Positions 1 through 57,313 of a stretch of DNA of 57,313 bases are shown here, piece after piece. Where the stretch lies: the NCBI RefSeq assembly GCF_017982655.1, contig NZ_JABXYX010000043.1, positions 1 to 57,313 on the forward strand, written 5' to 3'. How positions within the stretch are numbered: the stretch's first letter is position 1; the number at the start of each line of letters is the position of its first letter. The stretch is from Brasilonema sp. CT11 (GTDB lineage Bacteria; Cyanobacteriota; Cyanobacteriia; Cyanobacteriales; Nostocaceae). The translations under genes were made by a program, and so were the position numbers. The notes under the pieces are model-generated. The model searched no databases, was not told the DNA's origin, and saw nothing but the letters and a program-made list of their open reading frames with translations.

Positions 1-73
1 CTTTAGCTTGGCGGTAAAGCTGTTCTAATTCAGAAATCTTTGAATGCGGAGCTATACTGATTCGTTTTGGCAT
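1..73 (-). mobile_element. IS630-type transposase, N-terminal 24 codons (cut by window edge)
   Basis: Reading leftward from the ATG at 73 gives MPKRISIAPHSKISELEQLY and then RQAK before the window ends. This opening matches the N-terminal helix-turn-helix leader of cyanobacterial IS630-family transposases (typical pattern: KRI.IAPH, then a helix with LEQ.YRQAK). Only the start is visible, so neither catalytic residues nor inverted repeats can be judged, and the element may be intact or broken outside the window. Confidence 0.7.
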
Positions 74-126
74 AGGTCATATTTGCACTGCCTGCTTTTA
101 TCATAAGCGATTAGGCGGACATGATA

Positions 127-531
127 TTACTTATCAAACAGCTTTTTCAAACCATAAGCTGCTAGTCCAACTACTGCACCAGCTGCTACAACCGGCGCAG
201 TACCAATAGCGACAGCAGTTCCTCCAACTGCTAAACCCATACCTCCAACGACAGCAGAAACTCCGACTCCAACTGCTGCTCCTCCTGCGACTGCACCTAT
301 AGCTGCGGCGTCTCCCTCTTCTATTGCCTTCTTAGCTCCATAAGCAGCTGTGCCAACAACTGCACCAGCAGCAGTCACAGGAGCCATGCCAATTGCTACG
401 CCTCCAAAACCTCCAACTAATCCCATACCACCAACGACTGCCGATACACCAACACCGGCTATAGTTCCTCCAGCTACTAATGCTGTACCTTCTACTTTAT
501 CTTTCAGTTCTTCGTTATGATTATCTGTCAT
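127..531 (-). CDS. Duplicated Gly/Ala-rich glycine-zipper protein, function unknown
   Basis: This 134-residue protein has a short charged head (MTDNHNEELKDKVEG) followed by two near-identical hydrophobic modules. Each module carries GVGVSAVVGGMGL, then VAIG.AP, then AAGAVVG.AAYG.KK, at about residues 25-68 and 88-131. The dense Gly/Ala spacing is typical of glycine-zipper segments that pack in membranes. There is no signal peptide, and Lys residues close each module. A weak ribosome site (AAGG) precedes the ATG. I do not recognise a named family. The internal duplication at near-identical sequence suggests a recent tandem event or concerted evolution. A membrane-inserting role is inference only. 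Confidence 0.7.
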   Translation of the reverse strand: MTDNHNEELKDKVEGTALVAGGTIAGVGVSAVVGGMGLVGGFGGVAIGMAPVTAAGAVVGTAAYGAKKAIEEGDAAAIGAVAGGAAVGVGVSAVVGGMGLAVGGTAVAIGTAPVVAAGAVVGLAAYGLKKLFDK

Positions 532-540
532 TATTTGCCT

Positions 541-906
541 TACGTATGCTTAAGTATACTACATCTAACCTAAACAACCAAATTGTTACTGTCCAGGAAT
601 AATCAATAAAATATTGTCTAATCTTCTTAAAGTTTGTTTAAAGCGCCCCACTGCTCAGGATTGCAACCCGTTATTGATGAAACCAACACCTTCCTCACTC
701 CCTTACCCAAGAGTGTTTATTCAGAATTTAAAAGTACTATTTTTTACACTTTAACCAAGTTTCGCATAGATGAATTTGAAAATTCCAGACATACCTTGCA
801 GTATAGTCTGGAATTCTGTCAACTTATTTGCAAGAAACTCTAACAACAATCACGGTGAGCATCCATTCCTAGGTAGACAAGAAAATGAAAGAAAAATAGC
901 TTCTAC
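541..906. other. Non-coding spacer with one strong hairpin
   Basis: No convincing gene is visible between the Gly/Ala-rich protein and the psiE-like gene. A 69-codon open frame from a TTG at 634 has no ribosome site, runs through the hairpin at 781-815 and has no recognisable product. Confidence 0.5.
781..815. repeat. Inverted repeat, 14-bp stem with one bulge
   Basis: AATTCCAGACATAC, loop CTTGCA, then GTAT-a-GTCTGGAATT. The arms are complementary apart from one extra A. No T-run follows on either strand, so it does not look like a classical terminator. Confidence 0.75.
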
Positions 907-1461
907 CTAATTAACAATCTCCTCATATTGAGTTGAATGTGACATTTTCTTCCCATTATCCTGTTCCTCATCATCACTGTGGTTAAGAGCGCTATGGTTA
1001 GTCTTAGTAATCATGTAATCCATGTGTGGTGTCTTAGCACAAACTAGCAGTAGCGCACCCAGAATCAACAGTAAACCACAAATTGATGCAGCCTGAACCC
1101 AAGAAATTTCCAGTGCTCCGTGAACAATGACTTCTCGTAGTACAGATACTATTGATACCTCCACTGCTACTCCTACAGCAATGCTATGCTCCTGCAAGTA
1201 AACCATTAGGAGTCGGAATAATTCGACCAAAATCAACAAAAATAGTATTTTGGCAGTCACTTGTTGATGATTTAATGGCACTGCAAGCTGGGTAAATATC
1301 TCCCACAGTTGCATAACCATGTAGGCAAACAAACCCAAACACAGGACAATCACAATTAAGTCTTGGAAAGCCTCCATGTTGCGAACAATTCGTTGTCTGT
1401 CAATCCAGCGATTGTGAAATAAATATTGACTCTTCTGGCGCTTTTTTTTTTGCATTTTCAT
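907..1461 (-). CDS. PsiE-family (phosphate-starvation-inducible) membrane protein
   Basis: A four-helix membrane protein of about 184 residues when started at MKMQKKKRQ (ATG at 1461). A basic leader with RW.DRQ.IVRN.EAFQDLIV precedes the first helix (LIVIVLCLGLFAYMVM). A second helix follows (ILFLLILVELFRLLMVYL), then the conserved stretch with VAVEVSIVSVLREVIVHG, and a last helix (ICGLLLILGALLLVCA). That order is characteristic of cyanobacterial PsiE-family proteins. E. coli PsiE is phosphate-starvation inducible but its biochemical role is unknown. The frame stays open 17 codons further upstream, but the family normally begins with a short basic leader, so I place the start at 1461. The C-terminus is a poorly conserved acidic tail (SDDEEQDNGKK). 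Confidence 0.75.
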   Translation of the reverse strand: MKMQKKKRQKSQYLFHNRWIDRQRIVRNMEAFQDLIVIVLCLGLFAYMVMQLWEIFTQLAVPLNHQQVTAKILFLLILVELFRLLMVYLQEHSIAVGVAVEVSIVSVLREVIVHGALEISWVQAASICGLLLILGALLLVCAKTPHMDYMITKTNHSALNHSDDEEQDNGKKMSHSTQYEEIVN

Positions 1462-1759
1462 TTCCACCGGCACACAGAGCAAATTAGTCAGTCCACCTAA
1501 TCTTATTAACAAGAACTAGAGTGTTTTTGAGAATTATATGAGTGGCAAGCCTTGAACAAAAATTATTTGCCATTGCTTGCAAAATATTCCCAAACGATCT
1601 TTTTCGTAATTTTATTTAGGTAAGAAAATCACGAAAAGCTTTCAAAATGTAGCAGGCACAATCTCACAACAGGATGTTTGAGAAGTATTGTTGTCAACAA
1701 ATACACCATTTAGATTTCCCTTTGCCTCCCAACCGCATCCGGGAACATCCTAAATGCAG

Positions 1760-1805
1760 TGCGAGCCGGAAAGCTCGTGTACTATAGCCAGCTTTCCAGC
1801 TCGCA
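1760..1805. repeat. Inverted repeat, 16-bp stem with one mismatch
   Basis: The arms are TGCGAGCCGGAAAGCT and AGCTTTCCAGCTCGCA, separated by 14 bases. One mismatch (C against A) interrupts the stem. No T-tract follows. Confidence 0.75.
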
Positions 1806-2154
1806 TTAAATTCAAAAGATTGGAATGCTCCCAAAGTATCGGGGATTTAGGGAACTCGCCGATAAATCTTGGTACAAGACGACACTTTCCAAACATCCTC
1901 ACAGAGGTATGGTACGATAAACAATTTTTAGATTTTTTGATAAATTATTTTATACCAAAACTTGGGTTTAATCCCTCTTAATGTTATAGCTTGCGCAGGT
2001 GCATTTGGTCAGTGTAGCTGAGGTAGTATGTTTCACAATTGCCCTGCAAGGCGTAAAGCATTCTGGAGTAAATCCAATTGTTCTATTGTTAGTTGATTCA
2101 TATTTTTGTTTATTTCAAGGGAGAGTCTTTAATTCACAGCTTTTGCTTTTAGAA

Positions 2155-2181
2155 GGTGCGTTACCGCAGCGGTAACGCACC
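2155..2181. terminator. Perfect 12-bp hairpin just downstream of the GH15-like gene
   Basis: GGTGCGTTACCG, loop CAG, CGGTAACGCACC. It sits 18 bases past the stop of the leftward gene and could end its transcript, although the following leftward bases (TTCTAAAAGC) are only weakly T-rich. Similar TGCGTTAC hairpins are dispersed in Nostocales genomes, so it may be a repeat acting as a terminator. Confidence 0.5.
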
Positions 2182-2198
2182 CTATACCCACTTCAAAC

Positions 2199-5100
2199 TT
2201 AAGCTGCTATATATTGCCCAAACTCTATCAAGAACCTGAACGCTTTAACAATATAACTAGCGCAGTCTCTGGGAGAGGTATTGTAAAATGATCGCCATGC
2301 ACTGGCTTTATCTTCATCATAGCGATCGCCCCTTTTCGGATGACTTTCTAACCATGCTAATCGCACGGCGTGACCGATTAACACATCCAACACGATATAT
2401 TCTTCAATTTGTAAGTTGGGGTTGTTAGATGCAACTGCTGCTAATTCGGTCAACGCCTCAATATTAACTTGTCGGTACTCAGGAGCTTCAATTTTATTTA
2501 GCAAATGCTCTACTTGCAAGGCAAAATTCTTTTCTCCTGCTGTCATTTCTGACAAAATAACTTCGCTATCCAAACGGTTGCGGCGTTCTAGCTTATCACC
2601 AATCACCAAACCTTTGCAATGTTCCATCACCAGCCAAACCTGCTTGAAAAAGTCTTTTGGAACACGTCCTGTTGCTCCCTCGGCTTGGCGGAACCGTCGC
2701 CAACCACCTGATGGTACATCTATTTCATCTCCTGAAGCTGATACCACGATCCAATCTATGTCACTTTCTTTTTGTTTGAGGTGCAGAGATTCTTGCTGAC
2801 GTAATAGCTGACTCAAGTTGACGTATTCAAATAATACCTGACGTACTCGTGTTTGAACTTCCGAAGGTGACAGTTGCATAAGGTGTTCATAAGCCTCATC
2901 CTGAGTAAGGTTTAACTCTTGCACCAGTTCGCTGGTAATCAACAGAATCATGTAACCAATTCTGAGGGTGAGTAGTCCTTTAAACAGTTCTGGTTCTGTC
3001 TTGATTAAAGCACTCAGATAAATCAGAACTTCTTGAGTCAGAACGCGATCGCTTATATCTTCCCGACAATAGTCATTTATTTTCTCAACAATTTCGCTGT
3101 GCGACAGAGGAAGAGTAATGAGTGAATCTTCGCTGTAAGACTTACCCACAGCAATTTGCTTACCCCGCACCACAATACTTGTCACTACGTCCGACAAGCC
3201 GATATCGGTCATTTGTCGCAACTCTGCAGCACGACGCACAACTGCCCAAATGCCGGAATCGCCTGCTTTAGTGTAAACTTCATCCAGCAAATCTGCCACA
3301 GTTACGGGATTTTCTGCTCCGCCAAAGCCTGTATCAAATTCTAATCCTTCCAAACGAACCAAAGTCTGCAATAATTCTATTTGCTCGTAGAGATTTTCCG
3401 ATGAACGCAAAGAGGAGAGCAACAATTTTAAGGTTGTTTCGCACTCCATTTGAAATTCTTGAGTATGTTTTAAGGGCCAATTTCCTTCTGGATTGTAAAT
3501 TAGATACGAGCAGCGAGGCGCAGTATCTTTGATGGAAGATAGAGAATATTCAAAATCATCTTGAAGAAAATCAATCCGTTGTGTTCCAGCAGTCAACATC
3601 AACTGATTAAGACGCCCCAATTTGACCCGTACACCGTTACAAACGCCTTCTTTCAGTTCTTGCATCAGAGCAAGTAATGCCTCACTACCTGTTTCCAACA
3701 TGGTATGAGTCAACATTAAAGTCAGGATAGGACGCCCTAAATCAATCCAATATTTTTGGATGTAAGCAAGTTCACTTCTGATTTGATAAACCAGAAAATG
3801 GTAATCAAGAGTTAGGTAAAATACTTGAGAGTCCAAAACCGAGGGCAGAAAAACAACTGTCTCCCCACGAATACGAAAAATCTTAGATGTTGTGAGACTT
3901 CTCAAACGTCGCACTGGACGTCCTGTTAAACCAAGTTTATCGTTGCGTCCAACTTGGGTATAAATAGCTGAAAGATCCTCTGCAAGTCTAACCTGAATTG
4001 GTTCGACTTGTTTGGGTGTTTGTGTCTCAATTCCATGAACTGCCAGTTTGGCTTGTAAATCTTCATCTTCTGCAAGTAAAGCGATTTGTACGACAGCTTG
4101 CTGGTTTTTGCCGACGCATAAATATCTTCCCAAAGGGTCAATATCTCCAACTGCTATCAACCCTTCACTTAACATTTGACCTAAAAAATACAAACTCTGT
4201 GCCCATACAAGCGGAACATTTTCGTTAGGTAAACGCGGCTGAGTTTGAGGTGCTAACTTCTCTGCCTCTATAGATTCTTCGGAGAGATAATAAAGTTCTG
4301 GAACTAGATGCAAACCATCACGCTCAATCAATAAAGATTCTAAACGCTCTTGGTAATGTTTCACTTGTTCTGGTTCACCGCGAAACAAACCATCTAGAAA
4401 TAAATAAGTGAAAAATAAAGGCCATTCACACTCAATTTGCTCGAATTGTTTGAGTTCTAATGGTTCGTAGTGTAAGCGGTTTTTGTCTTCTAAAACTGTT
4501 TGGTGTCCATCACGCAGGAAGCGCTTGCAGCCGTATTTTCCTTCGAGTTTATTGATAATATCGTTGTGGGTACGTTCCCGCAGATCTACATCTTCTACAG
4601 CAAATGCTGGAAAACCAATAACGCTCAACAACGCGGCATCGATTTCTTTTGAAGACGATTCTCTAGGTAATAGAGATTCTAGTGTAATCCTGGCACGAGC
4701 GATTTCATCTGGCAGCGCATGAATCACCGATGCTTGACAACCGTGTACACCAAATAAATCCAAACCATTAATCGCTTCCAATGCAGCTTTTGCCATACCT
4801 ACAGAACTGGCATTCAATTCCGCATTGCCATGATTAATTTTATTACCTCGTTCCCAAATACCGAAATCTGGAGTACGGTACGCTCGTCCAATATAGTAAA
4901 CTAAATTTTGGACGAAATTCACTTCGTCAAATGTGTAAATGATCTGCAATCCTGAAGCAGTCATTTGCGCCAATATTAGCAGAAATATTGATGTGGCATC
5001 TAATTGCAAATGTCCCCATTCGTCATCACCAACAACAATATCACCTGTAGCAGTGTTGTACTTGGCATGTAAAGCATCCAACGAAGATTGAGTGTGCTTG

Positions 5101-5414
5101 AATTGCTCTAATTTAGCGCTTTGGCGCATCATAGCAAATAACAAACCCCGCATCAACTTAACGACGCTGTGTTCTAGCTCATATGTGCGTCCCTTGTCAT
5201 CATCAACTTTGCGGTAGGCGATCGCCAACCCCCAAACTCCCAGAATGCTGTAAACGTTATCACGTACCCAAGCATCAGTGTAATCTCCGTGGGCAGTTAT
5301 CGCTGTGCTTGCTGGTAGCAAACCTGTAATTGGGTTTTGACGGGTAAGGATAATTGTCTTGATTTGCTGATAATAACATTCAAGACGAGCTTGTAGTTGA
5401 ATGGCTGTTTTCAT
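2199..5414 (-). CDS. GH15-like / phosphorylase-kinase alpha-beta-like protein
   Basis: A long cytoplasmic-looking protein (about 1071 residues from the MKTAIQLQ start at 5414). The first 400 residues resemble the (alpha/alpha)6 glucoamylase-type domain of GH15 and phosphorylase-kinase alpha/beta subunits: an early DYTDAWVRDNVYS motif, then DEWGHLQLDATS and, further on, GIWERGNKINHGNAELNASS. The rest matches the long C-terminal region of such proteins without simple motifs. There is no signal peptide. In cyanobacteria these large proteins are annotated as GH15-related; whether they hydrolyse a glucan or only bind one is not known from the sequence. The frame extends 11 codons upstream of 5414, but MKTAIQLQARLE begins the conserved part. 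It stands alone and is followed by a hairpin at 2155-2181. Confidence 0.75.
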   Translation of the reverse strand: MKTAIQLQARLECYYQQIKTIILTRQNPITGLLPASTAITAHGDYTDAWVRDNVYSILGVWGLAIAYRKVDDDKGRTYELEHSVVKLMRGLLFAMMRQSAKLEQFKHTQSSLDALHAKYNTATGDIVVGDDEWGHLQLDATSIFLLILAQMTASGLQIIYTFDEVNFVQNLVYYIGRAYRTPDFGIWERGNKINHGNAELNASSVGMAKAALEAINGLDLFGVHGCQASVIHALPDEIARARITLESLLPRESSSKEIDAALLSVIGFPAFAVEDVDLRERTHNDIINKLEGKYGCKRFLRDGHQTVLEDKNRLHYEPLELKQFEQIECEWPLFFTYLFLDGLFRGEPEQVKHYQERLESLLIERDGLHLVPELYYLSEESIEAEKLAPQTQPRLPNENVPLVWAQSLYFLGQMLSEGLIAVGDIDPLGRYLCVGKNQQAVVQIALLAEDEDLQAKLAVHGIETQTPKQVEPIQVRLAEDLSAIYTQVGRNDKLGLTGRPVRRLRSLTTSKIFRIRGETVVFLPSVLDSQVFYLTLDYHFLVYQIRSELAYIQKYWIDLGRPILTLMLTHTMLETGSEALLALMQELKEGVCNGVRVKLGRLNQLMLTAGTQRIDFLQDDFEYSLSSIKDTAPRCSYLIYNPEGNWPLKHTQEFQMECETTLKLLLSSLRSSENLYEQIELLQTLVRLEGLEFDTGFGGAENPVTVADLLDEVYTKAGDSGIWAVVRRAAELRQMTDIGLSDVVTSIVVRGKQIAVGKSYSEDSLITLPLSHSEIVEKINDYCREDISDRVLTQEVLIYLSALIKTEPELFKGLLTLRIGYMILLITSELVQELNLTQDEAYEHLMQLSPSEVQTRVRQVLFEYVNLSQLLRQQESLHLKQKESDIDWIVVSASGDEIDVPSGGWRRFRQAEGATGRVPKDFFKQVWLVMEHCKGLVIGDKLERRNRLDSEVILSEMTAGEKNFALQVEHLLNKIEAPEYRQVNIEALTELAAVASNNPNLQIEEYIVLDVLIGHAVRLAWLESHPKRGDRYDEDKASAWRSFYNTSPRDCASYIVKAFRFLIEFGQYIAA

Positions 5415-6078
5415 AGTTAATTTGTTACGTTGTTTCACCGAATGCAACCCTGAAATCGTGAAGTAAATTATGTCAGCAAAGCCAAAACTACCTTTGTAGT
5501 AGGCAGTTGTTTTGTGGATCGAAATGATAAATTAATTGCCGTCTCCTGTCAAGATACAAGTTAGCTTCTCCATTCTTAGAAAAAGATACTCGAAATGTCA
5601 ATTTTTTTCAACTATTTATCAGCTATTAGGCGACTTTCTCTTATTTTTTAAATTAGTTCTCTTAATACTCCATAAGGATAAACTTCTACAGAACGATCAT
5701 GGACATGTAAGAATTCGCTAGAAAAATTGTAGTTTTTCAAAACATAAAACAGATATATAATTATGATTTTTTCAGAAGGAATTAATTTCTGTTTATACCT
5801 GAAAAGCAAAATACTTCTCCACTAGTAATAGTTGTTTACTTCCAAATGAAAGTCAATTGCCTGACTTAATTGATATCAGTGGAGTTAGATGCCAATAGCT
5901 CATTTCAGCAAATTGTTGTATAAAAACTAAAATTTAGTATTCCTCATAGGATCATCCTCGCACAATCTTTGGTTGTAGGAGGCTACTTAGAGATATCTAT
6001 CACACAGGCTTTTATAAGCAATGCCCGCCCTATATAGCAATCCTAAATGATTTATGAAAAATCTTAAGTATTGTAGGG

Positions 6079-6135
6079 TGGGCAGTGCTTACCGTATTTT
6101 GCTGACTACATCCGGGTTTTGCTAAGCACTGCCCA
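6079..6135. repeat. 13-bp perfect inverted repeat, 31-base spacer
   Basis: TGGGCAGTGCTTA at 6079-6091 is exactly complementary to TAAGCACTGCCCA at 6123-6135. It directly abuts the dispersed repeat copy that follows. Confidence 0.75.
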
Positions 6136-6240
6136 ACGCCCTTCGGGTTCGCCAGTCGCCTACGGAGGGAGACCCTCCTGCAGCGCTGGTCTCACCAGAT
6201 ACCTCTGTCGGGAGACCCTCATCAAGTACTGGCTCCCCTA
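6136..6240. repeat. Dispersed GC-rich repeat, copy 1
   Basis: Contains CGCCAGTCGCCTACGG, AGGGAGACCCTCCT and GCAGCGCTGGTCTCACCAG, then a second arm ending TACTGGCTCCCCTA. The same blocks recur near 17.04-17.39, 20.88-21.07, 34.19-34.47 and 49.01-49.05 kb. The GGGAG/CTCCC blocks are self-complementary. Confidence 0.7.
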
Positions 6241-6794
6241 CGTGTCGTTCAAAAATCAAATAGGAGTCCTATAATACCGATTCAGTATTCATAATTGTGA
6301 CTAAAAAACCCGGTTTTTTCTTGTTGAGTTAACGAAACTTCAATCTTCCCAGTAACAGAAACCGGGTTTTTGGGATTAGTGAATCGGTGTTCTAAAATTT
6401 GTGATTTTCTAATTCTAAAATTGAGCGCATAATGTAACAATAAATACAAAATAAAACAAGTTCGACTCTGGAAAAAGTACGCAAATGCAGTTTTTACGAT
6501 CACAGCCAAAAGTAAAAATTTTTGCCAGACAAATCATATTATGAGTAGCCGCAAGTAAATCTTTTTACTTGAAAAAATTTCCATTAAAAGAAACTTGTAC
6601 GCTTGACACAGACACTGAAAGTAGTAAAATCTACAGAAATCAATAGGCATCAGGGTGAGAAAAATTCAACTCAAGTGGAATAGAACTTTCTTTTTCTGAC
6701 TTTTGATATCTACCAGATTACACTGTTCCAGGCTAGGATTATTAATTAGCGATGCCATTTTATTGGTAATCGATGTTGAATTTCTGAGATTTTA

Positions 6795-6880
6795 TGGACA
6801 AAAGTCCACAAGACGACAGTACTAACCTCCTCTGAACTGGCGAGTTTGTCTCCCAGCGCGGGGGAGGCATTTGGAGGTTT
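6795..6880 (+). promoter_or_regulatory. Candidate structured leader of mgtE that can hide its ribosome site
   Basis: The segment begins with a short hairpin (TGGAC, AAAA, GTCCA at 6795-6808). AACCTCC at 6824-6830 is then the exact complement of GGAGGTT at 6873-6879, which contains the mgtE Shine-Dalgarno. A competing GC block (CCCAGCGCGGGGGAGG) lies between. Seen: the complementarity. Inferred: control of translation, possibly by Mg2+. It does not obviously match the known M-box riboswitch. Confidence 0.4.
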
Positions 6881-6884
6881 TATC

Positions 6885-8240
6885 ATGCTCTTAGAAGATG
6901 TTCGCAATTCGGCTTTTGACATTGGCGACTTAAACCAACTCAAGTTGGATTTGAATAGTACACAACCCGTAGATGTGGGAGAGTACATTACACAATTGCC
7001 CAAACAAGACAGGGCGATCGCATTCCGTTTACTCAATAAACATCAAGCAATTGATGTATTTGAATATCTGCCTGCGGAAGTACAGGAAGAAATCATAAAT
7101 TCTCTGCATGATGTTCAAGTTGCACAAATCATCGAGGCGATGAGTCCGGATGAACGCGCAGAATTGTTTGATGAATTACCGGCTGGGGTTGTCAAACGTT
7201 TGTTGCAAGAACTAAGTCCAGAAGAACGGCAAGCAACAGCAACGATTCTCGGCTATGCTGAAGGCACCGCTGGACGCGTGATGACAACAGAATACGTGCG
7301 GTTGCGAGATGGGTTAACTGTTGGAGAGGCTTTGAGTAAAATCCGCCGTCAGGATGAAGACAAGGAGACGATTTACTATGCCTACGTCACGGACGATAAT
7401 CGCACGCTGATGAGTGTTGTCTCCCTACGACAGCTACTGTTTACCTTTCCTGAGGTTTTGATCACAGATATCGCTAGCACTCGCGTCATCAAAGTCAGAA
7501 CAGAAATGCCCCAGGAAGAAGTTGCCCAAATCATGAAGCGATACGACTTAATCGCTGTCCCTGTGGTTGATCGAGAAGAGAGACTGGTGGGTATTGTCAC
7601 GATTGATGATGTGGTCGATATTTTGGAAGAAGAAGCCACAGAAGACTTTCAAAAACTCGCAGGTGTGAGTGGCGGTGATGAACAGGCTTTTTCGCCTCCT
7701 TTGGTAACTCTTCGCAAGCGCTTACCGTGGCTGTTTGGAGTTATGTTGCTTTATATTGGGGCGTCTAGTGCGATCGCCCCATTTCAATCAACAATCTCAA
7801 TGGTGCCAGTGCTGGCTGTGATTATGCCGCTTTTCTCCAACACAGGCGGTACTGTAGGTATTCAAACCTTAACTGTGACAATTCGTGGACTTGGTGTTGG
7901 AGAACTAACACCCCAGGATACTTTCAAAATTCTCCGTAAGGAACTTCAAGCAGGACTGGGTACAGCGGTAGCACTAGGACTGACTATGATTATGCTTTCC
8001 TTGATTTGGGCACCACCTCAAGAACGTTGGGTGTCGTTAGTTGCAGGAACAGTCATGGCTGTGAATACTCTTGTGGCTGTCACTTTAGGAACTTTACTAC
8101 CAATGGGGTTGAAGCGACTAAAACTTGATCCCGCCTTGGTTAGTGGACCTTTAGTGACAACGATGCTAGACGCCATTGGTTTTATGATTTTCCTAACCCT
8201 AATTTCTACGGCTTTGCATATTTTCCACTTAAAAGCATGA
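6885..8240 (+). CDS. mgtE: MgtE-type magnesium transporter/channel
   Basis: A Mg2+ channel of the inner membrane, 451 residues from the ATG at 6885, chosen because GGAGG at 6873-6877 sits seven bases upstream; frames from earlier codons lack this. The order of parts is that of MgtE. First comes a superhelical N-domain with repeated LPAE/LPAG.. helices (about 35-120: EYLPAEVQEEII, DELPAGVVKRLLQELSPEERQ). A tandem CBS pair follows (about 125-245, including AGRVMTTEYVRL and VPVVDREERLVGIVTIDDVVDI). About five membrane helices make up the C-terminal 170 residues, carrying MPLFSNTGGTVGIQTLTVTIRGL, the family signature around the pore. In known MgtE proteins the cytosolic domains bind Mg2+ and close the pore. 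Expressed alone, with a possible structured leader. Confidence 0.92.
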   Translation: MLLEDVRNSAFDIGDLNQLKLDLNSTQPVDVGEYITQLPKQDRAIAFRLLNKHQAIDVFEYLPAEVQEEIINSLHDVQVAQIIEAMSPDERAELFDELPAGVVKRLLQELSPEERQATATILGYAEGTAGRVMTTEYVRLRDGLTVGEALSKIRRQDEDKETIYYAYVTDDNRTLMSVVSLRQLLFTFPEVLITDIASTRVIKVRTEMPQEEVAQIMKRYDLIAVPVVDREERLVGIVTIDDVVDILEEEATEDFQKLAGVSGGDEQAFSPPLVTLRKRLPWLFGVMLLYIGASSAIAPFQSTISMVPVLAVIMPLFSNTGGTVGIQTLTVTIRGLGVGELTPQDTFKILRKELQAGLGTAVALGLTMIMLSLIWAPPQERWVSLVAGTVMAVNTLVAVTLGTLLPMGLKRLKLDPALVSGPLVTTMLDAIGFMIFLTLISTALHIFHLKA

Positions 8241-8273
8241 GTTAGACAAATCGACAAAAATAGTATTATGTAT

Positions 8274-8300
8274 GGCGATCTGCACTCGGCGCAGATCGCC
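8274..8300. terminator. Perfect 10-bp hairpin after mgtE
   Basis: GGCGATCTGC, loop ACTCGGC, GCAGATCGCC, beginning 33 bases past the mgtE stop. No T-run follows on the plus strand, so it may act only as a 3' stabilising structure or be a repeat. Confidence 0.5.
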
Positions 8301-8317
8301 AAGCGACCGCACTGCCA

Positions 8318-8488
8318 CTACTTCGTCAAGCACTCCTCGACTGGCCATCCGAACTGTTCCCACATCGATAACTTGTTCCAGTCCTTGATAAACTCAGCTA
8401 GCTTTCCATTCTCTACCCTGAATAGCGCACTTGCCGTCCATGTCGCCTTTTTTCCATTAGCTTTAATATCGCCATGCGGTTCACCCAT
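8318..8488 (-). pseudogene. C-terminal remnant of a SnoaL-like ester-cyclase-family protein
   Basis: The leftward frame from ATG 8488 to TAG 8318 reads MGEPHGDIKANGKKATWTAS, then ALFRVENGKLAEFIKDWNKL, SMWEQFGW and a short tail. The pattern of TGK..TWT...I.R.E.GKI.E.W...D...L..Q.G is the last strand and helix region of SnoaL-like polyketide/ester cyclases (family about 130-150 residues). The N-terminal two thirds, with the catalytic pocket, are missing. The open frame is interrupted upstream (TAA seven bases before this ATG), and the neighbouring DNA codes a different remnant. It is very likely a broken gene, not a 56-residue protein. Confidence 0.55.
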
Positions 8489-8579
8489 GATTTAAGCGGT
8501 CATGAATGCCGTAGTTGCTGAAATCGTAGAAAAAGCCCTGTTGCATTCCGACGGCTTTAGGGTTTGCATGGATATATCG
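8481..8579 (-). pseudogene. Remnant of an IS200-like / REP-associated tyrosine transposase
   Basis: In a second leftward frame the bases encode RYIHANPKAVGMQQGFFYDF then SNYGIHDRLNHG and a stop. YIHANPKA.G and SNYG are hallmarks of the C-terminal part of Y1-type (RAYT-like) transposases common in cyanobacteria. The catalytic HUH motif and tyrosine are absent. The fragment overlaps the SnoaL-like remnant by eight bases in another frame, so two unrelated gene pieces were joined here. Confidence 0.5.
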
Positions 8580-8587
8580 CAAAGTAT

Positions 8588-9589
8588 TTAATCCTCCAGT
8601 TCCAGCGGTAACCCAAGTTGAGTAAGAAATTCCTTGTTGTAGTTTGCTTTCTCCCAATTATCAGCAGACTTAATTTGATCGGGAGTTAAGTTTTTGGCAC
8701 CGCTGAGTTTGGCAAGCCTGAGTTTGGCAAGCCTGAGTTTGGCACCGCTGAGGTTGGCACCGCTGAGGTTGGCATCGCCGAGGTCGGCACTGCTGAGTTT
8801 GGCACCGCTGAGGTTGGCATAGAAGAGGTTGGCACCGCTGAGGTCGGCACCGCTGAGGTCGGCACCGATGAGGTTGGCACCCCTGAGGTTGGCACTCCTG
8901 AGGTTGACACCCCTGAGGTTGGCATCGCCGAGGTCGGCACCATTCAAATCCAGATGACTTATAAGTTCTGCGTCCATTAGAAAACGAATAATGCTTCCCT
9001 TGCGTTCTCCATCTTTATTCAATCTCCGTAGCACTGATAATGTTCTGACACGCGCTATATCAATCGCTACATCTCGCTTTTGGTATTCGGGGTTTTCTTC
9101 TTTTAGTTCTTTACTAATTAGCTCTTTTAACTGCTTATCAATCAACAGTTCTGACATTCGGTCAATATATGCTTCTAGTGCCTGCTCACGTAAATTGTTG
9201 TCTGCTATTTCTCCTTCTTCTTGGGTACGCTTCTCAGATCGCCTCTGTTCCCTTCGCTCAAAATAAAATAATGCAAAAGGAATAGCGATCGCACCACCAA
9301 ACAGCAACCAATCCCACAATGTCTTGGCAGATTGAAAGTTCTCGGTTTCCTTATACGTCAACTTAATAATTTCTTTTGTTTTGGGATTAAATTCCGCTTC
9401 TATAGTTTCTGATTTATTTGAGTCCTTCCCAATGCCAGTCCACTCGCCAATCCCCTCAAAGGGATACAGTTTTGCAAAAGCTGCAATCGCTCCAATTAGG
9501 GCAAATAAAATAGCAATTCGCATCAATAGCTTTCGCCTAACAACCAAAGATTTACCCCAATCGGCAAGCTTTTCACGCAAACTATTCAT
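8588..9589 (-). CDS. Membrane-anchored pentapeptide-repeat protein
   Basis: A 333-residue protein with two membrane segments near the N-terminus (LLMRIAILFALIGAIAAFA and TLWDWLLFGGAIAIPFALFYF). A charged helical linker follows (FERREQRRSEKRTQEEGE to about residue 200), then a right-handed quadrilateral beta-helix of pentapeptide repeats of the A(D/N)LxG type (about 213-300: LNGADLGDANLRGVNLRSAN and similar). It ends in a short tail with NLTPDQIKSADNWEKA, a frequent C-terminal motif of such proteins. Two consecutive LRLAK units show a recent 15-base duplication. The function of this class is generally unknown. The beta-helix probably faces the cytoplasm; topology is inferred from the two helices. 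Confidence 0.85.
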   Translation of the reverse strand: MNSLREKLADWGKSLVVRRKLLMRIAILFALIGAIAAFAKLYPFEGIGEWTGIGKDSNKSETIEAEFNPKTKEIIKLTYKETENFQSAKTLWDWLLFGGAIAIPFALFYFERREQRRSEKRTQEEGEIADNNLREQALEAYIDRMSELLIDKQLKELISKELKEENPEYQKRDVAIDIARVRTLSVLRRLNKDGERKGSIIRFLMDAELISHLDLNGADLGDANLRGVNLRSANLRGANLIGADLSGADLSGANLFYANLSGAKLSSADLGDANLSGANLSGAKLRLAKLRLAKLSGAKNLTPDQIKSADNWEKANYNKEFLTQLGLPLELED

Positions 9590-9703
9590 CAGCCACCACG
9601 GAAATAGTCCTTACATCATTATTAGCGGCAAGTGCGATCGGCTTATGCACCTCGGCAAGAATGCTTGGTTTTTACAAGGAACCACGGTTCCTTTCCAACA
9701 AAA

Positions 9704-9724
9704 AACCCGCGCTTTTGGCGGGTT
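9704..9724 (-). terminator. Rho-independent terminator for the small leftward gene
   Basis: Read leftward: AACCCGC, CAAAAGC, GCGGGTT, then TTTTTG. A 7-bp GC-rich stem with a T-run, 42 bases beyond the stop of the 61-codon gene at 9767-9952. Confidence 0.7.
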
Positions 9725-9766
9725 ACTCTATTTACTGAATTGTTTCAATTGTATGTTCCTAATATC

Positions 9767-9952
9767 TCAGACTCTGGGCACCAGCCATCCCAAAGGTGAT
9801 ATGGTAGCAATATCCAGCTTTGAGTTGACGAGGTTGACGGGGCATATATCATCGGGGGTGTTGATCACTTCATTAATGTCTGAAAGCCTGCGGTAAATCA
9901 TCCCTGTGGCTTGAGTACTTCTTAGGTGAAGAATAATTGAGTCATTGATCAT
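9767..9952 (-). CDS. Small hypothetical protein with ribosome site and terminator
   Basis: 61 residues beginning MINDSIILHLRSTQATGMIY and ending ATISPLGWLVPRV. I do not recognise the sequence. The case that it is real comes from context: AGGAG lies about six bases before the ATG, and a clean factor-independent terminator (9704-9724) follows in the same direction. It has no membrane segment or signal peptide. It is divergent from the antitoxin gene at 10007 with only 54 bases between the starts, so the two promoters must overlap. Confidence 0.5.
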   Translation of the reverse strand: MINDSIILHLRSTQATGMIYRRLSDINEVINTPDDICPVNLVNSKLDIATISPLGWLVPRV

Positions 9953-10006
9953 TAACGCTCCTACACTAAATCGTAATCAACAATATCAATTAAAACAGGT
10001 GCTGTG

Positions 10007-10210
10007 ATGGAAACCACAACTAAAAGACAAGCCTTATTAAAAGCTATCTACGAAAAATTAGAACAGGCTTATGAAGACACTTTAGAAGATGTCATAGAAC
10101 TGTTAGACATTCGCAAGGCTGAAGATGAAGAAGATTTTCATGCTATTAAAGAAGCTAAAAATGATACTAGTATTAGTTGGGAAGAATATAAGCGAGAATT
10201 AGAATCGTGA
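10007..10210 (+). CDS. Putative type II antitoxin
   Basis: A 67-residue acidic helical protein: METTTKRQALLKAIYEKLEQ, then AYEDTLEDVIELLDIRKAED and a tail with DTSISWEEYKRELES. The tail pattern (ISWEEYKREL) and size are typical of antitoxins that precede RelE/ParE toxins. The next frame is RelE-like and starts inside this stop codon (GTGA overlap), the usual translational coupling of such pairs. A GTG three bases upstream is an alternative start. The toxin partner is broken by a stop codon, so the antitoxin may be a survivor without a cognate toxin here. Confidence 0.65.
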   Translation: METTTKRQALLKAIYEKLEQAYEDTLEDVIELLDIRKAEDEEDFHAIKEAKNDTSISWEEYKRELES

Positions 10211-10476
10211 CCTATCAAATAGAAATTAAAAGTAAGGTAGCAAAGCAATTAAAAAAGTTACCCAATGATATTAGAGATAGGATTAACAAAAAAATTCTAT
10301 AACTAGCTGAAAATCGCCGTCCTAATGGGGTTGTAAAACTAGAAGGAAATTATGATACTTATCGTATTCGCGTGGGTAGCTATCGCGTTTTGTACGAGAT
10401 TTTTGATGATATTTTACTGATATCAGTTATAAGAGTTGGTCATCGTAGAGAAGTTTATAGAGAAGAATCTACCTGA
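10207..10476 (+). pseudogene. RelE/ParE-type toxin gene with a premature stop
   Basis: From GTG 10207 the frame gives VTYQIEIKSKVAKQLKKLPN, DIRDRINKKIL, then TAA at 10300-10302. The same frame resumes at once with LAENRRPNGVVKLEGNYDTY, RIRVGSYRVLYEIFDDILLI, then SVIRVGHRREVY and the true stop at 10474-10476. The whole is a 90-codon RelE-superfamily toxin (K.L.KLP, P.GV.KLEG, YRIRVG.YRV.YEI, V..VGHRREVY). The only lesion seen is the single in-frame stop at codon 32. Other residues look well conserved, so inactivation appears recent. Confidence 0.8.
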
Positions 10477-10565
10477 ATTACGATCAGCAGATAAACACAG
10501 ATAAGTTATCTGCGTCCATCTGCGTCCATCTGCGGTTTCTAAACCCCAAAGCGAATTCTTGCAAT

Positions 10566-11735
10566 TTACATCATTTTGGGTACAGAGATAAGACAAAAAT
10601 TAGACTGATCGTTCACCTGTTCCAAACGCGAAGTTTTTAACCTATCAAGCCACTTTTGCAGAAAGACTCGATTCATTTTTTGCTCATCTGGATTTTGAGT
10701 ATCCACTGGATGAGGCATGAGTCCTAAAATCGTCGCTGTAGTCACACAGAACATCGACTTTTGAAAACTGATACAAATTTGAACTCGCAAATCATCTTCT
10801 CCCCGACGACTGCGCTTATAAACTTCGTGCAAATAATCTGGAAGATAATGACGCATATCTTGCATCAACAAGGTAGGAGGAATACCCGCACCGCCAATTG
10901 GTAAAGGATCGGCATACAAAGCACCATATTGAAATCGAGATTGATCTGCGGGAATTTGATAAGCTTGGGCATTATATGAAACTGTGCCATGAAAAGCGGT
11001 TCCCCGGAAGAAAACTGCTTCTACATAAGGGATTGCTGTATCTGCAAGAAATGTCAAACCAGCAGATTTAGGAATGAGATCGTAAACTTTATCCCGAATT
11101 TTAACGGCGTAGGTAATAGGCTTGTTGGCATCTGCTACCAAGCCTGCTTTGACGTGTTCTACAACATCAGGTATAGATTTTATTTCACCTTGATCGTAAC
11201 GGTCTGATAAAGTGAGGAAAATATCAGCCATCACACGCCAAAATTGACCTAAACCCGTGGAGTAAGAACTGAGACGCAACTGTTCCGTTAAGAAATCAGG
11301 GAAAAGTTGGTTAACTCCCTTGATGATAGGATTATTTTTAAATTTTGCTGCAATAACAGCTTGCGCTCTTTCTTCAAATTCTTTTGAATCTAAGTATTGA
11401 TCCAACCCACCGCCACCATGCCATATCATCCCTTTCATGCAATATTCGGCATATTCATAATTAATTCTGTCATGCCACCAATGCCGAAATAGTTTCTTAA
11501 AAGAAAAGTCTCCATTAAAGTATTTCCAAAATTGGAAAAACACTAAAAATTGATGTTCAGCAACATAAATGAGATTTTTAGAGTAAGCATCTAAAACGAT
11601 GCCGTAACTTTTCAGAATACCGACGACTTCTATCAGATTTTCTTCGGTATCAGGAAGTAATGCCCCTCCTGACTCTAATCGCTCGATATATTCAAATAAT
11701 GGATAATTAACAGGTTTATCTTTTATGTTTACCAT
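10566..11735 (-). CDS. cupA: CO2 hydration protein CupA (ChpY) of NDH-1MS
   Basis: 389 residues, ATG at 11735 with GTAGGAG nine bases upstream. It belongs to the CO2-hydration (ChpX/ChpY) family. In the NDH-1MS complex this peripheral subunit caps NdhF3 on the cytoplasmic side of the thylakoid and carries a Zn-dependent, carbonic-anhydrase-like site that makes bicarbonate from CO2 using the proton pump. A stretch rich in potential metal ligands lies at about residues 84-107 (RHWWHDR, EYC, IWHGGGG), and the family sequence GTVSYNAQAYQIPADQSRFQ is present further on. It is the last gene of ndhF3-ndhD3-cupA; pairing with the F3/D3 subunits identifies CupA, not CupB. It is separated from ndhD3 by 87 bases holding a stem-loop. 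No cupS follows. Confidence 0.9.
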   Translation of the reverse strand: MVNIKDKPVNYPLFEYIERLESGGALLPDTEENLIEVVGILKSYGIVLDAYSKNLIYVAEHQFLVFFQFWKYFNGDFSFKKLFRHWWHDRINYEYAEYCMKGMIWHGGGGLDQYLDSKEFEERAQAVIAAKFKNNPIIKGVNQLFPDFLTEQLRLSSYSTGLGQFWRVMADIFLTLSDRYDQGEIKSIPDVVEHVKAGLVADANKPITYAVKIRDKVYDLIPKSAGLTFLADTAIPYVEAVFFRGTAFHGTVSYNAQAYQIPADQSRFQYGALYADPLPIGGAGIPPTLLMQDMRHYLPDYLHEVYKRSRRGEDDLRVQICISFQKSMFCVTTATILGLMPHPVDTQNPDEQKMNRVFLQKWLDRLKTSRLEQVNDQSNFCLISVPKMM

Positions 11736-11770
11736 TGCTATATCTCCTACTTAAAATACATATTTAAAAG

Positions 11771-11812
11771 TTAGGTTTGTAGTATGTATTTGGGTACATC
11801 TTACAAACCTAA
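11771..11812. promoter_or_regulatory. Intercistronic stem-loop between ndhD3 and cupA
   Basis: TTAGGTTTGTA pairs perfectly with TACAAACCTAA; inside, a 2x2 internal loop is followed by ATGTA/TACAT closing a TTTGGG loop. In the leftward transcript it lies 11 bases past the ndhD3 stop and is followed by AACTTTTAAA. It could attenuate read-through or protect a processed end. Confidence 0.6.
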
Positions 11813-11822
11813 GAACAGTCTT

Positions 11823-13325
11823 TTAAGTTTTGGTTTTTTCCTTAACAAACGATACCGTTGCCACTGGGGTTGGTATATTAACCATCGTCGTCATTGTCGG
11901 TTCAGTCCAACGTACTAGCCAATTGGGTTGGATTCCAAAAATCACAATCAACACAGCTAAAACGACAGCAGGAATGCGATCGCCCCAAGAGACACGTGGC
12001 AAATTGACGACTTGTGCAGACAAACGCCCGAAAAAGCCACGATTCATGAGAATTAAGAAGTAAACAGCAGTTAAGCCAGTACCTATCATCGCTAACAGAG
12101 TTTGGACTGGGAAAACTGCGAAACTGCCCCTAAAAATGATAAATTCGGAAATAAATCCCACCATTCCCGGTATACCAGCGCTAGCCATTACTCCCAAAAC
12201 CATCAAGCTTCCAATCACAGGCATACCTCGTTCTGGGTTGAGAAGTCCCTGAAGAACTCCTAAATCACGGCTTCCTGTTTTTTTATACACAATCCCTACC
12301 AGCAAAAACAGCAGGGCTGAAATCAACCCGTGACTAATCATTTGCATGATGCATCCCAAGACACTCAAAGGTGTTGCAGCAGCGGCGGCTAAAAGCACAA
12401 AGCCCATGTGTCCAATGGAACTGTATGCTACCATTTTTTTCATGTCGTTTTGGGCGATCGCACACGATGCACCATACAGCACGCTGATAACTGCCCACGT
12501 TGCTAAAACGGGGGCTACATAACTCCAACCATTCGGCAACAAATTCATCCCAAACCGGAGTAAGCCGTAAGTTCCCAACTTCAACAGTACCCCAGCCAAT
12601 AGTACAGAAATTGGTGTGGAAGCTTCAACGTGAGCATCTGGTAACCAAGTATGCAGAGGAACTAAGGGAATTTTGATGCCAAAACCAATTAATATTCCCA
12701 GCAAGAGTAAGACTTGTGTCTCTACAGACAAAACGCTCGTATTCAAGGCATCCAAAGCAAAGCTAGAAGCCCCACTCAGCCAAACCATGCCTAGAAAACT
12801 TGCTAAAATCATTATCCCGGAAACAGCGGTGTAAATCAAAAATTTAGTTGCTGCATAGCCGCGCCGTTCTCCACCCCAAATCGCAATCAGAAAATACAGG
12901 GGAATCAGTTCGATCTCGTAAAACAAGAAAAATAGCAGTAAATCCTGTGCCATGAAGGCTCCAGTCACGCCAGCGTTTAACAGCAGGAGTAAACTGTAAT
13001 AAAATCGAGGACGCGAAATATTTTCGTCAGTGCTGTCAATGGCGATCCAAGTCAACAAGCCATTTAATAGCAGCAAAGGTAATGACAGACCGTCTATTCC
13101 AAGATAATAATTTAATCCTAACGCATCTATCCAAGGTAGGAATTCGGTAAACTGTTTATTCATTTCCCCAGGATTAAACTGGCTTGCAATGACAACAGTC
13201 CACAAGAAAGCGATACTCGCAACAACCAAAGCGACTCTACGAGAAAGTTTTGCTGTCATGCCAAAAGGCAAGAAACCGAGTAAAGCCGCACCTAGTAACG
13301 GCACCAAAAGCAAAATACTGAGCAT
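11823..13325 (-). CDS. ndhD3: NDH-1 subunit 4, CO2-uptake form NdhD3
   Basis: A proton-pumping antiporter-like subunit (NuoM/ND4 family) of the thylakoid NDH-1MS complex; exactly 500 residues when started at MLSILLLVPLLGAALLG (ATG 13325). The frame continues upstream to 13358 but without family similarity. About fourteen membrane helices are apparent. The conserved ionisable residues lie in FYEIELIPLYFLIAIWGGERRGYAA, LVPLHTWLPDAHVEASTPIS and CIAQNDMKKMVAYSSIGHMG. It lies 37 bases after ndhF3 and upstream of cupA in one leftward unit. That context, more than the sequence itself, marks it as the inducible high-affinity CO2-uptake paralogue and not the respiratory NdhD1. No truncation is seen. 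Confidence 0.9.
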   Translation of the reverse strand: MLSILLLVPLLGAALLGFLPFGMTAKLSRRVALVVASIAFLWTVVIASQFNPGEMNKQFTEFLPWIDALGLNYYLGIDGLSLPLLLLNGLLTWIAIDSTDENISRPRFYYSLLLLLNAGVTGAFMAQDLLLFFLFYEIELIPLYFLIAIWGGERRGYAATKFLIYTAVSGIMILASFLGMVWLSGASSFALDALNTSVLSVETQVLLLLGILIGFGIKIPLVPLHTWLPDAHVEASTPISVLLAGVLLKLGTYGLLRFGMNLLPNGWSYVAPVLATWAVISVLYGASCAIAQNDMKKMVAYSSIGHMGFVLLAAAAATPLSVLGCIMQMISHGLISALLFLLVGIVYKKTGSRDLGVLQGLLNPERGMPVIGSLMVLGVMASAGIPGMVGFISEFIIFRGSFAVFPVQTLLAMIGTGLTAVYFLILMNRGFFGRLSAQVVNLPRVSWGDRIPAVVLAVLIVIFGIQPNWLVRWTEPTMTTMVNIPTPVATVSFVKEKTKT

Positions 13326-13362
13326 AGGCAACAAGTAGGTAAGGTGAACACAGAACAAGGGA

Positions 13363-15219
13363 TTAGAATGGCAAGATATTCAGTAAGCCTAATGACCAGC
13401 TAACCACAAAACCTAACAGACTAACGCCTACAAGGATGGTCAATAGGTATCCTTGAGAACGACCAGAAATGCTGTACTTTAAGGTTTGTCCACCAAAAAT
13501 TGTTGCAAACCCAATTAAGTTAATGAAACCATCTACCAGATAGCGATCGCTCCATGCTGAAATTTTAGAAAACACCGCGACTATACTAACGACTGTCACA
13601 TTATAAAGTCGGTCAATGTAAAAGTCATAACCCAACAAGTCTTGCAAAAATCTCCAAGTAAGAACTCTAGATCTCGACCAAGCTTTGTGCAGATAGATGT
13701 TAGACCCTACCCCTATCCCCAGCACTCCAGAGGATACTAACAATGTCACGACAATCCAATTTATACTTTCCCAATCAGGTAAGAGATACCATTGTTGTAG
13801 CATCAGGGGTAATAACAAGGTCATTACCGTCAGCGTTACCATTGGCAATGCCATCTGCCAACCGACTTCTGGAGTGCGACGGGTCTTTGCTTGTGGCTGA
13901 CCCCAAAATATTAAGCGAAATAGGCGTGTCAAATTTAATGCCGTCAAACTATTGACCACCACTAACACACCAATGACCCAAGGGCTAACCAAAGCCAAGC
14001 CATCAGCCCATCCTAACATCGCCCAAAAGCTTCCTAGTGGTAGCAGTGTCACCATTCCAGCAGAACCGACAACAAAAGCTGTGGTGGTTGCTGGCATCCT
14101 TGACCACAGACCCCCCATTTCGGTTAAATCTTGAGTATTGGTTGTAAATATAACTGCTCCAGAACTCATAAATAAGAGTGCTTTGGCAATGGCATGAGTT
14201 AGCAGCAGCATCAAAGCTACTCCTCCTTGTTGCATCCCAACTGCCAAAAACGCTAACCCCATGTATGCACTTGTGGAGTGAGACATTGCTCGCTTGATGT
14301 CAATTTGAGCCAGCGCCACTAACGATGCACCAATTGCGGTGACTGTACCCATGATGATTAAAGCATTTAATGCAACTGGCGACAGCGCTAAAATTGGTTG
14401 TAGTTTAAACAGCACATACGCCCCACCAGCCACCACCAAAGAGTTTCGCATCACTGAAGCTGGGTTGGGACCTTCCATCGCCTCATCTAACCACAAATGT
14501 AGCGGAAATTGAGCGCATTTACCCGCAGGTCCTGCAATCAGCCCTAAACCTAATAAAGTTGATGTTGTTGAATTTAAATCTGCCGTCTGCGCCCACTCAT
14601 ACAAGTCAGAAAAGTTCAAGCTACCTGCTAGGGTGGAAAGTGTCACAACTGCCATCAGCAGTAACAAGTCTCCCACTCGCTTAGTCCAAAATGCATCTCG
14701 TGCTGCTGTGACGACTAACGGTTGAGCATACCAGAAACCCACCAGCAAGTAAGTCGAAAGAGTCAACATTTCAAGAAGGGCATAGCTGAGAAATAAAGAG
14801 TCACTGATGGCTAAGCCACACAGTGCTGCTTCAAAAAATCCCATCAGCCCAAAGAAACGCGCGATCGCCCAGTCCTTTTCCATGTAACCAAGGGCGTAAG
14901 TTAATGCCAGTAAACTTAACCCTGTAATTAAAACTGTTGTCCCTACAGTAATTGGCGAAACTTCTAAAGCAAAGGATATGTCAAAATCCCCAGCTTTGAA
15001 CCAGTTAATCAAAAAAGTTTGTGATTCTGTATTCCAAATATCAACGAATACGAACAAGCTGTGGACAAAAGCCAAAAAGGTTGCCACCCAGTTGATATAA
15101 GCGGCTGGTCTTGGTCCTGTGCGCCGAATTAATCCTATTGCCCACGGTAAAGTCAACAGGGCACCTATTAACCCATAAAAAGGTATACACCAACTTGTTG
15201 AAAACAGAATCTGATTCAT
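13363..15219 (-). CDS. ndhF3: NDH-1 subunit 5, CO2-uptake form NdhF3
   Basis: 618 residues, ATG at 15219 preceded by AAAGGA. It is the ND5/NuoL-type antiporter subunit at the distal end of the thylakoid NDH-1MS membrane arm, where CupA docks. About sixteen membrane helices are visible. Motifs include CAQFPLHLWLDEAMEGPNPASVMRNS (the HLWL.DAM..PTP region; here Glu-Gly-Pro-Asn-Pro), KRAMSHSTSAYMGLA, HAIAKALLFMSSGAVI and a C-terminal FYIDRLYN segment with the long lateral helix. First gene of the leftward ndhF3-ndhD3-cupA unit, divergent from ccmK2 across 0.6 kb. In other cyanobacteria this unit is induced under CO2 limitation by the LysR-type NdhR/CcmR and 2-oxoglutarate; that is family knowledge, not seen here. 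Confidence 0.9.
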   Translation of the reverse strand: MNQILFSTSWCIPFYGLIGALLTLPWAIGLIRRTGPRPAAYINWVATFLAFVHSLFVFVDIWNTESQTFLINWFKAGDFDISFALEVSPITVGTTVLITGLSLLALTYALGYMEKDWAIARFFGLMGFFEAALCGLAISDSLFLSYALLEMLTLSTYLLVGFWYAQPLVVTAARDAFWTKRVGDLLLLMAVVTLSTLAGSLNFSDLYEWAQTADLNSTTSTLLGLGLIAGPAGKCAQFPLHLWLDEAMEGPNPASVMRNSLVVAGGAYVLFKLQPILALSPVALNALIIMGTVTAIGASLVALAQIDIKRAMSHSTSAYMGLAFLAVGMQQGGVALMLLLTHAIAKALLFMSSGAVIFTTNTQDLTEMGGLWSRMPATTTAFVVGSAGMVTLLPLGSFWAMLGWADGLALVSPWVIGVLVVVNSLTALNLTRLFRLIFWGQPQAKTRRTPEVGWQMALPMVTLTVMTLLLPLMLQQWYLLPDWESINWIVVTLLVSSGVLGIGVGSNIYLHKAWSRSRVLTWRFLQDLLGYDFYIDRLYNVTVVSIVAVFSKISAWSDRYLVDGFINLIGFATIFGGQTLKYSISGRSQGYLLTILVGVSLLGFVVSWSLGLLNILPF

Positions 15220-15834
15220 TAAAATATTCCTTTAAGCTCCGATCAAGAATTACTTTTTCAGTTTAGGAAATGATTCATCCTACTCTCTACTTTTAAACAT
15301 TATTTTTTTTATTCAATTAATTATTTCATTGTTTGTATCTCAAACACAAACAAAAACCTAATAGAACTCATCTATTTTTTATTATCCTTACTTGTTTTTA
15401 TTTTTACAGCAAAAATTGATAATTCAAATCATCTAGTTAAGCAGGTAGATAATAAAAAATTATATACTTTATTCTGATTGTGTTTACAAAGAGTAACAGC
15501 CAAGGAAGAACTGTCCTAACACTCCTTAAGTTTTGCGTCATTCCTCTTGAGGCAGAATTTGCACCTTTATGAACCTGTTTGCTGCAGATAGTATAAAAAA
15601 ATTATAAAACAGAAGTGTCTGCTCTAGGAATCTGTGAAGTTCGGTTGAGCAGAATTGTCGTTATCCGGTAATATTAATTTTTATTAATTGACTTTATTAT
15701 AAACTATTATGGTAATTTATATTGTCAGGGACGCCAAGGTTTTCTATGCTTAATTTGGAAAAGGTTTTAGATCTCAAGATGAGCATCCCCGTAGAAAATT
15801 TTCCACCTGAGAGTACATATTGCAGTAAATTTGT
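15220..15834. promoter_or_regulatory. Divergent promoter region of the carbon-concentrating locus
   Basis: About 615 AT-rich bases drive ndhF3-ndhD3-cupA leftward and ccmK2-O rightward. No open frame is supported. A candidate LysR-type half-site pair, TCAAT-N10-ATTG(T), lies at 15313-15332, close to the ndhF3 start; the second half deviates from a perfect dyad by one base. TATAAAAAAATTATAAA near 15590 could serve as a -10 region. Binding by the LysR-type protein at 21419-22357 is inference. Confidence 0.45.
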
Positions 15835-15846
15835 GGGAGTTATGCG

Positions 15847-16155
15847 ATGCCAATTGCGGTTGGAATGATTGAAACAAAAGGGTTTCCGGCAGTCGTTGAA
15901 GCTGCTGATGCGATGGTGAAAGCCGCTCGCGTTACTCTAGTAGGGTATGAAAAAATCGGTAGCGCTCGGGTGACTGTGATTGTCCGAGGAGACGTTTCTG
16001 AAGTGCAAGCTTCTGTTGCTGCTGGAGTGGAAGCAGCTAGAAGAGTGAATGGCGGTGAGGTGCTGTCCACTCACATAATTGCCCGTCCTCACGAAAACCT
16101 GGAATATGTTCTGCCAATTCGTTATACCGAAGCCGTGGAGCAGTTCCGTACTTAG
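15847..16155 (+). CDS. ccmK2: Beta-carboxysome shell hexamer CcmK2
   Basis: 102 residues, one BMC domain forming the hexameric tiles of the carboxysome facets. ATG at 15847 (GGGAG seven bases upstream); an overlapping ATG at 15842 is out of frame. Characteristic sequence: [42 protein letters not shown] and [20 protein letters not shown]. The pore loop KIGSAR replaces the more usual KIGSGR with Ala. The short C-terminus (EAVEQFRT) fits CcmK2; the next gene with its longer tail fits CcmK1. First gene of the rightward operon, likely the most strongly translated. Confidence 0.92.
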
Positions 16156-16339
16156 CAATTTTGGATTTTCATTCTTCAGTGCAAGGCTTGGATTAAGCGG
16201 CAAAAAGCAACTGAAGAACGAATCAAGCTTTCAGCCAACAGCCCAAGTGCTGACGGCTTGAAAAATCTGAAGTTGTTGTTGGGGTTGTCGTATTGAGCTT
16301 TGGTTGTATTCAAATCTTAAAAACAAAGGATTTAAACTT

Positions 16340-16687
16340 ATGTCAATTGCAGTAGGAATGGTAGAAACTTTAGGGTTTCCTGCGGTAGTAGAAGCAGCAG
16401 ATGCGATGGTGAAAGCCGCCCGCGTGACTTTAGTTGGCTACGAAAAAATTGGTAGCGGTCGCGTAACCGTGATTGTACGGGGAGACGTTTCTGAAGTACA
16501 AGCTTCAGTTGCTGCTGGGGTTGAATCAGTCAAGCGAGTCAATGGTGGACAAGTGCTGTCTACCCACATCATTGCTCGTCCTCACGAAAACCTGGAATAC
16601 GTCCTGCCAATTCGTTATACAGAAGATGTAGAACAGTTCCGGGAGAATGTGAACGCAATTCGTCCCTTCGGCAACAGAAGACCATAA
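16340..16687 (+). CDS. ccmK1: Beta-carboxysome shell hexamer CcmK1
   Basis: 115 residues, single BMC domain, over 80% like its neighbour CcmK2 by eye but with [10 protein letters not shown] at the start, the standard KIGSGR pore loop, and a C-terminal extension [14 protein letters not shown] that is typical of CcmK1. The ATG at 16340 follows AAAGGA by nine bases; the 12 in-frame codons before it have no family similarity. It shares mixed facets of the icosahedral shell with CcmK2. It is separated from ccmK2 by 184 bases, a gap that could hold a processing site or second promoter, and is only six bases from ccmL. Confidence 0.92.
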
Positions 16688-16693
16688 CGTGTA

Positions 16694-16993
16694 ATGCAAA
16701 TTGCTAAAGTTCGTGGCACAGTAGTGAGCACTCAAAAAGATCCAACTCTGCGAGGTACTAAGCTACTGCTGTTGCAATTAGTAGATGAACAAGGACAAAT
16801 TTTGCCAGAATACGAGGTGGCCGCTGATAGTGTGGGTGCGGGAATAGATGAGTGGGTACTAATTAGCCGTGGTAGTGCCGCCCGTCAAGTTATGGGTAAC
16901 GAACAACGTCCAGTAGACGCTGCAGTAGTGGCAATAATTGATACAATCCACGTTAAAGACCGCGTGATTTACAGCAAAAAAGACCAGTTATAG
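16694..16993 (+). CDS. ccmL: Carboxysome vertex pentamer CcmL
   Basis: 99 residues of the EutN/CcmL family, which forms pentamers closing the twelve vertices of the icosahedral shell. It begins MQIAKVRGTVVSTQKDPTLR and shows the family's TKLLLLQ, DSVGAGIDEWVLISRGSAAR and PVDAAVVAIIDTI. Complete, with no insertion. It starts six bases after ccmK1, so the two are probably translationally linked. The 450 bases between ccmL and ccmM are unusual for this operon and are filled with dispersed repeats. Confidence 0.93.
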   Translation: MQIAKVRGTVVSTQKDPTLRGTKLLLLQLVDEQGQILPEYEVAADSVGAGIDEWVLISRGSAARQVMGNEQRPVDAAVVAIIDTIHVKDRVIYSKKDQL

Positions 16994-17037
16994 ATAGTCA
17001 TGATAGTTATGAGTCATTTGTGAGCCAAGGCTATGCA

Positions 17038-17395
17038 CCGACGTCTCCGTTAGGAGAGGGAAACCCTCCTATGCTCTACGGGCAGGCTAGCCCCGATAGG
17101 CGCAGCCGTACCGCAGGCATAGGGGGCGCACTCAAAGGACGCCAACAGTACTGGTTGCTCCTGCGCGTGCAACTGGTGAGTAAGCGCGCTGTTTTGAGGG
17201 TTTGCCTCATGTGCCACTTCTGTGCGGAGAGAAGCGCCTTGCGGTGAATCCAGCGCTCTTTGGAGGGTTTCCCGACCTAGGCGACTGGTGAACCCGAAGG
17301 GGGGTTCCCTCCGTCGTAGGCGGAAGCCTTCCCGCTTTCTTAGAATCTGGCGTCAGGCGACTGGCTCTCCCGTTGGACTTTCCCGTTGGGTGATT
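17038..17395. repeat. Cluster of dispersed GC-rich repeats splitting the ccm operon
   Basis: Roughly 360 bases of GC-rich, frame-free sequence between ccmL and ccmM. It contains GGAGAGGGAAACCCTCCT, CAGCGCTCTTTGGAGGG, CCCGACCTAGGCGACTGGTGAACCC and GGGTTCCCTCCGTCGTAGGCGG, the same modules seen at 6136-6240, 20875-21065 and 34187-34465 in various orders and orientations. It is a stack of several copies. It contains no terminator with a T-run. Confidence 0.7.
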
Positions 17396-17445
17396 AACTG
17401 TAAACAAATGACTTTTGACTAATGAAACAGAGGAGGAATCTAGCG

Positions 17446-19125
17446 ATGGCAGTCCGCAGCACGGCGGCACCCCCAACCCCGTGGTCAAAAACTTTAGCTG
17501 AGCCAAACATCGATGAAACAGCGTTTGTGCATCCCTTTTCCAACATTATTGGGGATGTATTTGTAGGCGCAAATGTAATGGTTGCTCCGGGAACTTCCAT
17601 TAGAGCGGATGAAGGCACACCCTTTTACATAGGTGAAAACACCAACATCCAAGATGGTGTCGTGATTCATGGGTTGGAGCAAGGTCGAGTTATTGGTGAT
17701 GACCAAAATGAGTACTCTGTATGGATTGGCACCAATGCATCTATTACTCACATGGCGCTCATTCATGGACCAGCTTATGTTGGGGATAATTCCTTCATTG
17801 GCTTTCGCTCCACGGTGTTCAACGCCAGAGTAGGAGCAGGTTGCATCGTGATGATGCATGCTTTAATTCAAGATGTGGAAATTCCACCAGGTAAATACGT
17901 ACCTTCAGGAGCAATAATAACAACTCAGCAGCAAGCGGATCGCTTACCAGATGTGCAAGCACAGGATAAACAATTTGCTCATCATGTGGTTGGGATTAAT
18001 CAGGCCTTGCGCTCTGGTTACATCTGTGCTGGGGATAGTATGTGTATAAATACTGTTCGGAAGGAATTGACTAAATCTTATACAAGCAATAATGGGTTTG
18101 AAAGGAGTAATGACGTGGCAAGAAGTAGCTTGGGTGTTGAAACAGTCGAACAAGTACGTTATCTGTTAAATCAAGGGTATAAAATTGGCACAGAACATGT
18201 GGATCAGCGGCGGTTCCGTACTGGCTCTTGGCAAAGTTGTACACCAATACAAGCAAGGTCACTTGGTGAGGCGGTCGCAGCTTTGGAAGATTGTCTGACC
18301 AGTCACAGCGGCGACTACGTTCGTCTTTTTGGCATTGACCCCAAGGGTAAACGGCGCGTGTTAGAAACAATTATCCAACGCCCAGATGGAGTCGTAAATA
18401 ATCCGCCTGCTAACTTCAAAGGTCATACCAATCAAACAAACAGAAGCTACAACGATAATAGTTACAGCAATAGTTACAGCAACGGCAGTGGTAGTGCTAA
18501 ACTCAGTGGCGAAACTGTAGACCAAGTACAACAACTCCTTGGCTCTGGTTACAAAATTGGTACAGAACACGTAGACGAGCGTCGCTTCCGTACAGGTTCA
18601 TGGCAAAGCTGCCAGTCCATTGAAGTCACTTCCACAAGAGAAGCTGTTAGCGCATTGGAACAATGTATGGAAAATCATCCAGGTGAGTACGTACGCTTGA
18701 TTGGTATTGACCCCAAGGCAAAACGGCGCGTATTAGAAAGTATTATCCAACGTCCTAACGGTCCTGTTGGCTCATCCGACAGTTATAAGTCTACAGGTAG
18801 TGCGCCATCTAGTGGGGTGCCGGTAAATTATTCTGCCAGATCAACAGGAACAGCAACCAGTAACCGCCTCAGTTCCGATGTAGTAGAACAGCTACAGCAA
18901 CTCATCAATGGTGGGTATAACATTAGTGTAGAACACGTAGACCAGCGACGTTTTCGCATAAATTCGTGGTCAAGCGCTGGGCAAATTCAGACTCGTTCTG
19001 CACAACAAGCCGCCGCAGCATTAGAAAACTATTTAGATCAATACCAAGGGGAGTACGTGCGACTTATTGGTATTGAGCCAAAAGCTAAACGCCGCATAGT
19101 GGAAACAATTATCCAACGGCCATAA
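17446..19125 (+). CDS. ccmM: Carboxysome scaffold and gamma-carbonic anhydrase CcmM
   Basis: 559 residues from the ATG at 17446, chosen because AGGAGG lies nine bases upstream. Residues 1-200 are a left-handed beta-helix gamma-carbonic anhydrase with the Zn ligands His75, His102 and His107. Cys194 and Cys200 match the disulfide known to switch on the enzyme in Thermosynechococcus CcmM. Three Rubisco-small-subunit-like domains follow (about 228-313, 353-436, 474-559), joined by Ser/Asn/Gly-rich linkers. The first two carry the redox Cys pairs (265/283 and 389/407) and the third has none, as in Synechococcus. These domains condense Rubisco. An internal GTG start at 18115 should give the short M35-type form. 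Nothing is broken. Confidence 0.95.
18101..18117 (+). promoter_or_regulatory. Internal ribosome site and GTG start for short CcmM (M35-type)
   Basis: AAAGGAG at 18101-18107 stands seven bases before an in-frame GTG (codon 224, 18115-18117), just ahead of the first small-subunit-like domain. The product would be 336 residues with all three such domains and no carbonic anhydrase. An out-of-frame ATG at 18110 lies between. The same arrangement produces M35 in Synechococcus. Confidence 0.8.
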
Positions 19126-19266
19126 GACAAACGGACAAACAAACAAACAAAAAGAACTGGGGACAAGGGGAAACAGGAGCGAATGAGCGGTGAAAAACTT
19201 CTCCCACTCCCTCACTTTCTGGTTCCCTCACTCCCTCCTATTCAAAGGCTTCCGAGGTTACATATC

Positions 19267-19917
19267 ATGTCTGTGCCGCCACTGCGCCCAAGTTATGACT
19301 TTGATTCTTATATAAGTGGCGAGGTGATAATTCATCCAAGTGCAGTACTTGCACCAGGTGTGATACTCCAAGCAGCTCCAAACAGCAAAATAATTATTGG
19401 TTCGGGTGTTTGTATTGGTATGGGGTCAATTCTCCAAGTCCATGAAGGAACACTTGAGGTAGAAGCAGGAGCAAACCTGGGAGCCGGTTTTTTGATGGTT
19501 GGTAAAGGTAAAATAGGGGCAAATGCTTGTATTGGGGCAGCAACAACAATTTTTAATTGTTCTGTTGATCCGGGACAAGTCCTACCTGCGGGTTCTATTC
19601 TGGGAGATACAAGTCGCCGTATTTCTGAATCTCCTACACAAACGGAACAAACAACCCAGGAATCATCCATAACTAACCCTGCTTTCAGTACTACAGAGTC
19701 AGAAAATGGGACAGGTAGACAAAAAGGACAGGCAAGCAAAGAGGAATCATCTGCCATATCTCCCTCCTCATCTTCCTTATCCCCACCAGCTTCCACTCAA
19801 GACTCTCAAATCGGTAGTTACATTTATGGACAACAAAGCATACAAAAGCTGCTAGTTACATTGTTTCCCCATAAACAGTCGTTAAACAAACCTATATCTG
19901 ACGGTGAACCTGAATAA
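19267..19917 (+). CDS. ccmN: Carboxysome assembly protein CcmN
   Basis: 216 residues from MSVPPLRPSYDF (ATG 19267); the frame is open 28 codons further upstream, but that leader is Pro/Leu-rich repeat-like DNA without family similarity. Residues about 15-125 are hexapeptide repeats of the left-handed beta-helix type (HPSAVLAPGVILQAAPNSKI, GANLGAGFLMVGKGKIGANA). A low-complexity Ser/Thr/Glu linker follows. The C-terminus is the amphipathic encapsulation peptide (GSYIYGQQSIQKLLVTLFPH, about 178-198). In known systems the N-part binds CcmM and the peptide recruits CcmK shell tiles. It lies between ccmM and ccmO, as expected. Confidence 0.92.
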   Translation: MSVPPLRPSYDFDSYISGEVIIHPSAVLAPGVILQAAPNSKIIIGSGVCIGMGSILQVHEGTLEVEAGANLGAGFLMVGKGKIGANACIGAATTIFNCSVDPGQVLPAGSILGDTSRRISESPTQTEQTTQESSITNPAFSTTESENGTGRQKGQASKEESSAISPSSSSLSPPASTQDSQIGSYIYGQQSIQKLLVTLFPHKQSLNKPISDGEPE

Positions 19918-19982
19918 GTGTTAATTGTTAAGTTGTCAGCAATCAAAGAGCAACTAACAATTGAGTACCCTGGAGAATTGAA

Positions 19983-20753
19983 ATGGAGGCATACAGTCAA
20001 AGGTCTATAGGCAATATCCAGGCATCGCGCCGTCGAGACACACTCAGTGAAAGTGCGTTGGGATTAGTGTCTACCCGCAGTTTTCCAGCAATGGTTGGTA
20101 CAGCGGATATGATGCTCAAAACCGCTGGAGTTCACCTGATTGGATATGAAAAAATTGGCAGTGGTCACTGTACTGCGATCGTTAGGGGTGGGATAGCTGA
20201 TGTACGTCTGGCGGTAGAGTCTGGTGTGCAAACTGCTGAACAATTTGGTCAGTTGGTTTCTAGCTTGGTCATTGCCCGTCCTTATCCCAACCTAGAAGTG
20301 ATACTGCCTATCAACAGCCGCCTGAGTGCACTTTCTCAAGATAGCTACAACCGCCTGAGCAACCAAGCAATTGGTTTAGTAGAAACGAGGGGATTTCCAG
20401 CGTTGGTGGGAGCAGCTGATGCCATGTTGAAAGCTGCCGATGTCCAATTGGCAGCTTACGAAAAAATTGGTGCGGGTTTGTGTACAGCCATTATTCGTGG
20501 GTCGGTGGCAAATGTCGCGGTGGCAGTAGAAGCTGGTATGTACGAAGCAGAACGCATTGGAGAGTTAAACGCAGTCATGGTCATTCCAAGACCATTGGAG
20601 GAATTAGAGCAAACCTTACCAGTTGCAAGTTGCTGGATAGAAGAACGTCAACCCTTAAAGTTACCTATCAACATCAAGGAGCAAGTCGCAGAAACAGAGT
20701 TAGTAGAATTGCCAGATTTAACCAGGTTACCTCTAAAAATGACCGAAGAATGA
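19983..20753 (+). CDS. ccmO: Tandem-BMC carboxysome shell protein CcmO
   Basis: 256 residues with two BMC domains in tandem (about 24-110 and 126-213). Each holds the GLV.TR.FPA.VG.AD.MLK.A signature, YEKIG.G and C.TAI.RG, so three copies would make a pseudohexamer, probably at shell edges. The two pore loops read KIGSGH and KIGAGL. An N-terminal basic leader (SQRSIGNIQASRRRD) and a C-terminal acidic tail extend beyond the domains. The ATG at 19983 follows GGAG by eight bases. Last shell gene of the operon; in some cyanobacteria ccmO lies elsewhere, so its presence here completes the classical set K2-K1-L-M-N-O. Confidence 0.92.
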   Translation: MEAYSQRSIGNIQASRRRDTLSESALGLVSTRSFPAMVGTADMMLKTAGVHLIGYEKIGSGHCTAIVRGGIADVRLAVESGVQTAEQFGQLVSSLVIARPYPNLEVILPINSRLSALSQDSYNRLSNQAIGLVETRGFPALVGAADAMLKAADVQLAAYEKIGAGLCTAIIRGSVANVAVAVEAGMYEAERIGELNAVMVIPRPLEELEQTLPVASCWIEERQPLKLPINIKEQVAETELVELPDLTRLPLKMTEE

Positions 20754-21403
20754 CTGCCAGTGAAAAAGTTAAGAGTTAAGAGCTAAGAGTAGCCAGTTGT
20801 GTAGACATTTCCCTGGTTAAGCAAACTGGCTTTGAAGAATGAGTCCTTTGTCTTTTGCGTTTACAAATGACCCTCCTGATCTGTCCGTTCGCCCTGGGGG
20901 CACGCACTTGCACAGGGAATAGCGGCACGCCCTATGGCTAACGCCACGCCTTACGGCTATCGGGAACGCCCGTCGCCTAGGTCGGGAGACCCTCCAAAGA
21001 GCGCTGGTCTCACCAGTCATCCGCTTTCTGGTTACCCACCAAAGCAGTACTGGACTTACCCTACTGGCTCACAAATGACGAACCACTCATCACTCATAAC
21101 TCGTAACTTGAGCTACTTAGCATCAAGGTATGTAACCTTGGCTGGAAGGTGTCTTACGCTGTTGAGTGCTTCTTTGAATCATAACTTTATCCCGATGATA
21201 AGGAAAATACCATTATATGAATAGTTTTAATAGATATTTATCTATGTTTCGAGCATCCGCCTTATATTCAAAGAAGCAACTATCTCCAGCAAGAGCCGCG
21301 AGGTAAAGTCAGAGCGTCAACACTTGTAACTTTTAGATGAGCAAAGCTATATCAATTTCAAGTGTTCAGTGATACTAGATTTATATCTATAAAAATCACT
21401 ATT
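20754..21403. other. Intergenic region with dispersed repeats (copy at 20875-21065)
   Basis: About 650 bases between ccmO and the LysR-type gene without a supported gene. The middle (about 20875-21065) carries GGGAACGCCCGTCGCCTAGG, TCGGGAGACCCTCC, AAAGAGCGCTGGTCTCACCA and TACTGGACTTACC, the modules of the dispersed repeat. The 3' part is AT-rich and probably holds the promoter of the regulator. Confidence 0.55.
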
Positions 21404-21418
21404 AAAGGAGAATCGCTC

Positions 21419-22357
21419 TTGAACCAAGCGACGCTGCACCAGTTGAAGGTGTTCGAGGCTGCGGCGCGTCACAGTAGCTTTACTCGTGCCGCTGAAGAAC
21501 TCTTTCTCACTCAACCCACTGTTTCCATGCAAATTAAGCAACTCACAAAATCAGTTGGGTTGCCGTTGTTTGAGCAGGTAGGAAAGCGCCTCTATCTTAC
21601 AGAAGCGGGACGGGAACTGTTTGCCACTTGTCGGCAGATTTTCGACACAATTGCCCAACTTGAAATGAAAGTGGCAGATTTAAAAGGGTTAAAGCAAGGA
21701 CAATTGCGGTTGGCAGTCATTACTACAGCTAAGTACTTCATACCACGTTTATTGGGTCCATTTTGCCAACTTTACCCAGGAATTGATATCGCCCTGCAAG
21801 TGACAAATCATCAAGGCATTCTGGAACGTATGAGCAGTAATATGGATGATTTGTATATCATGAGCCAAGTTCCAGAACATTTAGATGTCAATTACCAGGC
21901 ATTTTTAGAAAACCCTTTGGTCGTTATAGCACCAGCTAATCATCCTCTGGCAATGGAAAAAAATATTTCGATTGAACGTCTTGCTGATGAACCTTTTATT
22001 ATGCGCGAACCAGGTTCAGGAACAAGGCGATCAGTGCAAGAATTATTTGATCATCAGAAAGTGATGGTGAAGGTTAAGCTGGAACTGGGCAGCAACGAGG
22101 CGATTAAGCAAGCAATTGCTGGTGGCTTGGGAATCTCCGTTTTGTCTCGACATACTTTAGTGACAGATAATAAAGATTTAGCCATTCTGGATGTAAAATA
22201 CTTTCCCATCCAACGAAATTGGTACATGGTTTACTTAGCTGGTAAGCAACTGTCTATCGTTGCTCGTACCTATTTTGAGTATCTACTAGATGCTGCAAAG
22301 CAATTTGCAGATCAAACACTAGGTTCTAGTCTTTTTCAAGCAGACAAAAATAGTTAG
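21419..22357 (+). CDS. LysR-type regulator of the CmpR/NdhR(CcmR)/RbcR group
   Basis: 312 residues starting at a TTG (21419), placed by AAAGGAG eight bases upstream and by the usual LTTR opening (N-Q-A-T-L-H-Q-L-K-V-F-E-A-A-A). Residues 1-60 are the winged helix-turn-helix (SFTRAAEELFLTQPTVSMQI KQL), and about 90-300 the two-lobed effector domain. Its strong similarity to cyanobacterial carbon-limitation LTTRs, and its position right after ccmO in the same direction, suggest it controls inorganic-carbon genes nearby. The known relatives sense 2-oxoglutarate/NADP+ (NdhR) or 2-phosphoglycolate/RuBP (CmpR). I cannot tell which subgroup from reading alone, so no symbol is given. Confidence 0.8.
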   Translation: MNQATLHQLKVFEAAARHSSFTRAAEELFLTQPTVSMQIKQLTKSVGLPLFEQVGKRLYLTEAGRELFATCRQIFDTIAQLEMKVADLKGLKQGQLRLAVITTAKYFIPRLLGPFCQLYPGIDIALQVTNHQGILERMSSNMDDLYIMSQVPEHLDVNYQAFLENPLVVIAPANHPLAMEKNISIERLADEPFIMREPGSGTRRSVQELFDHQKVMVKVKLELGSNEAIKQAIAGGLGISVLSRHTLVTDNKDLAILDVKYFPIQRNWYMVYLAGKQLSIVARTYFEYLLDAAKQFADQTLGSSLFQADKNS

Positions 22358-22596
22358 AGAGGTATAAATTTCTTGATAAAACTAATATCACTAACAGTTT
22401 CAAAGCAGTAAAAAATCTGCCTTTGGATTGAAATCATCAGCTACATTAGCAATGCCCCTTTTCAGCAAAAATGGAGGATATATTTGGGTTAAGGCAGCAG
22501 TTAGTTAAGGGACAGTTCACCTATACCATTAAATAAGCAGCAAAAGCATTCACAATCAGAGAAAACTGACAGTGACTAGTAAAGGAAGCATCGGCT

Positions 22597-24231
22597 GTGC
22601 GAAAAACAGTAGGAACCGAGATTGTATCTGTGATAGTGTATACGGATATTGCCCTGGTGACACGACGAAGTGCGATCAAGGAAGCGTCAAGCGTTCGACT
22701 GAGCGCTCACGCCGAAGTCCTCCAGCTTATCGCACTAACCGGACAAGAACGAGAATTAGAAATTGTCCAACTGCCAGTTACGCTCTTAACTGAGTCCGTC
22801 AGGGTTAGTGGTAGAGGTGAAGTTGCAGTACACCTACTGGGAGTCAGCACAGAGCGAGTCTTCTCTTGCGAACCCTTTGCCGAACGATTGAGCCATTTGA
22901 CAAGGCAAATCCAGCAATTAGAAGCAGAATGGAACCTCTTGCAAGCACAAATTGATGCTTTGGCTTTGCAGTCAAAGTTTATTGAAGGTTTACGTGAGAA
23001 AACAGAGGAACCTTTTGCACAAAGTCTGTCGCGGAAAAATCTTAGCTTGAGCGAAACTTTGGATTTTCTCAACTTTCTAGGAAGCCAGTACAGCGAGTAT
23101 GCTATTGCGACAACGGAGTGCAAAGTCCAACAGCAAGAATTAGACAAGCAGCTACAGGTTCTGCGTCAACAGTGGCAACAACTACAAACACCATCACCCA
23201 AGGAAAGTTTTACCTTGAGTGTGGCGATTGAGCCTGCGGGTGCTGGAGAGTTTGAGCTAGAAGTCTGTTATGTAGTCAATTACGCTAGTTGGACTCCGCT
23301 GTATGACTTGCGAGTCAATACAAGCAGCAATTCCATCAATCTTACCTATCTTGCTGAAGTCACCCAAAGTACAGGTGAAGATTGGACGAACGTATCTCTG
23401 ACTTTGTCTACCGCAAAACCTGGGTTGGGAACTTTACCACCATTACTAGAACCTTGGTACATTGACGTACTGCGTCCACCAGAGTTTTTGCGTATGCAAA
23501 GACTAGCAGCTATGCCTACTCCTCCTAGTGGAGATCATCCAACATCAGAAACCGAACAATTACAGGAAAATTTAGTCACTGCAGAAACTGTTGTTGCAGA
23601 AGTTTCTAGAGAAGGAAATACAGTCACTTTTGAGGTGAACAGCAGTGGAAAGATTGCCAGTGACGGCACACCTCATAAAACGACAATTTTTAACGATGAT
23701 TTCCCTTGTAGTTTTGAGTATGTGGCAATACCACGCTTGATTAGCTTTGCTTATCTACAAGCAAAGGTGAAAAATACTGTTAATGGTGTCACTCTATTAC
23801 CAGGGAAAGCGAATATTTTCCGAGATAATATATTTGTTGGAACAACTCAATTAGAAAATGTTGCATCAGGGCAAGAGTTTAAGCTCAACTTAGGAATTGA
23901 TGAAGGTTTAAAAATTGAACGTGATTTAGTAGAACGTCAGGTAGAGAAAAAACTGATTGGCAACAATCGCAGGGTTACTTATGGTTATCGGATAATTATA
24001 ACTAACTTACAAAATCAAGAAGCAAATTTAAAAGTCATTGAACAATTACCAATCAGCCGCAACGAACAAATTAAAGTCCGCCTCAACCGTAGTAATCCGC
24101 AAATTCAACTTGGTGAGATGGGAATATTGGAATGGTCTTTAGCTCTTTCACCGCATGCACAAAGTGAGGTATATTATCAGTTTGTTGTTGAACATCCACC
24201 TGAGTTAACAGTCGTTGGTTTGGATGTTTAG
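22597..24231 (+). CDS. MuiA-family (DUF4139/DUF4140) protein
   Basis: 544 residues starting at GTG 22597 (AAAGGA ten bases upstream). The N-terminal part (about 8-110) fits DUF4140, with ESVRVSGRGEVAVHLLGV. A coiled-coil region follows (LSHLTRQIQQLEAEWNLLQA and similar, about 105-205). A C-terminal DUF4139 domain (about 220-540) carries YVVNYASWTPLYDLRVNT, LTYLAEVTQSTGEDWTNVSL and VEQLPISRNEQIKVRL. This is the architecture of mucoidy inhibitor A (MuiA) family proteins, whose molecular role is unknown. No signal peptide is obvious. It stands alone and is followed by a dispersed repeat fragment. Confidence 0.8.
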   Translation: MRKTVGTEIVSVIVYTDIALVTRRSAIKEASSVRLSAHAEVLQLIALTGQERELEIVQLPVTLLTESVRVSGRGEVAVHLLGVSTERVFSCEPFAERLSHLTRQIQQLEAEWNLLQAQIDALALQSKFIEGLREKTEEPFAQSLSRKNLSLSETLDFLNFLGSQYSEYAIATTECKVQQQELDKQLQVLRQQWQQLQTPSPKESFTLSVAIEPAGAGEFELEVCYVVNYASWTPLYDLRVNTSSNSINLTYLAEVTQSTGEDWTNVSLTLSTAKPGLGTLPPLLEPWYIDVLRPPEFLRMQRLAAMPTPPSGDHPTSETEQLQENLVTAETVVAEVSREGNTVTFEVNSSGKIASDGTPHKTTIFNDDFPCSFEYVAIPRLISFAYLQAKVKNTVNGVTLLPGKANIFRDNIFVGTTQLENVASGQEFKLNLGIDEGLKIERDLVERQVEKKLIGNNRRVTYGYRIIITNLQNQEANLKVIEQLPISRNEQIKVRLNRSNPQIQLGEMGILEWSLALSPHAQSEVYYQFVVEHPPELTVVGLDV

Positions 24232-24283
24232 CCAACTTGTGTATGAGCAATTCCATTCCTACACCCCTGTGTTTCTCAGAAGT

Positions 24284-24350
24284 GTAGGCGATAGCTAGCC
24301 CCTTAGGGGGCGCTGCGCAAACGCTGCTGCGCGGAGCGCAGATCGCTTTA
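24284..24350. repeat. Short GC-rich repeat fragment
   Basis: GGCGATAGCTAGCCCCTTAG, GGGGCGCTGCGCAAACGCTG and CTGCGCGGAGCGCAGATCGC form nested small palindromes between two convergent genes. Related modules occur inside the 17.04-17.39 kb cluster (GGCAGGCTAGCCCCGATAGG). Confidence 0.55.
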
Positions 24351-24369
24351 GTCAAGAAAAGCTAATTCT

Positions 24370-25851
24370 TCATACTTTCACAACCTTTAACGTTCTTAAG
24401 CTTGTATCAGCACAACCGCTGATAAATCCACCCAACTCCTGAATGTGTTGTAAATACTCCAAGGCAAATGGAGAAATAACTTCTCCAGACATCAAGATAG
24501 GAATTCCTGGTGGATATGGACAGATGATTTCCGCACAAATGCATTCTGAGGTTTCTTGAAATGGCAAGGTTTCTGTAGCAGCAAAGAAAGCTTCACGAGG
24601 CGAAAGATGTATGGAATTTCTTGTCATGCTAAACAAATCCTTTCCTTCGCTCATTAATAGGGAGTAGGCAGGAGATGGAGTTTTTCGATACTCTTTACTA
24701 AGGGTAATAAAAGCTTGCACAAGTTGTTCAATATCCTTTTGGGTGTTACCGAAACTGATGATAAAAGTGAGATGTTGTAGTGATGAAAATTCAGCCGTAA
24801 CGCCCAGCTTGTCATTAAGAATTTCCTCAGCTTCAAAGCCAGTCAAACCCAAGCCATAAACAGTGACGGTTAATCGGGTTTTATCTAAAGCAACAAAACC
24901 AGGTGATGTCTCATTAAGAGGGATTTCCAAAACCGATAAACCAGGGATTTGACTAATACGAGTTCTCGCTTGTTGGGCTAATTCCAATGTGTGAGACATT
25001 AACTCTTTACCATCAAGCGCCATCTGCTGACGTGCTGCATCCAGAGAAGCTAAGAGTAAATAACTCGGACTAGTCGATTGTACAAGTTGCAACGCTTTAT
25101 TAATACGGTCAATACCTATCCTGTTGCCTTGAACATGCAACATTGATGCTTGAGTCAATGCACCTAGTACTTTGTGAATAGATTGTACGCTGATGTCAGC
25201 ACCTGCGGCTAAAGCTGGAGTGGGTAATTGGGGATGAAACGCGAAGTGTGCGCCATGTGCTTCATCCACAATTAAGGGGATATTGTATTGGTGGGTGAGG
25301 GAGACTATCGCCCTCACATCTCCACAAACACCGTAGTATGTGGGATAAACCATAAATACTGCTTTCGCATCAGGATGCTGTTCCAACGCAGCTTGTACAG
25401 CCGTGGGAGTGATACTGTGAGCAATATCTAAAACTGAGTCATATTCTGGATGAATAAAAATTGGGATAGCGCCGGAGAGAATTAAACCTGCGATCGCAGA
25501 AGAATGAACATTCCGAGGCAGAATAATTTTATCTCCTGTATTACAAGTTGCAAGAATTGCCGCTTCAATTCCACAGGTAGAACCATTGACAAGAAACCAA
25601 GTCTGTGAAGCGCCAAAAGCTTCAGCCGCGAGTTGCTGCGCTTGCTGAATAACGCCACTTGGTGCAAAAAGGTTATCTAATTCTGCTAATTCTGGCAAGT
25701 CAGCACGAAACACTGCTTTGCCAAAAACATCACTTAAGGATTTGGAAATTCCTTGTCCTCGTTTATGTCCTGGGGTGTAAAAAGAAGCGTGAGGACGTTC
25801 TGCACTGGCTTTTAAGGTGTCTAATAAGGGTATTTGGTTTTGATTGAGCAT
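24370..25851 (-). CDS. PLP-dependent Orn/Lys/Arg decarboxylase-family enzyme
   Basis: 493 residues of the fold-type I PLP family that includes short basic-amino-acid decarboxylases. Visible signatures are FYTPGHKRGQG (about 24-34), VNGSTCGIEAAI (88-99), VDEAHGAHFAF with Asp196 and His199 near the cofactor, and SVQSIHKVLGALTQ with the Schiff-base Lys227. A smaller C-terminal domain ends the chain with EIICPYPPGIPILMSGEVIS. It should convert arginine, lysine or ornithine to the polyamine precursor with release of CO2; the substrate cannot be read from the sequence. It lacks the N-terminal wing domain of the large inducible enzymes. Convergent with the MuiA-like gene. Confidence 0.85.
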   Translation of the reverse strand: MLNQNQIPLLDTLKASAERPHASFYTPGHKRGQGISKSLSDVFGKAVFRADLPELAELDNLFAPSGVIQQAQQLAAEAFGASQTWFLVNGSTCGIEAAILATCNTGDKIILPRNVHSSAIAGLILSGAIPIFIHPEYDSVLDIAHSITPTAVQAALEQHPDAKAVFMVYPTYYGVCGDVRAIVSLTHQYNIPLIVDEAHGAHFAFHPQLPTPALAAGADISVQSIHKVLGALTQASMLHVQGNRIGIDRINKALQLVQSTSPSYLLLASLDAARQQMALDGKELMSHTLELAQQARTRISQIPGLSVLEIPLNETSPGFVALDKTRLTVTVYGLGLTGFEAEEILNDKLGVTAEFSSLQHLTFIISFGNTQKDIEQLVQAFITLSKEYRKTPSPAYSLLMSEGKDLFSMTRNSIHLSPREAFFAATETLPFQETSECICAEIICPYPPGIPILMSGEVISPFALEYLQHIQELGGFISGCADTSLRTLKVVKV

Positions 25852-26024
25852 TTTGGCAACGGATTTTGTCGCGGATGTAGTGGATGAGTTACTTTGTAAG
25901 TCTCACAGATAATCTATCCGTTACATCAGTTATTTCATCCGTTGCAAATAGTCATATTGGAAGATGTCAGCAGCATCTGTTGTTATCTAGGTTGGTAAGG
26001 TCGAATGATTTCAGTAAAGATACT

Positions 26025-26258
26025 ATGATTTATCCCAATCCTGGACAATTACCTGAACCACAGCTTCCTCCTCCATTACCAAATCCCGAACCATCACCGG
26101 AACCGAGAATTCCCCAACCTATACCAGGACCTGTACCGGAACCTGTACCCAATCCTGCGCCTCAACCAGTTCCAGGACCAGTACCAGAACCTGTACCTGC
26201 TCCGATTCCGCAACCAGTTCCAGCACCTATTCCTCAACCAGTTCCAGCACCTATTTAA
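26025..26258 (+). CDS. Proline-rich repeat protein, function unknown
   Basis: 77 residues from [20 protein letters not shown] (ATG 26025); an upstream ATG at 25884 would add 47 residues with no clear signal peptide. The chain is built of P-x-P-x units ([20 protein letters not shown], then [15 protein letters not shown]). The last repeats are nearly identical at DNA level (CAACCAGTTCCAGCACCTAT), so the array is expanding or contracting. Such chains form extended polyproline-type rods, often at the cell envelope. I do not know its role. The start choice is uncertain. A weak AAAACT/AGTTTT stem with T-run follows the stop. Confidence 0.45.
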
Positions 26259-26324
26259 AACTCCTTGCTAGTAGTTTTGTTTTAATATAGCGTTTGGTAC
26301 CAAATCCAAAATTTCAAATCTAAA

Positions 26325-27416
26325 ATGCTACGAGCCGGAATTGTCGGACTCCCTAACGTTGGAAAATCGACTTTGTTTAATGCCGTGGTTGCCAATGCCA
26401 AGGCAGAAGCAGCCAACTTCCCTTTTTGTACTATAGAACCGAATGTCGGCGTTGTCTCTGTGCCGGATGAGCGGTTAAATGTTTTATCGAAGATTTCCTC
26501 CTCAAAACAAATTGTTCCGGCGCGTGTTGAGTTTGTAGATATTGCCGGTTTGGTCAAGGGTGCTAGCCAGGGGGAGGGACTGGGTAACCAATTTCTCTCC
26601 CACATCCGGGAAGTTGATGCAATTGTTCATGTCGTGCGATGTTTCGATAATGATGATATCATTCACGTTGCTGGTTCAGTTGAGCCAGCACGAGATATTG
26701 AAATCATCAATTTGGAGCTTGGTTTAGCCGATTTAGCACAAATTGAACGACGGATTGAACGCACCCGTAAACAAGCTCGTACTAGCAAAGAAGGACAGAT
26801 TGAATTAGCTTTGCTGGAAAAATTAGCTGCTGCATTAAATGAAGGGAAATCAGTACGGCAAGTTAGTTTGACCGAAGAAGAAGCTGAGATTATTAAACCA
26901 CTAGAACTGCTCACCAATAAACCAATCATTTATGGTGCCAATGTGTCTGAAGATGAATTGGCAACGGGTAATGAATACGTAGAAAAAGTGCGGCAAATTG
27001 CATCAACTGAAAATGCACAAGTTGTCGTCGTTTCTGCCCAAGTTGAATCGGAATTAGTTGAATTGCCAGAAGAAGAACGGTCTGAATTCTTGGCATCTTT
27101 GGGTGTAGAAGAAGGTGGTTTAAAATCTTTAATTCGCGCTACTTATACTTTGTTAGGTTTGCGTACTTACTTCACCACAGGAGAAAAAGAAACCCGTGCT
27201 TGGACGATCACAGCAGGAATGTCAGCACCACAAGCAGCCGGTGTGATTCACAGCGATTTTGAACGAGGATTTATTCGGGCAGAGACTGTTGCTTATAAGG
27301 ATTTATCCACAGCGGGTTCAATGAATGCTGCCAAAGAAAAAGGGCAAGTTCGCAGTGAAGGAAAAGATTACGTCGTCCAAGAAGGCGATGTGATGTTGTT
27401 CCGCTTTAATGTGTGA
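26325..27416 (+). CDS. ychF: YchF (Ola1-type) P-loop ATPase
   Basis: 363 residues, the usual length for this universal Obg-like NTPase. The P-loop GLPNVGKST is at residues 8-16. FVDIAGLVKGASQGEGLGNQ is the switch region (about 67-86), where a Leu replaces the catalytic Gln typical of GTPases. The nucleotide-specificity segment NKPIIYGANVSE resembles the N(V)NE that favours ATP. A coiled-coil insertion lies at about 130-190. The C-terminal TGS domain (about 280-363) has RTYFTTGEKETRAWTI and GVIHSDFERGFIRAET. Roles in other bacteria include ribosome-associated and redox-stress functions. It is followed by a strong hairpin terminator. Confidence 0.95.
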   Translation: MLRAGIVGLPNVGKSTLFNAVVANAKAEAANFPFCTIEPNVGVVSVPDERLNVLSKISSSKQIVPARVEFVDIAGLVKGASQGEGLGNQFLSHIREVDAIVHVVRCFDNDDIIHVAGSVEPARDIEIINLELGLADLAQIERRIERTRKQARTSKEGQIELALLEKLAAALNEGKSVRQVSLTEEEAEIIKPLELLTNKPIIYGANVSEDELATGNEYVEKVRQIASTENAQVVVVSAQVESELVELPEEERSEFLASLGVEEGGLKSLIRATYTLLGLRTYFTTGEKETRAWTITAGMSAPQAAGVIHSDFERGFIRAETVAYKDLSTAGSMNAAKEKGQVRSEGKDYVVQEGDVMLFRFNV

Positions 27417-27440
27417 TTTTGTTGAAATTAAAGTAAATAT

Positions 27441-27475
27441 AAACCCGGTTTCTTCAAGAAACTGGGTTTCTTAAT
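27441..27475 (+). terminator. Terminator of ychF
   Basis: AAACCCGGTTTCTT, loop CAAG (tip), then AAACTGGGTTT and CTTAATT. The stem is complete with one G-T pair; it begins 24 bases after the stop. Confidence 0.7.
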
Positions 27476-27542
27476 TAGGCTTGAGAACTAACTTTATATG
27501 TATCCCAGACGTCAGTCATTATCAAATAAATAACAAAATAAC

Positions 27543-28460
27543 ATGCTTGAAATTCCAGTTATTGATTTGTCTGCCTTCACCACTGGTAAAGCAACAGCGA
27601 AACAAACTATCGTTCAACAAATCTATCAAGCTTGCTATGAAATAGGATTCATGTACTTAAAAAATACAAACATATCACATAACTTAATTAACCAAGTACT
27701 TAAACAAAGCAAAGACTTCTTCGATTTACCTTTAACACTAAAGCAACAGTTAGCTTGGACTGATGAATTTAGCAATCAAGGTTACGTTGGTTTTGAAAGA
27801 GAACGACTTAACCCCAACAACCCAGGAGACTTGAAAGAGGCGTTTAATATTGGTAAACAAAAGTTAACAGATATAGCTCTCACAGATAAATTATCTTCTC
27901 CTGCAAAAAACCCTCATATTCTCAACTTTTACCAAGCTTGTACAGAACTTGCTAACAAGGTGTTGCAAGCGATCGCTTTGGCTTTAGAATTACCAGAAGA
28001 TTTTTTTGCCACAAACCATAACCAGCAAAATCATACTTTGCGACTGCTGCACTATCCATCTTTATCCCAGCCACCCAAACTACAACAAGTTCGCGCTGGT
28101 GAACACTCCGACTATGGCAGCATTACCTTGTTATTTCAAGATGAAGTTGGGGGATTAGAAGTACGAACAGCATCAGGAAAGTGGATTGCAGCTGCACCAA
28201 TTCCTGATACTATCGTCGTCAACACTGGTGATTTAATGGAACGCTGGACAAATCACGTGTTTTGCTCAACCAAGCATCGAGTGATGATTCCAAATGATGA
28301 TACACTCAACCAGTCAAGATATTCTGTGGCATTTTTCTGTCATCCCAATGACGATACAGAAATTGTTTGTCTAGAAAGTTGTCAGAGGGACAAATCACCT
28401 ATTTATCCTCCTATTCTTGCAGGAGAATATCTTTTAAGCCGTTTACAGGCAACTTATTAA
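27543..28460 (+). CDS. Isopenicillin-N-synthase-like 2-oxoglutarate/Fe(II) dioxygenase
   Basis: 305 residues. The N-terminal DIOX_N half begins LEIPVIDLSAF. The catalytic half shows the facial triad His188-x-Asp190 (GEHSDYGSITLLFQD) and His245 (STKHRVMIP), and the 2-oxoglutarate-binding pair R259/S261 (QSRYSVAFFCHP). GVGLEV-type strands (GGLEVRTASGKWI) lie between. It should use O2 and 2-oxoglutarate to oxidise a small molecule; related plant and bacterial enzymes act on hormones, alkaloids and flavonoids. The substrate is unknown. It is convergent with the first MysC-like gene (86 bases apart). A functional link is possible but not shown. It is not of the phytanoyl-CoA type that modifies mycosporines. 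Confidence 0.85.
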   Translation: MLEIPVIDLSAFTTGKATAKQTIVQQIYQACYEIGFMYLKNTNISHNLINQVLKQSKDFFDLPLTLKQQLAWTDEFSNQGYVGFERERLNPNNPGDLKEAFNIGKQKLTDIALTDKLSSPAKNPHILNFYQACTELANKVLQAIALALELPEDFFATNHNQQNHTLRLLHYPSLSQPPKLQQVRAGEHSDYGSITLLFQDEVGGLEVRTASGKWIAAAPIPDTIVVNTGDLMERWTNHVFCSTKHRVMIPNDDTLNQSRYSVAFFCHPNDDTEIVCLESCQRDKSPIYPPILAGEYLLSRLQATY

Positions 28461-28546
28461 GCGATTCTTGAATAAACCTACCACCTACAAAATGTCTGCC
28501 TTGATTTTGGGTGAGGAAAACCAATGAATACCGGATTTCTTTTTTC

Positions 28547-29875
28547 TCACTCTATCAGCTCGCCCATATTAAAATCTATTCTTATCCAACCTTTGAGTCT
28601 TCGTAAATTGTCGAGAATCAGTAAGGGAATCTGCCAGTGATGTACGATCAGAAAGGGTAAGGGATCACTCACCTCAAAAATTGCTTCTTTCCCCCGCAAA
28701 ATGTTTCTTACCCAAGTTTGCAGTTGCTTAAACGATCTAATCTCATTCAGCCGCCAAACTTCGTGGTACAGCCAATAGGTTGGCTTACTATCAGCAAGAG
28801 GCTGCAAAGATTCAGTCAGAGGTTCTTTACCAAGATAGGCATCCGCTACCCCTGGATGATTGTAAAACATAGTAATGGCGGAGTGAGTACGGGGGTTACA
28901 CTCAATCGCGTAAACAGTTCCGTCTTCTGCCTGGATGAAGTCAAAGGAAAGTTGCCCGGTTTTTCCCAGTTCTTTGGTAAAGTGACTCGCCCATTGCATA
29001 ATTTCCTGCTGATCAACGTTTTCGTAGTTGACTTGAAAGGCAGACGACTCACAGCAGCAGTACATTCTTGACTCTCCATCTCGCGCGGTAGTGTGAGTGC
29101 AGTATTCCTTTCCAGGGATGAATTCCTGCATAATCCACGGGTTTTGCTCACTGATAGGCAGACTCTTGACAAATGCTGCTGTTTCTGCTTGTGTATCGCA
29201 AGGTAGCTTGGTGAGATTCAAGCGACGTATTTGATCGTAGGGAATGCTTTTAAGAATGTATTTGCGCTTCTCCTGAGAAAAGTCAAAGTTGATGACTTGT
29301 TCGGGATTGGTAATTTTGAAGGATTTGGGGACTGATAAACCGAACGATCGCGCTGTTTCGGCAAAGGCAAATTTGTCATCCAGGATCTTTATGACATCAG
29401 CATCGAAGTGGAAAAACTCGCAAAAGTCTGGTAATGGTGGCTTGCCGTGATCATAGTGGATGACAGAAAAAATGGCTACCGGGATAAAAAAGTCGATCTT
29501 TTCTTTTTTGGCGATCGCGTGTAGGGTTTCAACGTAGCCTTCTAAGTCTTTGCTTGGATCGGGAACGGTATAAAAGCCTGCAACAGAGTTAGAATATTTA
29601 TTACCACTTGGCCAGAATTTCTCAATATCAATTATAATCACCCGATGCCCTGCAGCATGAAATGAACGCGCTAGCTGAAGAGTTTTCGTCATTCTCGCGC
29701 CAGCGATCAAAATATTTTTGGAATTGGGGTTGACAACAATTGACTTGCCAAATGGTTTCTTGAGAAAGTTCCACAATAGTGAAGTCAAAACGACGATGCA
29801 GTTTAAGGGAAATGCGATCGCCAGTAATACAAGAGTGCCTAAGTTTTGGAAAACTACAAAAATCTGCTCCTTCAT
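28547..29875 (-). CDS. MysC-like ATP-grasp ligase, copy 1
   Basis: 442 residues. One N-terminal membrane segment (TLVLLAIAFPLNCIVVLTSL) precedes a soluble ATP-grasp enzyme. NILIAGARMTKTLQLARSFH (about 51-70) is the pre-ATP-grasp start, FHFDADVIKILDDKFAF and KYILKSIPYD the nucleotide-binding part, and FDFIQAEDGTVYAIECNPRT the metal/ATP site, followed by HSAITMFYNHPG. The overall pattern is that of MysC, which ligates glycine to 4-deoxygadusol in mycosporine-glycine synthesis. The other genes of that pathway (DDG synthase, O-methyltransferase, MysD or the NRPS) are not in this window, so the true substrate may differ. A paralogue lies at 32264-33643 with the same orientation and a duplicated upstream sequence. 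Confidence 0.65.
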   Translation of the reverse strand: MKEQIFVVFQNLGTLVLLAIAFPLNCIVVLTSLLWNFLKKPFGKSIVVNPNSKNILIAGARMTKTLQLARSFHAAGHRVIIIDIEKFWPSGNKYSNSVAGFYTVPDPSKDLEGYVETLHAIAKKEKIDFFIPVAIFSVIHYDHGKPPLPDFCEFFHFDADVIKILDDKFAFAETARSFGLSVPKSFKITNPEQVINFDFSQEKRKYILKSIPYDQIRRLNLTKLPCDTQAETAAFVKSLPISEQNPWIMQEFIPGKEYCTHTTARDGESRMYCCCESSAFQVNYENVDQQEIMQWASHFTKELGKTGQLSFDFIQAEDGTVYAIECNPRTHSAITMFYNHPGVADAYLGKEPLTESLQPLADSKPTYWLYHEVWRLNEIRSFKQLQTWVRNILRGKEAIFEVSDPLPFLIVHHWQIPLLILDNLRRLKGWIRIDFNMGELIE

Positions 29876-29880
29876 ACTTA

Positions 29881-29914
29881 TAATTGTGACATGATAGTGG
29901 AATCAGTGGCTGGT
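29881..29914 (-). promoter_or_regulatory. Conserved upstream block shared by both MysC-like genes (copy 1)
   Basis: TAATTGTGACATGATAGTGG then AATCAGTGGCTGGT on the plus strand, five bases before the start codon of copy 1. The block at 33649-33682 is the same in 33 of 34 bases. It is probably the leader/promoter carried along in the gene duplication. Confidence 0.55.
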
Positions 29915-30103
29915 CACTTGGAAAAATCAAGTGGGACAAGCAGATGCAGTTCTGCCCTTGCTTCTTAGCTTTCCTACACTCGCGTATATGATCGTCAAGT
30001 CGTCTCGAATTGGTAAGAATACTTGCTCAAATCGAGAATCATCTTTGACGATGCGATTGAAAAGTCTAAACTATTAAAAACCCTTAGACGAATAGGATGT
30101 GCC

Positions 30104-31948
30104 ATGCCGACCTATCGATCCAAAACCTCCACCCAGGGACGCAATATGGCAGGTGCCCGTGCGCTCTGGCGTGCCACCGGAATGCAGACTGCGGATTTCG
30201 AGAAGCCAATCATTGCGGTCGCCAACTCTTTTACCCAATTCGTACCCGGTCACGTTCACCTCAAGGATCTAGGCCAATTGGTGTGCCGTGAGATTGAAGC
30301 TGCTGGTGGTGTAGCCAAGGAATTCAACACCATCGCAGTGGACGATGGCATCGCCATGGGCCATGACGGGATGCTCTACAGTCTGCCCTCGCGCGAGATC
30401 ATCGCCGATTCGGTCGAGTACATGGTCAACGCCCATTGTGCCGATGCCCTGGTCTGCATTTCCAACTGTGACAAGATCACCCCTGGTATGTTGATGGCAG
30501 CCCTGCGTCTCAACATTCCCGCAGTATTCGTCTCCGGTGGTCCCATGGAAGCCGGCAAAACAAAGCTGTCGGAGCATAAACTGGACTTGGTGGATGCCAT
30601 GGTGGTTGCCGCAGACGCCAGTATCAGCGACGAGGTTGCCGAGGAATATGAGCGTTCCGCGTGCCCAACCTGTGGCTCCTGCTCTGGCATGTTCACCGCA
30701 AACTCCATGAACTGTCTCACCGAAGCCATTGGCCTTGCCTTGCCAGGTAACGGCACTGTGCTCGCAACCCATTTCGACCGCAAGGATCTGTTCCTCAACG
30801 CCGCGCGAACCATTGTCAGTATTACCCGGCGCTATTACGAGCAGGACGATGAATCAATCCTGCCACGCTCTGTGGCCAGTTTCAAAGCGTTTGAAAATGC
30901 CATGATGCTGGACATCGCCATGGGCGGATCCACCAACCCCATTCTGCACTTACTAGCCGCCGCTCATGAAGCTGATGTTGATTTCACCTTGACCGACATC
31001 GACCGCCTCTCGCGCATAGTTCCACAATTTTGTAAGGTGGCACCTAATACACCCAAGTATCATATCGAAGATGTTCACCGTGCTGGCGGCATCCCCAGCA
31101 TTCTCGGCGAACTGGATCGTGCCGGACTGCTCCACACAGACGTGCCGACGGTTCACAGTAAGACGCTCAAAGAAGCGCTCGATCACTGGGATGTCATGCG
31201 TACCGATGACGAAGCCGTCCACACCTTCTTCAAGGCTGGCCCTGCGGGTATCCCAACTCAGCAAGCTTTCAGTCAATCAACCCGGTGGCCATCACTCGAC
31301 CTGGATCGGGAAAACGGCTGTATCCGCAGCGTCCAAAACGCCTTCAGCACTCAGGGCGGACTTGCTGTGCTATACGGCAACCTGGCTGAGCGCGGTTGTA
31401 TTGTTAAGACGGCAGGCGTAGACGAAAGCATTCATGTGTTTGAAGGTCGGGCGCGTATTTTTGAAAGTCAGGATGCTGCTGTCAAAGGAATTCTCAGCGA
31501 TGAAGTGAAAGCGGGCGATGTGGTGATCATTCGCTATGAAGGTCCGCGTGGTGGACCTGGCATGCAGGAAATGCTCTATCCGACCAGTTACCTTAAATCA
31601 AAGGGTCTGGGCAAGGCTTGCGCATTATTGACCGACGGTCGCTTCTCAGGAGGTACTTCGGGCCTCTCGATTGGTCATGCCTCTCCGGAGGCGGCGGCGG
31701 GCGGCAATATTGCTCTGGTCAAGGACGGCGATCGCATCGTGATCGACATTCCCAATCGTACCATCAATGTGGATCTATCGGCGGAGGAATTAACCAATCG
31801 TCGTGTCTTCATGGAAGCGAAGGGCAAAGATGCCTGGAAGCCTGAGCTACCCCGACAGCGTCGGGTGACTGCCGCGCTCAAGGCTTATGCACTGCTGGCG
31901 ACGAGCGCAGATCAAGGCGCAGTACGAAATCTGGAAATGCTTGGGTAG
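30104..31948 (+). CDS. ilvD: Dihydroxy-acid dehydratase, enterobacterial [4Fe-4S] type
   Basis: 614 residues from [20 protein letters not shown] (ATG 30104, AGGA six bases upstream); E. coli IlvD has 616. It dehydrates 2,3-dihydroxy-isovalerate and -methylvalerate in valine and isoleucine synthesis. SNCDKITPG holds Cys122, and [15 protein letters not shown] spans residues 186-200. At residues 47-50 it reads VPGH where cyanobacterial and plant enzymes have TPCN, i.e. the extra Cys of the oxygen-tolerant [2Fe-2S] type is missing. Base composition is visibly G+C-rich with many GCC, CTG and ATC codons, unlike both neighbours, so it was probably acquired from a proteobacterium. It sits alone between two MysC-like genes. 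A decayed cyanobacterial-type ilvD lies at 46445-47209. Confidence 0.93.
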
Positions 31949-32263
31949 AGAAATACAAAAGACACAAAAACGGGGGTTGTGTCACTTGCAACAGGTCAAT
32001 GGTAAGGTGGGAAAGCCTATCCTTGCCTCCCCACCCTATTTTGGATTTGGGTAAAATTTTTGCAATCAAGCGAACATCAGCGATTTCTAGCTACACCAGT
32101 TACAGCCATTTTCAGCTAATTTAACCGCAAACTACGGTAAGGTAGACAGAGAGTGATTGTTTAATTCAATGCCAGTATGTTATTCATTCGTGATCAAGCC
32201 AATAAGTAGTCGTCATTAACTGCGTTCACTCCTTCCCTCCTTATTTTCAAGACAGGCTTACTA
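31949..32263. other. Spacer downstream of ilvD
   Basis: 315 bases without a supported gene between the foreign ilvD and the second MysC-like gene (convergent). Returns to AT-rich composition within about 30 bases of the ilvD stop. GGTGGGAAAGCC...TCCCCACCC near 32005-32036 could form a weak hairpin. Confidence 0.4.
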
Positions 32264-33643
32264 TCATTTACGGCTTACAGAGGTAGAGCTTTTATATCTT
32301 ACGTCTTCTCCAAACTGTATGAGTTTCCCGATGTTGAAATCAATCCTCACCCAAGTTCTTAAGGAGCGCAAACTATCAAGTAATAGTAAAGGAATGTGCC
32401 AGTGATGTACCATTAAGAATGGTAGTGGGTCGTTAACTTCAAAGATTGCATCCTTTCCTCGCCAAATATTTTTAAACCACTTTTGTAACTGCTTTAACGA
32501 TCTAATTTCATTAAGTCTCCAAAGTTCGTGATAAAGCCAATAAGTAGGCTTACTATCACTCAGGGGTTTCAGAGGTTCAGCTGGAGGCTCTTTACTAAGA
32601 TAGGCATCCGCAAAACCTGGATGGTTGTAATACATTGTAATCGCAGAGTGAGCGCGAGCGTTGCACTCGATCGCATAAATCGTTCCATCTTCCGCCTGAA
32701 TGAAGTCAAAACAAAGTTGTCCAGTCAGTTGTAGTTCTTTGACAAAATGACTCACCCACTCTTGAATTTCTGGGTGTTCAACGTTTTCGTAATTGACTTG
32801 AAAAGCAGATGATTCGCAGCAGCAGTGTACCGTTAATTCACCGTTTCTCACCGTATCGTGAGTACAGTATTCTGTTCCGGGAATAAACTCTTGCAATATC
32901 CAAGGGTTATCTTCACTAATTGGCTTACTTTTAACATGAAGCGCCATTTTTTCGGGAGAATCCATTGGTAGCTTGGTCAGATCTAAGCGTAAAACAGAGT
33001 CATAGACAATACTTTTGAGAATGTACTTACGCTTTTCGTTGGAAAAATCGAATTTAAGAACTTGTTCGGGATCTGTAATTAAGAAGGTTTTCGGGACAGA
33101 TAGCGAGAGTGAGCGTGCTTTTTGGGCAAACGTAAACTTGTTATCCAGCATACTCATTGTATCAGCATCGAAGTGAAAATTCTCGCAATAGCCTGATAAC
33201 ACTGGCTTACGCTCGGAGTCAAAGTAGCTGGCAGCAAAAATGCCTATCGGGACAAAAAAGTCTATGTTTTCTTTTTTGGCGATCGCACGCACGGCTTGAG
33301 TATAGCCTTCTAAGTCTTCTTGCGAGTCAGGAACTGTGTAAAAGCCAGCCACTGAGTTAGAAAATCGATAACCACTGAACCAGTATTGGTTGAGATCAAA
33401 TAAAATAACTCGATGCCCAGCAGCGTGAAATGATCGCGCCAGCTGAAGGGTTTTGGTCATTCTACCACCACCGATCAAGATATTTCTCGGATTCTGGTTC
33501 AAAACCACTTGTTTGCTGAACAGTCTGCTGAAAAAAGTCCACAGCAGCGATGCGAGTACGACAGTGCAGTTAAAGGGAAATGCGATCGCCAGTAATGCAA
33601 GAGTGCCCAAGTTTTGGAAGATTGCAAAAATCTGCTCTCTCAT
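32264..33643 (-). CDS. MysC-like ATP-grasp ligase, copy 2
   Basis: 459 residues, clearly paralogous to the protein at 28547-29875 along its whole length. It has the same membrane segment (TLALLAIAFPFNCTVVLASL), NILIGGGRMTKTLQLARSFH, FHFDADTMSMLDNKFTF, KYILKSIVYD, FDFIQAEDGTIYAIECNARA and FNIGKLIQFGEDVR at the end. One difference near the metal site: ECNARAHS here against ECNPRTHS in copy 1; ECNPR is the usual form, so substrate or metal handling may have diverged. Same strand as copy 1, with the foreign ilvD in between. The 34 bases upstream of the start are nearly identical in the two copies. Function as for copy 1: ligation of an amino acid to a carbocycle is inferred from MysC. Confidence 0.65.
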   Translation of the reverse strand: MREQIFAIFQNLGTLALLAIAFPFNCTVVLASLLWTFFSRLFSKQVVLNQNPRNILIGGGRMTKTLQLARSFHAAGHRVILFDLNQYWFSGYRFSNSVAGFYTVPDSQEDLEGYTQAVRAIAKKENIDFFVPIGIFAASYFDSERKPVLSGYCENFHFDADTMSMLDNKFTFAQKARSLSLSVPKTFLITDPEQVLKFDFSNEKRKYILKSIVYDSVLRLDLTKLPMDSPEKMALHVKSKPISEDNPWILQEFIPGTEYCTHDTVRNGELTVHCCCESSAFQVNYENVEHPEIQEWVSHFVKELQLTGQLCFDFIQAEDGTIYAIECNARAHSAITMYYNHPGFADAYLSKEPPAEPLKPLSDSKPTYWLYHELWRLNEIRSLKQLQKWFKNIWRGKDAIFEVNDPLPFLMVHHWHIPLLLLDSLRSLRTWVRIDFNIGKLIQFGEDVRYKSSTSVSRK

Positions 33644-33732
33644 AGTTGTAATTGTGACATGATAGTGGAACCAGTGGCTGGTGGCGAGTCAGAGGTTAAG
33701 CGGACAAACAGATGCGCTCCTTCCCTTGTTAA

Positions 33733-33769
33733 GACGACGATGCAGTTGGAGGGAAATGCGATCATCGCC
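33733..33769 (-). pseudogene. Scrap of a third MysC-like gene 5' end
   Basis: ACGACGATGCAGTTGGAGGG and AAATGCGATCATCGCC on the plus strand match the region encoding AIAFP.NC.VVLTS in copy 1 (29789-29820, CGACGATGCAGTTTAAGGGA) and copy 2 (around 33557-33590). Read leftward it encodes MIAFPSNCIVVLT. Only this short stretch survives. Confidence 0.55.
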
Positions 33770-33824
33770 TCCCCATTTTTGACTTGCTCCTGTGGTGGCA
33801 AGTAAACTTGCCCCTGAGGCAACG

Positions 33825-33858
33825 TGTTGTCCACACAGATTCATCTGTGTGGACAACA
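33825..33858. repeat. Perfect 16-bp palindrome with 2-base centre
   Basis: TGTTGTCCACACAGAT, TC, ATCTGTGTGGACAACA. No mismatch; no T-run on either side. Could be a protein-binding dyad or a cruciform-forming insertion scar. Confidence 0.85.
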
Positions 33859-34186
33859 AATCGTCGTCTATCAGTATTTTAAAGTACTGCACATATTCAG
33901 TTTTTTTAGCATCAATGGACACCGAGTCAAATGACTGCTGTGCTGCTGCTAGCTTGTAGAGTGTTTCTAATGCTGGTGCCAATTCTACACGAATTTTGCC
34001 ACCGTGAGGGACGTTAGCAAAACGTTGAACACTCAAGTAGCTCTTGAGCGGTTATTGAATAAATTTATTGCAAAAGTCAAATTTGTAAAAGTAAAACCAC
34101 AGATAGGTACAGATAAATTATTTGCGTACCCATTACAGCGAAGAAGCTACTCCCGAACCGCCAGAAGAATACCTTATTTAACAAAC

Positions 34187-34465
34187 CGCCTTAGCGCAGC
34201 GTGTCCGCAGGACATAGACGAGCCAGCGAGAATGACGGTGAGACCAGTGCAGCGGGAGGGTTTCCCTCCGCAGGCATCTGGCGTATGCGCTTTGCGCACG
34301 CCCAGAGGTCTAAAGCGTAGCGAGACCTTCGGTCTTCCCCGAAGGGCTTTTCCGATAGAGGCGACTGGCGTCGCCAAGTACGCCAAGAAAATCAAAAAGA
34401 AGATAGATAATATTACACCGGGAAGGGAGTAAAGGCATACCCGAAGGACACTGGCTCCCCTTACA
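34187..34465. repeat. Dispersed GC-rich repeat cluster
   Basis: Contains GCGCAGCGTGTCCGCAGGAC, GTGAGACCAGTGCAGCGGGA, GGGTTTCCCTCCGCAGGC, TGCGCTTTGCGCACGCC, CTTCGGTCTTCCCCGAAGG and GGACACTGGCTCCCC. The modules and their order resemble the clusters at 6136-6240 and 17038-17395, partly inverted. Confidence 0.65.
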
Positions 34466-34527
34466 CCCTCCCACAACTCAAGGTCTCGTTGCGTCAGTCT
34501 TGTATGAGTTCTGCGTTCTGAATTCCT

Positions 34528-36444
34528 TTAGAAGGTGAAAGTGGTGCGGAGTACACCTACAGTTGTTGTGTCGTTTCTACTGTTGCCTTCAGGATTGAAC
34601 AAAACAAATGCTCCAGGAGTAATGCTGATATTATCACTGACTTTAAAACGATAGTAAGCTTCTAAATGGTAAGGAACAGCCCGCCGCTCACCATCAGGAG
34701 TCAGTCTAGCATCACCATCTGCAGAAGTCCGATAAAGTGGCTGTCCAAAAATAAGCCCCGCATTGTTTCCTGGTTTGAATAAATCATTAAAGTGCAATCC
34801 AACCATCCAACTTGTGAAGGTGGTAGAAGCATTAACACGCCCAGAAGAATCATCAACAAACATTGCTGCACCATAGCCAGAGAAAGCAACTTTTGGAGAC
34901 AAACGCCAAGTTACTGTACCGCCAACGGAGTTTAGTTCAACGGGTGTTCCCAATGAAACACCAGCCAAAGCACCAATATCACTACTGATTAATCCTGTAC
35001 CCAGGATGTTGATTTCGTGATAACTGTGGGCATAGTTTAGAGCAAGATCTATCGAACTACTTGGTCTAAAGGTTAATTGTGTTGCGATAACACTACTACC
35101 CCCAAACACACCTGCTCCCAAAGGTGTGCCAGAAACTCCCGGCAGGATATCTGCGGCTGAAGTAGGAATGTTGGCATTTGCACTGCCATACAAAGCTCTC
35201 ACATCGAACTGCTTTGATATGTCAAAAATGAATCCCGCAGCCGATGCCAAACCAGTACCCGAAGTACCACCGGAGACACGTACCACGGGGTTCAAACCTG
35301 CAAAGCGAGAAATCGCTTCTTGTCCTTCACCAGAAAAAGGTATGATGCTAGGAAAGGCATCCGACACTTCCGCTGCAGTCCCAGCAAACAAAGTTAATTT
35401 TTTAGCGACGGGAAAGATATAAAGCAGCTTATAAAGCTCAATGTCATTGCTACCAGTGCTCGACAAAGTTTTAGGGTCGATCCCAGGAAATTGTGGTTCA
35501 AAACCGACACGAGCGCTACTAGAACTCAGTATAGGCGAAGCTAAGCCCAAAGATTCTTGAATGCTACCACTACCAGTTAAACCGCCTGAAAAGTTATAAG
35601 CTTGCAAACCAGTAATTAGTGAGTCTTTGCCTGTGAAGCTCGTGGTGAGATTCAACCGCACTCTATTTGTCAGGATGATATTTGGATCATTCCTACCAGG
35701 AGCGCCTCCCGTGGCACCAATGCCTGCTATAATTATCTCACCACTCAGTTTAGTGGTTGTAGAAAACTGATTTGCTTGCAATTCTGCTGTGCGAGCTTCT
35801 AAAACATCTACCCGACCTCGCAGTGTCGCCAGTTCTGCTCCGAATTCTTGTTGCAGTCTCTGCAAGGTGGCTAAATCCTCTCTTCTTACCAAATCAGCAG
35901 TTGCTGTGGCAACAAGTTCGTTGACTCGATTGAGACAGGAGTTTAAGCCAGCAGCAAATTCATAGCGAGTCATCGCGCGATTGCCTCGATAAGTGCCATT
36001 CGGATACCCAGCAATACAACCGTAACGCTCAACTAGAGATTGCAGTGCTTGAAAAGCCCAATCCGTAGGCTGTACATCAGATAATTGCGATACAGATGTG
36101 ACTTGTGCTATTACATTTGATGCAGGGACTTGATTTGCAGATTTTGCAGTGAGTCCTAAATTCTTGCTTTCCTGCTTTTGATTTAAAGTAGGTAGATTTT
36201 GTTGTTTGCTATCTGTAGATACAATGAATTTTCTCTGACTCTGGCTGTCTTTTTGTGTGTCATTAACACTACTTGTATTTTCAGTTACAGTACTGCTGTT
36301 TTGTGATAGTTGTTCTACCGTGTAATTGATTTTAGATGTGTTATTAGCAATATCTGGATTCGGTATTACTTGTGCAGATAATGGTCTGGCAATTAAACAT
36401 AGAAAACTGGCTCCGCTGGCAGAAGCTAGTAAAAATCTTCTCAT
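34528..36444 (-). CDS. SLH-domain outer-membrane porin (OprB / iron-uptake-porin type)
   Basis: 638 residues from MRRFLLASASG (ATG 36444). A signal peptide ends near RPLSAQ. A Ser/Thr/Asn/Gln-rich spacer leads to an SLH domain at about 115-180 (LSDVQPTDWAFQALQSLVER, GCIAGYPNGTYRGNRAMTRY EF), which tethers such porins to the cell wall. A coiled-coil stretch follows (REDLATLQRLQQEFGAELAT to LEARTAELQ), then a long beta-strand-rich C-terminal barrel ending in LRTTFTF with the terminal aromatic residue needed for outer-membrane assembly. This is the abundant cyanobacterial porin class of SomA/SomB type, often labelled iron-uptake porin. Two ATTATCA half-sites upstream (36600-36700) hint at Fur control, but no complete box is present. 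Confidence 0.88.
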   Translation of the reverse strand: MRRFLLASASGASFLCLIARPLSAQVIPNPDIANNTSKINYTVEQLSQNSSTVTENTSSVNDTQKDSQSQRKFIVSTDSKQQNLPTLNQKQESKNLGLTAKSANQVPASNVIAQVTSVSQLSDVQPTDWAFQALQSLVERYGCIAGYPNGTYRGNRAMTRYEFAAGLNSCLNRVNELVATATADLVRREDLATLQRLQQEFGAELATLRGRVDVLEARTAELQANQFSTTTKLSGEIIIAGIGATGGAPGRNDPNIILTNRVRLNLTTSFTGKDSLITGLQAYNFSGGLTGSGSIQESLGLASPILSSSSARVGFEPQFPGIDPKTLSSTGSNDIELYKLLYIFPVAKKLTLFAGTAAEVSDAFPSIIPFSGEGQEAISRFAGLNPVVRVSGGTSGTGLASAAGFIFDISKQFDVRALYGSANANIPTSAADILPGVSGTPLGAGVFGGSSVIATQLTFRPSSSIDLALNYAHSYHEINILGTGLISSDIGALAGVSLGTPVELNSVGGTVTWRLSPKVAFSGYGAAMFVDDSSGRVNASTTFTSWMVGLHFNDLFKPGNNAGLIFGQPLYRTSADGDARLTPDGERRAVPYHLEAYYRFKVSDNISITPGAFVLFNPEGNSRNDTTTVGVLRTTFTF

Positions 36445-36456
36445 GGCAACCCCCAC

Positions 36457-37094
36457 ACACTGAAATAGAGAAATTTAGACTGCGATCTAAAAAAAACAAT
36501 GTTTAAGTAAAATTAAGGCAAAAATTGCAACACAGTGTTGCTTACCTTGCCTTTCTTGTCCCTCAAAAAAGTTTTCTTTTAGAGAACTTACCAACCAATT
36601 TATGAGTAATTATCGCAAGTGTTTAATTATCATAAATCTATTTGTGTCAAAAATAGATATAACCTGTTATTTGTAATTTTTATAATTATCATTTGAGCAA
36701 GTCTTGTCCCATTTATGATAACGTCATCTTTTGTATTACAAAATACAAAAGATGACGACACCTAATTTACACAAAATCTTACTGTATGTTTGCGGTATTT
36801 GTTTGATATAAATTGTATATTTTTTGTAAACTTTTATCAAGATTTGAGAAATATTTAAATAATTCTAGATGAAAAAACCTAGTATTTTTACTCTAACGAA
36901 AGTTTAAAATATAACCTATGCTTCAGACAGAGGGATAGGGTGAAGATCTTTTTATCATTTTTTGATACAGAGGTAGATTTTATGTAGCTTTCGTAAAAGT
37001 AGCCTGAGAATTACGGAATCGCGATCGCTCCTTTTGTATCTCTTATCAAGAGTCTCGCAACACAGAGAAGCAAACTAAATATTAAGAGGATTTT
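36457..37094. promoter_or_regulatory. Divergent AT-rich promoter region with a 16-bp palindrome
   Basis: About 640 bases between the porin and the first PEP-CTERM gene. No gene is supported. The striking element is the perfect palindrome at 36722-36757; isolated ATTATCA motifs lie on either side of it. Confidence 0.5.
36722..36757. repeat. Perfect 16-bp inverted repeat, 4-base loop
   Basis: CGTCATCTTTTGTATT, ACAA, AATACAAAAGATGACG, with no mismatch. It stands about 280 bases from the porin start and 340 bases from the PEP-CTERM gene. Too AT-rich for a normal terminator stem and no T-run follows. Confidence 0.9.
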
Positions 37095-38009
37095 ATGAAG
37101 CAATATCTGAGATTTGCCAAGCGGTTTAGGCTACTGTTTACTCCCTTGGTAGCGACTTCTGTGCTTTTCACCTCACCCAGTCAAGCTGCTACTTTTGCTT
37201 TTTCTGATGGAGAATTAAGTTTGACAGATTTCAATGGAATTCTTTCCACAGAATTTAACAGCCGCAATCATGGTGAGACTGAAGGTATTGCTATGGGTCC
37301 GAACAGTTTTGTAAGCTTGGAAAATTATCTAACCGTAGAAACGTCAGATTCTCCACTCAGAGCATTTACTGATGTTGCTAGTACAGTGAGTGGTGAAGGT
37401 AGAAACTACACAGGAGTTGTACAAAGCGATTCGGAAATTGTTGCTAATTTTGATATAGATGCTGGTAAAACCTTGTCTTTCAATTTCTCCTCTTTTCTAA
37501 ATCTAGGGACACAAGTAGATGCATCTCCAGTAGAAAATGCTCAAGCAAAAGGGGATATTGCCTTTTATCTGTTCGATACTTCAGACATACCAGAAGAAAC
37601 TCTTTCTGATATTCTTATTGATTTATTAGACAATCCAAACATCATCAATAAAAGTCCACTTTCTTTCTTTTCTCTTGGTGGAAATATCAATACTCTTGGA
37701 AATGATTCTCTGCGCTATCATAATAGTTCAGATATTACCTTAACCGAAAATTATAAAGAAACTGATTTTGAAGGAAATGAAGAACAAACTCTGGCTGAGT
37801 ATCAGGGCTTTTTCCAACGCTATTTTGAAAAACAAACAAATCTTACTTTGATTGCGACTAGGAGAAGTCAGGCAAGAGTGACAGCACCTGAACCTTCAAC
37901 TAGTTTAGCTTTACTATTATTTTTGGGATTACTAGCTATAGTTCACAAAGGTAGATTTAGACCAAAGATTTTAAAGGACTCTTCTGGAATAATAGTGGTT
38001 AAATTGTAG
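37095..38009 (+). CDS. PEP-CTERM exported protein, family unknown
   Basis: 304 residues; ATG preceded by AAGAGGA. A Sec signal peptide (FRLLFTPLVATSVLFTSPSQ-A, cleavage about residue 31) begins the chain. The mature part is predicted beta-rich (FDIDAGKTLSFNFSSFLNLG, IAFYLFDTSDIPEETLSDIL). The C-terminus is a PEP-CTERM sorting signal: APEPSTSLALLLFLGLLAIV then HKGRFR, i.e. Pro-Glu-Pro, a membrane helix and a basic end. Exosortase/archaeosortase enzymes cut and re-anchor such proteins; none is visible here. An additional tail of 15 residues after the basic cluster is unusual. The next gene is a diverged duplicate. Confidence 0.85.
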   Translation: MKQYLRFAKRFRLLFTPLVATSVLFTSPSQAATFAFSDGELSLTDFNGILSTEFNSRNHGETEGIAMGPNSFVSLENYLTVETSDSPLRAFTDVASTVSGEGRNYTGVVQSDSEIVANFDIDAGKTLSFNFSSFLNLGTQVDASPVENAQAKGDIAFYLFDTSDIPEETLSDILIDLLDNPNIINKSPLSFFSLGGNINTLGNDSLRYHNSSDITLTENYKETDFEGNEEQTLAEYQGFFQRYFEKQTNLTLIATRRSQARVTAPEPSTSLALLLFLGLLAIVHKGRFRPKILKDSSGIIVVKL

Positions 38010-38061
38010 ATATAAATGACGTCAAGCTCTATACTAAAAATTTGCAAAGAGGTTTTTTTTC

Positions 38062-38943
38062 ATGGCTACTCCAAACACAGTTACTTCTGAACCCTCCGTG
38101 TCACCTACTCAGGCGGCGACTTCTGCTCTTTCTTATGGAGATTTCTTTTTAACAAACTTGAGTCAAAGCTTTTCCACTGTCAATAGTAATAATCAGGCTG
38201 ATACCTCAGCTCATGCGGATGGTGGTACAGCGACTGTTTACAATAATGCAGTCGTAGAAACTGACGATACAGTAATATCGACTTTTGCAACTAGTTCAGC
38301 TTCGGGTGAAAATAGAGATTATTTTGGATTCGCAGAAACTAATGCAACTATTGTTGGTAATTTCTTGATCAATGCAGGAAATACTTTATCTTTTAATTTT
38401 ACATCTGCCTTAGATTTAGAAACATTAATAAATGCTTCACAAAATATAGAGAATGTTAGCGCTATTAGAGAAGTTTCCTTCTTTTTATATGATACTTCTG
38501 ATATACCGAAACAAACTCTTCCAGACTATCTTGCCAATTTATTATCCAACCCAGATAGTATTGGAAAAAAACCTTTAGTGTTCTTTTCTCTATCTGCAAG
38601 TTTAAACACGTCCGGGAATGATAACTTTTTGACAAGCAAGAAAAACGAAAATGTGACAATCACCTCTGAATTGAAAGATTCTAATTTTGCCGGAAGTCAA
38701 AAATTTGCTAGTACTTTTGTTCGTGGTACCGTAAAACGCTCTTTTAATAATCAAGCAAATATCACTTTAATAGTTTTCAGAAAAGGTCAAGCCAGAGTCG
38801 CCGCGCCTGAACCTTCACCTACCTTAACTTTAAGCTCAACAAAGCCTAAGTTACTGAGCGTTCCTACCCAAGCAAAACGTCAAGATGCGACTTCAAATCG
38901 TTCTTCAGATAGAAAGACTATGAAGGTGACTGTTGGCAAATAA
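38062..38943 (+). CDS. Paralogue of the PEP-CTERM protein without signal or anchor
   Basis: 293 residues. The middle aligns with its upstream neighbour: NFLINAGNTLSFNFTSALDL, FFLYDTSDIPKQTLPDYLAN, KPLVFFSLSASLNTSGND and RKGQARVAAPEPS. The N-terminus (MATPNTVTSEPSVSPTQAAT) has no hydrophobic segment where the neighbour has a signal peptide, although SPTQAAT resembles the mature start SPSQAAT. The PEP motif is kept, but the helix and basic end after it are replaced by Ser/Lys-rich sequence. Either the protein stays in the cytoplasm or the gene is losing function. The ribosome site is weak (GAGG, T8 stretch, ATG), and a homopolymer T-run precedes the start. Confidence 0.75.
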   Translation: MATPNTVTSEPSVSPTQAATSALSYGDFFLTNLSQSFSTVNSNNQADTSAHADGGTATVYNNAVVETDDTVISTFATSSASGENRDYFGFAETNATIVGNFLINAGNTLSFNFTSALDLETLINASQNIENVSAIREVSFFLYDTSDIPKQTLPDYLANLLSNPDSIGKKPLVFFSLSASLNTSGNDNFLTSKKNENVTITSELKDSNFAGSQKFASTFVRGTVKRSFNNQANITLIVFRKGQARVAAPEPSPTLTLSSTKPKLLSVPTQAKRQDATSNRSSDRKTMKVTVGK

Positions 38944-39039
38944 TTGCGGTAGGATGACAATCTCATAATTAAATTGGTTGGTGTCGGAGTAGCACTAAAC
39001 AGAGAGAATATCTTTTAAGGCTCTTAATAAAAATATTCA

Positions 39040-40224
39040 ATGAAAACCTACGACTGGATTGTTGTTGGTGCTGGTATTACGGGTGCTGCACTCGCCTACG
39101 AACTGGTAAAAAAAGACTGCAAAGTGCTTTTACTAGAGCAATATGCAACGCCACACAATGCAACTCGTTATAGTTATGGTGGTTTAGCTTTTTGGTCTGG
39201 TACCACTCCACTCACTCGCCAATTGTGCGACGAAGGTATCGCACGTCACCGCATTCTGTCGGAAGAGTTGGACGCTGATACTGAGTTCCGGGAGCTAGAT
39301 TTATTGTTGACCCTGAGCGCAGCCGAAGGATCAACCATTTGGGCCGATACAGACCCAGCAAGCGTGGCGGCGTCCTACACTCGTTTTGCTATTCCTCCCA
39401 AATTACTCAGTCCAAAAGAAGCTTGTGAATTAGAACCTTTGTTGAATCAAGAGGCTATAGCGGCTGCTTTAACTGTCAAACACGGTCACATCCATCCCGG
39501 AAAAACCACCCAAGCTTACATTAACGCCTTTTTGCGTGCAGGCGGTGAAATGGCGATTACCCAAGTTGTGAAAATACTGCCAAAAGCAGTGACAACAACA
39601 AAAGAAACATATAACACTGCTAATACAGTGGTGTGTGCTGGTGGATTGAGCCGACAGCTCCTCAAATCATCAGGTATTTCTACCAAGCTGTATTTCACTC
39701 ACGCAGAAATGATTGAAACTCCGCCTGTAGATATACAACTGCGTACCATAGTCATGCCAGCAAATCTAAAAAGATTCCAATTAGAAGCAGATTCCACTCA
39801 AAATGACGAATTGTGGAATCAATCAGGTCTTGAGCTAGTATCACCTATCTTAGATGCAGGCGCAGTTCAATTTCGAGATGGTAGTATTCGCCTTGGTCAA
39901 ATCAGCCGCGCCATCACAGATCCTCACACCTATGTTGACTCAAAGCAAAGTGAAGCTGAGTTAAGAGCAAGCATCGGAAAAACTTTGCCAAAATTAAACA
40001 AATTACCGGGAACTTGGCATCATTGTTTGGTGTCATTCAGTAATGATGCACTTCCCTTGATTGGTCTGGTTCCAGAGCGCGAAAGCGTTCACGTTTTTTC
40101 TGGTTTTAGCAATCCCCTTGTGATTGTGCCTCCTCTGGCACAACGTTTTGCTAATTGGGTCTTTGGAATGAAAGACGAAATTATTACCAAATTCTCCCCT
40201 GTTCGCTTTCAAAACTTGTCCTAG
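39040..40224 (+). CDS. FAD-dependent oxidoreductase, DAO / glycine-oxidase-like
   Basis: 394 residues. The N-terminal Rossmann FAD site is explicit: DWIVVGAGITGAALAYELVK, ending the strand with VLLLEQ (about 5-35). RYSYGGLAFW supplies the next FAD contact. HIHPGKTTQAYINAFLRAGG and TVVCAGGLSRQLL are conserved in D-amino-acid-oxidase (DAO) superfamily proteins, as is the C-terminal VHVFSGFSNPLVIVPPLAQR. Probably oxidises the C-N bond of an amino acid or amine to an imine with H2O2 release, soluble in the cytoplasm. The substrate is not predictable. It stands alone between the PEP-CTERM genes and the convergent protease pair. Confidence 0.85.
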   Translation: MKTYDWIVVGAGITGAALAYELVKKDCKVLLLEQYATPHNATRYSYGGLAFWSGTTPLTRQLCDEGIARHRILSEELDADTEFRELDLLLTLSAAEGSTIWADTDPASVAASYTRFAIPPKLLSPKEACELEPLLNQEAIAAALTVKHGHIHPGKTTQAYINAFLRAGGEMAITQVVKILPKAVTTTKETYNTANTVVCAGGLSRQLLKSSGISTKLYFTHAEMIETPPVDIQLRTIVMPANLKRFQLEADSTQNDELWNQSGLELVSPILDAGAVQFRDGSIRLGQISRAITDPHTYVDSKQSEAELRASIGKTLPKLNKLPGTWHHCLVSFSNDALPLIGLVPERESVHVFSGFSNPLVIVPPLAQRFANWVFGMKDEIITKFSPVRFQNLS

Positions 40225-40307
40225 GGCTTATAATAAAAACTGATGTTTCAGCCACTTGCTACAAGTACTCAGCAAAACAGAAATTCCTTTTTAAAACACT
40301 CACAACC

Positions 40308-40694
40308 TTAAATGTAGAATCTGTTGGTAGTGTTTGCTGGGATAAGATCCTGTTCCTCTACCACCGCTTTGACTGCATCAGATGCAGCAAGAGCTTCGAC
40401 ACCAGCGGCAGAAATTTCAACAGGAATTGTCCCTAGAACATCAGGACTTTCGGCTAACTGTGTGCCTCCAAAGTCCTGTATGATTTTGCGTATGTAATCT
40501 AGAGCTTGCTTGGCTGAGTTGCGTATCCCTTCCATCGCTGCTTTGCGTTCAGCACGTGACTGCCGCAAGCTTATTGGCTTATCTAAATTTTCTAGCTTTA
40601 AAAATACAATAACGCTAACCTTCTGTTGAGGCGCTAGATTATTTAGCCGACACGCAAACTCAGAACTAATCTTGTTTTTGCCATTATAATACAT
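40308..40694 (-). CDS. Standalone subtilisin-propeptide (I9)-like protein
   Basis: 128 residues; GGGAAG seven bases before the ATG. The fold pattern is that of the I9 propeptide of S8 proteases: strand VSVIVFLKLE (about 27-36), long helix with RKAAMEGIRNSAKQALDYIR, strand and turn GTIPVEISAAGVEALAASDA, then VKAVVEEQDL at the end. There is no catalytic domain. It lies only 21 bases downstream of the subtilase gene on the same strand, so the two are almost certainly co-transcribed. The subtilase has its own, different propeptide. A role as a separate inhibitor or folding helper of that protease is a reasonable inference; it is not demonstrated. Confidence 0.7.
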   Translation of the reverse strand: MYYNGKNKISSEFACRLNNLAPQQKVSVIVFLKLENLDKPISLRQSRAERKAAMEGIRNSAKQALDYIRKIIQDFGGTQLAESPDVLGTIPVEISAAGVEALAASDAVKAVVEEQDLIPANTTNRFYI

Positions 40695-40715
40695 GATGCA
40701 CTTCCCTGATAGTCC

Positions 40716-42068
40716 TCAACTAAGAGCACTCAAAGCTTCCCAAGGTTGGAGTAAACCCCAACCCCACCTATTGTCAGGACGACGAGCTGATCCCCCTGGA
40801 TGTTTTGCCGTTTCCCTGAGTACATTCATAATATCTGTTACAGTTGCTGTTGGCTTAGCTGCCATCAGTAAAGCTGCAACGCCTGCAACATGGGGAGTTG
40901 CCATAGAAGTGCCATCCATATAGTTGTATTCGTAGGTTCCGTGAGGTGTTCTCGTCGGCGGTATGCAGGAGTAGATTTGAGCACCTGGGGCAACAACATC
41001 TGGCTTTGTGACCAAAACGTTTGGAGCGTCTCCTGGAAACACGAGACTCGCTCCGCTACTAAAGAATGCGACATCAACCTTGTCTAATGGCAGTTTTTCT
41101 ATTGCACCCACACTGAAGGCATTATAAGCATTGCCAGGTGAGCTAGTGTTACCGTGGTTTTCGTTGCCGATCGCGACTACAGGTAAAATACCATACTGCA
41201 TCACCAATATGTCAAGTACCTCAGCGAACAAAGGTTCGTAATAACTTAAACCAAGGGACATGTTGATAATATCAGCCCCTCTTTCGATCGCCCAAGAAAT
41301 ACCTTCCAATAAGGTTCGTAAAGTCGTATCTCCGATCAGAACACCACCAACTAGCAAATTAGCTTGCGGCGCAACGCCAATAGAGAGACCTTTTGGGGTT
41401 TTACCTCCAGCGATCGTCCCACAAACATGAGTCCCATGCTGTCCAGAGTCAAAAGCTGGCTTGGCATTAATCCGCCGACCAAGTGGATCAATGACCACAA
41501 ACTCTTTGACTCGTTTTTCGAGTGCTGGATGGGCAGCATACACTCCTGTATCTAGTACCGCCACATTGATGTTCTCGCCGGTGGTTGTCTCCCATAATTT
41601 AGGGATTTCAAGCTGTTTTAATCCCCAAGTGACGTTATCTTTGTTTTCCTCGGTGAAAAGCTCAGAATACTCCACTTTCCGGGGTTGGATGAGATGAATT
41701 TTTTGATTTGGCAGAATAGCAACCACATTAGGTTGTTCCACCAGGGCTTCTAGCGTCTTGGGAGTCACTTCAACTGTCGCCATTGGCATTGCGCCAGAAC
41801 CGATAGGAGAAACCTCTAAAGGTTCATTTTGATATCCCATGTCTTCAGTTGCTTCCTGGTACTGATCAAAAAGCTTTGCAGCTGCTTGATTAGCAGCCCG
41901 CTTTTGAACCTCAACCAGCCGATTTTTTAGTTCACGCAAACGACCTCGTGGCGGCAAACCTTCAACTGGTGGCGCTTTGTAGATCACAATCGCATCGCGC
42001 TTGTCATCCCGCCCCATCTCAGCAAGAAATGGCTCGAAAGCTGGCGATATCTTATTTTCTGGATTCAT
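40716..42068 (-). CDS. S8 subtilisin-family serine protease
   Basis: 450 residues with the full subtilase triad: Asp173 (VAVLDTGVYAAHP), His211 (GQHGTHVCGTIAGG) and Ser388 (MDGTSMATPHVAGVAALLMA), plus the oxyanion Asn302 (AIGNENHG). Residues about 20-128 form a propeptide-like domain (DAIVIYKAP to VTPKTLEALVEQPNVVAILP). No signal peptide or membrane segment is visible, so the enzyme seems to work in the cytoplasm or be exported by a non-classical route. Immediately downstream lies a small propeptide-like gene. Cyanobacteria carry several cytosolic subtilases; the physiological substrates are unknown. Confidence 0.9.
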   Translation of the reverse strand: MNPENKISPAFEPFLAEMGRDDKRDAIVIYKAPPVEGLPPRGRLRELKNRLVEVQKRAANQAAAKLFDQYQEATEDMGYQNEPLEVSPIGSGAMPMATVEVTPKTLEALVEQPNVVAILPNQKIHLIQPRKVEYSELFTEENKDNVTWGLKQLEIPKLWETTTGENINVAVLDTGVYAAHPALEKRVKEFVVIDPLGRRINAKPAFDSGQHGTHVCGTIAGGKTPKGLSIGVAPQANLLVGGVLIGDTTLRTLLEGISWAIERGADIINMSLGLSYYEPLFAEVLDILVMQYGILPVVAIGNENHGNTSSPGNAYNAFSVGAIEKLPLDKVDVAFFSSGASLVFPGDAPNVLVTKPDVVAPGAQIYSCIPPTRTPHGTYEYNYMDGTSMATPHVAGVAALLMAAKPTATVTDIMNVLRETAKHPGGSARRPDNRWGWGLLQPWEALSALS

Positions 42069-42696
42069 TGCGATCTACCTCTTCTTCAATTTATTTTCAT
42101 CGGCTTAGTTTTTTACCATAGTGTGATTGCGGAATTTTGACTCTATCTTCTGTATTGTTTTTTCGCAAAAGTTTCCCTTGCTCAGGTATCCTGGCAGGAA
42201 AAAATGTGCAAACTCTCTGCTAATAGAGCTTCCGCTTTGCCAAAAAGCCACTATGGAGATGGACGAAATTCTCGTCCATCTGTCTCTCACCTGCTTATAA
42301 AAATAGCAAAAATTTAAATATTATGAACTTTTGACGATTTTTTTCATATTTGTGTCGAAAATGTGTTATCCCTTAACTAATTAATTTTGCTCTCCCAAAA
42401 TCAAGTTTTTAAATATATTTATAAATTTTCAGTATAAAAGTGTTGAGGGTATGCGCCAGCAGCGCTGCCTCACCCCAGCCTGTCGCTACTCAGTTTCACT
42501 TGGGGTTTAAATCTTCAAATTGAAAGTATCTTTCATTTTGCGAAAAGTTTTCATAGAGTGCAAGGACGCAGTCCATTTTGAATTGTTATACCAATTTGAA
42601 AAAAGAATGCGACAGATACACAGTCTCAAACCCTCGTTATCTTAGGCTTTCTTAATTTTGAATTTTGAATTTTGAATTGGTATTCTTTGCCACCCT
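42069..42696. other. Intergenic, short tandem repeats, no gene
   Basis: About 630 bases. TTTTGAA repeats (42644-42680) form a small tandem array close to the downstream end of the next leftward gene. CAGCAGCGCTGCCTCACCCC at about 42460 recalls the dispersed repeat. Nothing else is supported. Confidence 0.45.
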
Positions 42697-43440
42697 TTAT
42701 TTGATATAGTGCTGCATTTGTGCTTCTGTATCAATTTTTTCTGAAGCCAAAAGCTCTGCGGCTTCTTGTAAAAGGTGATTTTGTTCTTGTTGAATTTCCT
42801 CTAGTCGAGTAGAAATCTCTACCAATCTTTGTTGCTTATCTTTGTGAATTTGTGGAGAGATTGTAGGTAGTACAGTTGGTATAATATCAGTGGTTTTGCG
42901 ATCGCTCAGTTGCTTAAAGGCCAAGTTACCAAGTTTGGTAAATGATACAAAGCTGAGCTTTGCAAGAGCTTGGAGTAATTTCAAAGGAACTTGCAAAACT
43001 GATAAACTGGCTGACTCAACGATACGACCAATTGCTTTGATCACGCTCCAAGTAACAGCAAGGGCAAAAAGCAGAACCACTAAACTGATGATTGGGTGGT
43101 TAGCCGCCCAACCAAGAATTTGAACCAGCCGCAAAAGTGTAGGATGTTGCTCAAACCAATCACTCATAGCAGAAGAAATAGCTGTTTGAACCGCCACAGA
43201 TGTTGTATTTTTGACTTGATCTGCTGATTGGAATGTTTGTTCAACAGAAGCTTTAGCTTGCTCAAGGGTTGTCGTCACTGTATCAACAGTACGATTAGTT
43301 GCTTGAGATGCCCTTTGGTGCCAAGACTCGCCAATCTGTTGTGCTGATGTCGTTAAAGAGTTAACGCTGTGGTTAAGAAAATCTTTCGTCTGCTCAAAGC
43401 CTAGACTGATATCTTTATAGAATTCGGCTATAAGTGCCAT
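42697..43440 (-). CDS. Hypothetical membrane-associated helical protein
   Basis: 247 residues from MALIAEFYKDISLGFEQTKD (ATG 43440); the frame extends ten codons upstream. The first 110 residues are a polar, apolipoprotein-like helix series rich in Thr, Gln, Ser and Ala (TTTLEQAKASVEQTFQSADQ). One membrane segment follows (HPIISLVVLLFALAVTWSVI, about 124-143), then an amphipathic stretch (LQVPLKLLQALAKLSFVSFT). The C-terminus is a coiled coil (RLEEIQQEQNHLLQEAAELL). I recognise no named family. The architecture fits a membrane-surface organiser. Its upstream region contains a distant Fur-like box (43725). Confidence 0.65.
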   Translation of the reverse strand: MALIAEFYKDISLGFEQTKDFLNHSVNSLTTSAQQIGESWHQRASQATNRTVDTVTTTLEQAKASVEQTFQSADQVKNTTSVAVQTAISSAMSDWFEQHPTLLRLVQILGWAANHPIISLVVLLFALAVTWSVIKAIGRIVESASLSVLQVPLKLLQALAKLSFVSFTKLGNLAFKQLSDRKTTDIIPTVLPTISPQIHKDKQQRLVEISTRLEEIQQEQNHLLQEAAELLASEKIDTEAQMQHYIK

Positions 43441-44194
43441 AGAGTATTTCACAACGGACACTGAAAGCAAGATGATGAATTGATGAACTTGATTCTATGT
43501 AAGCAAAAATTTATCCGGTTGATTGTAAACTTTAGGGGAGAATGTGTTCTATCCCTAGATAGAAGTGCATTGATAATAGCTGTTTGTCTTTGTCCATTCA
43601 TCTTTACTCGTAAGGTTGTTGTCACAGTTGAGTGAAATCATTGAGTACTCTCAAGAATTAGTGCAGTATATCTTTAAACAGATTGAATTCTCTACTGAGA
43701 CAAAAAAATGACAATTCTTTCTTTAATGATAATGAATTATCATTCCTAGGTTAGAAGCAAAGAACAAGTACTATTTGTTACAAATTAAAAAGAGATGAAT
43801 TGAAATAGCAAGCGTTAAGCGCTTGTAAACACAATACCCATCCACCTAAGCGAAGAGTTTTTTTAGGGAACACTGACCTTAGCTTTTACGTCAAAATACA
43901 AGAAACACATACCCCAGTCTTTTACCAAACTCATATGCCTTAGTAAAATCTTTTAACCTGCTGATAAGCAGTCTCTGCTAATTCATGCAAATTAGTAAAT
44001 TTTGTCTTTACTAAGATAATAAAAACACACTGTTACACAGATAATTAAGATAATCATCTTCCATGTGAAGATTTATAACCTTGTCTACCCTAGCATTTGA
44101 GATGTTATGGGTATGACACTTTAGTAAAAAGTCTTATACTGCCTATTTTTAACTAGGAAACACTTTTTTTGAGCTATACACTGTCACAAACCCC
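43441..44194. other. 750-base spacer with a Fur-like box
   Basis: AT-rich region between two divergent genes. Apart from the palindrome at 43725-43744 no structured element or gene was found. Its length could hide a small RNA, since the box lies 285 and 450 bases from the flanking start codons. Confidence 0.45.
43725..43744. promoter_or_regulatory. Fur-box-like palindrome
   Basis: AATGATAAT, GA, ATTATCATT: a perfect 9-bp dyad containing TGATAAT and ATTATCA. The classical Fur site has one base, not two, between these heptamers, so the spacing is off by one. Confidence 0.5.
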
Positions 44195-44857
44195 ATGAAT
44201 GTCATTACCCGTTCGCTGAGTGTATTCAGCCTGTCTGTGTTTGCGTTAGCAGCCATACCATATGTTGCAGGAGCGTTGGAAACTCCAACAACTCCCAAAC
44301 AGACAACAACACAACAAAATATTTGTTCTTCTGATAGCGGCGAGAAATTACCGCCTTCAGCACTAGATAAGCAAAGCCCTTCTCCATTTTCTAACCTGGC
44401 AAAGGCAGGTTTTACACAGAAGCCAGATGGTTCCTGGGTTTGTTATGTCAAAGATCAAACAAAACAGAAGCGCTATTACACTTTGTTCAAAGTGCAACAA
44501 GTTAATGGAGCGCTTGTGGCTAGTTCTTTTCTAGAAAATGGCACTCTGAGCGAGGGACAGGACGTTCGCAGCTTGAACTTGTTCATGAGCCTGATTTCAA
44601 ACTATACGAATACAAATCAAGGGGATCATCAAGGTATCCAAAGGTATTTAGAATCCTTCATAACTCTCGTCAAGCAAGGAAAAGTGCCTGCGTCAGGTCG
44701 AGGGTATCTTTTTGATGTAGCAAGCCGTGGATTTGTGCTATATCAGCCCATTACAGGACAACTTCAGGGCACAGCAATCACGATTAACATCAACTCGCCT
44801 CAAAATTTAGATTCTTCTCCGGTTTCTCAGGCGAAATCCCATGGAGGGAGAGTGTAG
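44195..44857 (+). CDS. Secreted protein of unknown function
   Basis: 220 residues. A signal peptide (SLSVFSLSVFALAAIPYVAG-A) is followed by a Thr/Gln-rich spacer, then a compact domain with Cys at SDSGEKL-side and at GSWVCYVKDQ. RYYTLFKVQQVNGALVASSF and RGYLFDVASRGFVLYQPITG give it a beta-rich look. No family is recognised. There is no clear ribosome site in front of the ATG. It is followed, 110 bases later, by another exported protein in the same direction, and the two may be one transcript. Confidence 0.65.
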   Translation: MNVITRSLSVFSLSVFALAAIPYVAGALETPTTPKQTTTQQNICSSDSGEKLPPSALDKQSPSPFSNLAKAGFTQKPDGSWVCYVKDQTKQKRYYTLFKVQQVNGALVASSFLENGTLSEGQDVRSLNLFMSLISNYTNTNQGDHQGIQRYLESFITLVKQGKVPASGRGYLFDVASRGFVLYQPITGQLQGTAITININSPQNLDSSPVSQAKSHGGRV

Positions 44858-44967
44858 AAAAATTCAACATTCAAAACGAAATAAAGAAAACTCTCTCAAA
44901 TAATCTTTTTGAATTAGAAATTGGTTTTTCCTCAGTCCCCTATTGCCTTATTAACTGGAGGTTCATC

Positions 44968-46440
44968 TTGTTTAAATCTCGTATTACAAAAAGTCTTATC
45001 GCGTTCTCATCTTATATGGCGGCAATACTGAGTGGGCCTCAACAGGCTTTGGCTCAGCTCAGTATTGGGCATTACGGTGTCCAGCCAGGACTAGAGTCAA
45101 ATTATCTGCGGTATCAACTCTCCGGCCAGGATTTGAGTAAAATGCGAGTCATTCCTGGATGTGACGTGGGATTTGGTGCTGCTTGTAACAAGTCTGGCGC
45201 AGTATTACAGCAATTAGTGGAATCTAATAACGGACCTAGTTACAATGACCTCTTAATCAGAGCCGCTGGAGGACAGCAAAACTTTCAAAATTTTGCCTCT
45301 TTCTACGGAAATAATCCTAATCTTGAAAAGATACCGTACACCTCATTCTGGCAGAACGACGACCCTCATATAATGGATGGATATCGGTATACTCTTGGGC
45401 AAACAGTTAGTCAGACACCCCAAGCAGGTTTGGGACAGGTTACCAAGAACTTTTACTGGTCACCTGAAGGATCTGGAAACTCGCTTGATCCTCGCAGTGG
45501 GTTACTGAATTTGAAATACTCCTATGGGCGTTTGCTGTTGCAAGAGGTCGCAAAAATTCCTAATTGGAAGCAGCAGATTCAGTCTCAAGATTTGCCGCCA
45601 GAGGTCAAGCAATATTATGTGAATAATGTCTCTCAAGGGTTGCGTGCGTTGAACAGTGGCAATGAGGAGCAACTAGAAGGAAGACTTCTTAATGTCCTCT
45701 CCTCACCATACTCTCCAGAAGGAGCTCCGTTCAATCGTCCAAATGCTGGTATTCCTCCAGAGTTTGACCAGATTGCTGGGCAAGGTGTTCCAGGAGATGT
45801 TGTTGCAGGAGGACTGCCAATATTGCCCGGGGGAGACGTGATTAGCCAAGAATTTGCTCCTATTCCTGAAGCAGATGTTGTCACACGAGGTGGAGGTGGC
45901 GGGTTCCCATACTGGGCACTCGCTGGTATTCCCTTAATTCTTCTACCTTTTCTTTTGGGTGGTGGAGATGATAATTCCTCAAGAAATGTAGCTGAAACTC
46001 CTCCGGGCGGTGGTGTGACACCACCTGGAGGTCAAACTCCTCCCGGAGGCGAAATTCCCCCCGGAGGTCAGACACCACCCGGAGGCGAGATCCCACCCGG
46101 AGGTCAAACTCCTCCCGGAGGCGAAATTCCCCCCGGAGGTCAGACACCACCCGGAGGCGAGATCCCACCCGGAGGTCAAACTCCTCCCGGAGGTCAGACA
46201 CCACCCGGAGGCGAGATCCCACCCGGAGGTCAAACTCCTCCTGGAGGTCAAACTCCTCCGGGAGGTCAAACTCCTCCTGGAGGTCAGACACCACCCGGAG
46301 GTGAAATACCACCCGGAGGAAATGTACAGCCTATACCAGAGTCATCAACCTTAACGCCTCTTTTATTGCTGACAATGATCATGTCCATGCTCAGCTACAG
46401 AAAGTGGCTCAAGCAAGGGCGTAAAGGAATACAAATGTAA
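44968..46440 (+). CDS. Exported protein with PPGG repeats and PEP-CTERM-like tail
   Basis: 490 residues starting at TTG 44968, supported by GGAGG six bases upstream and an immediate signal peptide (LIAFSSYMAAILSGPQQALA-Q). The folded part (about 35-300) has no recognised family. A membrane-like segment (FPYWALAGIPLILLPFLLGG, about 311-330) follows GGGGG. Then come about 17 six-residue units of the form (Q/E)(T/I)PPGG (about 349-450). The end reads PIPESSTLTPLLLLTMIMSM then LSYRKWLKQGRK, a PEP-CTERM-like signal with PES for PEP. Two hydrophobic segments around the repeat rod suggest an envelope-spanning or surface rod; that is inference. Confidence 0.7.
   Translation: MFKSRITKSLIAFSSYMAAILSGPQQALAQLSIGHYGVQPGLESNYLRYQLSGQDLSKMRVIPGCDVGFGAACNKSGAVLQQLVESNNGPSYNDLLIRAAGGQQNFQNFASFYGNNPNLEKIPYTSFWQNDDPHIMDGYRYTLGQTVSQTPQAGLGQVTKNFYWSPEGSGNSLDPRSGLLNLKYSYGRLLLQEVAKIPNWKQQIQSQDLPPEVKQYYVNNVSQGLRALNSGNEEQLEGRLLNVLSSPYSPEGAPFNRPNAGIPPEFDQIAGQGVPGDVVAGGLPILPGGDVISQEFAPIPEADVVTRGGGGGFPYWALAGIPLILLPFLLGGGDDNSSRNVAETPPGGGVTPPGGQTPPGGEIPPGGQTPPGGEIPPGGQTPPGGEIPPGGQTPPGGEIPPGGQTPPGGQTPPGGEIPPGGQTPPGGQTPPGGQTPPGGQTPPGGEIPPGGNVQPIPESSTLTPLLLLTMIMSMLSYRKWLKQGRKGIQM
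46005..46320 (+). repeat. Coding tandem repeat, 18-base unit (PPGG)
   Basis: About 17 units of CCNGGAGGNNNNNNNCNC-type hexacodons, alternating QTPPGG and EIPPGG. Blocks of 36 and 72 bases repeat almost unchanged (GGAGGCGAAATTCCCCCCGG, GGAGGTCAGACACCACCCGG), showing recent block duplications. Confidence 0.8.
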
Positions 46441-46444
46441 AAAC

Positions 46445-47209
46445 TTAAAACAAATTCAAATCCGTTACTGCACTTAGACTGCTGGAAAATACCAACTTGG
46501 TATACTTTGCCAGCACACCTGTAGTGTAACGGGGTGGAAGTGGCTGCCAATTGGCACGACGATGGGCTAGTTCTTCGTCAGATATATGTAAGTGTAGTGA
46601 ACGAGCATGGGCATCAATGGTGATGTTATCGCCTTCTTTAACAAGAGCGATCGCCCCCCCAACTGCTGCTTCTGGCGCAACGTGATCTACAACCATACCG
46701 TAGGTACCACCCGAAAAACGTCCATCAGTAATGAGTCCCACTGAATCACCTGTAATGTCCGGGTTTGATGGTACCGCCATAAACAAAGATGGCAGGGATG
46801 TTCATGGGATCGCTATCATTGCCTCCAGCATATTTTTATCGCAACCGCCAATGGCAAGAACACCGTCCATACTTTGCCCATTGCAAGCGGTTTATATTGA
46901 ATCAGCGATGACTTCCCGCTATACCAAGGAATATTTCATTCCTTCGGTTTCCATAGAAATGCCATCGCTGATGGTAATTGTGCCGAACATTTGCGGCATT
47001 GCCTTAGCATTTTTTATGCCAATTTCTGCTATGAGTGCTAATTTGTTGATCCCCATATTGCAGGGGGTAATAGTACTATAGCCATTGGCTATACCAACAA
47101 TAGCTTTGGAGAAATTTTCATCTTGAAAACCAACGGCACGCAGCATTGCTCAGTTGGGCGATCGCTGCACTCCTTGCGTTACAACTTGGCTTCTTAAATT
47201 TTCTGATAT
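46445..47209 (-). pseudogene. ilvD: Wreck of the cyanobacterial-type ilvD
   Basis: Read leftward: SENLRSQVVTQGVQRSPN, TGA stop (47150-47152), [55 protein letters not shown] (46919-46921), REVIADSI, TAA (46892-46894), DGVLAIGGCDKNM, a frameshift near 46811, then [17 protein letters not shown]. At about 46750 the sequence jumps to [20 protein letters not shown] and runs to the normal C-terminus (AVTDLNLF). Roughly 300 codons of the middle are deleted. The likely start codon is ATA instead of ATG (47207-47209). The sequence is of the 560-residue [2Fe-2S] type with TPCN. It cannot make DHAD; the GC-rich ilvD at 30104 may replace it. Confidence 0.9.
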
Positions 47210-47330
47210 TTTGATAATTTCCTTGCGCCGTCATCTTTCTATTGGCACATTTACTTTATAATTATCTCAACATATCAGATACTTTAGAGCTGACGTTCAC
47301 GGGTTCGCCGAAAGATTATAGCTACCGTAG

Positions 47331-47777
47331 CTAATTATTGATTTTACCATCTGGCATAATCGCACCCTGCAACAGAGTACCCATCATGTGTGCCCCGTAC
47401 AGATTAGCTCCCTCTAGATTTGCAGCGGTGAAATCTGCATCTATCAAGTCTGCCATTTTCAAGACTGCTCCATCAAGGATAGCTCCTGTGAGCTTTGCTT
47501 CATGAAGATTTGCTCCACTCAGATTGGCTTCGGTGAGGTTAGCCCCCGTAAGGTTAGCTCTCACTAAAGATGCTTCTGTCAAGTCAACCCCAACCAAATT
47601 TGCTTTACTCAAATCAACTTCACTTAAAGAAGCTCCTTTTAAACTTGCTCCGCTGAGATTGACTCCATTTAGGTAACCACCTATCAGGTTTACACCTTTG
47701 AAATTTCTTTCTCCTGTCTGATAGCGTTTCAACAAATCATCAACGCTCATTGCACGATTTAACAAAATTTCTTGCAT
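47331..47777 (-). CDS. Pentapeptide-repeat protein
   Basis: 148 residues from MQEILLNRAMSVDDLLKRYQ (ATG 47777, GAGG about eight bases upstream); the inner ATG at 47750 (MSVDDLLKRY) is an alternative. The head helix (VDDLLKRYQTGERNFKGVNL) is the common cap of small cyanobacterial pentapeptide proteins. About 20 A(D/N)L.. repeats follow ([40 protein letters not shown]), ending in MMGTLLQGAIMPDGKINN, the usual MPDG closing. It is soluble, with no signal peptide. The molecular role of this class is unknown; it folds into a right-handed square beta-helix. Confidence 0.85.
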   Translation of the reverse strand: MQEILLNRAMSVDDLLKRYQTGERNFKGVNLIGGYLNGVNLSGASLKGASLSEVDLSKANLVGVDLTEASLVRANLTGANLTEANLSGANLHEAKLTGAILDGAVLKMADLIDADFTAANLEGANLYGAHMMGTLLQGAIMPDGKINN

Positions 47778-47825
47778 GCAGTGTGCCTCAAAGAACAGAC
47801 TAAGTTGAGTGAATTGTGTGATCAA

Positions 47826-48236
47826 GTCGAGTTGTGAAAAATTCTCTCATTAATAGATAAAATATCATGATGACAATCTAAACTAAGTCATTGGTAAACA
47901 ACTCACAAATAATAGTTTGTTAGGGCGTAAACACTACCAGCAATTAAAGTTGTATATTAGACTATTTGCACTCATTCTTGTTTGTTAAGTTTTTTGAATT
48001 AATGAGTGTAGTTGTCTTACGCTTCATATAGAATTCCAAGCACGGCGCAGTTGACTTGATTCTTCACAGAGGAAGTTAAATGTGATATGGCAGTCTTAAA
48101 TCATAAGCCCTACCTTGCCCGCTACAAGGGACGTCAAAATCTCTCTTTCTTCTTCTGGTGGTGCTTACTTTGCGCCTGGTGCGGTTCACTGAAAAAGTAA
48201 TTTTCACAAATCAGAGAAGCAAACACAAGCGGCGAT
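47826..48236. other. Spacer, possibly with a tiny membrane peptide
   Basis: 410 bases between a pentapeptide gene and tenA. A 37-codon frame at 48087-48200 (MAVLNHKPYLARYKGRQNLS, then FFFWWCLLCAWCGSLKK) has GAGGAAG about 11 bases upstream and one hydrophobic segment. It is too short and too unsupported to call a gene with confidence. Confidence 0.3.
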
Positions 48237-48860
48237 TTATAAACATTCCCATGCTGCTTGGAAAAAATCTCGCTCACACAACATGGCATAACGATAAGTT
48301 GACTCTACCAACGTCGTGCGACTCGTATACGAATCAACCAACTCTTCTAATTGTTGCGTTAATGGTTGAAAATCTGAGCCACTATAAGTACGAATCCAAT
48401 CCGCATATTGATGATTGGGAATGTTATCACCAGCCAATTGTTTCCCTAAAAAAGCATATAAACCCATACAGGGAGACATCGCTGCAGCAGTTAAACCCAC
48501 ATCAGCACTCCAAGCAGTTGCTAACAAAAAGTCGGTATAGTGACGGGTAGTCACTCCAGGTTCCACAGAATGCAAACTCACTCCCCACTTTGCTGCATAA
48601 CCCTCATGAAGTTTCAGTTCTTGTAAAACTCCATCAGCCAAGGAGTGAAATGTCGTAAAAACTGAGAAATCTGGTGCTTTAGCTGCAGCTATGCTGTAAG
48701 CACGAGCAAAGGCTTCTAAGAAAAAAGCATCTTGTCCGACATAATAGGCAAATTTTTTCTGCTCAAGAGTACCATCACCGATACCTTGGACAAAGGGATG
48801 TTCAAGACAAGCTTGCGCTATGTCTTGATTTGCTTGCCATAGTTCTTTAGAAATAGTCAT
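48237..48860 (-). CDS. tenA: TenA-family aminopyrimidine aminohydrolase / thiaminase II
   Basis: 207 residues, an all-helical TenA. The fold's signature residues are visible: HPFVQGIGDGTL (21-32), FAYYVGQDAFFLEAFARAYS (37-56, Asp44), and SPCMGLYAFLGKQL with the catalytic Cys131. The chain ends with YRYAMLCERDFFQAAWE, carrying the conserved acid near the active site. Because it keeps the Cys it belongs to the TenA_C type, which hydrolyses base-degraded thiamine (aminopyrimidine salvage) in other bacteria, unlike the TenA_E type. No other thiamine genes lie nearby. Complete; the ATG at 48860 is the only reasonable start. Confidence 0.88.
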   Translation of the reverse strand: MTISKELWQANQDIAQACLEHPFVQGIGDGTLEQKKFAYYVGQDAFFLEAFARAYSIAAAKAPDFSVFTTFHSLADGVLQELKLHEGYAAKWGVSLHSVEPGVTTRHYTDFLLATAWSADVGLTAAAMSPCMGLYAFLGKQLAGDNIPNHQYADWIRTYSGSDFQPLTQQLEELVDSYTSRTTLVESTYRYAMLCERDFFQAAWECL

Positions 48861-49144
48861 TAGTCATAAGTTATGAATTGTCGTTCAAACAGTGAACAGT
48901 GAACAGTGAACAGGGAACAGGGAACAGTGAACAATTCAGGAGTCAGAATTCAGGATTCAGAATAAAGAAATAAAGAATCCAGCATCTAGAATCTAGCATT
49001 TCCTCCTGAACGCCAGACACCTACGGAGGGAGACCGTCCTACAGTGCTGGCTCCTCCTGACTCCTGATTTCTGAGTTCTTTCTGGTAACTGATAACTGAT
49101 AACTGGTAACTGATAAAATACTACTACCCACCGACTACTAATCA
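48861..49144. repeat. STRR arrays and dispersed repeat copy
   Basis: CAGTGAA/CAGGGAA heptamers repeat about six times at 48890-48932. AGGAGTCAGAATTCAGGATT and AATCTAGC motifs follow. A short dispersed-repeat copy lies at 49012-49053 (CCTACGGAGGGAGACCGTCC, TACAGTGCTGGCTCC). TAACTGA heptamers run at 49084-49118. Typical heterocystous-cyanobacterial STRR DNA. Confidence 0.75.
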
Positions 49145-49915
49145 CTAAAATGGCAAAAACTGGAGTAGTAGAGAGCCAACACTTCCTACAAAATCAATGA
49201 AATCAGGTTTGGCAGGTTTTACCTTAGTTTCGTAAGGTGTTTGCAGTTCTTTGATAAAAGCTTGTGCTGTTTGTATTCCACTGCTATTGTTTTGGGATCT
49301 AAACAGTTTTTCAGCAACTTGAGCGTCTTGAAATGCACCTTGTCGGTCAAATATTTGGTAACGAGCAACACCACGAGCTAGATAAGCACCTGCATAATCA
49401 GGGTTGATGACAATAGCCTGATTGAAATAATCAATTGCTTGCTGTTGATTGCCTTTTTGTGCTTCGGTAACACCCCAAGCATAAAATTTCTCATGTGTAG
49501 CAATTTGCGATGGTATGCCGATTGCTCCTTGCAAATTAATCCGATTAAGATTCACACCATCTAATTGAGCGTTAACTAAATAGGTATGTCGCAAATCAGC
49601 ATTCTGCAAATTTGCCCCACTGAGATTGGCTCCCGTGAGGTTAGCACCAAATAAACCAACACCACTCAAGTTAGCACCGCTCAAGTTAGCACCACTCAAG
49701 TTAGCGCGGCTGAGATTCGCACCTGCAAGATTGGCTTTAGTTAAATCCGCTCCTGATAAATCAGCCATCACCAAACCAGCCCCGGCTAAATCACAGTTTT
49801 GACACTGTTTGCTTGCTAGTAACTGTCTAACATGTTCCAGATTTGCTGCTAGAACTGTCTGATTTAAGCCGATAAGCGTGAAAAATACGCTGGTGGCTAA
49901 AATTCGGCTTTTCAT
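49145..49915 (-). CDS. Exported pentapeptide-repeat plus TPR protein
   Basis: 256 residues. A signal peptide ([20 protein letters not shown]) is followed by [20 protein letters not shown], the CxxC-containing cap that often precedes exported pentapeptide domains. About 16 A(D/N)LSG repeats occupy residues 43-125. A TPR-like pair follows ([40 protein letters not shown], about 145-185). The protein should lie in the periplasm or lumen, with the TPR as a docking surface. The Cys pair could form a disulfide there. Function unknown. Third of four pentapeptide genes in this window. Confidence 0.85.
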
Positions 49916-50027
49916 TATTGGCGTCGCAATGTGTTTGCCTGAAGGCTCAGTGTTTCCATAGACATATCTTTTTATATTTTTTTTATTTTCCTAGTCATAT
50001 CACTGTTGCTATGGCTTATAATTCTTG

Positions 50028-50171
50028 TTATTGACGTAAAGTAACACTGAAAGCTGATAAATCAGAATTTGTCCTGTTTGTGGCTGTACGGGCTGAAGAA
50101 AACCAGTTCAGTTCTGTAAACAAACTTAAGGCAAATGTCAGAGTAACAGCTAGCAATAGTTTTTCTCGCAT
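50028..50171 (-). CDS. Small exported or membrane peptide (47 residues)
   Basis: ATG 50171 is preceded by GAGGA with eight bases spacing. The product begins MREKLLLAVTLTFALSLFTE and continues LNWFSSARTATNRTNSDLSA FSVTLRQ. The first 27 residues look like a signal peptide or anchor (basic start, 13 hydrophobic residues, AlaArg near 27). It lies between two exported or membrane-anchored pentapeptide genes on the same strand. No family is recognised. The length and lack of comparison leave it uncertain, but ribosome site and signal-like head together make it plausible. Confidence 0.4.
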   Translation of the reverse strand: MREKLLLAVTLTFALSLFTELNWFSSARTATNRTNSDLSAFSVTLRQ

Positions 50172-50357
50172 AAGTTATTCCTCACAACTGCCAAGTAAGA
50201 AATCAGTACTTGTAGTCTAAATACAAGAATGATTTGTCTTCCCTCCCAAACTAAGAGATAAACAAATTTGGGGAAAGTGATAAGTATCAATTATTGGAGT
50301 GATGCTCGTCACTTACATTGTATCATATACGTGAGTCGCTTACCTAGAGCGAACTGC
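50172..50357. other. Short spacer before the small exported peptide
   Basis: AT-rich, no motif identified. Confidence 0.3.
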
Positions 50358-50966
50358 CTAAGGCATAATTGTGTTGCTCAGGTTTACACCTTCTAGAAGA
50401 GTTCCTCTCAAAACAGCTCCCTCTAGGTTAGTATGATCAAGATTGGCACCCCTCAAGTCGGCGCGACTGAGATTAGCACTGCTCAGATTCGCATTTTCAA
50501 GAATTGCACCACTGAGATTAGCACTGCTCAAATTTACACCACTCAAATTAGCATTTGCAAGATTCGCACCACTCAAGGTAGCTCCACTCAAGTCAACACC
50601 ACTCAAGGTAGTGTTTGCAAGATTTGCACCACCTAAGTTAGCATTACGCAGCTTCATCGTGCGTAAGTCCTTTCCTTGCCAATCAACACCACCAAGGTTT
50701 TTCCCTAGTTCGTTTCGCGGTTCTTGAATTGCTAGGACTGGTGTGTCTTGTGGTGATGAAACCAATGTGTCTTGTGGAGGCGGAGTTAATGTATCGACAG
50801 GTGCTTGTGTTATGTCTTCTTCTGTACTTATTGTTTGGTTAGGTACTGCTACTGGTCTTTCCACGCCTTTGAGCACTACGTAGATTCCAACTCCAGCTAA
50901 AAGAGTTGCTCCAGTCAGTATAGCCGAAAGAGTGAAAAGCAAACTTTGGCGTTGTTGGTGATACAT
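50358..50966 (-). CDS. Membrane-anchored pentapeptide-repeat protein
   Basis: 202 residues. One N-terminal membrane helix (LFTLSAILTGATLLAGVGIYVVL) is followed by a Pro/Thr/Gln-rich linker (about 35-85, with QDTLVSSPQDTPV), then some 18 pentapeptide repeats (LGGVDWQGKDLRTMKLRNAN to LDHTNLEGAVLRGTLLEGVN), ending NLSNTIMP. The helix probably anchors the beta-helix at the membrane with the linker as a spacer. It is divergent from the M42 peptidase gene, whose start lies 88 bases away. Function unknown. Confidence 0.85.
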   Translation of the reverse strand: MYHQQRQSLLFTLSAILTGATLLAGVGIYVVLKGVERPVAVPNQTISTEEDITQAPVDTLTPPPQDTLVSSPQDTPVLAIQEPRNELGKNLGGVDWQGKDLRTMKLRNANLGGANLANTTLSGVDLSGATLSGANLANANLSGVNLSSANLSGAILENANLSSANLSRADLRGANLDHTNLEGAVLRGTLLEGVNLSNTIMP

Positions 50967-51053
50967 TTGTGCTGGTTGAATTGTATAAATTTGGGCTTTT
51001 GCCTACTATTTATAGCAGTTCTTAATTCAGTAAAGTACCTAGTTAAAAAAACG

Positions 51054-52097
51054 ATGTGCAACTACGATCGCTTATTTCAGACAATTGAAGAATTAGTTAT
51101 GCATCACTCTCCTAGTGGTGCAGAAACAGAAATTAACCAATTCTTGATACAGCAATTTGCGGCACTAGGAGTGGAAGTATGGTGCGATCGCGCTGACAAT
51201 ATCATTGCTAAAATTCCAGGGTTAGATTCCACTAGACAGATTGCGATTACTGCTCACAAAGATGAAATAGGCGCAATTGTGAAAACAGTTGGCGAAAAAG
51301 GTCGAGTCGAAGTTCGCAAGCTAGGCGGTTCATTTCCGTGGGTTTATGGCGAAGGAGTGGTAGATTTACTAGGAGATAACGCAACACTCAGCGGTATTCT
51401 CAGTTTTGGTTCCCGTCACGTTTCCCACGAATCACCCCAAAAAGTCCAGCAGGAAGACACGCCTGTTAAATGGGAAAATGCCTGGATAGAAACAAAATGT
51501 ACCACAACCGAATTGGAAGCAGCTGGTATTCGACCAGGTACCAGAATGGTTGTCGGCAAGCATCGAAAACGTCCAACACGGTTAAACGACTACATTGCCA
51601 GTTACACCTTGGATAACAAAGCTTCAGTTGCTATTTTACTAGCACTTGCCGAAAAGGTAAAACAGCCACCAGTCGATGTCTATCTCGTCGCATCAGCAAA
51701 AGAAGAAGTGGGAGCAATTGGAGCACTTTTCTTTACTCAAAACCAGCGCTTAGATGCTTTGATTGCTTTGGAAATTTGTCCTCTCTCATCAGAATATCCT
51801 ATTGAAGACGGGGAAAGCCCTGTGATACTTTCTCAAGATGGATATGGAATTTACGATGAAACGTTAAATGGACAACTGCGTCACTGCGCCAAGCAACTAG
51901 ATATGTCAGTACAGCTAGCAACAATCAGTGGTTTTGGTAGTGATGCTTCTATTGCGATGAAATTTGGTCATGTTGCTCGCGGTGCTTGTTTGGCATTTCC
52001 AACACAGAACACCCACGGATACGAAATCGCCCATTTAGGAGCAATTACTAACTGTGTTGATTTGTTACAAGTCTTTTGTGAGACGGAATTTGAGTAA
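51054..52097 (+). CDS. M42-family metallo-aminopeptidase
   Basis: 347 residues from MCNYDRLFQTIEELVMHHSP (ATG 51054); the open frame upstream overlaps the divergent gene's leader and has no similarity. M42 zinc/cobalt peptidases form tetrahedral dodecamers that trim peptides in the cytoplasm. The ligands and catalytic residues are readable: His68 (TAHKDEIGAIV), the bridging Asp187 (YTLDNKASVA), Glu217/Glu218 (SAKEEVGAIGA), Glu240 (ALEICPLS) and His321 (PTQNTHGYEIAHLGAI). All are present, so the enzyme should be active. Stands alone, upstream of a CBS protein. Confidence 0.88.
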   Translation: MCNYDRLFQTIEELVMHHSPSGAETEINQFLIQQFAALGVEVWCDRADNIIAKIPGLDSTRQIAITAHKDEIGAIVKTVGEKGRVEVRKLGGSFPWVYGEGVVDLLGDNATLSGILSFGSRHVSHESPQKVQQEDTPVKWENAWIETKCTTTELEAAGIRPGTRMVVGKHRKRPTRLNDYIASYTLDNKASVAILLALAEKVKQPPVDVYLVASAKEEVGAIGALFFTQNQRLDALIALEICPLSSEYPIEDGESPVILSQDGYGIYDETLNGQLRHCAKQLDMSVQLATISGFGSDASIAMKFGHVARGACLAFPTQNTHGYEIAHLGAITNCVDLLQVFCETEFE

Positions 52098-52211
52098 TTA
52101 TTCTTCTTCCCCTACTTCCCGATAAGTAACAATGTATTAACGTGATAAGCTTAACACCCACAATTCTTTACAATAAACCAGGTAGATTAATAACAAAGTG
52201 ACAGCAAGCCA

Positions 52212-52679
52212 ATGCCTAAAACAGTTGCCGACATCATGAGCCGTGATCCAATCGTCGTCCAACTAGAAACTCCTCTACAGGAAGCGATTAAAATCCTGGC
52301 AGAACGACGCATTAGTGGACTACCAGTTGTGAACGACGCTGGGAAGTTAGTCGGTATTATCTCAGAAACGGACTTAATGTGGCAACAAACTGGTGTAACC
52401 CCTCCGGCTTACATTATGTTTCTTGATAGCGTTATTTATTTGGAAAATCCTGGAGATTACGAACGTGACTTGCACAAAGCACTTGGGCAAACTGTTGGCG
52501 AAGTCATGAGCAAAAACCCGATCACTATTGCTCCTGACAAAACAGTCACAGAAGCTGCTAAAGTTATGCACGATCGCAACGTCCACCGCCTACCAGTACT
52601 TGACAGCGAGAGCCAAGTTATTGGTATCCTCACTCGTGGTGACATCATTCGAGCAATGGCAGCGAGTCAAGATCACTGA
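52212..52679 (+). CDS. Two-CBS-domain protein
   Basis: 155 residues, nothing but a CBS pair (about 7-60 and 93-148): VADIMSRDPIVVQLETPLQE, RRISGLPVVNDAGKLVGIIS ETDL, then VGEVMSKNPITIAPDKTVTE and RNVHRLPVLDSESQVIGILT RGDI. Such modules bind adenosine nucleotides and tune partner enzymes or transporters. A loop of about 30 residues between the two (TPPAYIMFLDSVIYLENPGD) is typical of the cyanobacterial and plastid CBSX type; plant CBSX proteins regulate thioredoxins. Partner unknown. It is followed by an STRR array and then nblB. Confidence 0.88.
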   Translation: MPKTVADIMSRDPIVVQLETPLQEAIKILAERRISGLPVVNDAGKLVGIISETDLMWQQTGVTPPAYIMFLDSVIYLENPGDYERDLHKALGQTVGEVMSKNPITIAPDKTVTEAAKVMHDRNVHRLPVLDSESQVIGILTRGDIIRAMAASQDH

Positions 52680-52765
52680 ATAGTGAACGCTTAACAGGGA
52701 ACGCTTAACAGTTATCGAGCAGTTGATAACTGAATAACTGATAACTGATAACTGATAACTATTTT
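52680..52765. repeat. STRR heptamer arrays
   Basis: GAACGCTTAACAGG-type units followed by TAACTGA heptamers (about five, at 52722-52760), just before the nblB start. Confidence 0.75.
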
Positions 52766-52797
52766 TTGAAAACATTTTTGAAAATTAGGATAATTAA

Positions 52798-53463
52798 ATG
52801 AGTATTACTCCTGAATCTGTCAAGCAACTGCTGGAATCTCAAGATTTAGGCGATCGCTTGCGAGCAGTTAACCAAATTCGTCAATTAGAGCCAAAGCTAG
52901 GTTTTGAGTTGGTTCAAAATGCTGTAAATGATAGCAATTCCCGTGTGCGGTACTCAGCTGTGAGTCAGTTGGATACGCTGGGTAAACAAGATTTAGATTT
53001 ATCTCTAAACATATTGCGCGATCGCTTGCTCAATGATCCCGAAGCTGATGTTCAAGCAGCCGCAGCAGATTGTTTGGGTGCTCTTGGGCTGCGTGAGGCT
53101 TTTGACGATTTACAACAACTCTACCAAACCAGCAACGAGTGGATTGTACAATTCAGCATCATCGCTACACTCGGAGAGTTGAACGATCCAAGAAGTTTTG
53201 AGTTGCTAAAAACGGCACTTTCTTCAGAAAATGATTTAGTCAAAACTGCAGCCATTAGTTCTTTTGGCGAATTGGGAGACTTGCAGGCTATTCCCTTGTT
53301 GGCTCCCTATGCAACAGATCCAGATTGGCAAGTGCGTTATAGGCTGGTACAAGCCTTAAGTCGTTTAGGCGGTACAGATGCAAAATCCATATTGGAAACT
53401 TTGGCGAATGATGAGGTAGAAGCTGTTGCAACTGAAGCCAAAAAATCTTTACCCGAAGCTTGA
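52798..53463 (+). CDS. nblB: HEAT-repeat phycobilisome-degradation protein NblB-like
   Basis: 221 residues made of about six HEAT/PBS-lyase repeats (RLRAVNQIRQLEPKLGFELV, NSRVRYSAVSQLDTLGKQDL, DVQAAAADCLGALGLREAFD, WIVQFSIIATLGELNDPRSF, LVKTAAISSFGELGDLQAIP, WQVRYRLVQALSRLGGTDAK). Length and sequence fit NblB homologues, which are related to phycocyanobilin lyases and are needed for bilin detachment and phycobilisome breakdown. The next gene in the same direction, 600 bases on, is nblA, which supports the call. A lyase-type or other HEAT protein remains possible. Confidence 0.75.
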   Translation: MSITPESVKQLLESQDLGDRLRAVNQIRQLEPKLGFELVQNAVNDSNSRVRYSAVSQLDTLGKQDLDLSLNILRDRLLNDPEADVQAAAADCLGALGLREAFDDLQQLYQTSNEWIVQFSIIATLGELNDPRSFELLKTALSSENDLVKTAAISSFGELGDLQAIPLLAPYATDPDWQVRYRLVQALSRLGGTDAKSILETLANDEVEAVATEAKKSLPEA

Positions 53464-54050
53464 AGCATCTGGCTTTAGCATGACTCAGTGAACCGTATTG
53501 CTGCATACCACTAAAAATTTGTTCATACTGAGCTTTTTTCCTGTTTACAGTTTGATACATATACTTATAGCCTCTTAAGTTTCTAACTCAGGAGGCTAAT
53601 TATCTTATTTTGTGTAATTGACATCTTGCACTCAATGAGGTAGAGCGAATATAATTCATTCTTACCTACCTGAAATACCCTAAAAGAACAGGGTTTGTGG
53701 GACAAGAGCGCAATAACTTTTGTCTATACCAGTGTAGTTATGTAACAATTTCTACATTTTGAAACAGCCCGAATCTCAAACTAGGGAAAACTAAGGGAGT
53801 TTCTGCAAAAAAAAAGGGTTAAAAAACCCATATTTTCCCGGAATCTGCCTCAACAAACTTGGGATCTATATCAGTTGGCTTAACCAACAAGGTCTCACAA
53901 CCGAAAATTTACCCATTAGGGTATGGGCAATTTGTCAAACTATTGTTATCGTTCGTAATACGGAGGTAAAAATATTTTGGACAAATAAAAATTTAGCTAG
54001 ATACCCTATTAGTTCAGCCGACGGCTATATCACCTTTACTTTTTCTTTTT
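53464..54050. promoter_or_regulatory. Long upstream region of nblA
   Basis: About 590 bases. GGGTTAAAAAACCC with flanking A- and T-runs at about 53816-53830 may be a weak terminator or hairpin. A purine-rich GGAGG at 53960 has no start codon within reach. I found no convincing GTA-N8-TAC NtcA site, although nblA is NtcA/NblR-controlled elsewhere. Long nblA leaders are known in heterocystous strains. Confidence 0.4.
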
Positions 54051-54061
54051 AGGAGTTCATC

Positions 54062-54262
54062 ATGAATCAACCCATCGAACTGAGCCTCGAACAGCAATTT
54101 AACATTCGCTCATTCGCCACTCAAGTGCAGCATATGAGCCATGACCAAGCTAAAGACTTTTTAGTCAAGCTCTATGAGCAGATGGTACTTCGGGAAGCGA
54201 CTTATAAACAGCTTCTTAAGCACCAATGGGGAATAGACGAGGGATCGACCTGGGCAGCATAG
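54062..54262 (+). CDS. nblA: Phycobilisome degradation adaptor NblA
   Basis: 66 residues, the usual size. Starts MNQPIELSLEQQFNIRSFAT, then QVQHMSHDQAKDFLVKLYEQ, MVLREATYKQLLKHQWGIDE and a short tail GSTWAA. The helix pair with L.LEQQF.IRSF...V..MS...A..FLV.LYEQM..RE..Y...LK..WG is diagnostic of NblA (Ycf18). NblA dimers bind phycocyanin and bring Clp protease (ClpC) to the antenna under nitrogen or sulfur starvation. The ATG at 54062 is preceded by AGGAG with six bases spacing. Close neighbour of nblB. Confidence 0.95.
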   Translation: MNQPIELSLEQQFNIRSFATQVQHMSHDQAKDFLVKLYEQMVLREATYKQLLKHQWGIDEGSTWAA

Positions 54263-54720
54263 AATAGTAGCGCCGCCATAGTAGGCGACCTCCTTCTCTT
54301 GCTAAGTTCCAAGGAGGAAATGAGCTGGGGATGCCGGGGCGTCAACTTAGAGGATCAACTACGATTAGAGATTTTACCAACGATCATTGATCTTTTGCAA
54401 GTGAGTTTCACTTTATGACGTATATCGTTTGGCTTAACATTGGGCCACACTCGCTTTATGCATCTACGACACTCCGCTGCTACGAAATTGCAGGTTTGGA
54501 GGAGAAATGCAATTGCACGTGTTTTCCATCAACTAGCGTTTAACTCGTCTAGCTCATGTAAACTCCAGTCATTAGTTTACTCTAAATTCCATTATTCATC
54601 CTCTTTGTATTTATATTTCTTATAACTTAGTTCATGATTGTATACATATCTTGTTAAAAAAACTTTACAAAAGGATGGAAGGATGGTGTAGAAATCACAC
54701 GGGTGAGCAGTGTATTCCTT
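54263..54720. other. Downstream region of nblA with a CCTCCTT/AAGGAGG stem
   Basis: CCTCCTT (54289-54295) pairs with AAGGAGG (54311-54317) across a 15-base loop. A 32-codon frame begins only two bases after AAGGAGG (ATG 54320: MSWGCRGVNLEDQLRLEILP, TIIDLLQVSFTL) and reads as protein-like. Too short a spacer for efficient initiation, so I leave it uncalled. The rest holds nothing recognisable. Confidence 0.4.
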
Positions 54721-56481
54721 TCAGCCGAAAAAGTCAAATGAGGAATCTGTATCCATTGCTTGTATCTTTGCCAAAATATGGGGTTTGATCTTTTCATACT
54801 CAGTTTTAAGTAAAGTTTTACTAAATTGTGGTTCGGCAGAAGAAACCAGCTTGTTGCTCATCGTTACCCAGTGATGTAACCACAGGCGTTGTGTAGAAGC
54901 AATACTTGAGAATAATACATCAACACAACGATTTGGTGTCTCGCGAGTAAAGAACAGTATCGGGTAGTAACCTGTTTGTCTGAGTAGGCGAGTGATTTTT
55001 TGCCCGAAAGTTGTTTTGAGATCAATGTAGTATGTTAGCCATTTTGCACCATGCATAGTGTTGTAGATGAGGGTAATCCATAGCAGCATGGGGTGAGGAG
55101 AAGTTATAAAAAGAAATTGATTATAGCGCTTACAAACCAAACGTTTTTGAATTTCCAAATGCGGTAGCATCACCCACAAGGCGGGTAGTACCTTACCATT
55201 CAAACCCAGAGGACTAGGAAAGACGATATCGGCGATCGGTTTATTCGAGGGCCAACAAGCTTGCTGTACAATTTCCTGTATCAATCCAGATGATAGCGTC
55301 ACTGCTTGGCTGTTGTCGTCATACTGAGTTGAATTCAAAGATAGTAGGTGGGATGACGATGAGGAAGGAGCAAAAAAGCGAGGAAAGGATATTTTTTCGG
55401 ACTCCCACACTCCCACACTCCCTGACTCTGTGAGTCTGTGAGTCTGTGTTCTTCCCCCATTTCTAAATGCTATTTCTGAACGCAACTTGGTATCAACATC
55501 TGTTTTGATTAAGACACAGACAGTTGGAGCTTGATCGTGATTTGGCAAAGTTTCACTTGCGCGATCGCCCCAAAGGGACGGCTGCAGAGGAGCATCGCCC
55601 TGTTCTAAAGATCGCAGAACCTGAAGAATTTCGTTTATACTTTGGGGACGTGAGCTTGGTGTCTTGGCTAAACAACTCATAACCAAATTTTTCACACTCT
55701 GTGGTAGCTCTAGATTGGGTGCAACTTCAGCTAATGATCGTGGTTGTTGATAGTGGTGTACTTTGTACCATGCTCCAAAAGAGTTGGTTGATGCGACTAG
55801 GGGAATTTTGCTTGTAAGCATCTCAAACATCATGACTCCCAAACTATAAATGTCAGCACGGTTATCTAATTCCTGACCATCTATCTGTTCGGGAGAAGAA
55901 TAAGCAATAGTGCCTAAATAGTAGTCAGTATAGCTGGTATCGGCATGTAGTAACTTGGCAATACCAAAATCTAGAACTTTGACTAATTCGCCGAAACTAT
56001 GGTCTTGAATGACCACTATATTACTGGGCTTAATATCGCGGTGAATAATTGGGCATATTTTGCCTTCTACAAAGATACCATTATGAGCGCACTGTAATCC
56101 CAAGCAAATTTGACGCACCAAATTCAAAAATCTTGGTAAAGAGAGTGGTTGGTGGCGGATGATATTGCTCAGGCTGCTTCCTTGCAAGTATTCCATAACA
56201 TAGAACGGAGTATTATTCTCGTCTACGCCATAGTCCATGACTCGGACAATGTGGATGCTTTTTTGTCCAAGAATGGCACAGGTTTTTGCCTCTTGCTCAA
56301 AGCGTTCTTGCACTCGCAGATTTTGATTTTGGGTGGATAGAGCCAGAAACTTCACAGCAACAGGTACGCCACCCAACAAAATGTCCTTAGCACGATAGAC
56401 TCTACCCATTGCTCCAGTACCAATTATTTCCTGGAGTTCGTAGCGTTTGCCGAGTAAACGACCAATGTTGGGATCTGACAT
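54721..56481 (-). CDS. Hanks-type Ser/Thr protein kinase with unknown C-terminal domain
   Basis: 586 residues. Residues 1-290 are a complete eukaryotic-like kinase: G-loop GTGAMGRVYRAKD (21-33), ATP Lys44 (VAVKFL), catalytic HRDIKPSN with Asp149, DFG at 171, and activation segment with GTIAYSSPEQ, DIYSLGVMMFEML. No membrane helix follows, so it is probably soluble. Residues about 330-586 have no recognised motif. Around residues 345-360 the DNA (55402-55447) is an STRR-like tandem repeat (CTCCCACA, TCTGTGAG) that keeps the frame, evidence that a repeat array slipped into a coding linker. The substrates are unknown. It is divergent from a truncated CHAT-type gene. Confidence 0.9.
   Translation of the reverse strand: MSDPNIGRLLGKRYELQEIIGTGAMGRVYRAKDILLGGVPVAVKFLALSTQNQNLRVQERFEQEAKTCAILGQKSIHIVRVMDYGVDENNTPFYVMEYLQGSSLSNIIRHQPLSLPRFLNLVRQICLGLQCAHNGIFVEGKICPIIHRDIKPSNIVVIQDHSFGELVKVLDFGIAKLLHADTSYTDYYLGTIAYSSPEQIDGQELDNRADIYSLGVMMFEMLTSKIPLVASTNSFGAWYKVHHYQQPRSLAEVAPNLELPQSVKNLVMSCLAKTPSSRPQSINEILQVLRSLEQGDAPLQPSLWGDRASETLPNHDQAPTVCVLIKTDVDTKLRSEIAFRNGGRTQTHRLTESGSVGVWESEKISFPRFFAPSSSSSHLLSLNSTQYDDNSQAVTLSSGLIQEIVQQACWPSNKPIADIVFPSPLGLNGKVLPALWVMLPHLEIQKRLVCKRYNQFLFITSPHPMLLWITLIYNTMHGAKWLTYYIDLKTTFGQKITRLLRQTGYYPILFFTRETPNRCVDVLFSSIASTQRLWLHHWVTMSNKLVSSAEPQFSKTLLKTEYEKIKPHILAKIQAMDTDSSFDFFG
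55402..55447. repeat. STRR-like tandem repeats inside the kinase gene
   Basis: ACTCCCACACTCCCACACTC followed by CTCTGTGAGTCTGTGAGTCT GTG. The frame of the kinase is preserved across it. Confidence 0.7.
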
Positions 56482-56790
56482 AAATCGATTCCAATGTTTA
56501 ATAGTAGAAAACCCTACTTTGCTGACAGTTTGTAAGTTAATAAAGACAAAATTACTAGTGTTTTCACTAGTAATTTAAGTATAAAATGATTAAACTATAT
56601 TAAATTATACTCAAAAAACACCAAAAAATCTACGTTATATGTGTAATAAATAGTGCTAACCAGCAGTGAACTTAAGTAGAGAGAATTTCCAACAGCCTTG
56701 CCCTGGAGATGATACAGCTATACGGAAACGCAAACAGCGAATGTGTAGTCTATAACTAAATATTCTTTTTTGTGTTAAAAGTGTCACACC
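56482..56790. other. Divergent promoter region of the kinase and the CHAT-type gene
   Basis: About 310 AT-rich bases. ACTAGTGTTTTCACTAGT at about 56550-56567 is a small inverted repeat. Nothing else was recognised. Confidence 0.4.
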
Positions 56791-57204
56791 ATGCCAGTCA
56801 TCACGATTCGGGAAGAAGAGAAAACCGACACCGGCTTTGAGGTAACTCTGAGATTTGAAGGTGAAGAATATTCACTTACAATCACTAACCCATTCACTTC
56901 TAAAGAAGAAAGAGAACTGGAGTGGTATTTTGAAGAGTGGTTGGAGTTTCCCTTTAGCGACACGATCATAGCCGAGAGGGCAGCCGCCAGTATTAAAAAG
57001 TATGGGGAAAATTTCTTTAACCAAGTTTTTAGAGATAGAGATGCTTATAGTCAATATCAGCGGCTACGCAAAGGGCAAAATCCGCTACAGATAGAAATTG
57101 TCGGGAAAACTCCGGACTTTCAAGCACTGCACTGGGAAGCTTTGTGGGAACCTGGCTATCCGCGACCATTGGCGGTAGACTGTGTGGACGAAAATCAGGT
57201 TTGA
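56791..57204 (+). pseudogene. N-terminal part of a CHAT-type protein, cut by an IS fragment
   Basis: The 137 codons up to TGA 57204 begin MPVITIREEEKTDTGFEVTL and continue with GEEYSLTITNPF, ELEWYFEEWLEFPFSD, then KTPDFQALHWEALWEPGYPR and PLAVDCV. This is the lead-in found before the caspase-like CHAT domain in many cyanobacterial proteins (LHWEAL..P..PRPLAVD C). The similarity stops at about 57184, exactly where a transposase reading frame takes over, and the protein stops seven codons later. The His and Cys catalytic residues of the CHAT domain are missing. It was probably a complete CHAT protein before the insertion. The product as it stands would be an inactive stub. Confidence 0.7.
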
Positions 57205-57313
57205 ACTTTCGGCAAAACCATCAAAACAAGAAAAGAAAGAATTAAGGATATCTGGGTTTGTTCCGGTTGCTGCGAGGTGGGTAATTGAACGGTCAAATGC
57301 TTGGATGGAAAGA
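57185..57313 (+). mobile_element. IS5-family transposase C-terminal fragment (runs off the window)
   Basis: In the frame 57185-57313: WTKIRFELSAKPSKQEKKEL, RISGFVPVAARWVIERSNAW, MER. RWVIERSNAWMER is the conserved block around the catalytic Glu of IS5-type DDE transposases. There is no upstream transposase start, so the element is 5'-truncated and fused into the CHAT-type gene. The 3' end lies beyond the window. Confidence 0.7.

Follow-up and report, generated by a model that had tools for sequence, protein, structure and literature searches.

Trimethoprim-insensitive DHFR and sulfonamide-insensitive DHPS are mobile target-replacement enzymes whose genes have spread through bacteria exposed to drugs. 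Pseudo-compound transposons and translocatable units of the IS6/IS26 type are further known mobile systems. Cyanobacteria already use other [4Fe-4S] hydro-lyases than dihydroxy-acid dehydratase (DHAD, encoded by ilvD), such as isopropylmalate isomerase and aconitase. According to PMC9543379, [4Fe-4S] DHADs are the more oxygen-sensitive type and are separated from [2Fe-2S] DHADs by a Gly versus Cys criterion. The window analyzed here is a whole stretch of 57,313 nucleotides from Brasilonema sp. CT11 (contig NZ_JABXYX010000043.1; genome G000), and its ilvD locus shares features with several of these systems. As with mobile DHFR and DHPS, an apparently mobile, foreign form of an essential biosynthetic enzyme stands beside or replaces the native one; however, we know of no inhibitor acting on these cyanobacterial hosts, and the native ilvD has been lost altogether in some of them. 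As in pseudo-compound transposons and translocatable units, IS6-like tips border the cargo in a part of the carriers, more often on one side than on both, and by eye may point in the same direction in several; here, however, a biosynthetic housekeeping gene makes up the cargo, its bordering elements have decayed and no complete unit was seen. As in xenologous gene displacement, no intact copy other than the foreign homologue was found and the native gene is a fossil at its old locus, but one mobile lineage extends across many hosts and native decay occurred more than once. It is considered highly probable that a mobile unit with a [4Fe-4S]-signature DHAD has spread among cyanobacteria and displaced the native [2Fe-2S]-signature enzyme in the window's genome.

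The foreign ilvD (30104–31948, forward strand) is open through 614 aa with zero stops, and its product scored 1171.7 bits against the NCBIfam equivalog model PRK12448 (dihydroxy-acid dehydratase; cut-off 710). This full-length match far above the cut-off, the Gly at the third cluster Cys and the presence of the two other Cys motifs liken it to the E. coli-type [4Fe-4S] IlvD; it differs in sitting in oxygen-producing cyanobacteria and in probably travelling as a mobile unit, its cluster type being read from the sequence signature. The first-pass annotation had described an intact enterobacterial-type enzyme. Its intactness and E. coli type were confirmed, but the enterobacterial assignment was not, as identity was 79–82% to IlvD of Pseudomonas/Oceanospirillales versus 74% to that of Buttiauxella (enterobacterial). 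The proposed replacement of the extra Cys by VPGH was borne out. CPTCGSC and Gly in place of the third Cys could be found in 38/38 carriers other than G223, with the other two cluster Cys retained. In the DHAD tree proposed in the same annotation, the foreign copy falls within the proteobacterial IlvD sequences and is separate from the native type, with which it shares 40% identity over the N-terminal part. The gene was also as GC-rich as had been claimed: the codon and G+C comparison gave 55.6% G+C and a GC3 of 59.8%, against a GC3 of 44.6% for rpoB of the same genome, while native ilvD genes of the eight relatives listed had a GC3 of 33–43%. With a dN/dS of 0.069, the foreign ilvD is under strong purifying selection, and ilvC is intact. 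The foreign IlvD is predicted to be a working DHAD for branched-chain amino acid synthesis, and its cluster would be [4Fe-4S], hence of the type expected to be oxygen-sensitive. The remark in the first-pass annotation that this would be an odd choice of enzyme for an oxygen-producing cell depends on the Gly signature, and is tempered by the other [4Fe-4S] hydro-lyases in use in cyanobacteria.

The dead native ilvD lies at 46448–47215, at the ancestral locus, on the minus strand, a detail absent from the first-pass annotation. All of the lesions previously noted (lost start, three in-frame stops, frameshift and large deletion) could be recovered by comparison with intact relatives. The start ATG has become ATA; TGA, TAG and TAA stand in frame; the frame behind the 4-base deletion runs into a further TGA (2 TGA, 1 TAG and 1 TAA in total); and approximately 917 bases (~306 codons) are missing between the two parts, which retain 77% (5' part) and 80% (3' part) identity to related native IlvD. 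No further ilvD turned up in the 8.79-Mb assembly (96% complete, 0.14% contamination), whether it was searched by means of the foreign protein, a native protein or Pfam PF00920; a second intact cyanobacterial-type copy, which the first-pass annotation had named as evidence against replacement, was not found across the genome. The xenologous replacement proposed there is supported by an intact foreign copy nested among proteobacterial IlvD in the trees, by the native fossil at its ancestral locus and by the same state in G092.

Table 1. Features of the foreign and native ilvD loci in the window
Feature	Position	Strand	Evidence
ATP-grasp protein gene flanking the insertion on the left	28547..29875	-	Empty-site comparison, Pfam
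Sequence missing from empty-site relatives, approximate extent	29949..32256		Alignment to G061, G134, G011
Leader travelling with foreign ilvD; inverted repeat GTCTA...TAGAC inside	30060..30103	+	Shuffle comparison
Foreign ilvD: intact DHAD, 614 aa, [4Fe-4S]-type signature (VPGH, NCDK, CPTCGSC)	30104..31948	+	Translation and profile
Remnant of IS6-like insertion-sequence end; the tip GGTTGTGTCAC differs from GGTTGTGTCGC at one base and is followed by CAATGGTAAG	31975..32036	+	Flank comparison
Paralogous ATP-grasp gene flanking the insertion on the right	32264..33643	-	Empty-site comparison
Subtilase gene, conserved beside the native locus	40716..42068	-	Synteny, Pfam
Conserved native-ilvD neighbour without Pfam match	44968..46440	+	Synteny
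Native ilvD fossil, 3' part: codons 487-587	46448..46750	-	Alignment to relatives
Native ilvD fossil, 5' part: codons 25-170, with a 4-base deletion, three stops in frame and no start codon left	46778..47215	-	Alignment to relatives
TENA/THI-4-type gene; conserved native-ilvD neighbour in several relatives	48237..48860	-	Synteny, Pfam

An empty site is present in three relatives: G061 and G134 align to the window up to 29947/29948 and resume from 32257, and G011 aligns up to 29908 and resumes from 32237. G092, assembled in 3 contigs, carries the same foreign insertion and the native fossil at the same locus as the window's genome. No clear 8-bp target duplication could be seen by eye in the empty-site comparison, the ends being decayed. 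The silent divergence of the foreign ilvD at the site shared by G000 and G092 was 0.18, with a median of 0.05 for 11 neighbouring genes; this excess is not fully explained and is counted against the best explanation.

Of the five carriers in the window's genus, four (G000, G092, G061 and G011) have a wrecked native gene, with differing deletions, and protein and Pfam searches found no intact native ilvD in these four. Native ilvD without stop or frameshift is retained alongside the foreign copy in 13/18 carriers of the family. A frameshifted native ilvD was present in G134, where no foreign copy was found in an 89% complete assembly; this also counts against the best explanation. Six near-complete genomes (G068, G091, G129, G130, G156 and G180) yielded no whole ilvD. 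A third DHAD type was considered for them and rejected, as the Pfam search gave two pieces in G156 and zero in the other five. The ilvD pieces in G130, G156 and G180 are paired, nearly all at contig ends, and are tentatively read as near-identical duplicates that may have been lost in assembly.

Proteins of the same foreign lineage (88–97% identical) occur in 36 cyanobacterial genomes or records including the window, which represent nine or more family groups; within the window's family, 17 other genomes carry 92–97% identical copies. The 39 carriers examined represent 27–31 distinct neighbourhoods, the lower figure coming from a clustering rule that merged seven genomes via weak multi-domain matches and the higher from a manual count of strong flank matches only. 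Close relatives share sites (G000/G092, G005/G058 and G030/G076/G138). In the tree, the 27 sampled cyanobacterial rows of the main lineage formed one clade (100/100) among 26 proteobacterial rows. Between genera, foreign dS was lower than native dS in 67/67 pairs with defined values (median 0.51 vs 1.62) and lower than rpoB dS in 44/44 pairs, with 15 further rpoB pairs saturated; within genera it was lower in just 3/10 pairs. The foreign ilvD has spread sideways, since between genera its silent sites have diverged about a third as much as those of the native gene from the same genomes. Monophyly of the five carriers in the window's genus was rejected (p-AU 0.005), and the window's copy groups with Rhizonema-group copies, apart from the G111 and G011 copies of its own genus. 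The grouping of G000, G092 and G061 was not rejected (p 0.107), and therefore the G061 copy possibly represents a hop and not a new arrival. An argument for a separate arrival in G061 from dS alone was dropped in view of this tree result, and because the foreign gene shows about three times the silent divergence of its neighbours also between G000 and G092, which share a site.

The DNA common to the carriers comprises little beyond the gene and its leader, often with IS6-like ends at the borders. The leader outscored the best of 500 shuffles in 33/39 carriers. Exact insertion-sequence tips were present in 10/39 carriers compared with 0/19,500 random places, the tip having been picked after data inspection. 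Allowing two mismatches, tips occurred on both sides in G005, G058, G538, G565 and G581 and on one side in 14 other carriers, and were absent in 20/39, which counts against the best explanation. The end orientation, judged by eye, fits same-direction elements in several carriers but not in G246. An IS240-type transposase lies inside the same kind of tip; its one long copy, elsewhere in G353, is frameshifted. Beside ilvD, a transposase fragment was detected in G246 (E 1.5e-11) and a very weak match in G011 (E 0.005), with none in the rest of the 23 carriers tested and none at 7 native control loci. Also counted against the best explanation, no intact transposase adjoined ilvD among flanks compared with one IS240 transposase, and no complete IS6-ilvD-IS6 unit was found. 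The foreign ilvD may have been moved by IS6-like elements. A repeated transposon carrying the flanking end was rejected: the window's 76-base end occurs once in G000 and was matched in 8/14 genomes searched, at one place each and always beside the foreign ilvD. The insertion-sequence ends had no match in plasmid records, and promoter and terminator scans gave counts not above shuffles. For phage carriage, 25/50,697 records matched (best 80.6%), a tally which includes one Microcystis record; none was cyanobacterial among the 5 of the 25 matches listed. A mobile ilvD unit was not described in any open-licence paper found.

A gammaproteobacterial-type ilvD would have entered cyanobacteria, acquired its own leader, come to lie between IS6-like insertion sequences and then moved sideways as an approximately 2 kb cargo. 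Its landing site, in an ancestor common to the window's species and G092, would have been between two tandem ATP-grasp genes, and the DHAD step supplied by the foreign IlvD would have rendered the native [2Fe-2S]-signature ilvD redundant and allowed it to decay, a decay that would have taken place independently in one or more further lineages of the genus. The sequence of these events is inferred, and so is any selective advantage of the foreign ilvD. The single main clade, the sites shared by close relatives and the unrejected grouping of G000, G092 and G061 could also be produced by one old acquisition in a common ancestor, followed by vertical descent with many losses and intragenomic moves. 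This account is already disfavoured and has a very low probability, as the foreign gene shows about a third of the native silent divergence between genera yet is not slower within genera, and the window's copy sides with the Rhizonema group. Contamination of the assembly with proteobacterial DNA, raised in the first-pass annotation, would fit the G+C of the foreign ilvD above that of its flanks; it is excluded for practical purposes because G092 shares the insertion, its cyanobacterial neighbourhood and the same-locus fossil. Moreover, no named proteobacterial gene comes nearer than 82% identity, against the far closer copies in the family.

Another account holds that the foreign enzyme is retained for use where oxygen is scarce, as in heterocysts or dark mats, and that native loss is incidental. 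Kovacikia (Leptolyngbyaceae), which is not known to form heterocysts, carries the foreign ilvD, and the absence of any intact native copy found in G000, G092, G061 and G011 means that the foreign enzyme should there serve all cells. The side-by-side copies in most family carriers are what specialisation requires, and the greater oxygen sensitivity of [4Fe-4S] DHADs given in PMC9543379 agrees with it; overall, this account is unlikely, though the least so of the four weighed here. It is somewhat less probable that partners supply the branched-chain amino acids, the foreign IlvD not being the main DHAD and the native gene being lost for that reason. One carrier is Rhizonema PD37, of a genus of lichen partners, and the function of the foreign IlvD is deduced from its sequence; against this stand the low dN/dS, the conserved active-site motifs, the retained ilvC and the profile score.

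Spread of a mobile unit followed by displacement of the native gene means that an essential biosynthetic enzyme behaves like a mobile resistance gene, which is not expected of such an enzyme: a unit of one gene passes between genera and between families of oxygen-producing bacteria, and more than once the resident gene has died in its wake. By analogy, the mobile ilvD could conceivably confer resistance by natural target replacement, as a DHAD tolerant of inhibitors that spreads in cyanobacteria exposed to natural products blocking DHAD, for instance the fungal aspterric acid, after which the sensitive native enzyme decays; this idea is held tentatively and is doubtful. PMC9543379 gives Ki values of 35–52 µM for two [4Fe-4S] DHADs, against 9 nM for a [2Fe-2S] DHAD of cyanobacterial origin. 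The pocket residues in PMC11528067 gave no clear prediction. If inhibitors drive the spread, it would point to an unknown chemical warfare on branched-chain amino acid synthesis, a herbicide target. The genomes offer a natural series for the study of gene replacement, with native only, both, foreign plus fossil and foreign only, and they make it possible to test whether an oxygen-stable [2Fe-2S] DHAD is required by phototrophs, as has been assumed. Two further proteobacterial IlvD lineages have entered cyanobacteria separately, and therefore the exchange recurs.

Genome comparisons indicate that a mobile, foreign ilvD, encoding a proteobacterial-type dihydroxy-acid dehydratase (DHAD) with a [4Fe-4S] signature, spreads in cyanobacteria and has displaced the native gene in some. 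The xenologous replacement claimed by the first-pass annotation in Brasilonema sp. CT11 (G000; 8.79 Mb in 411 contigs) was real and part of this larger pattern. As also claimed there, the foreign frame was uninterrupted and the native gene was wrecked. The start of the native gene was lost, its frame was interrupted by 3 stops, and two deletions had removed 4 and about 917 bases. Whole-genome searches with the foreign protein, a native protein and Pfam PF00920, a check proposed earlier, revealed no further ilvD. ilvC, which encodes the preceding enzyme, was intact, so the branched-chain pathway seems to be retained.

Features of the two ilvD loci in the window
Feature	Position	Strand	Remark
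Foreign ilvD	30104-31948	+	intact DHAD, 614 aa
Subtilase gene	40716-42068		neighbour of native fossil
Neighbour gene	44195-44857		neighbour of native fossil
Neighbour gene	44968-46440		neighbour of native fossil; no Pfam match
Native ilvD fossil	46448-47215	minus	cyanobacterial-type, two pieces
TENA-type gene	48237-48860		neighbour of native fossil

The fossil's neighbour genes (those tabulated and others) also surround native ilvD, or what remains of it, in G092, G061, G011, G111, G134, G089 and G143 (13-17 kb stretches compared; individual neighbours absent from some genomes), and the window fossil thus occupies the ancestral ilvD site. The protein of the neighbour at 44968-46440, next to the fossil, has a long PPGG-rich repeat region followed by a PEP-CTERM-like end.

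A tandem pair of ATP-grasp genes encloses the foreign ilvD. The two genes adjoin each other directly in G061, G134 and G011, with the foreign gene absent, and alignment against these empty-site relatives placed the extra DNA at approximately 29949-32256; the pair itself was absent from G111 and G143. Assembly contamination, raised earlier as a possible explanation, could be ruled out because G092 (3 contigs) carries the insertion at the identical place and only a fossil of the native ilvD, which also makes an assembly gap unlikely as an explanation. The ATP-grasp paralogues (28547-29875 and 32264-33643) were 69% identical, and the genome has a third copy on contig C328.

Foreign copies 92-100% identical to that of the window were present in 18 of 192 genomes of its family (window included). 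The phylum sample (386 genomes) contained copies in G246 and G353 (92%) and G199 (90%), and a 76% relative in G223. The order sample (388 genomes) gave 22 matches at E<=1e-200, 6 of them counted before, with the copies of G622 and G642 only 81% identical. No internal stops were found in the foreign matches of these three samples. In Kovacikia minuta CCNUW1 the gene lies on a 1.2-Mb plasmid. The 39 carriers examined, no two with identical genes, consisted of 36 from the main lineage (88-97% identical), G622, G642 and G223; the main lineage spans family codes f1, f3, f4, f10, f22, f46, f50, f54 and f57, and Kovacikia. A record named Pseudomonas phage Y10 (OQ572411.1, 9129-10958) also includes an ilvD of full length (80.6% identity to the window's copy), which may be host DNA.

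Silent-site divergence (dS) of both genes was compared in the same genome pairs, using 13 family carriers with a stop-free native ilvD. Between genera (68 pairs), foreign dS was lower than native dS in 67/67 defined pairs (one native value undefined; medians 0.51 vs 1.62), and nucleotide identity was higher for the foreign gene in 68/68. Foreign dS was also below that of rpoB in all 44 defined between-genera pairs (15 saturated; medians 0.41 vs 1.37); for the window and G120, of the Rhizonema group, the values were 0.21 and 1.26. In the 10 within-genus pairs the foreign gene was not slower, with medians of 0.31 vs 0.22 and lower values in 3. This pattern indicates lateral spread of the foreign gene among cyanobacteria. 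Median dN/dS was 0.069 for the foreign and 0.065 for the native gene.

The DNA common to carriers begins about 45-110 bases before the start and ends at most about 70 bases past the stop; beyond it the flanks differ, close relatives excepted. A leader with an inverted repeat accompanies the gene, beating the best of 500 shuffles in 33/39 carriers. The borders of the unit, if still preserved, carry tips GGTTGTGTCGC; within 110 bases before the gene or 60 after it these were exact in 10 of the 39 carriers, had at most 1 mismatch in 14 and at most 2 in 19. For 19,500 places drawn at random from these flanks the counts were 0, 8 and 393, respectively, although the tip was picked after the data had been seen and same-site relatives are non-independent. 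The tip also borders a G353 element with a frameshifted transposase (match to Pfam DDE_Tnp_IS240); the opposite end of this element is similar to the DNA behind ilvD (CAATGGTAAG at almost equal distance). A transposase fragment adjoins the left tip in G246. By eye, the left-hand ends in G005, G058, G061 and G050 are like the right end of the G353 element and their right-hand ends like its left end, consistent with the paired, same-direction elements of IS6 pseudo-compound transposons; G246 misfits. This is suggestive, not proof, of flanking by same-direction IS6-like elements, and the foreign ilvD is probably IS6-carried.

A DHAD tree (26 proteobacterial and 30 cyanobacterial protein rows) placed the foreign rows among proteobacterial IlvD. 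All 27 main-lineage rows formed one clade (100/100), whereas the copies of G622 and G642 fell with Thalassolituus (one row, 95/82) and that of G223 with Chromatiales (one row, 100/93). A single clade of all cyanobacterial rows except G223 was rejected, not strongly (p-AU 0.031). Proteobacterial ilvD thus probably entered cyanobacteria three times, the main lineage apparently from a gammaproteobacterial group that also contains betaproteobacterial rows, with no finer placement. The Thalassolituus-like genes (G622:C4:2853127-2854950 and G642:C1:16886-18712), in two other cyanobacterial families and with their own leader, probably represent a separate entry. The Chromatiales-like gene (G223:C1:2450500-2452341) is the sole ilvD of its genome. 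In a DNA tree of 38 foreign rows, one clade of the five carriers of the window's genus was rejected (p-AU 0.005): G000 and G092 joined three g47 (Rhizonema-group) copies (97/90), G111 paired with G011 (100/98), and the position of G061 was not resolved, a clade of G000, G092 and G061 not being rejected (p 0.107). The rpoB protein tree grouped G000, G092 and G061 (91), G011 with G134 (100), and G111 with G143 (99).

In the window's genus, G000, G092, G061 and G011 combine the foreign ilvD with a wrecked native gene. G111 holds both, the native one without stop or frameshift, and G143 the native only; in G134 the native is frameshifted, and no foreign copy was found in the 89% complete assembly. 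A TAA common to the G000 and G092 natives is absent in G011 and G134 (the region is missing in G061), and the native deletions differ in G000, G092, G061 and G011, which implies at least two inactivations in the genus. The G089 native carries one TAG, no native copy was found in G199 or G223, and both genes are present in G246 and G353. Since the native ilvD is free of stops and frameshifts in 13 of the 18 family carriers, displacement is the exception in the family. Separately, G146, a genome with no foreign match in the family sample, has two native ilvD copies, one intact and the other with three stops (G146:C1:4910154-4911896, L157). The near-complete family genomes G130, G156, G180 (loci L195-L203), G068, G091 and G129 lack a whole ilvD; in the first three, ilvD pieces are paired and lie almost all at contig ends, probably as remains of near-identical duplicate native genes lost in assembly.

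Both xenologous displacement and mobile units of IS6 type are already known; what is new is that, in phototrophs, an essential amino-acid enzyme serves as mobile cargo and that the native gene has decayed in its wake on more than one occasion. A literature search of open-licence papers found no publication on a mobile ilvD unit. At the position of native TPCN the foreign protein carries VPGH, as first claimed, and it retains NCDK and CPTCGSC, a pattern shared by 38/38 carriers other than G223. Its best match among solved sequences was 6nte (E 9.4e-120), and none of the 18 matched was of its own close type. PMC9543379 gives a kcat of 70 per second for the E. coli enzyme, against 0.47 for the Synechocystis one. 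The Ki of aspterric acid, a fungal DHAD inhibitor, is given there as 9 nM (Synechocystis), 0.3 uM (Arabidopsis) and 10.1 uM (M. tuberculosis) for [2Fe-2S] enzymes, whereas two of the [4Fe-4S] type have 51.6 and 35.1 uM; the paper notes that this spread may have causes besides the cluster. These published values suggest two hypotheses: the foreign ilvD might be favoured as a faster enzyme, or as an escape from a natural inhibitor.
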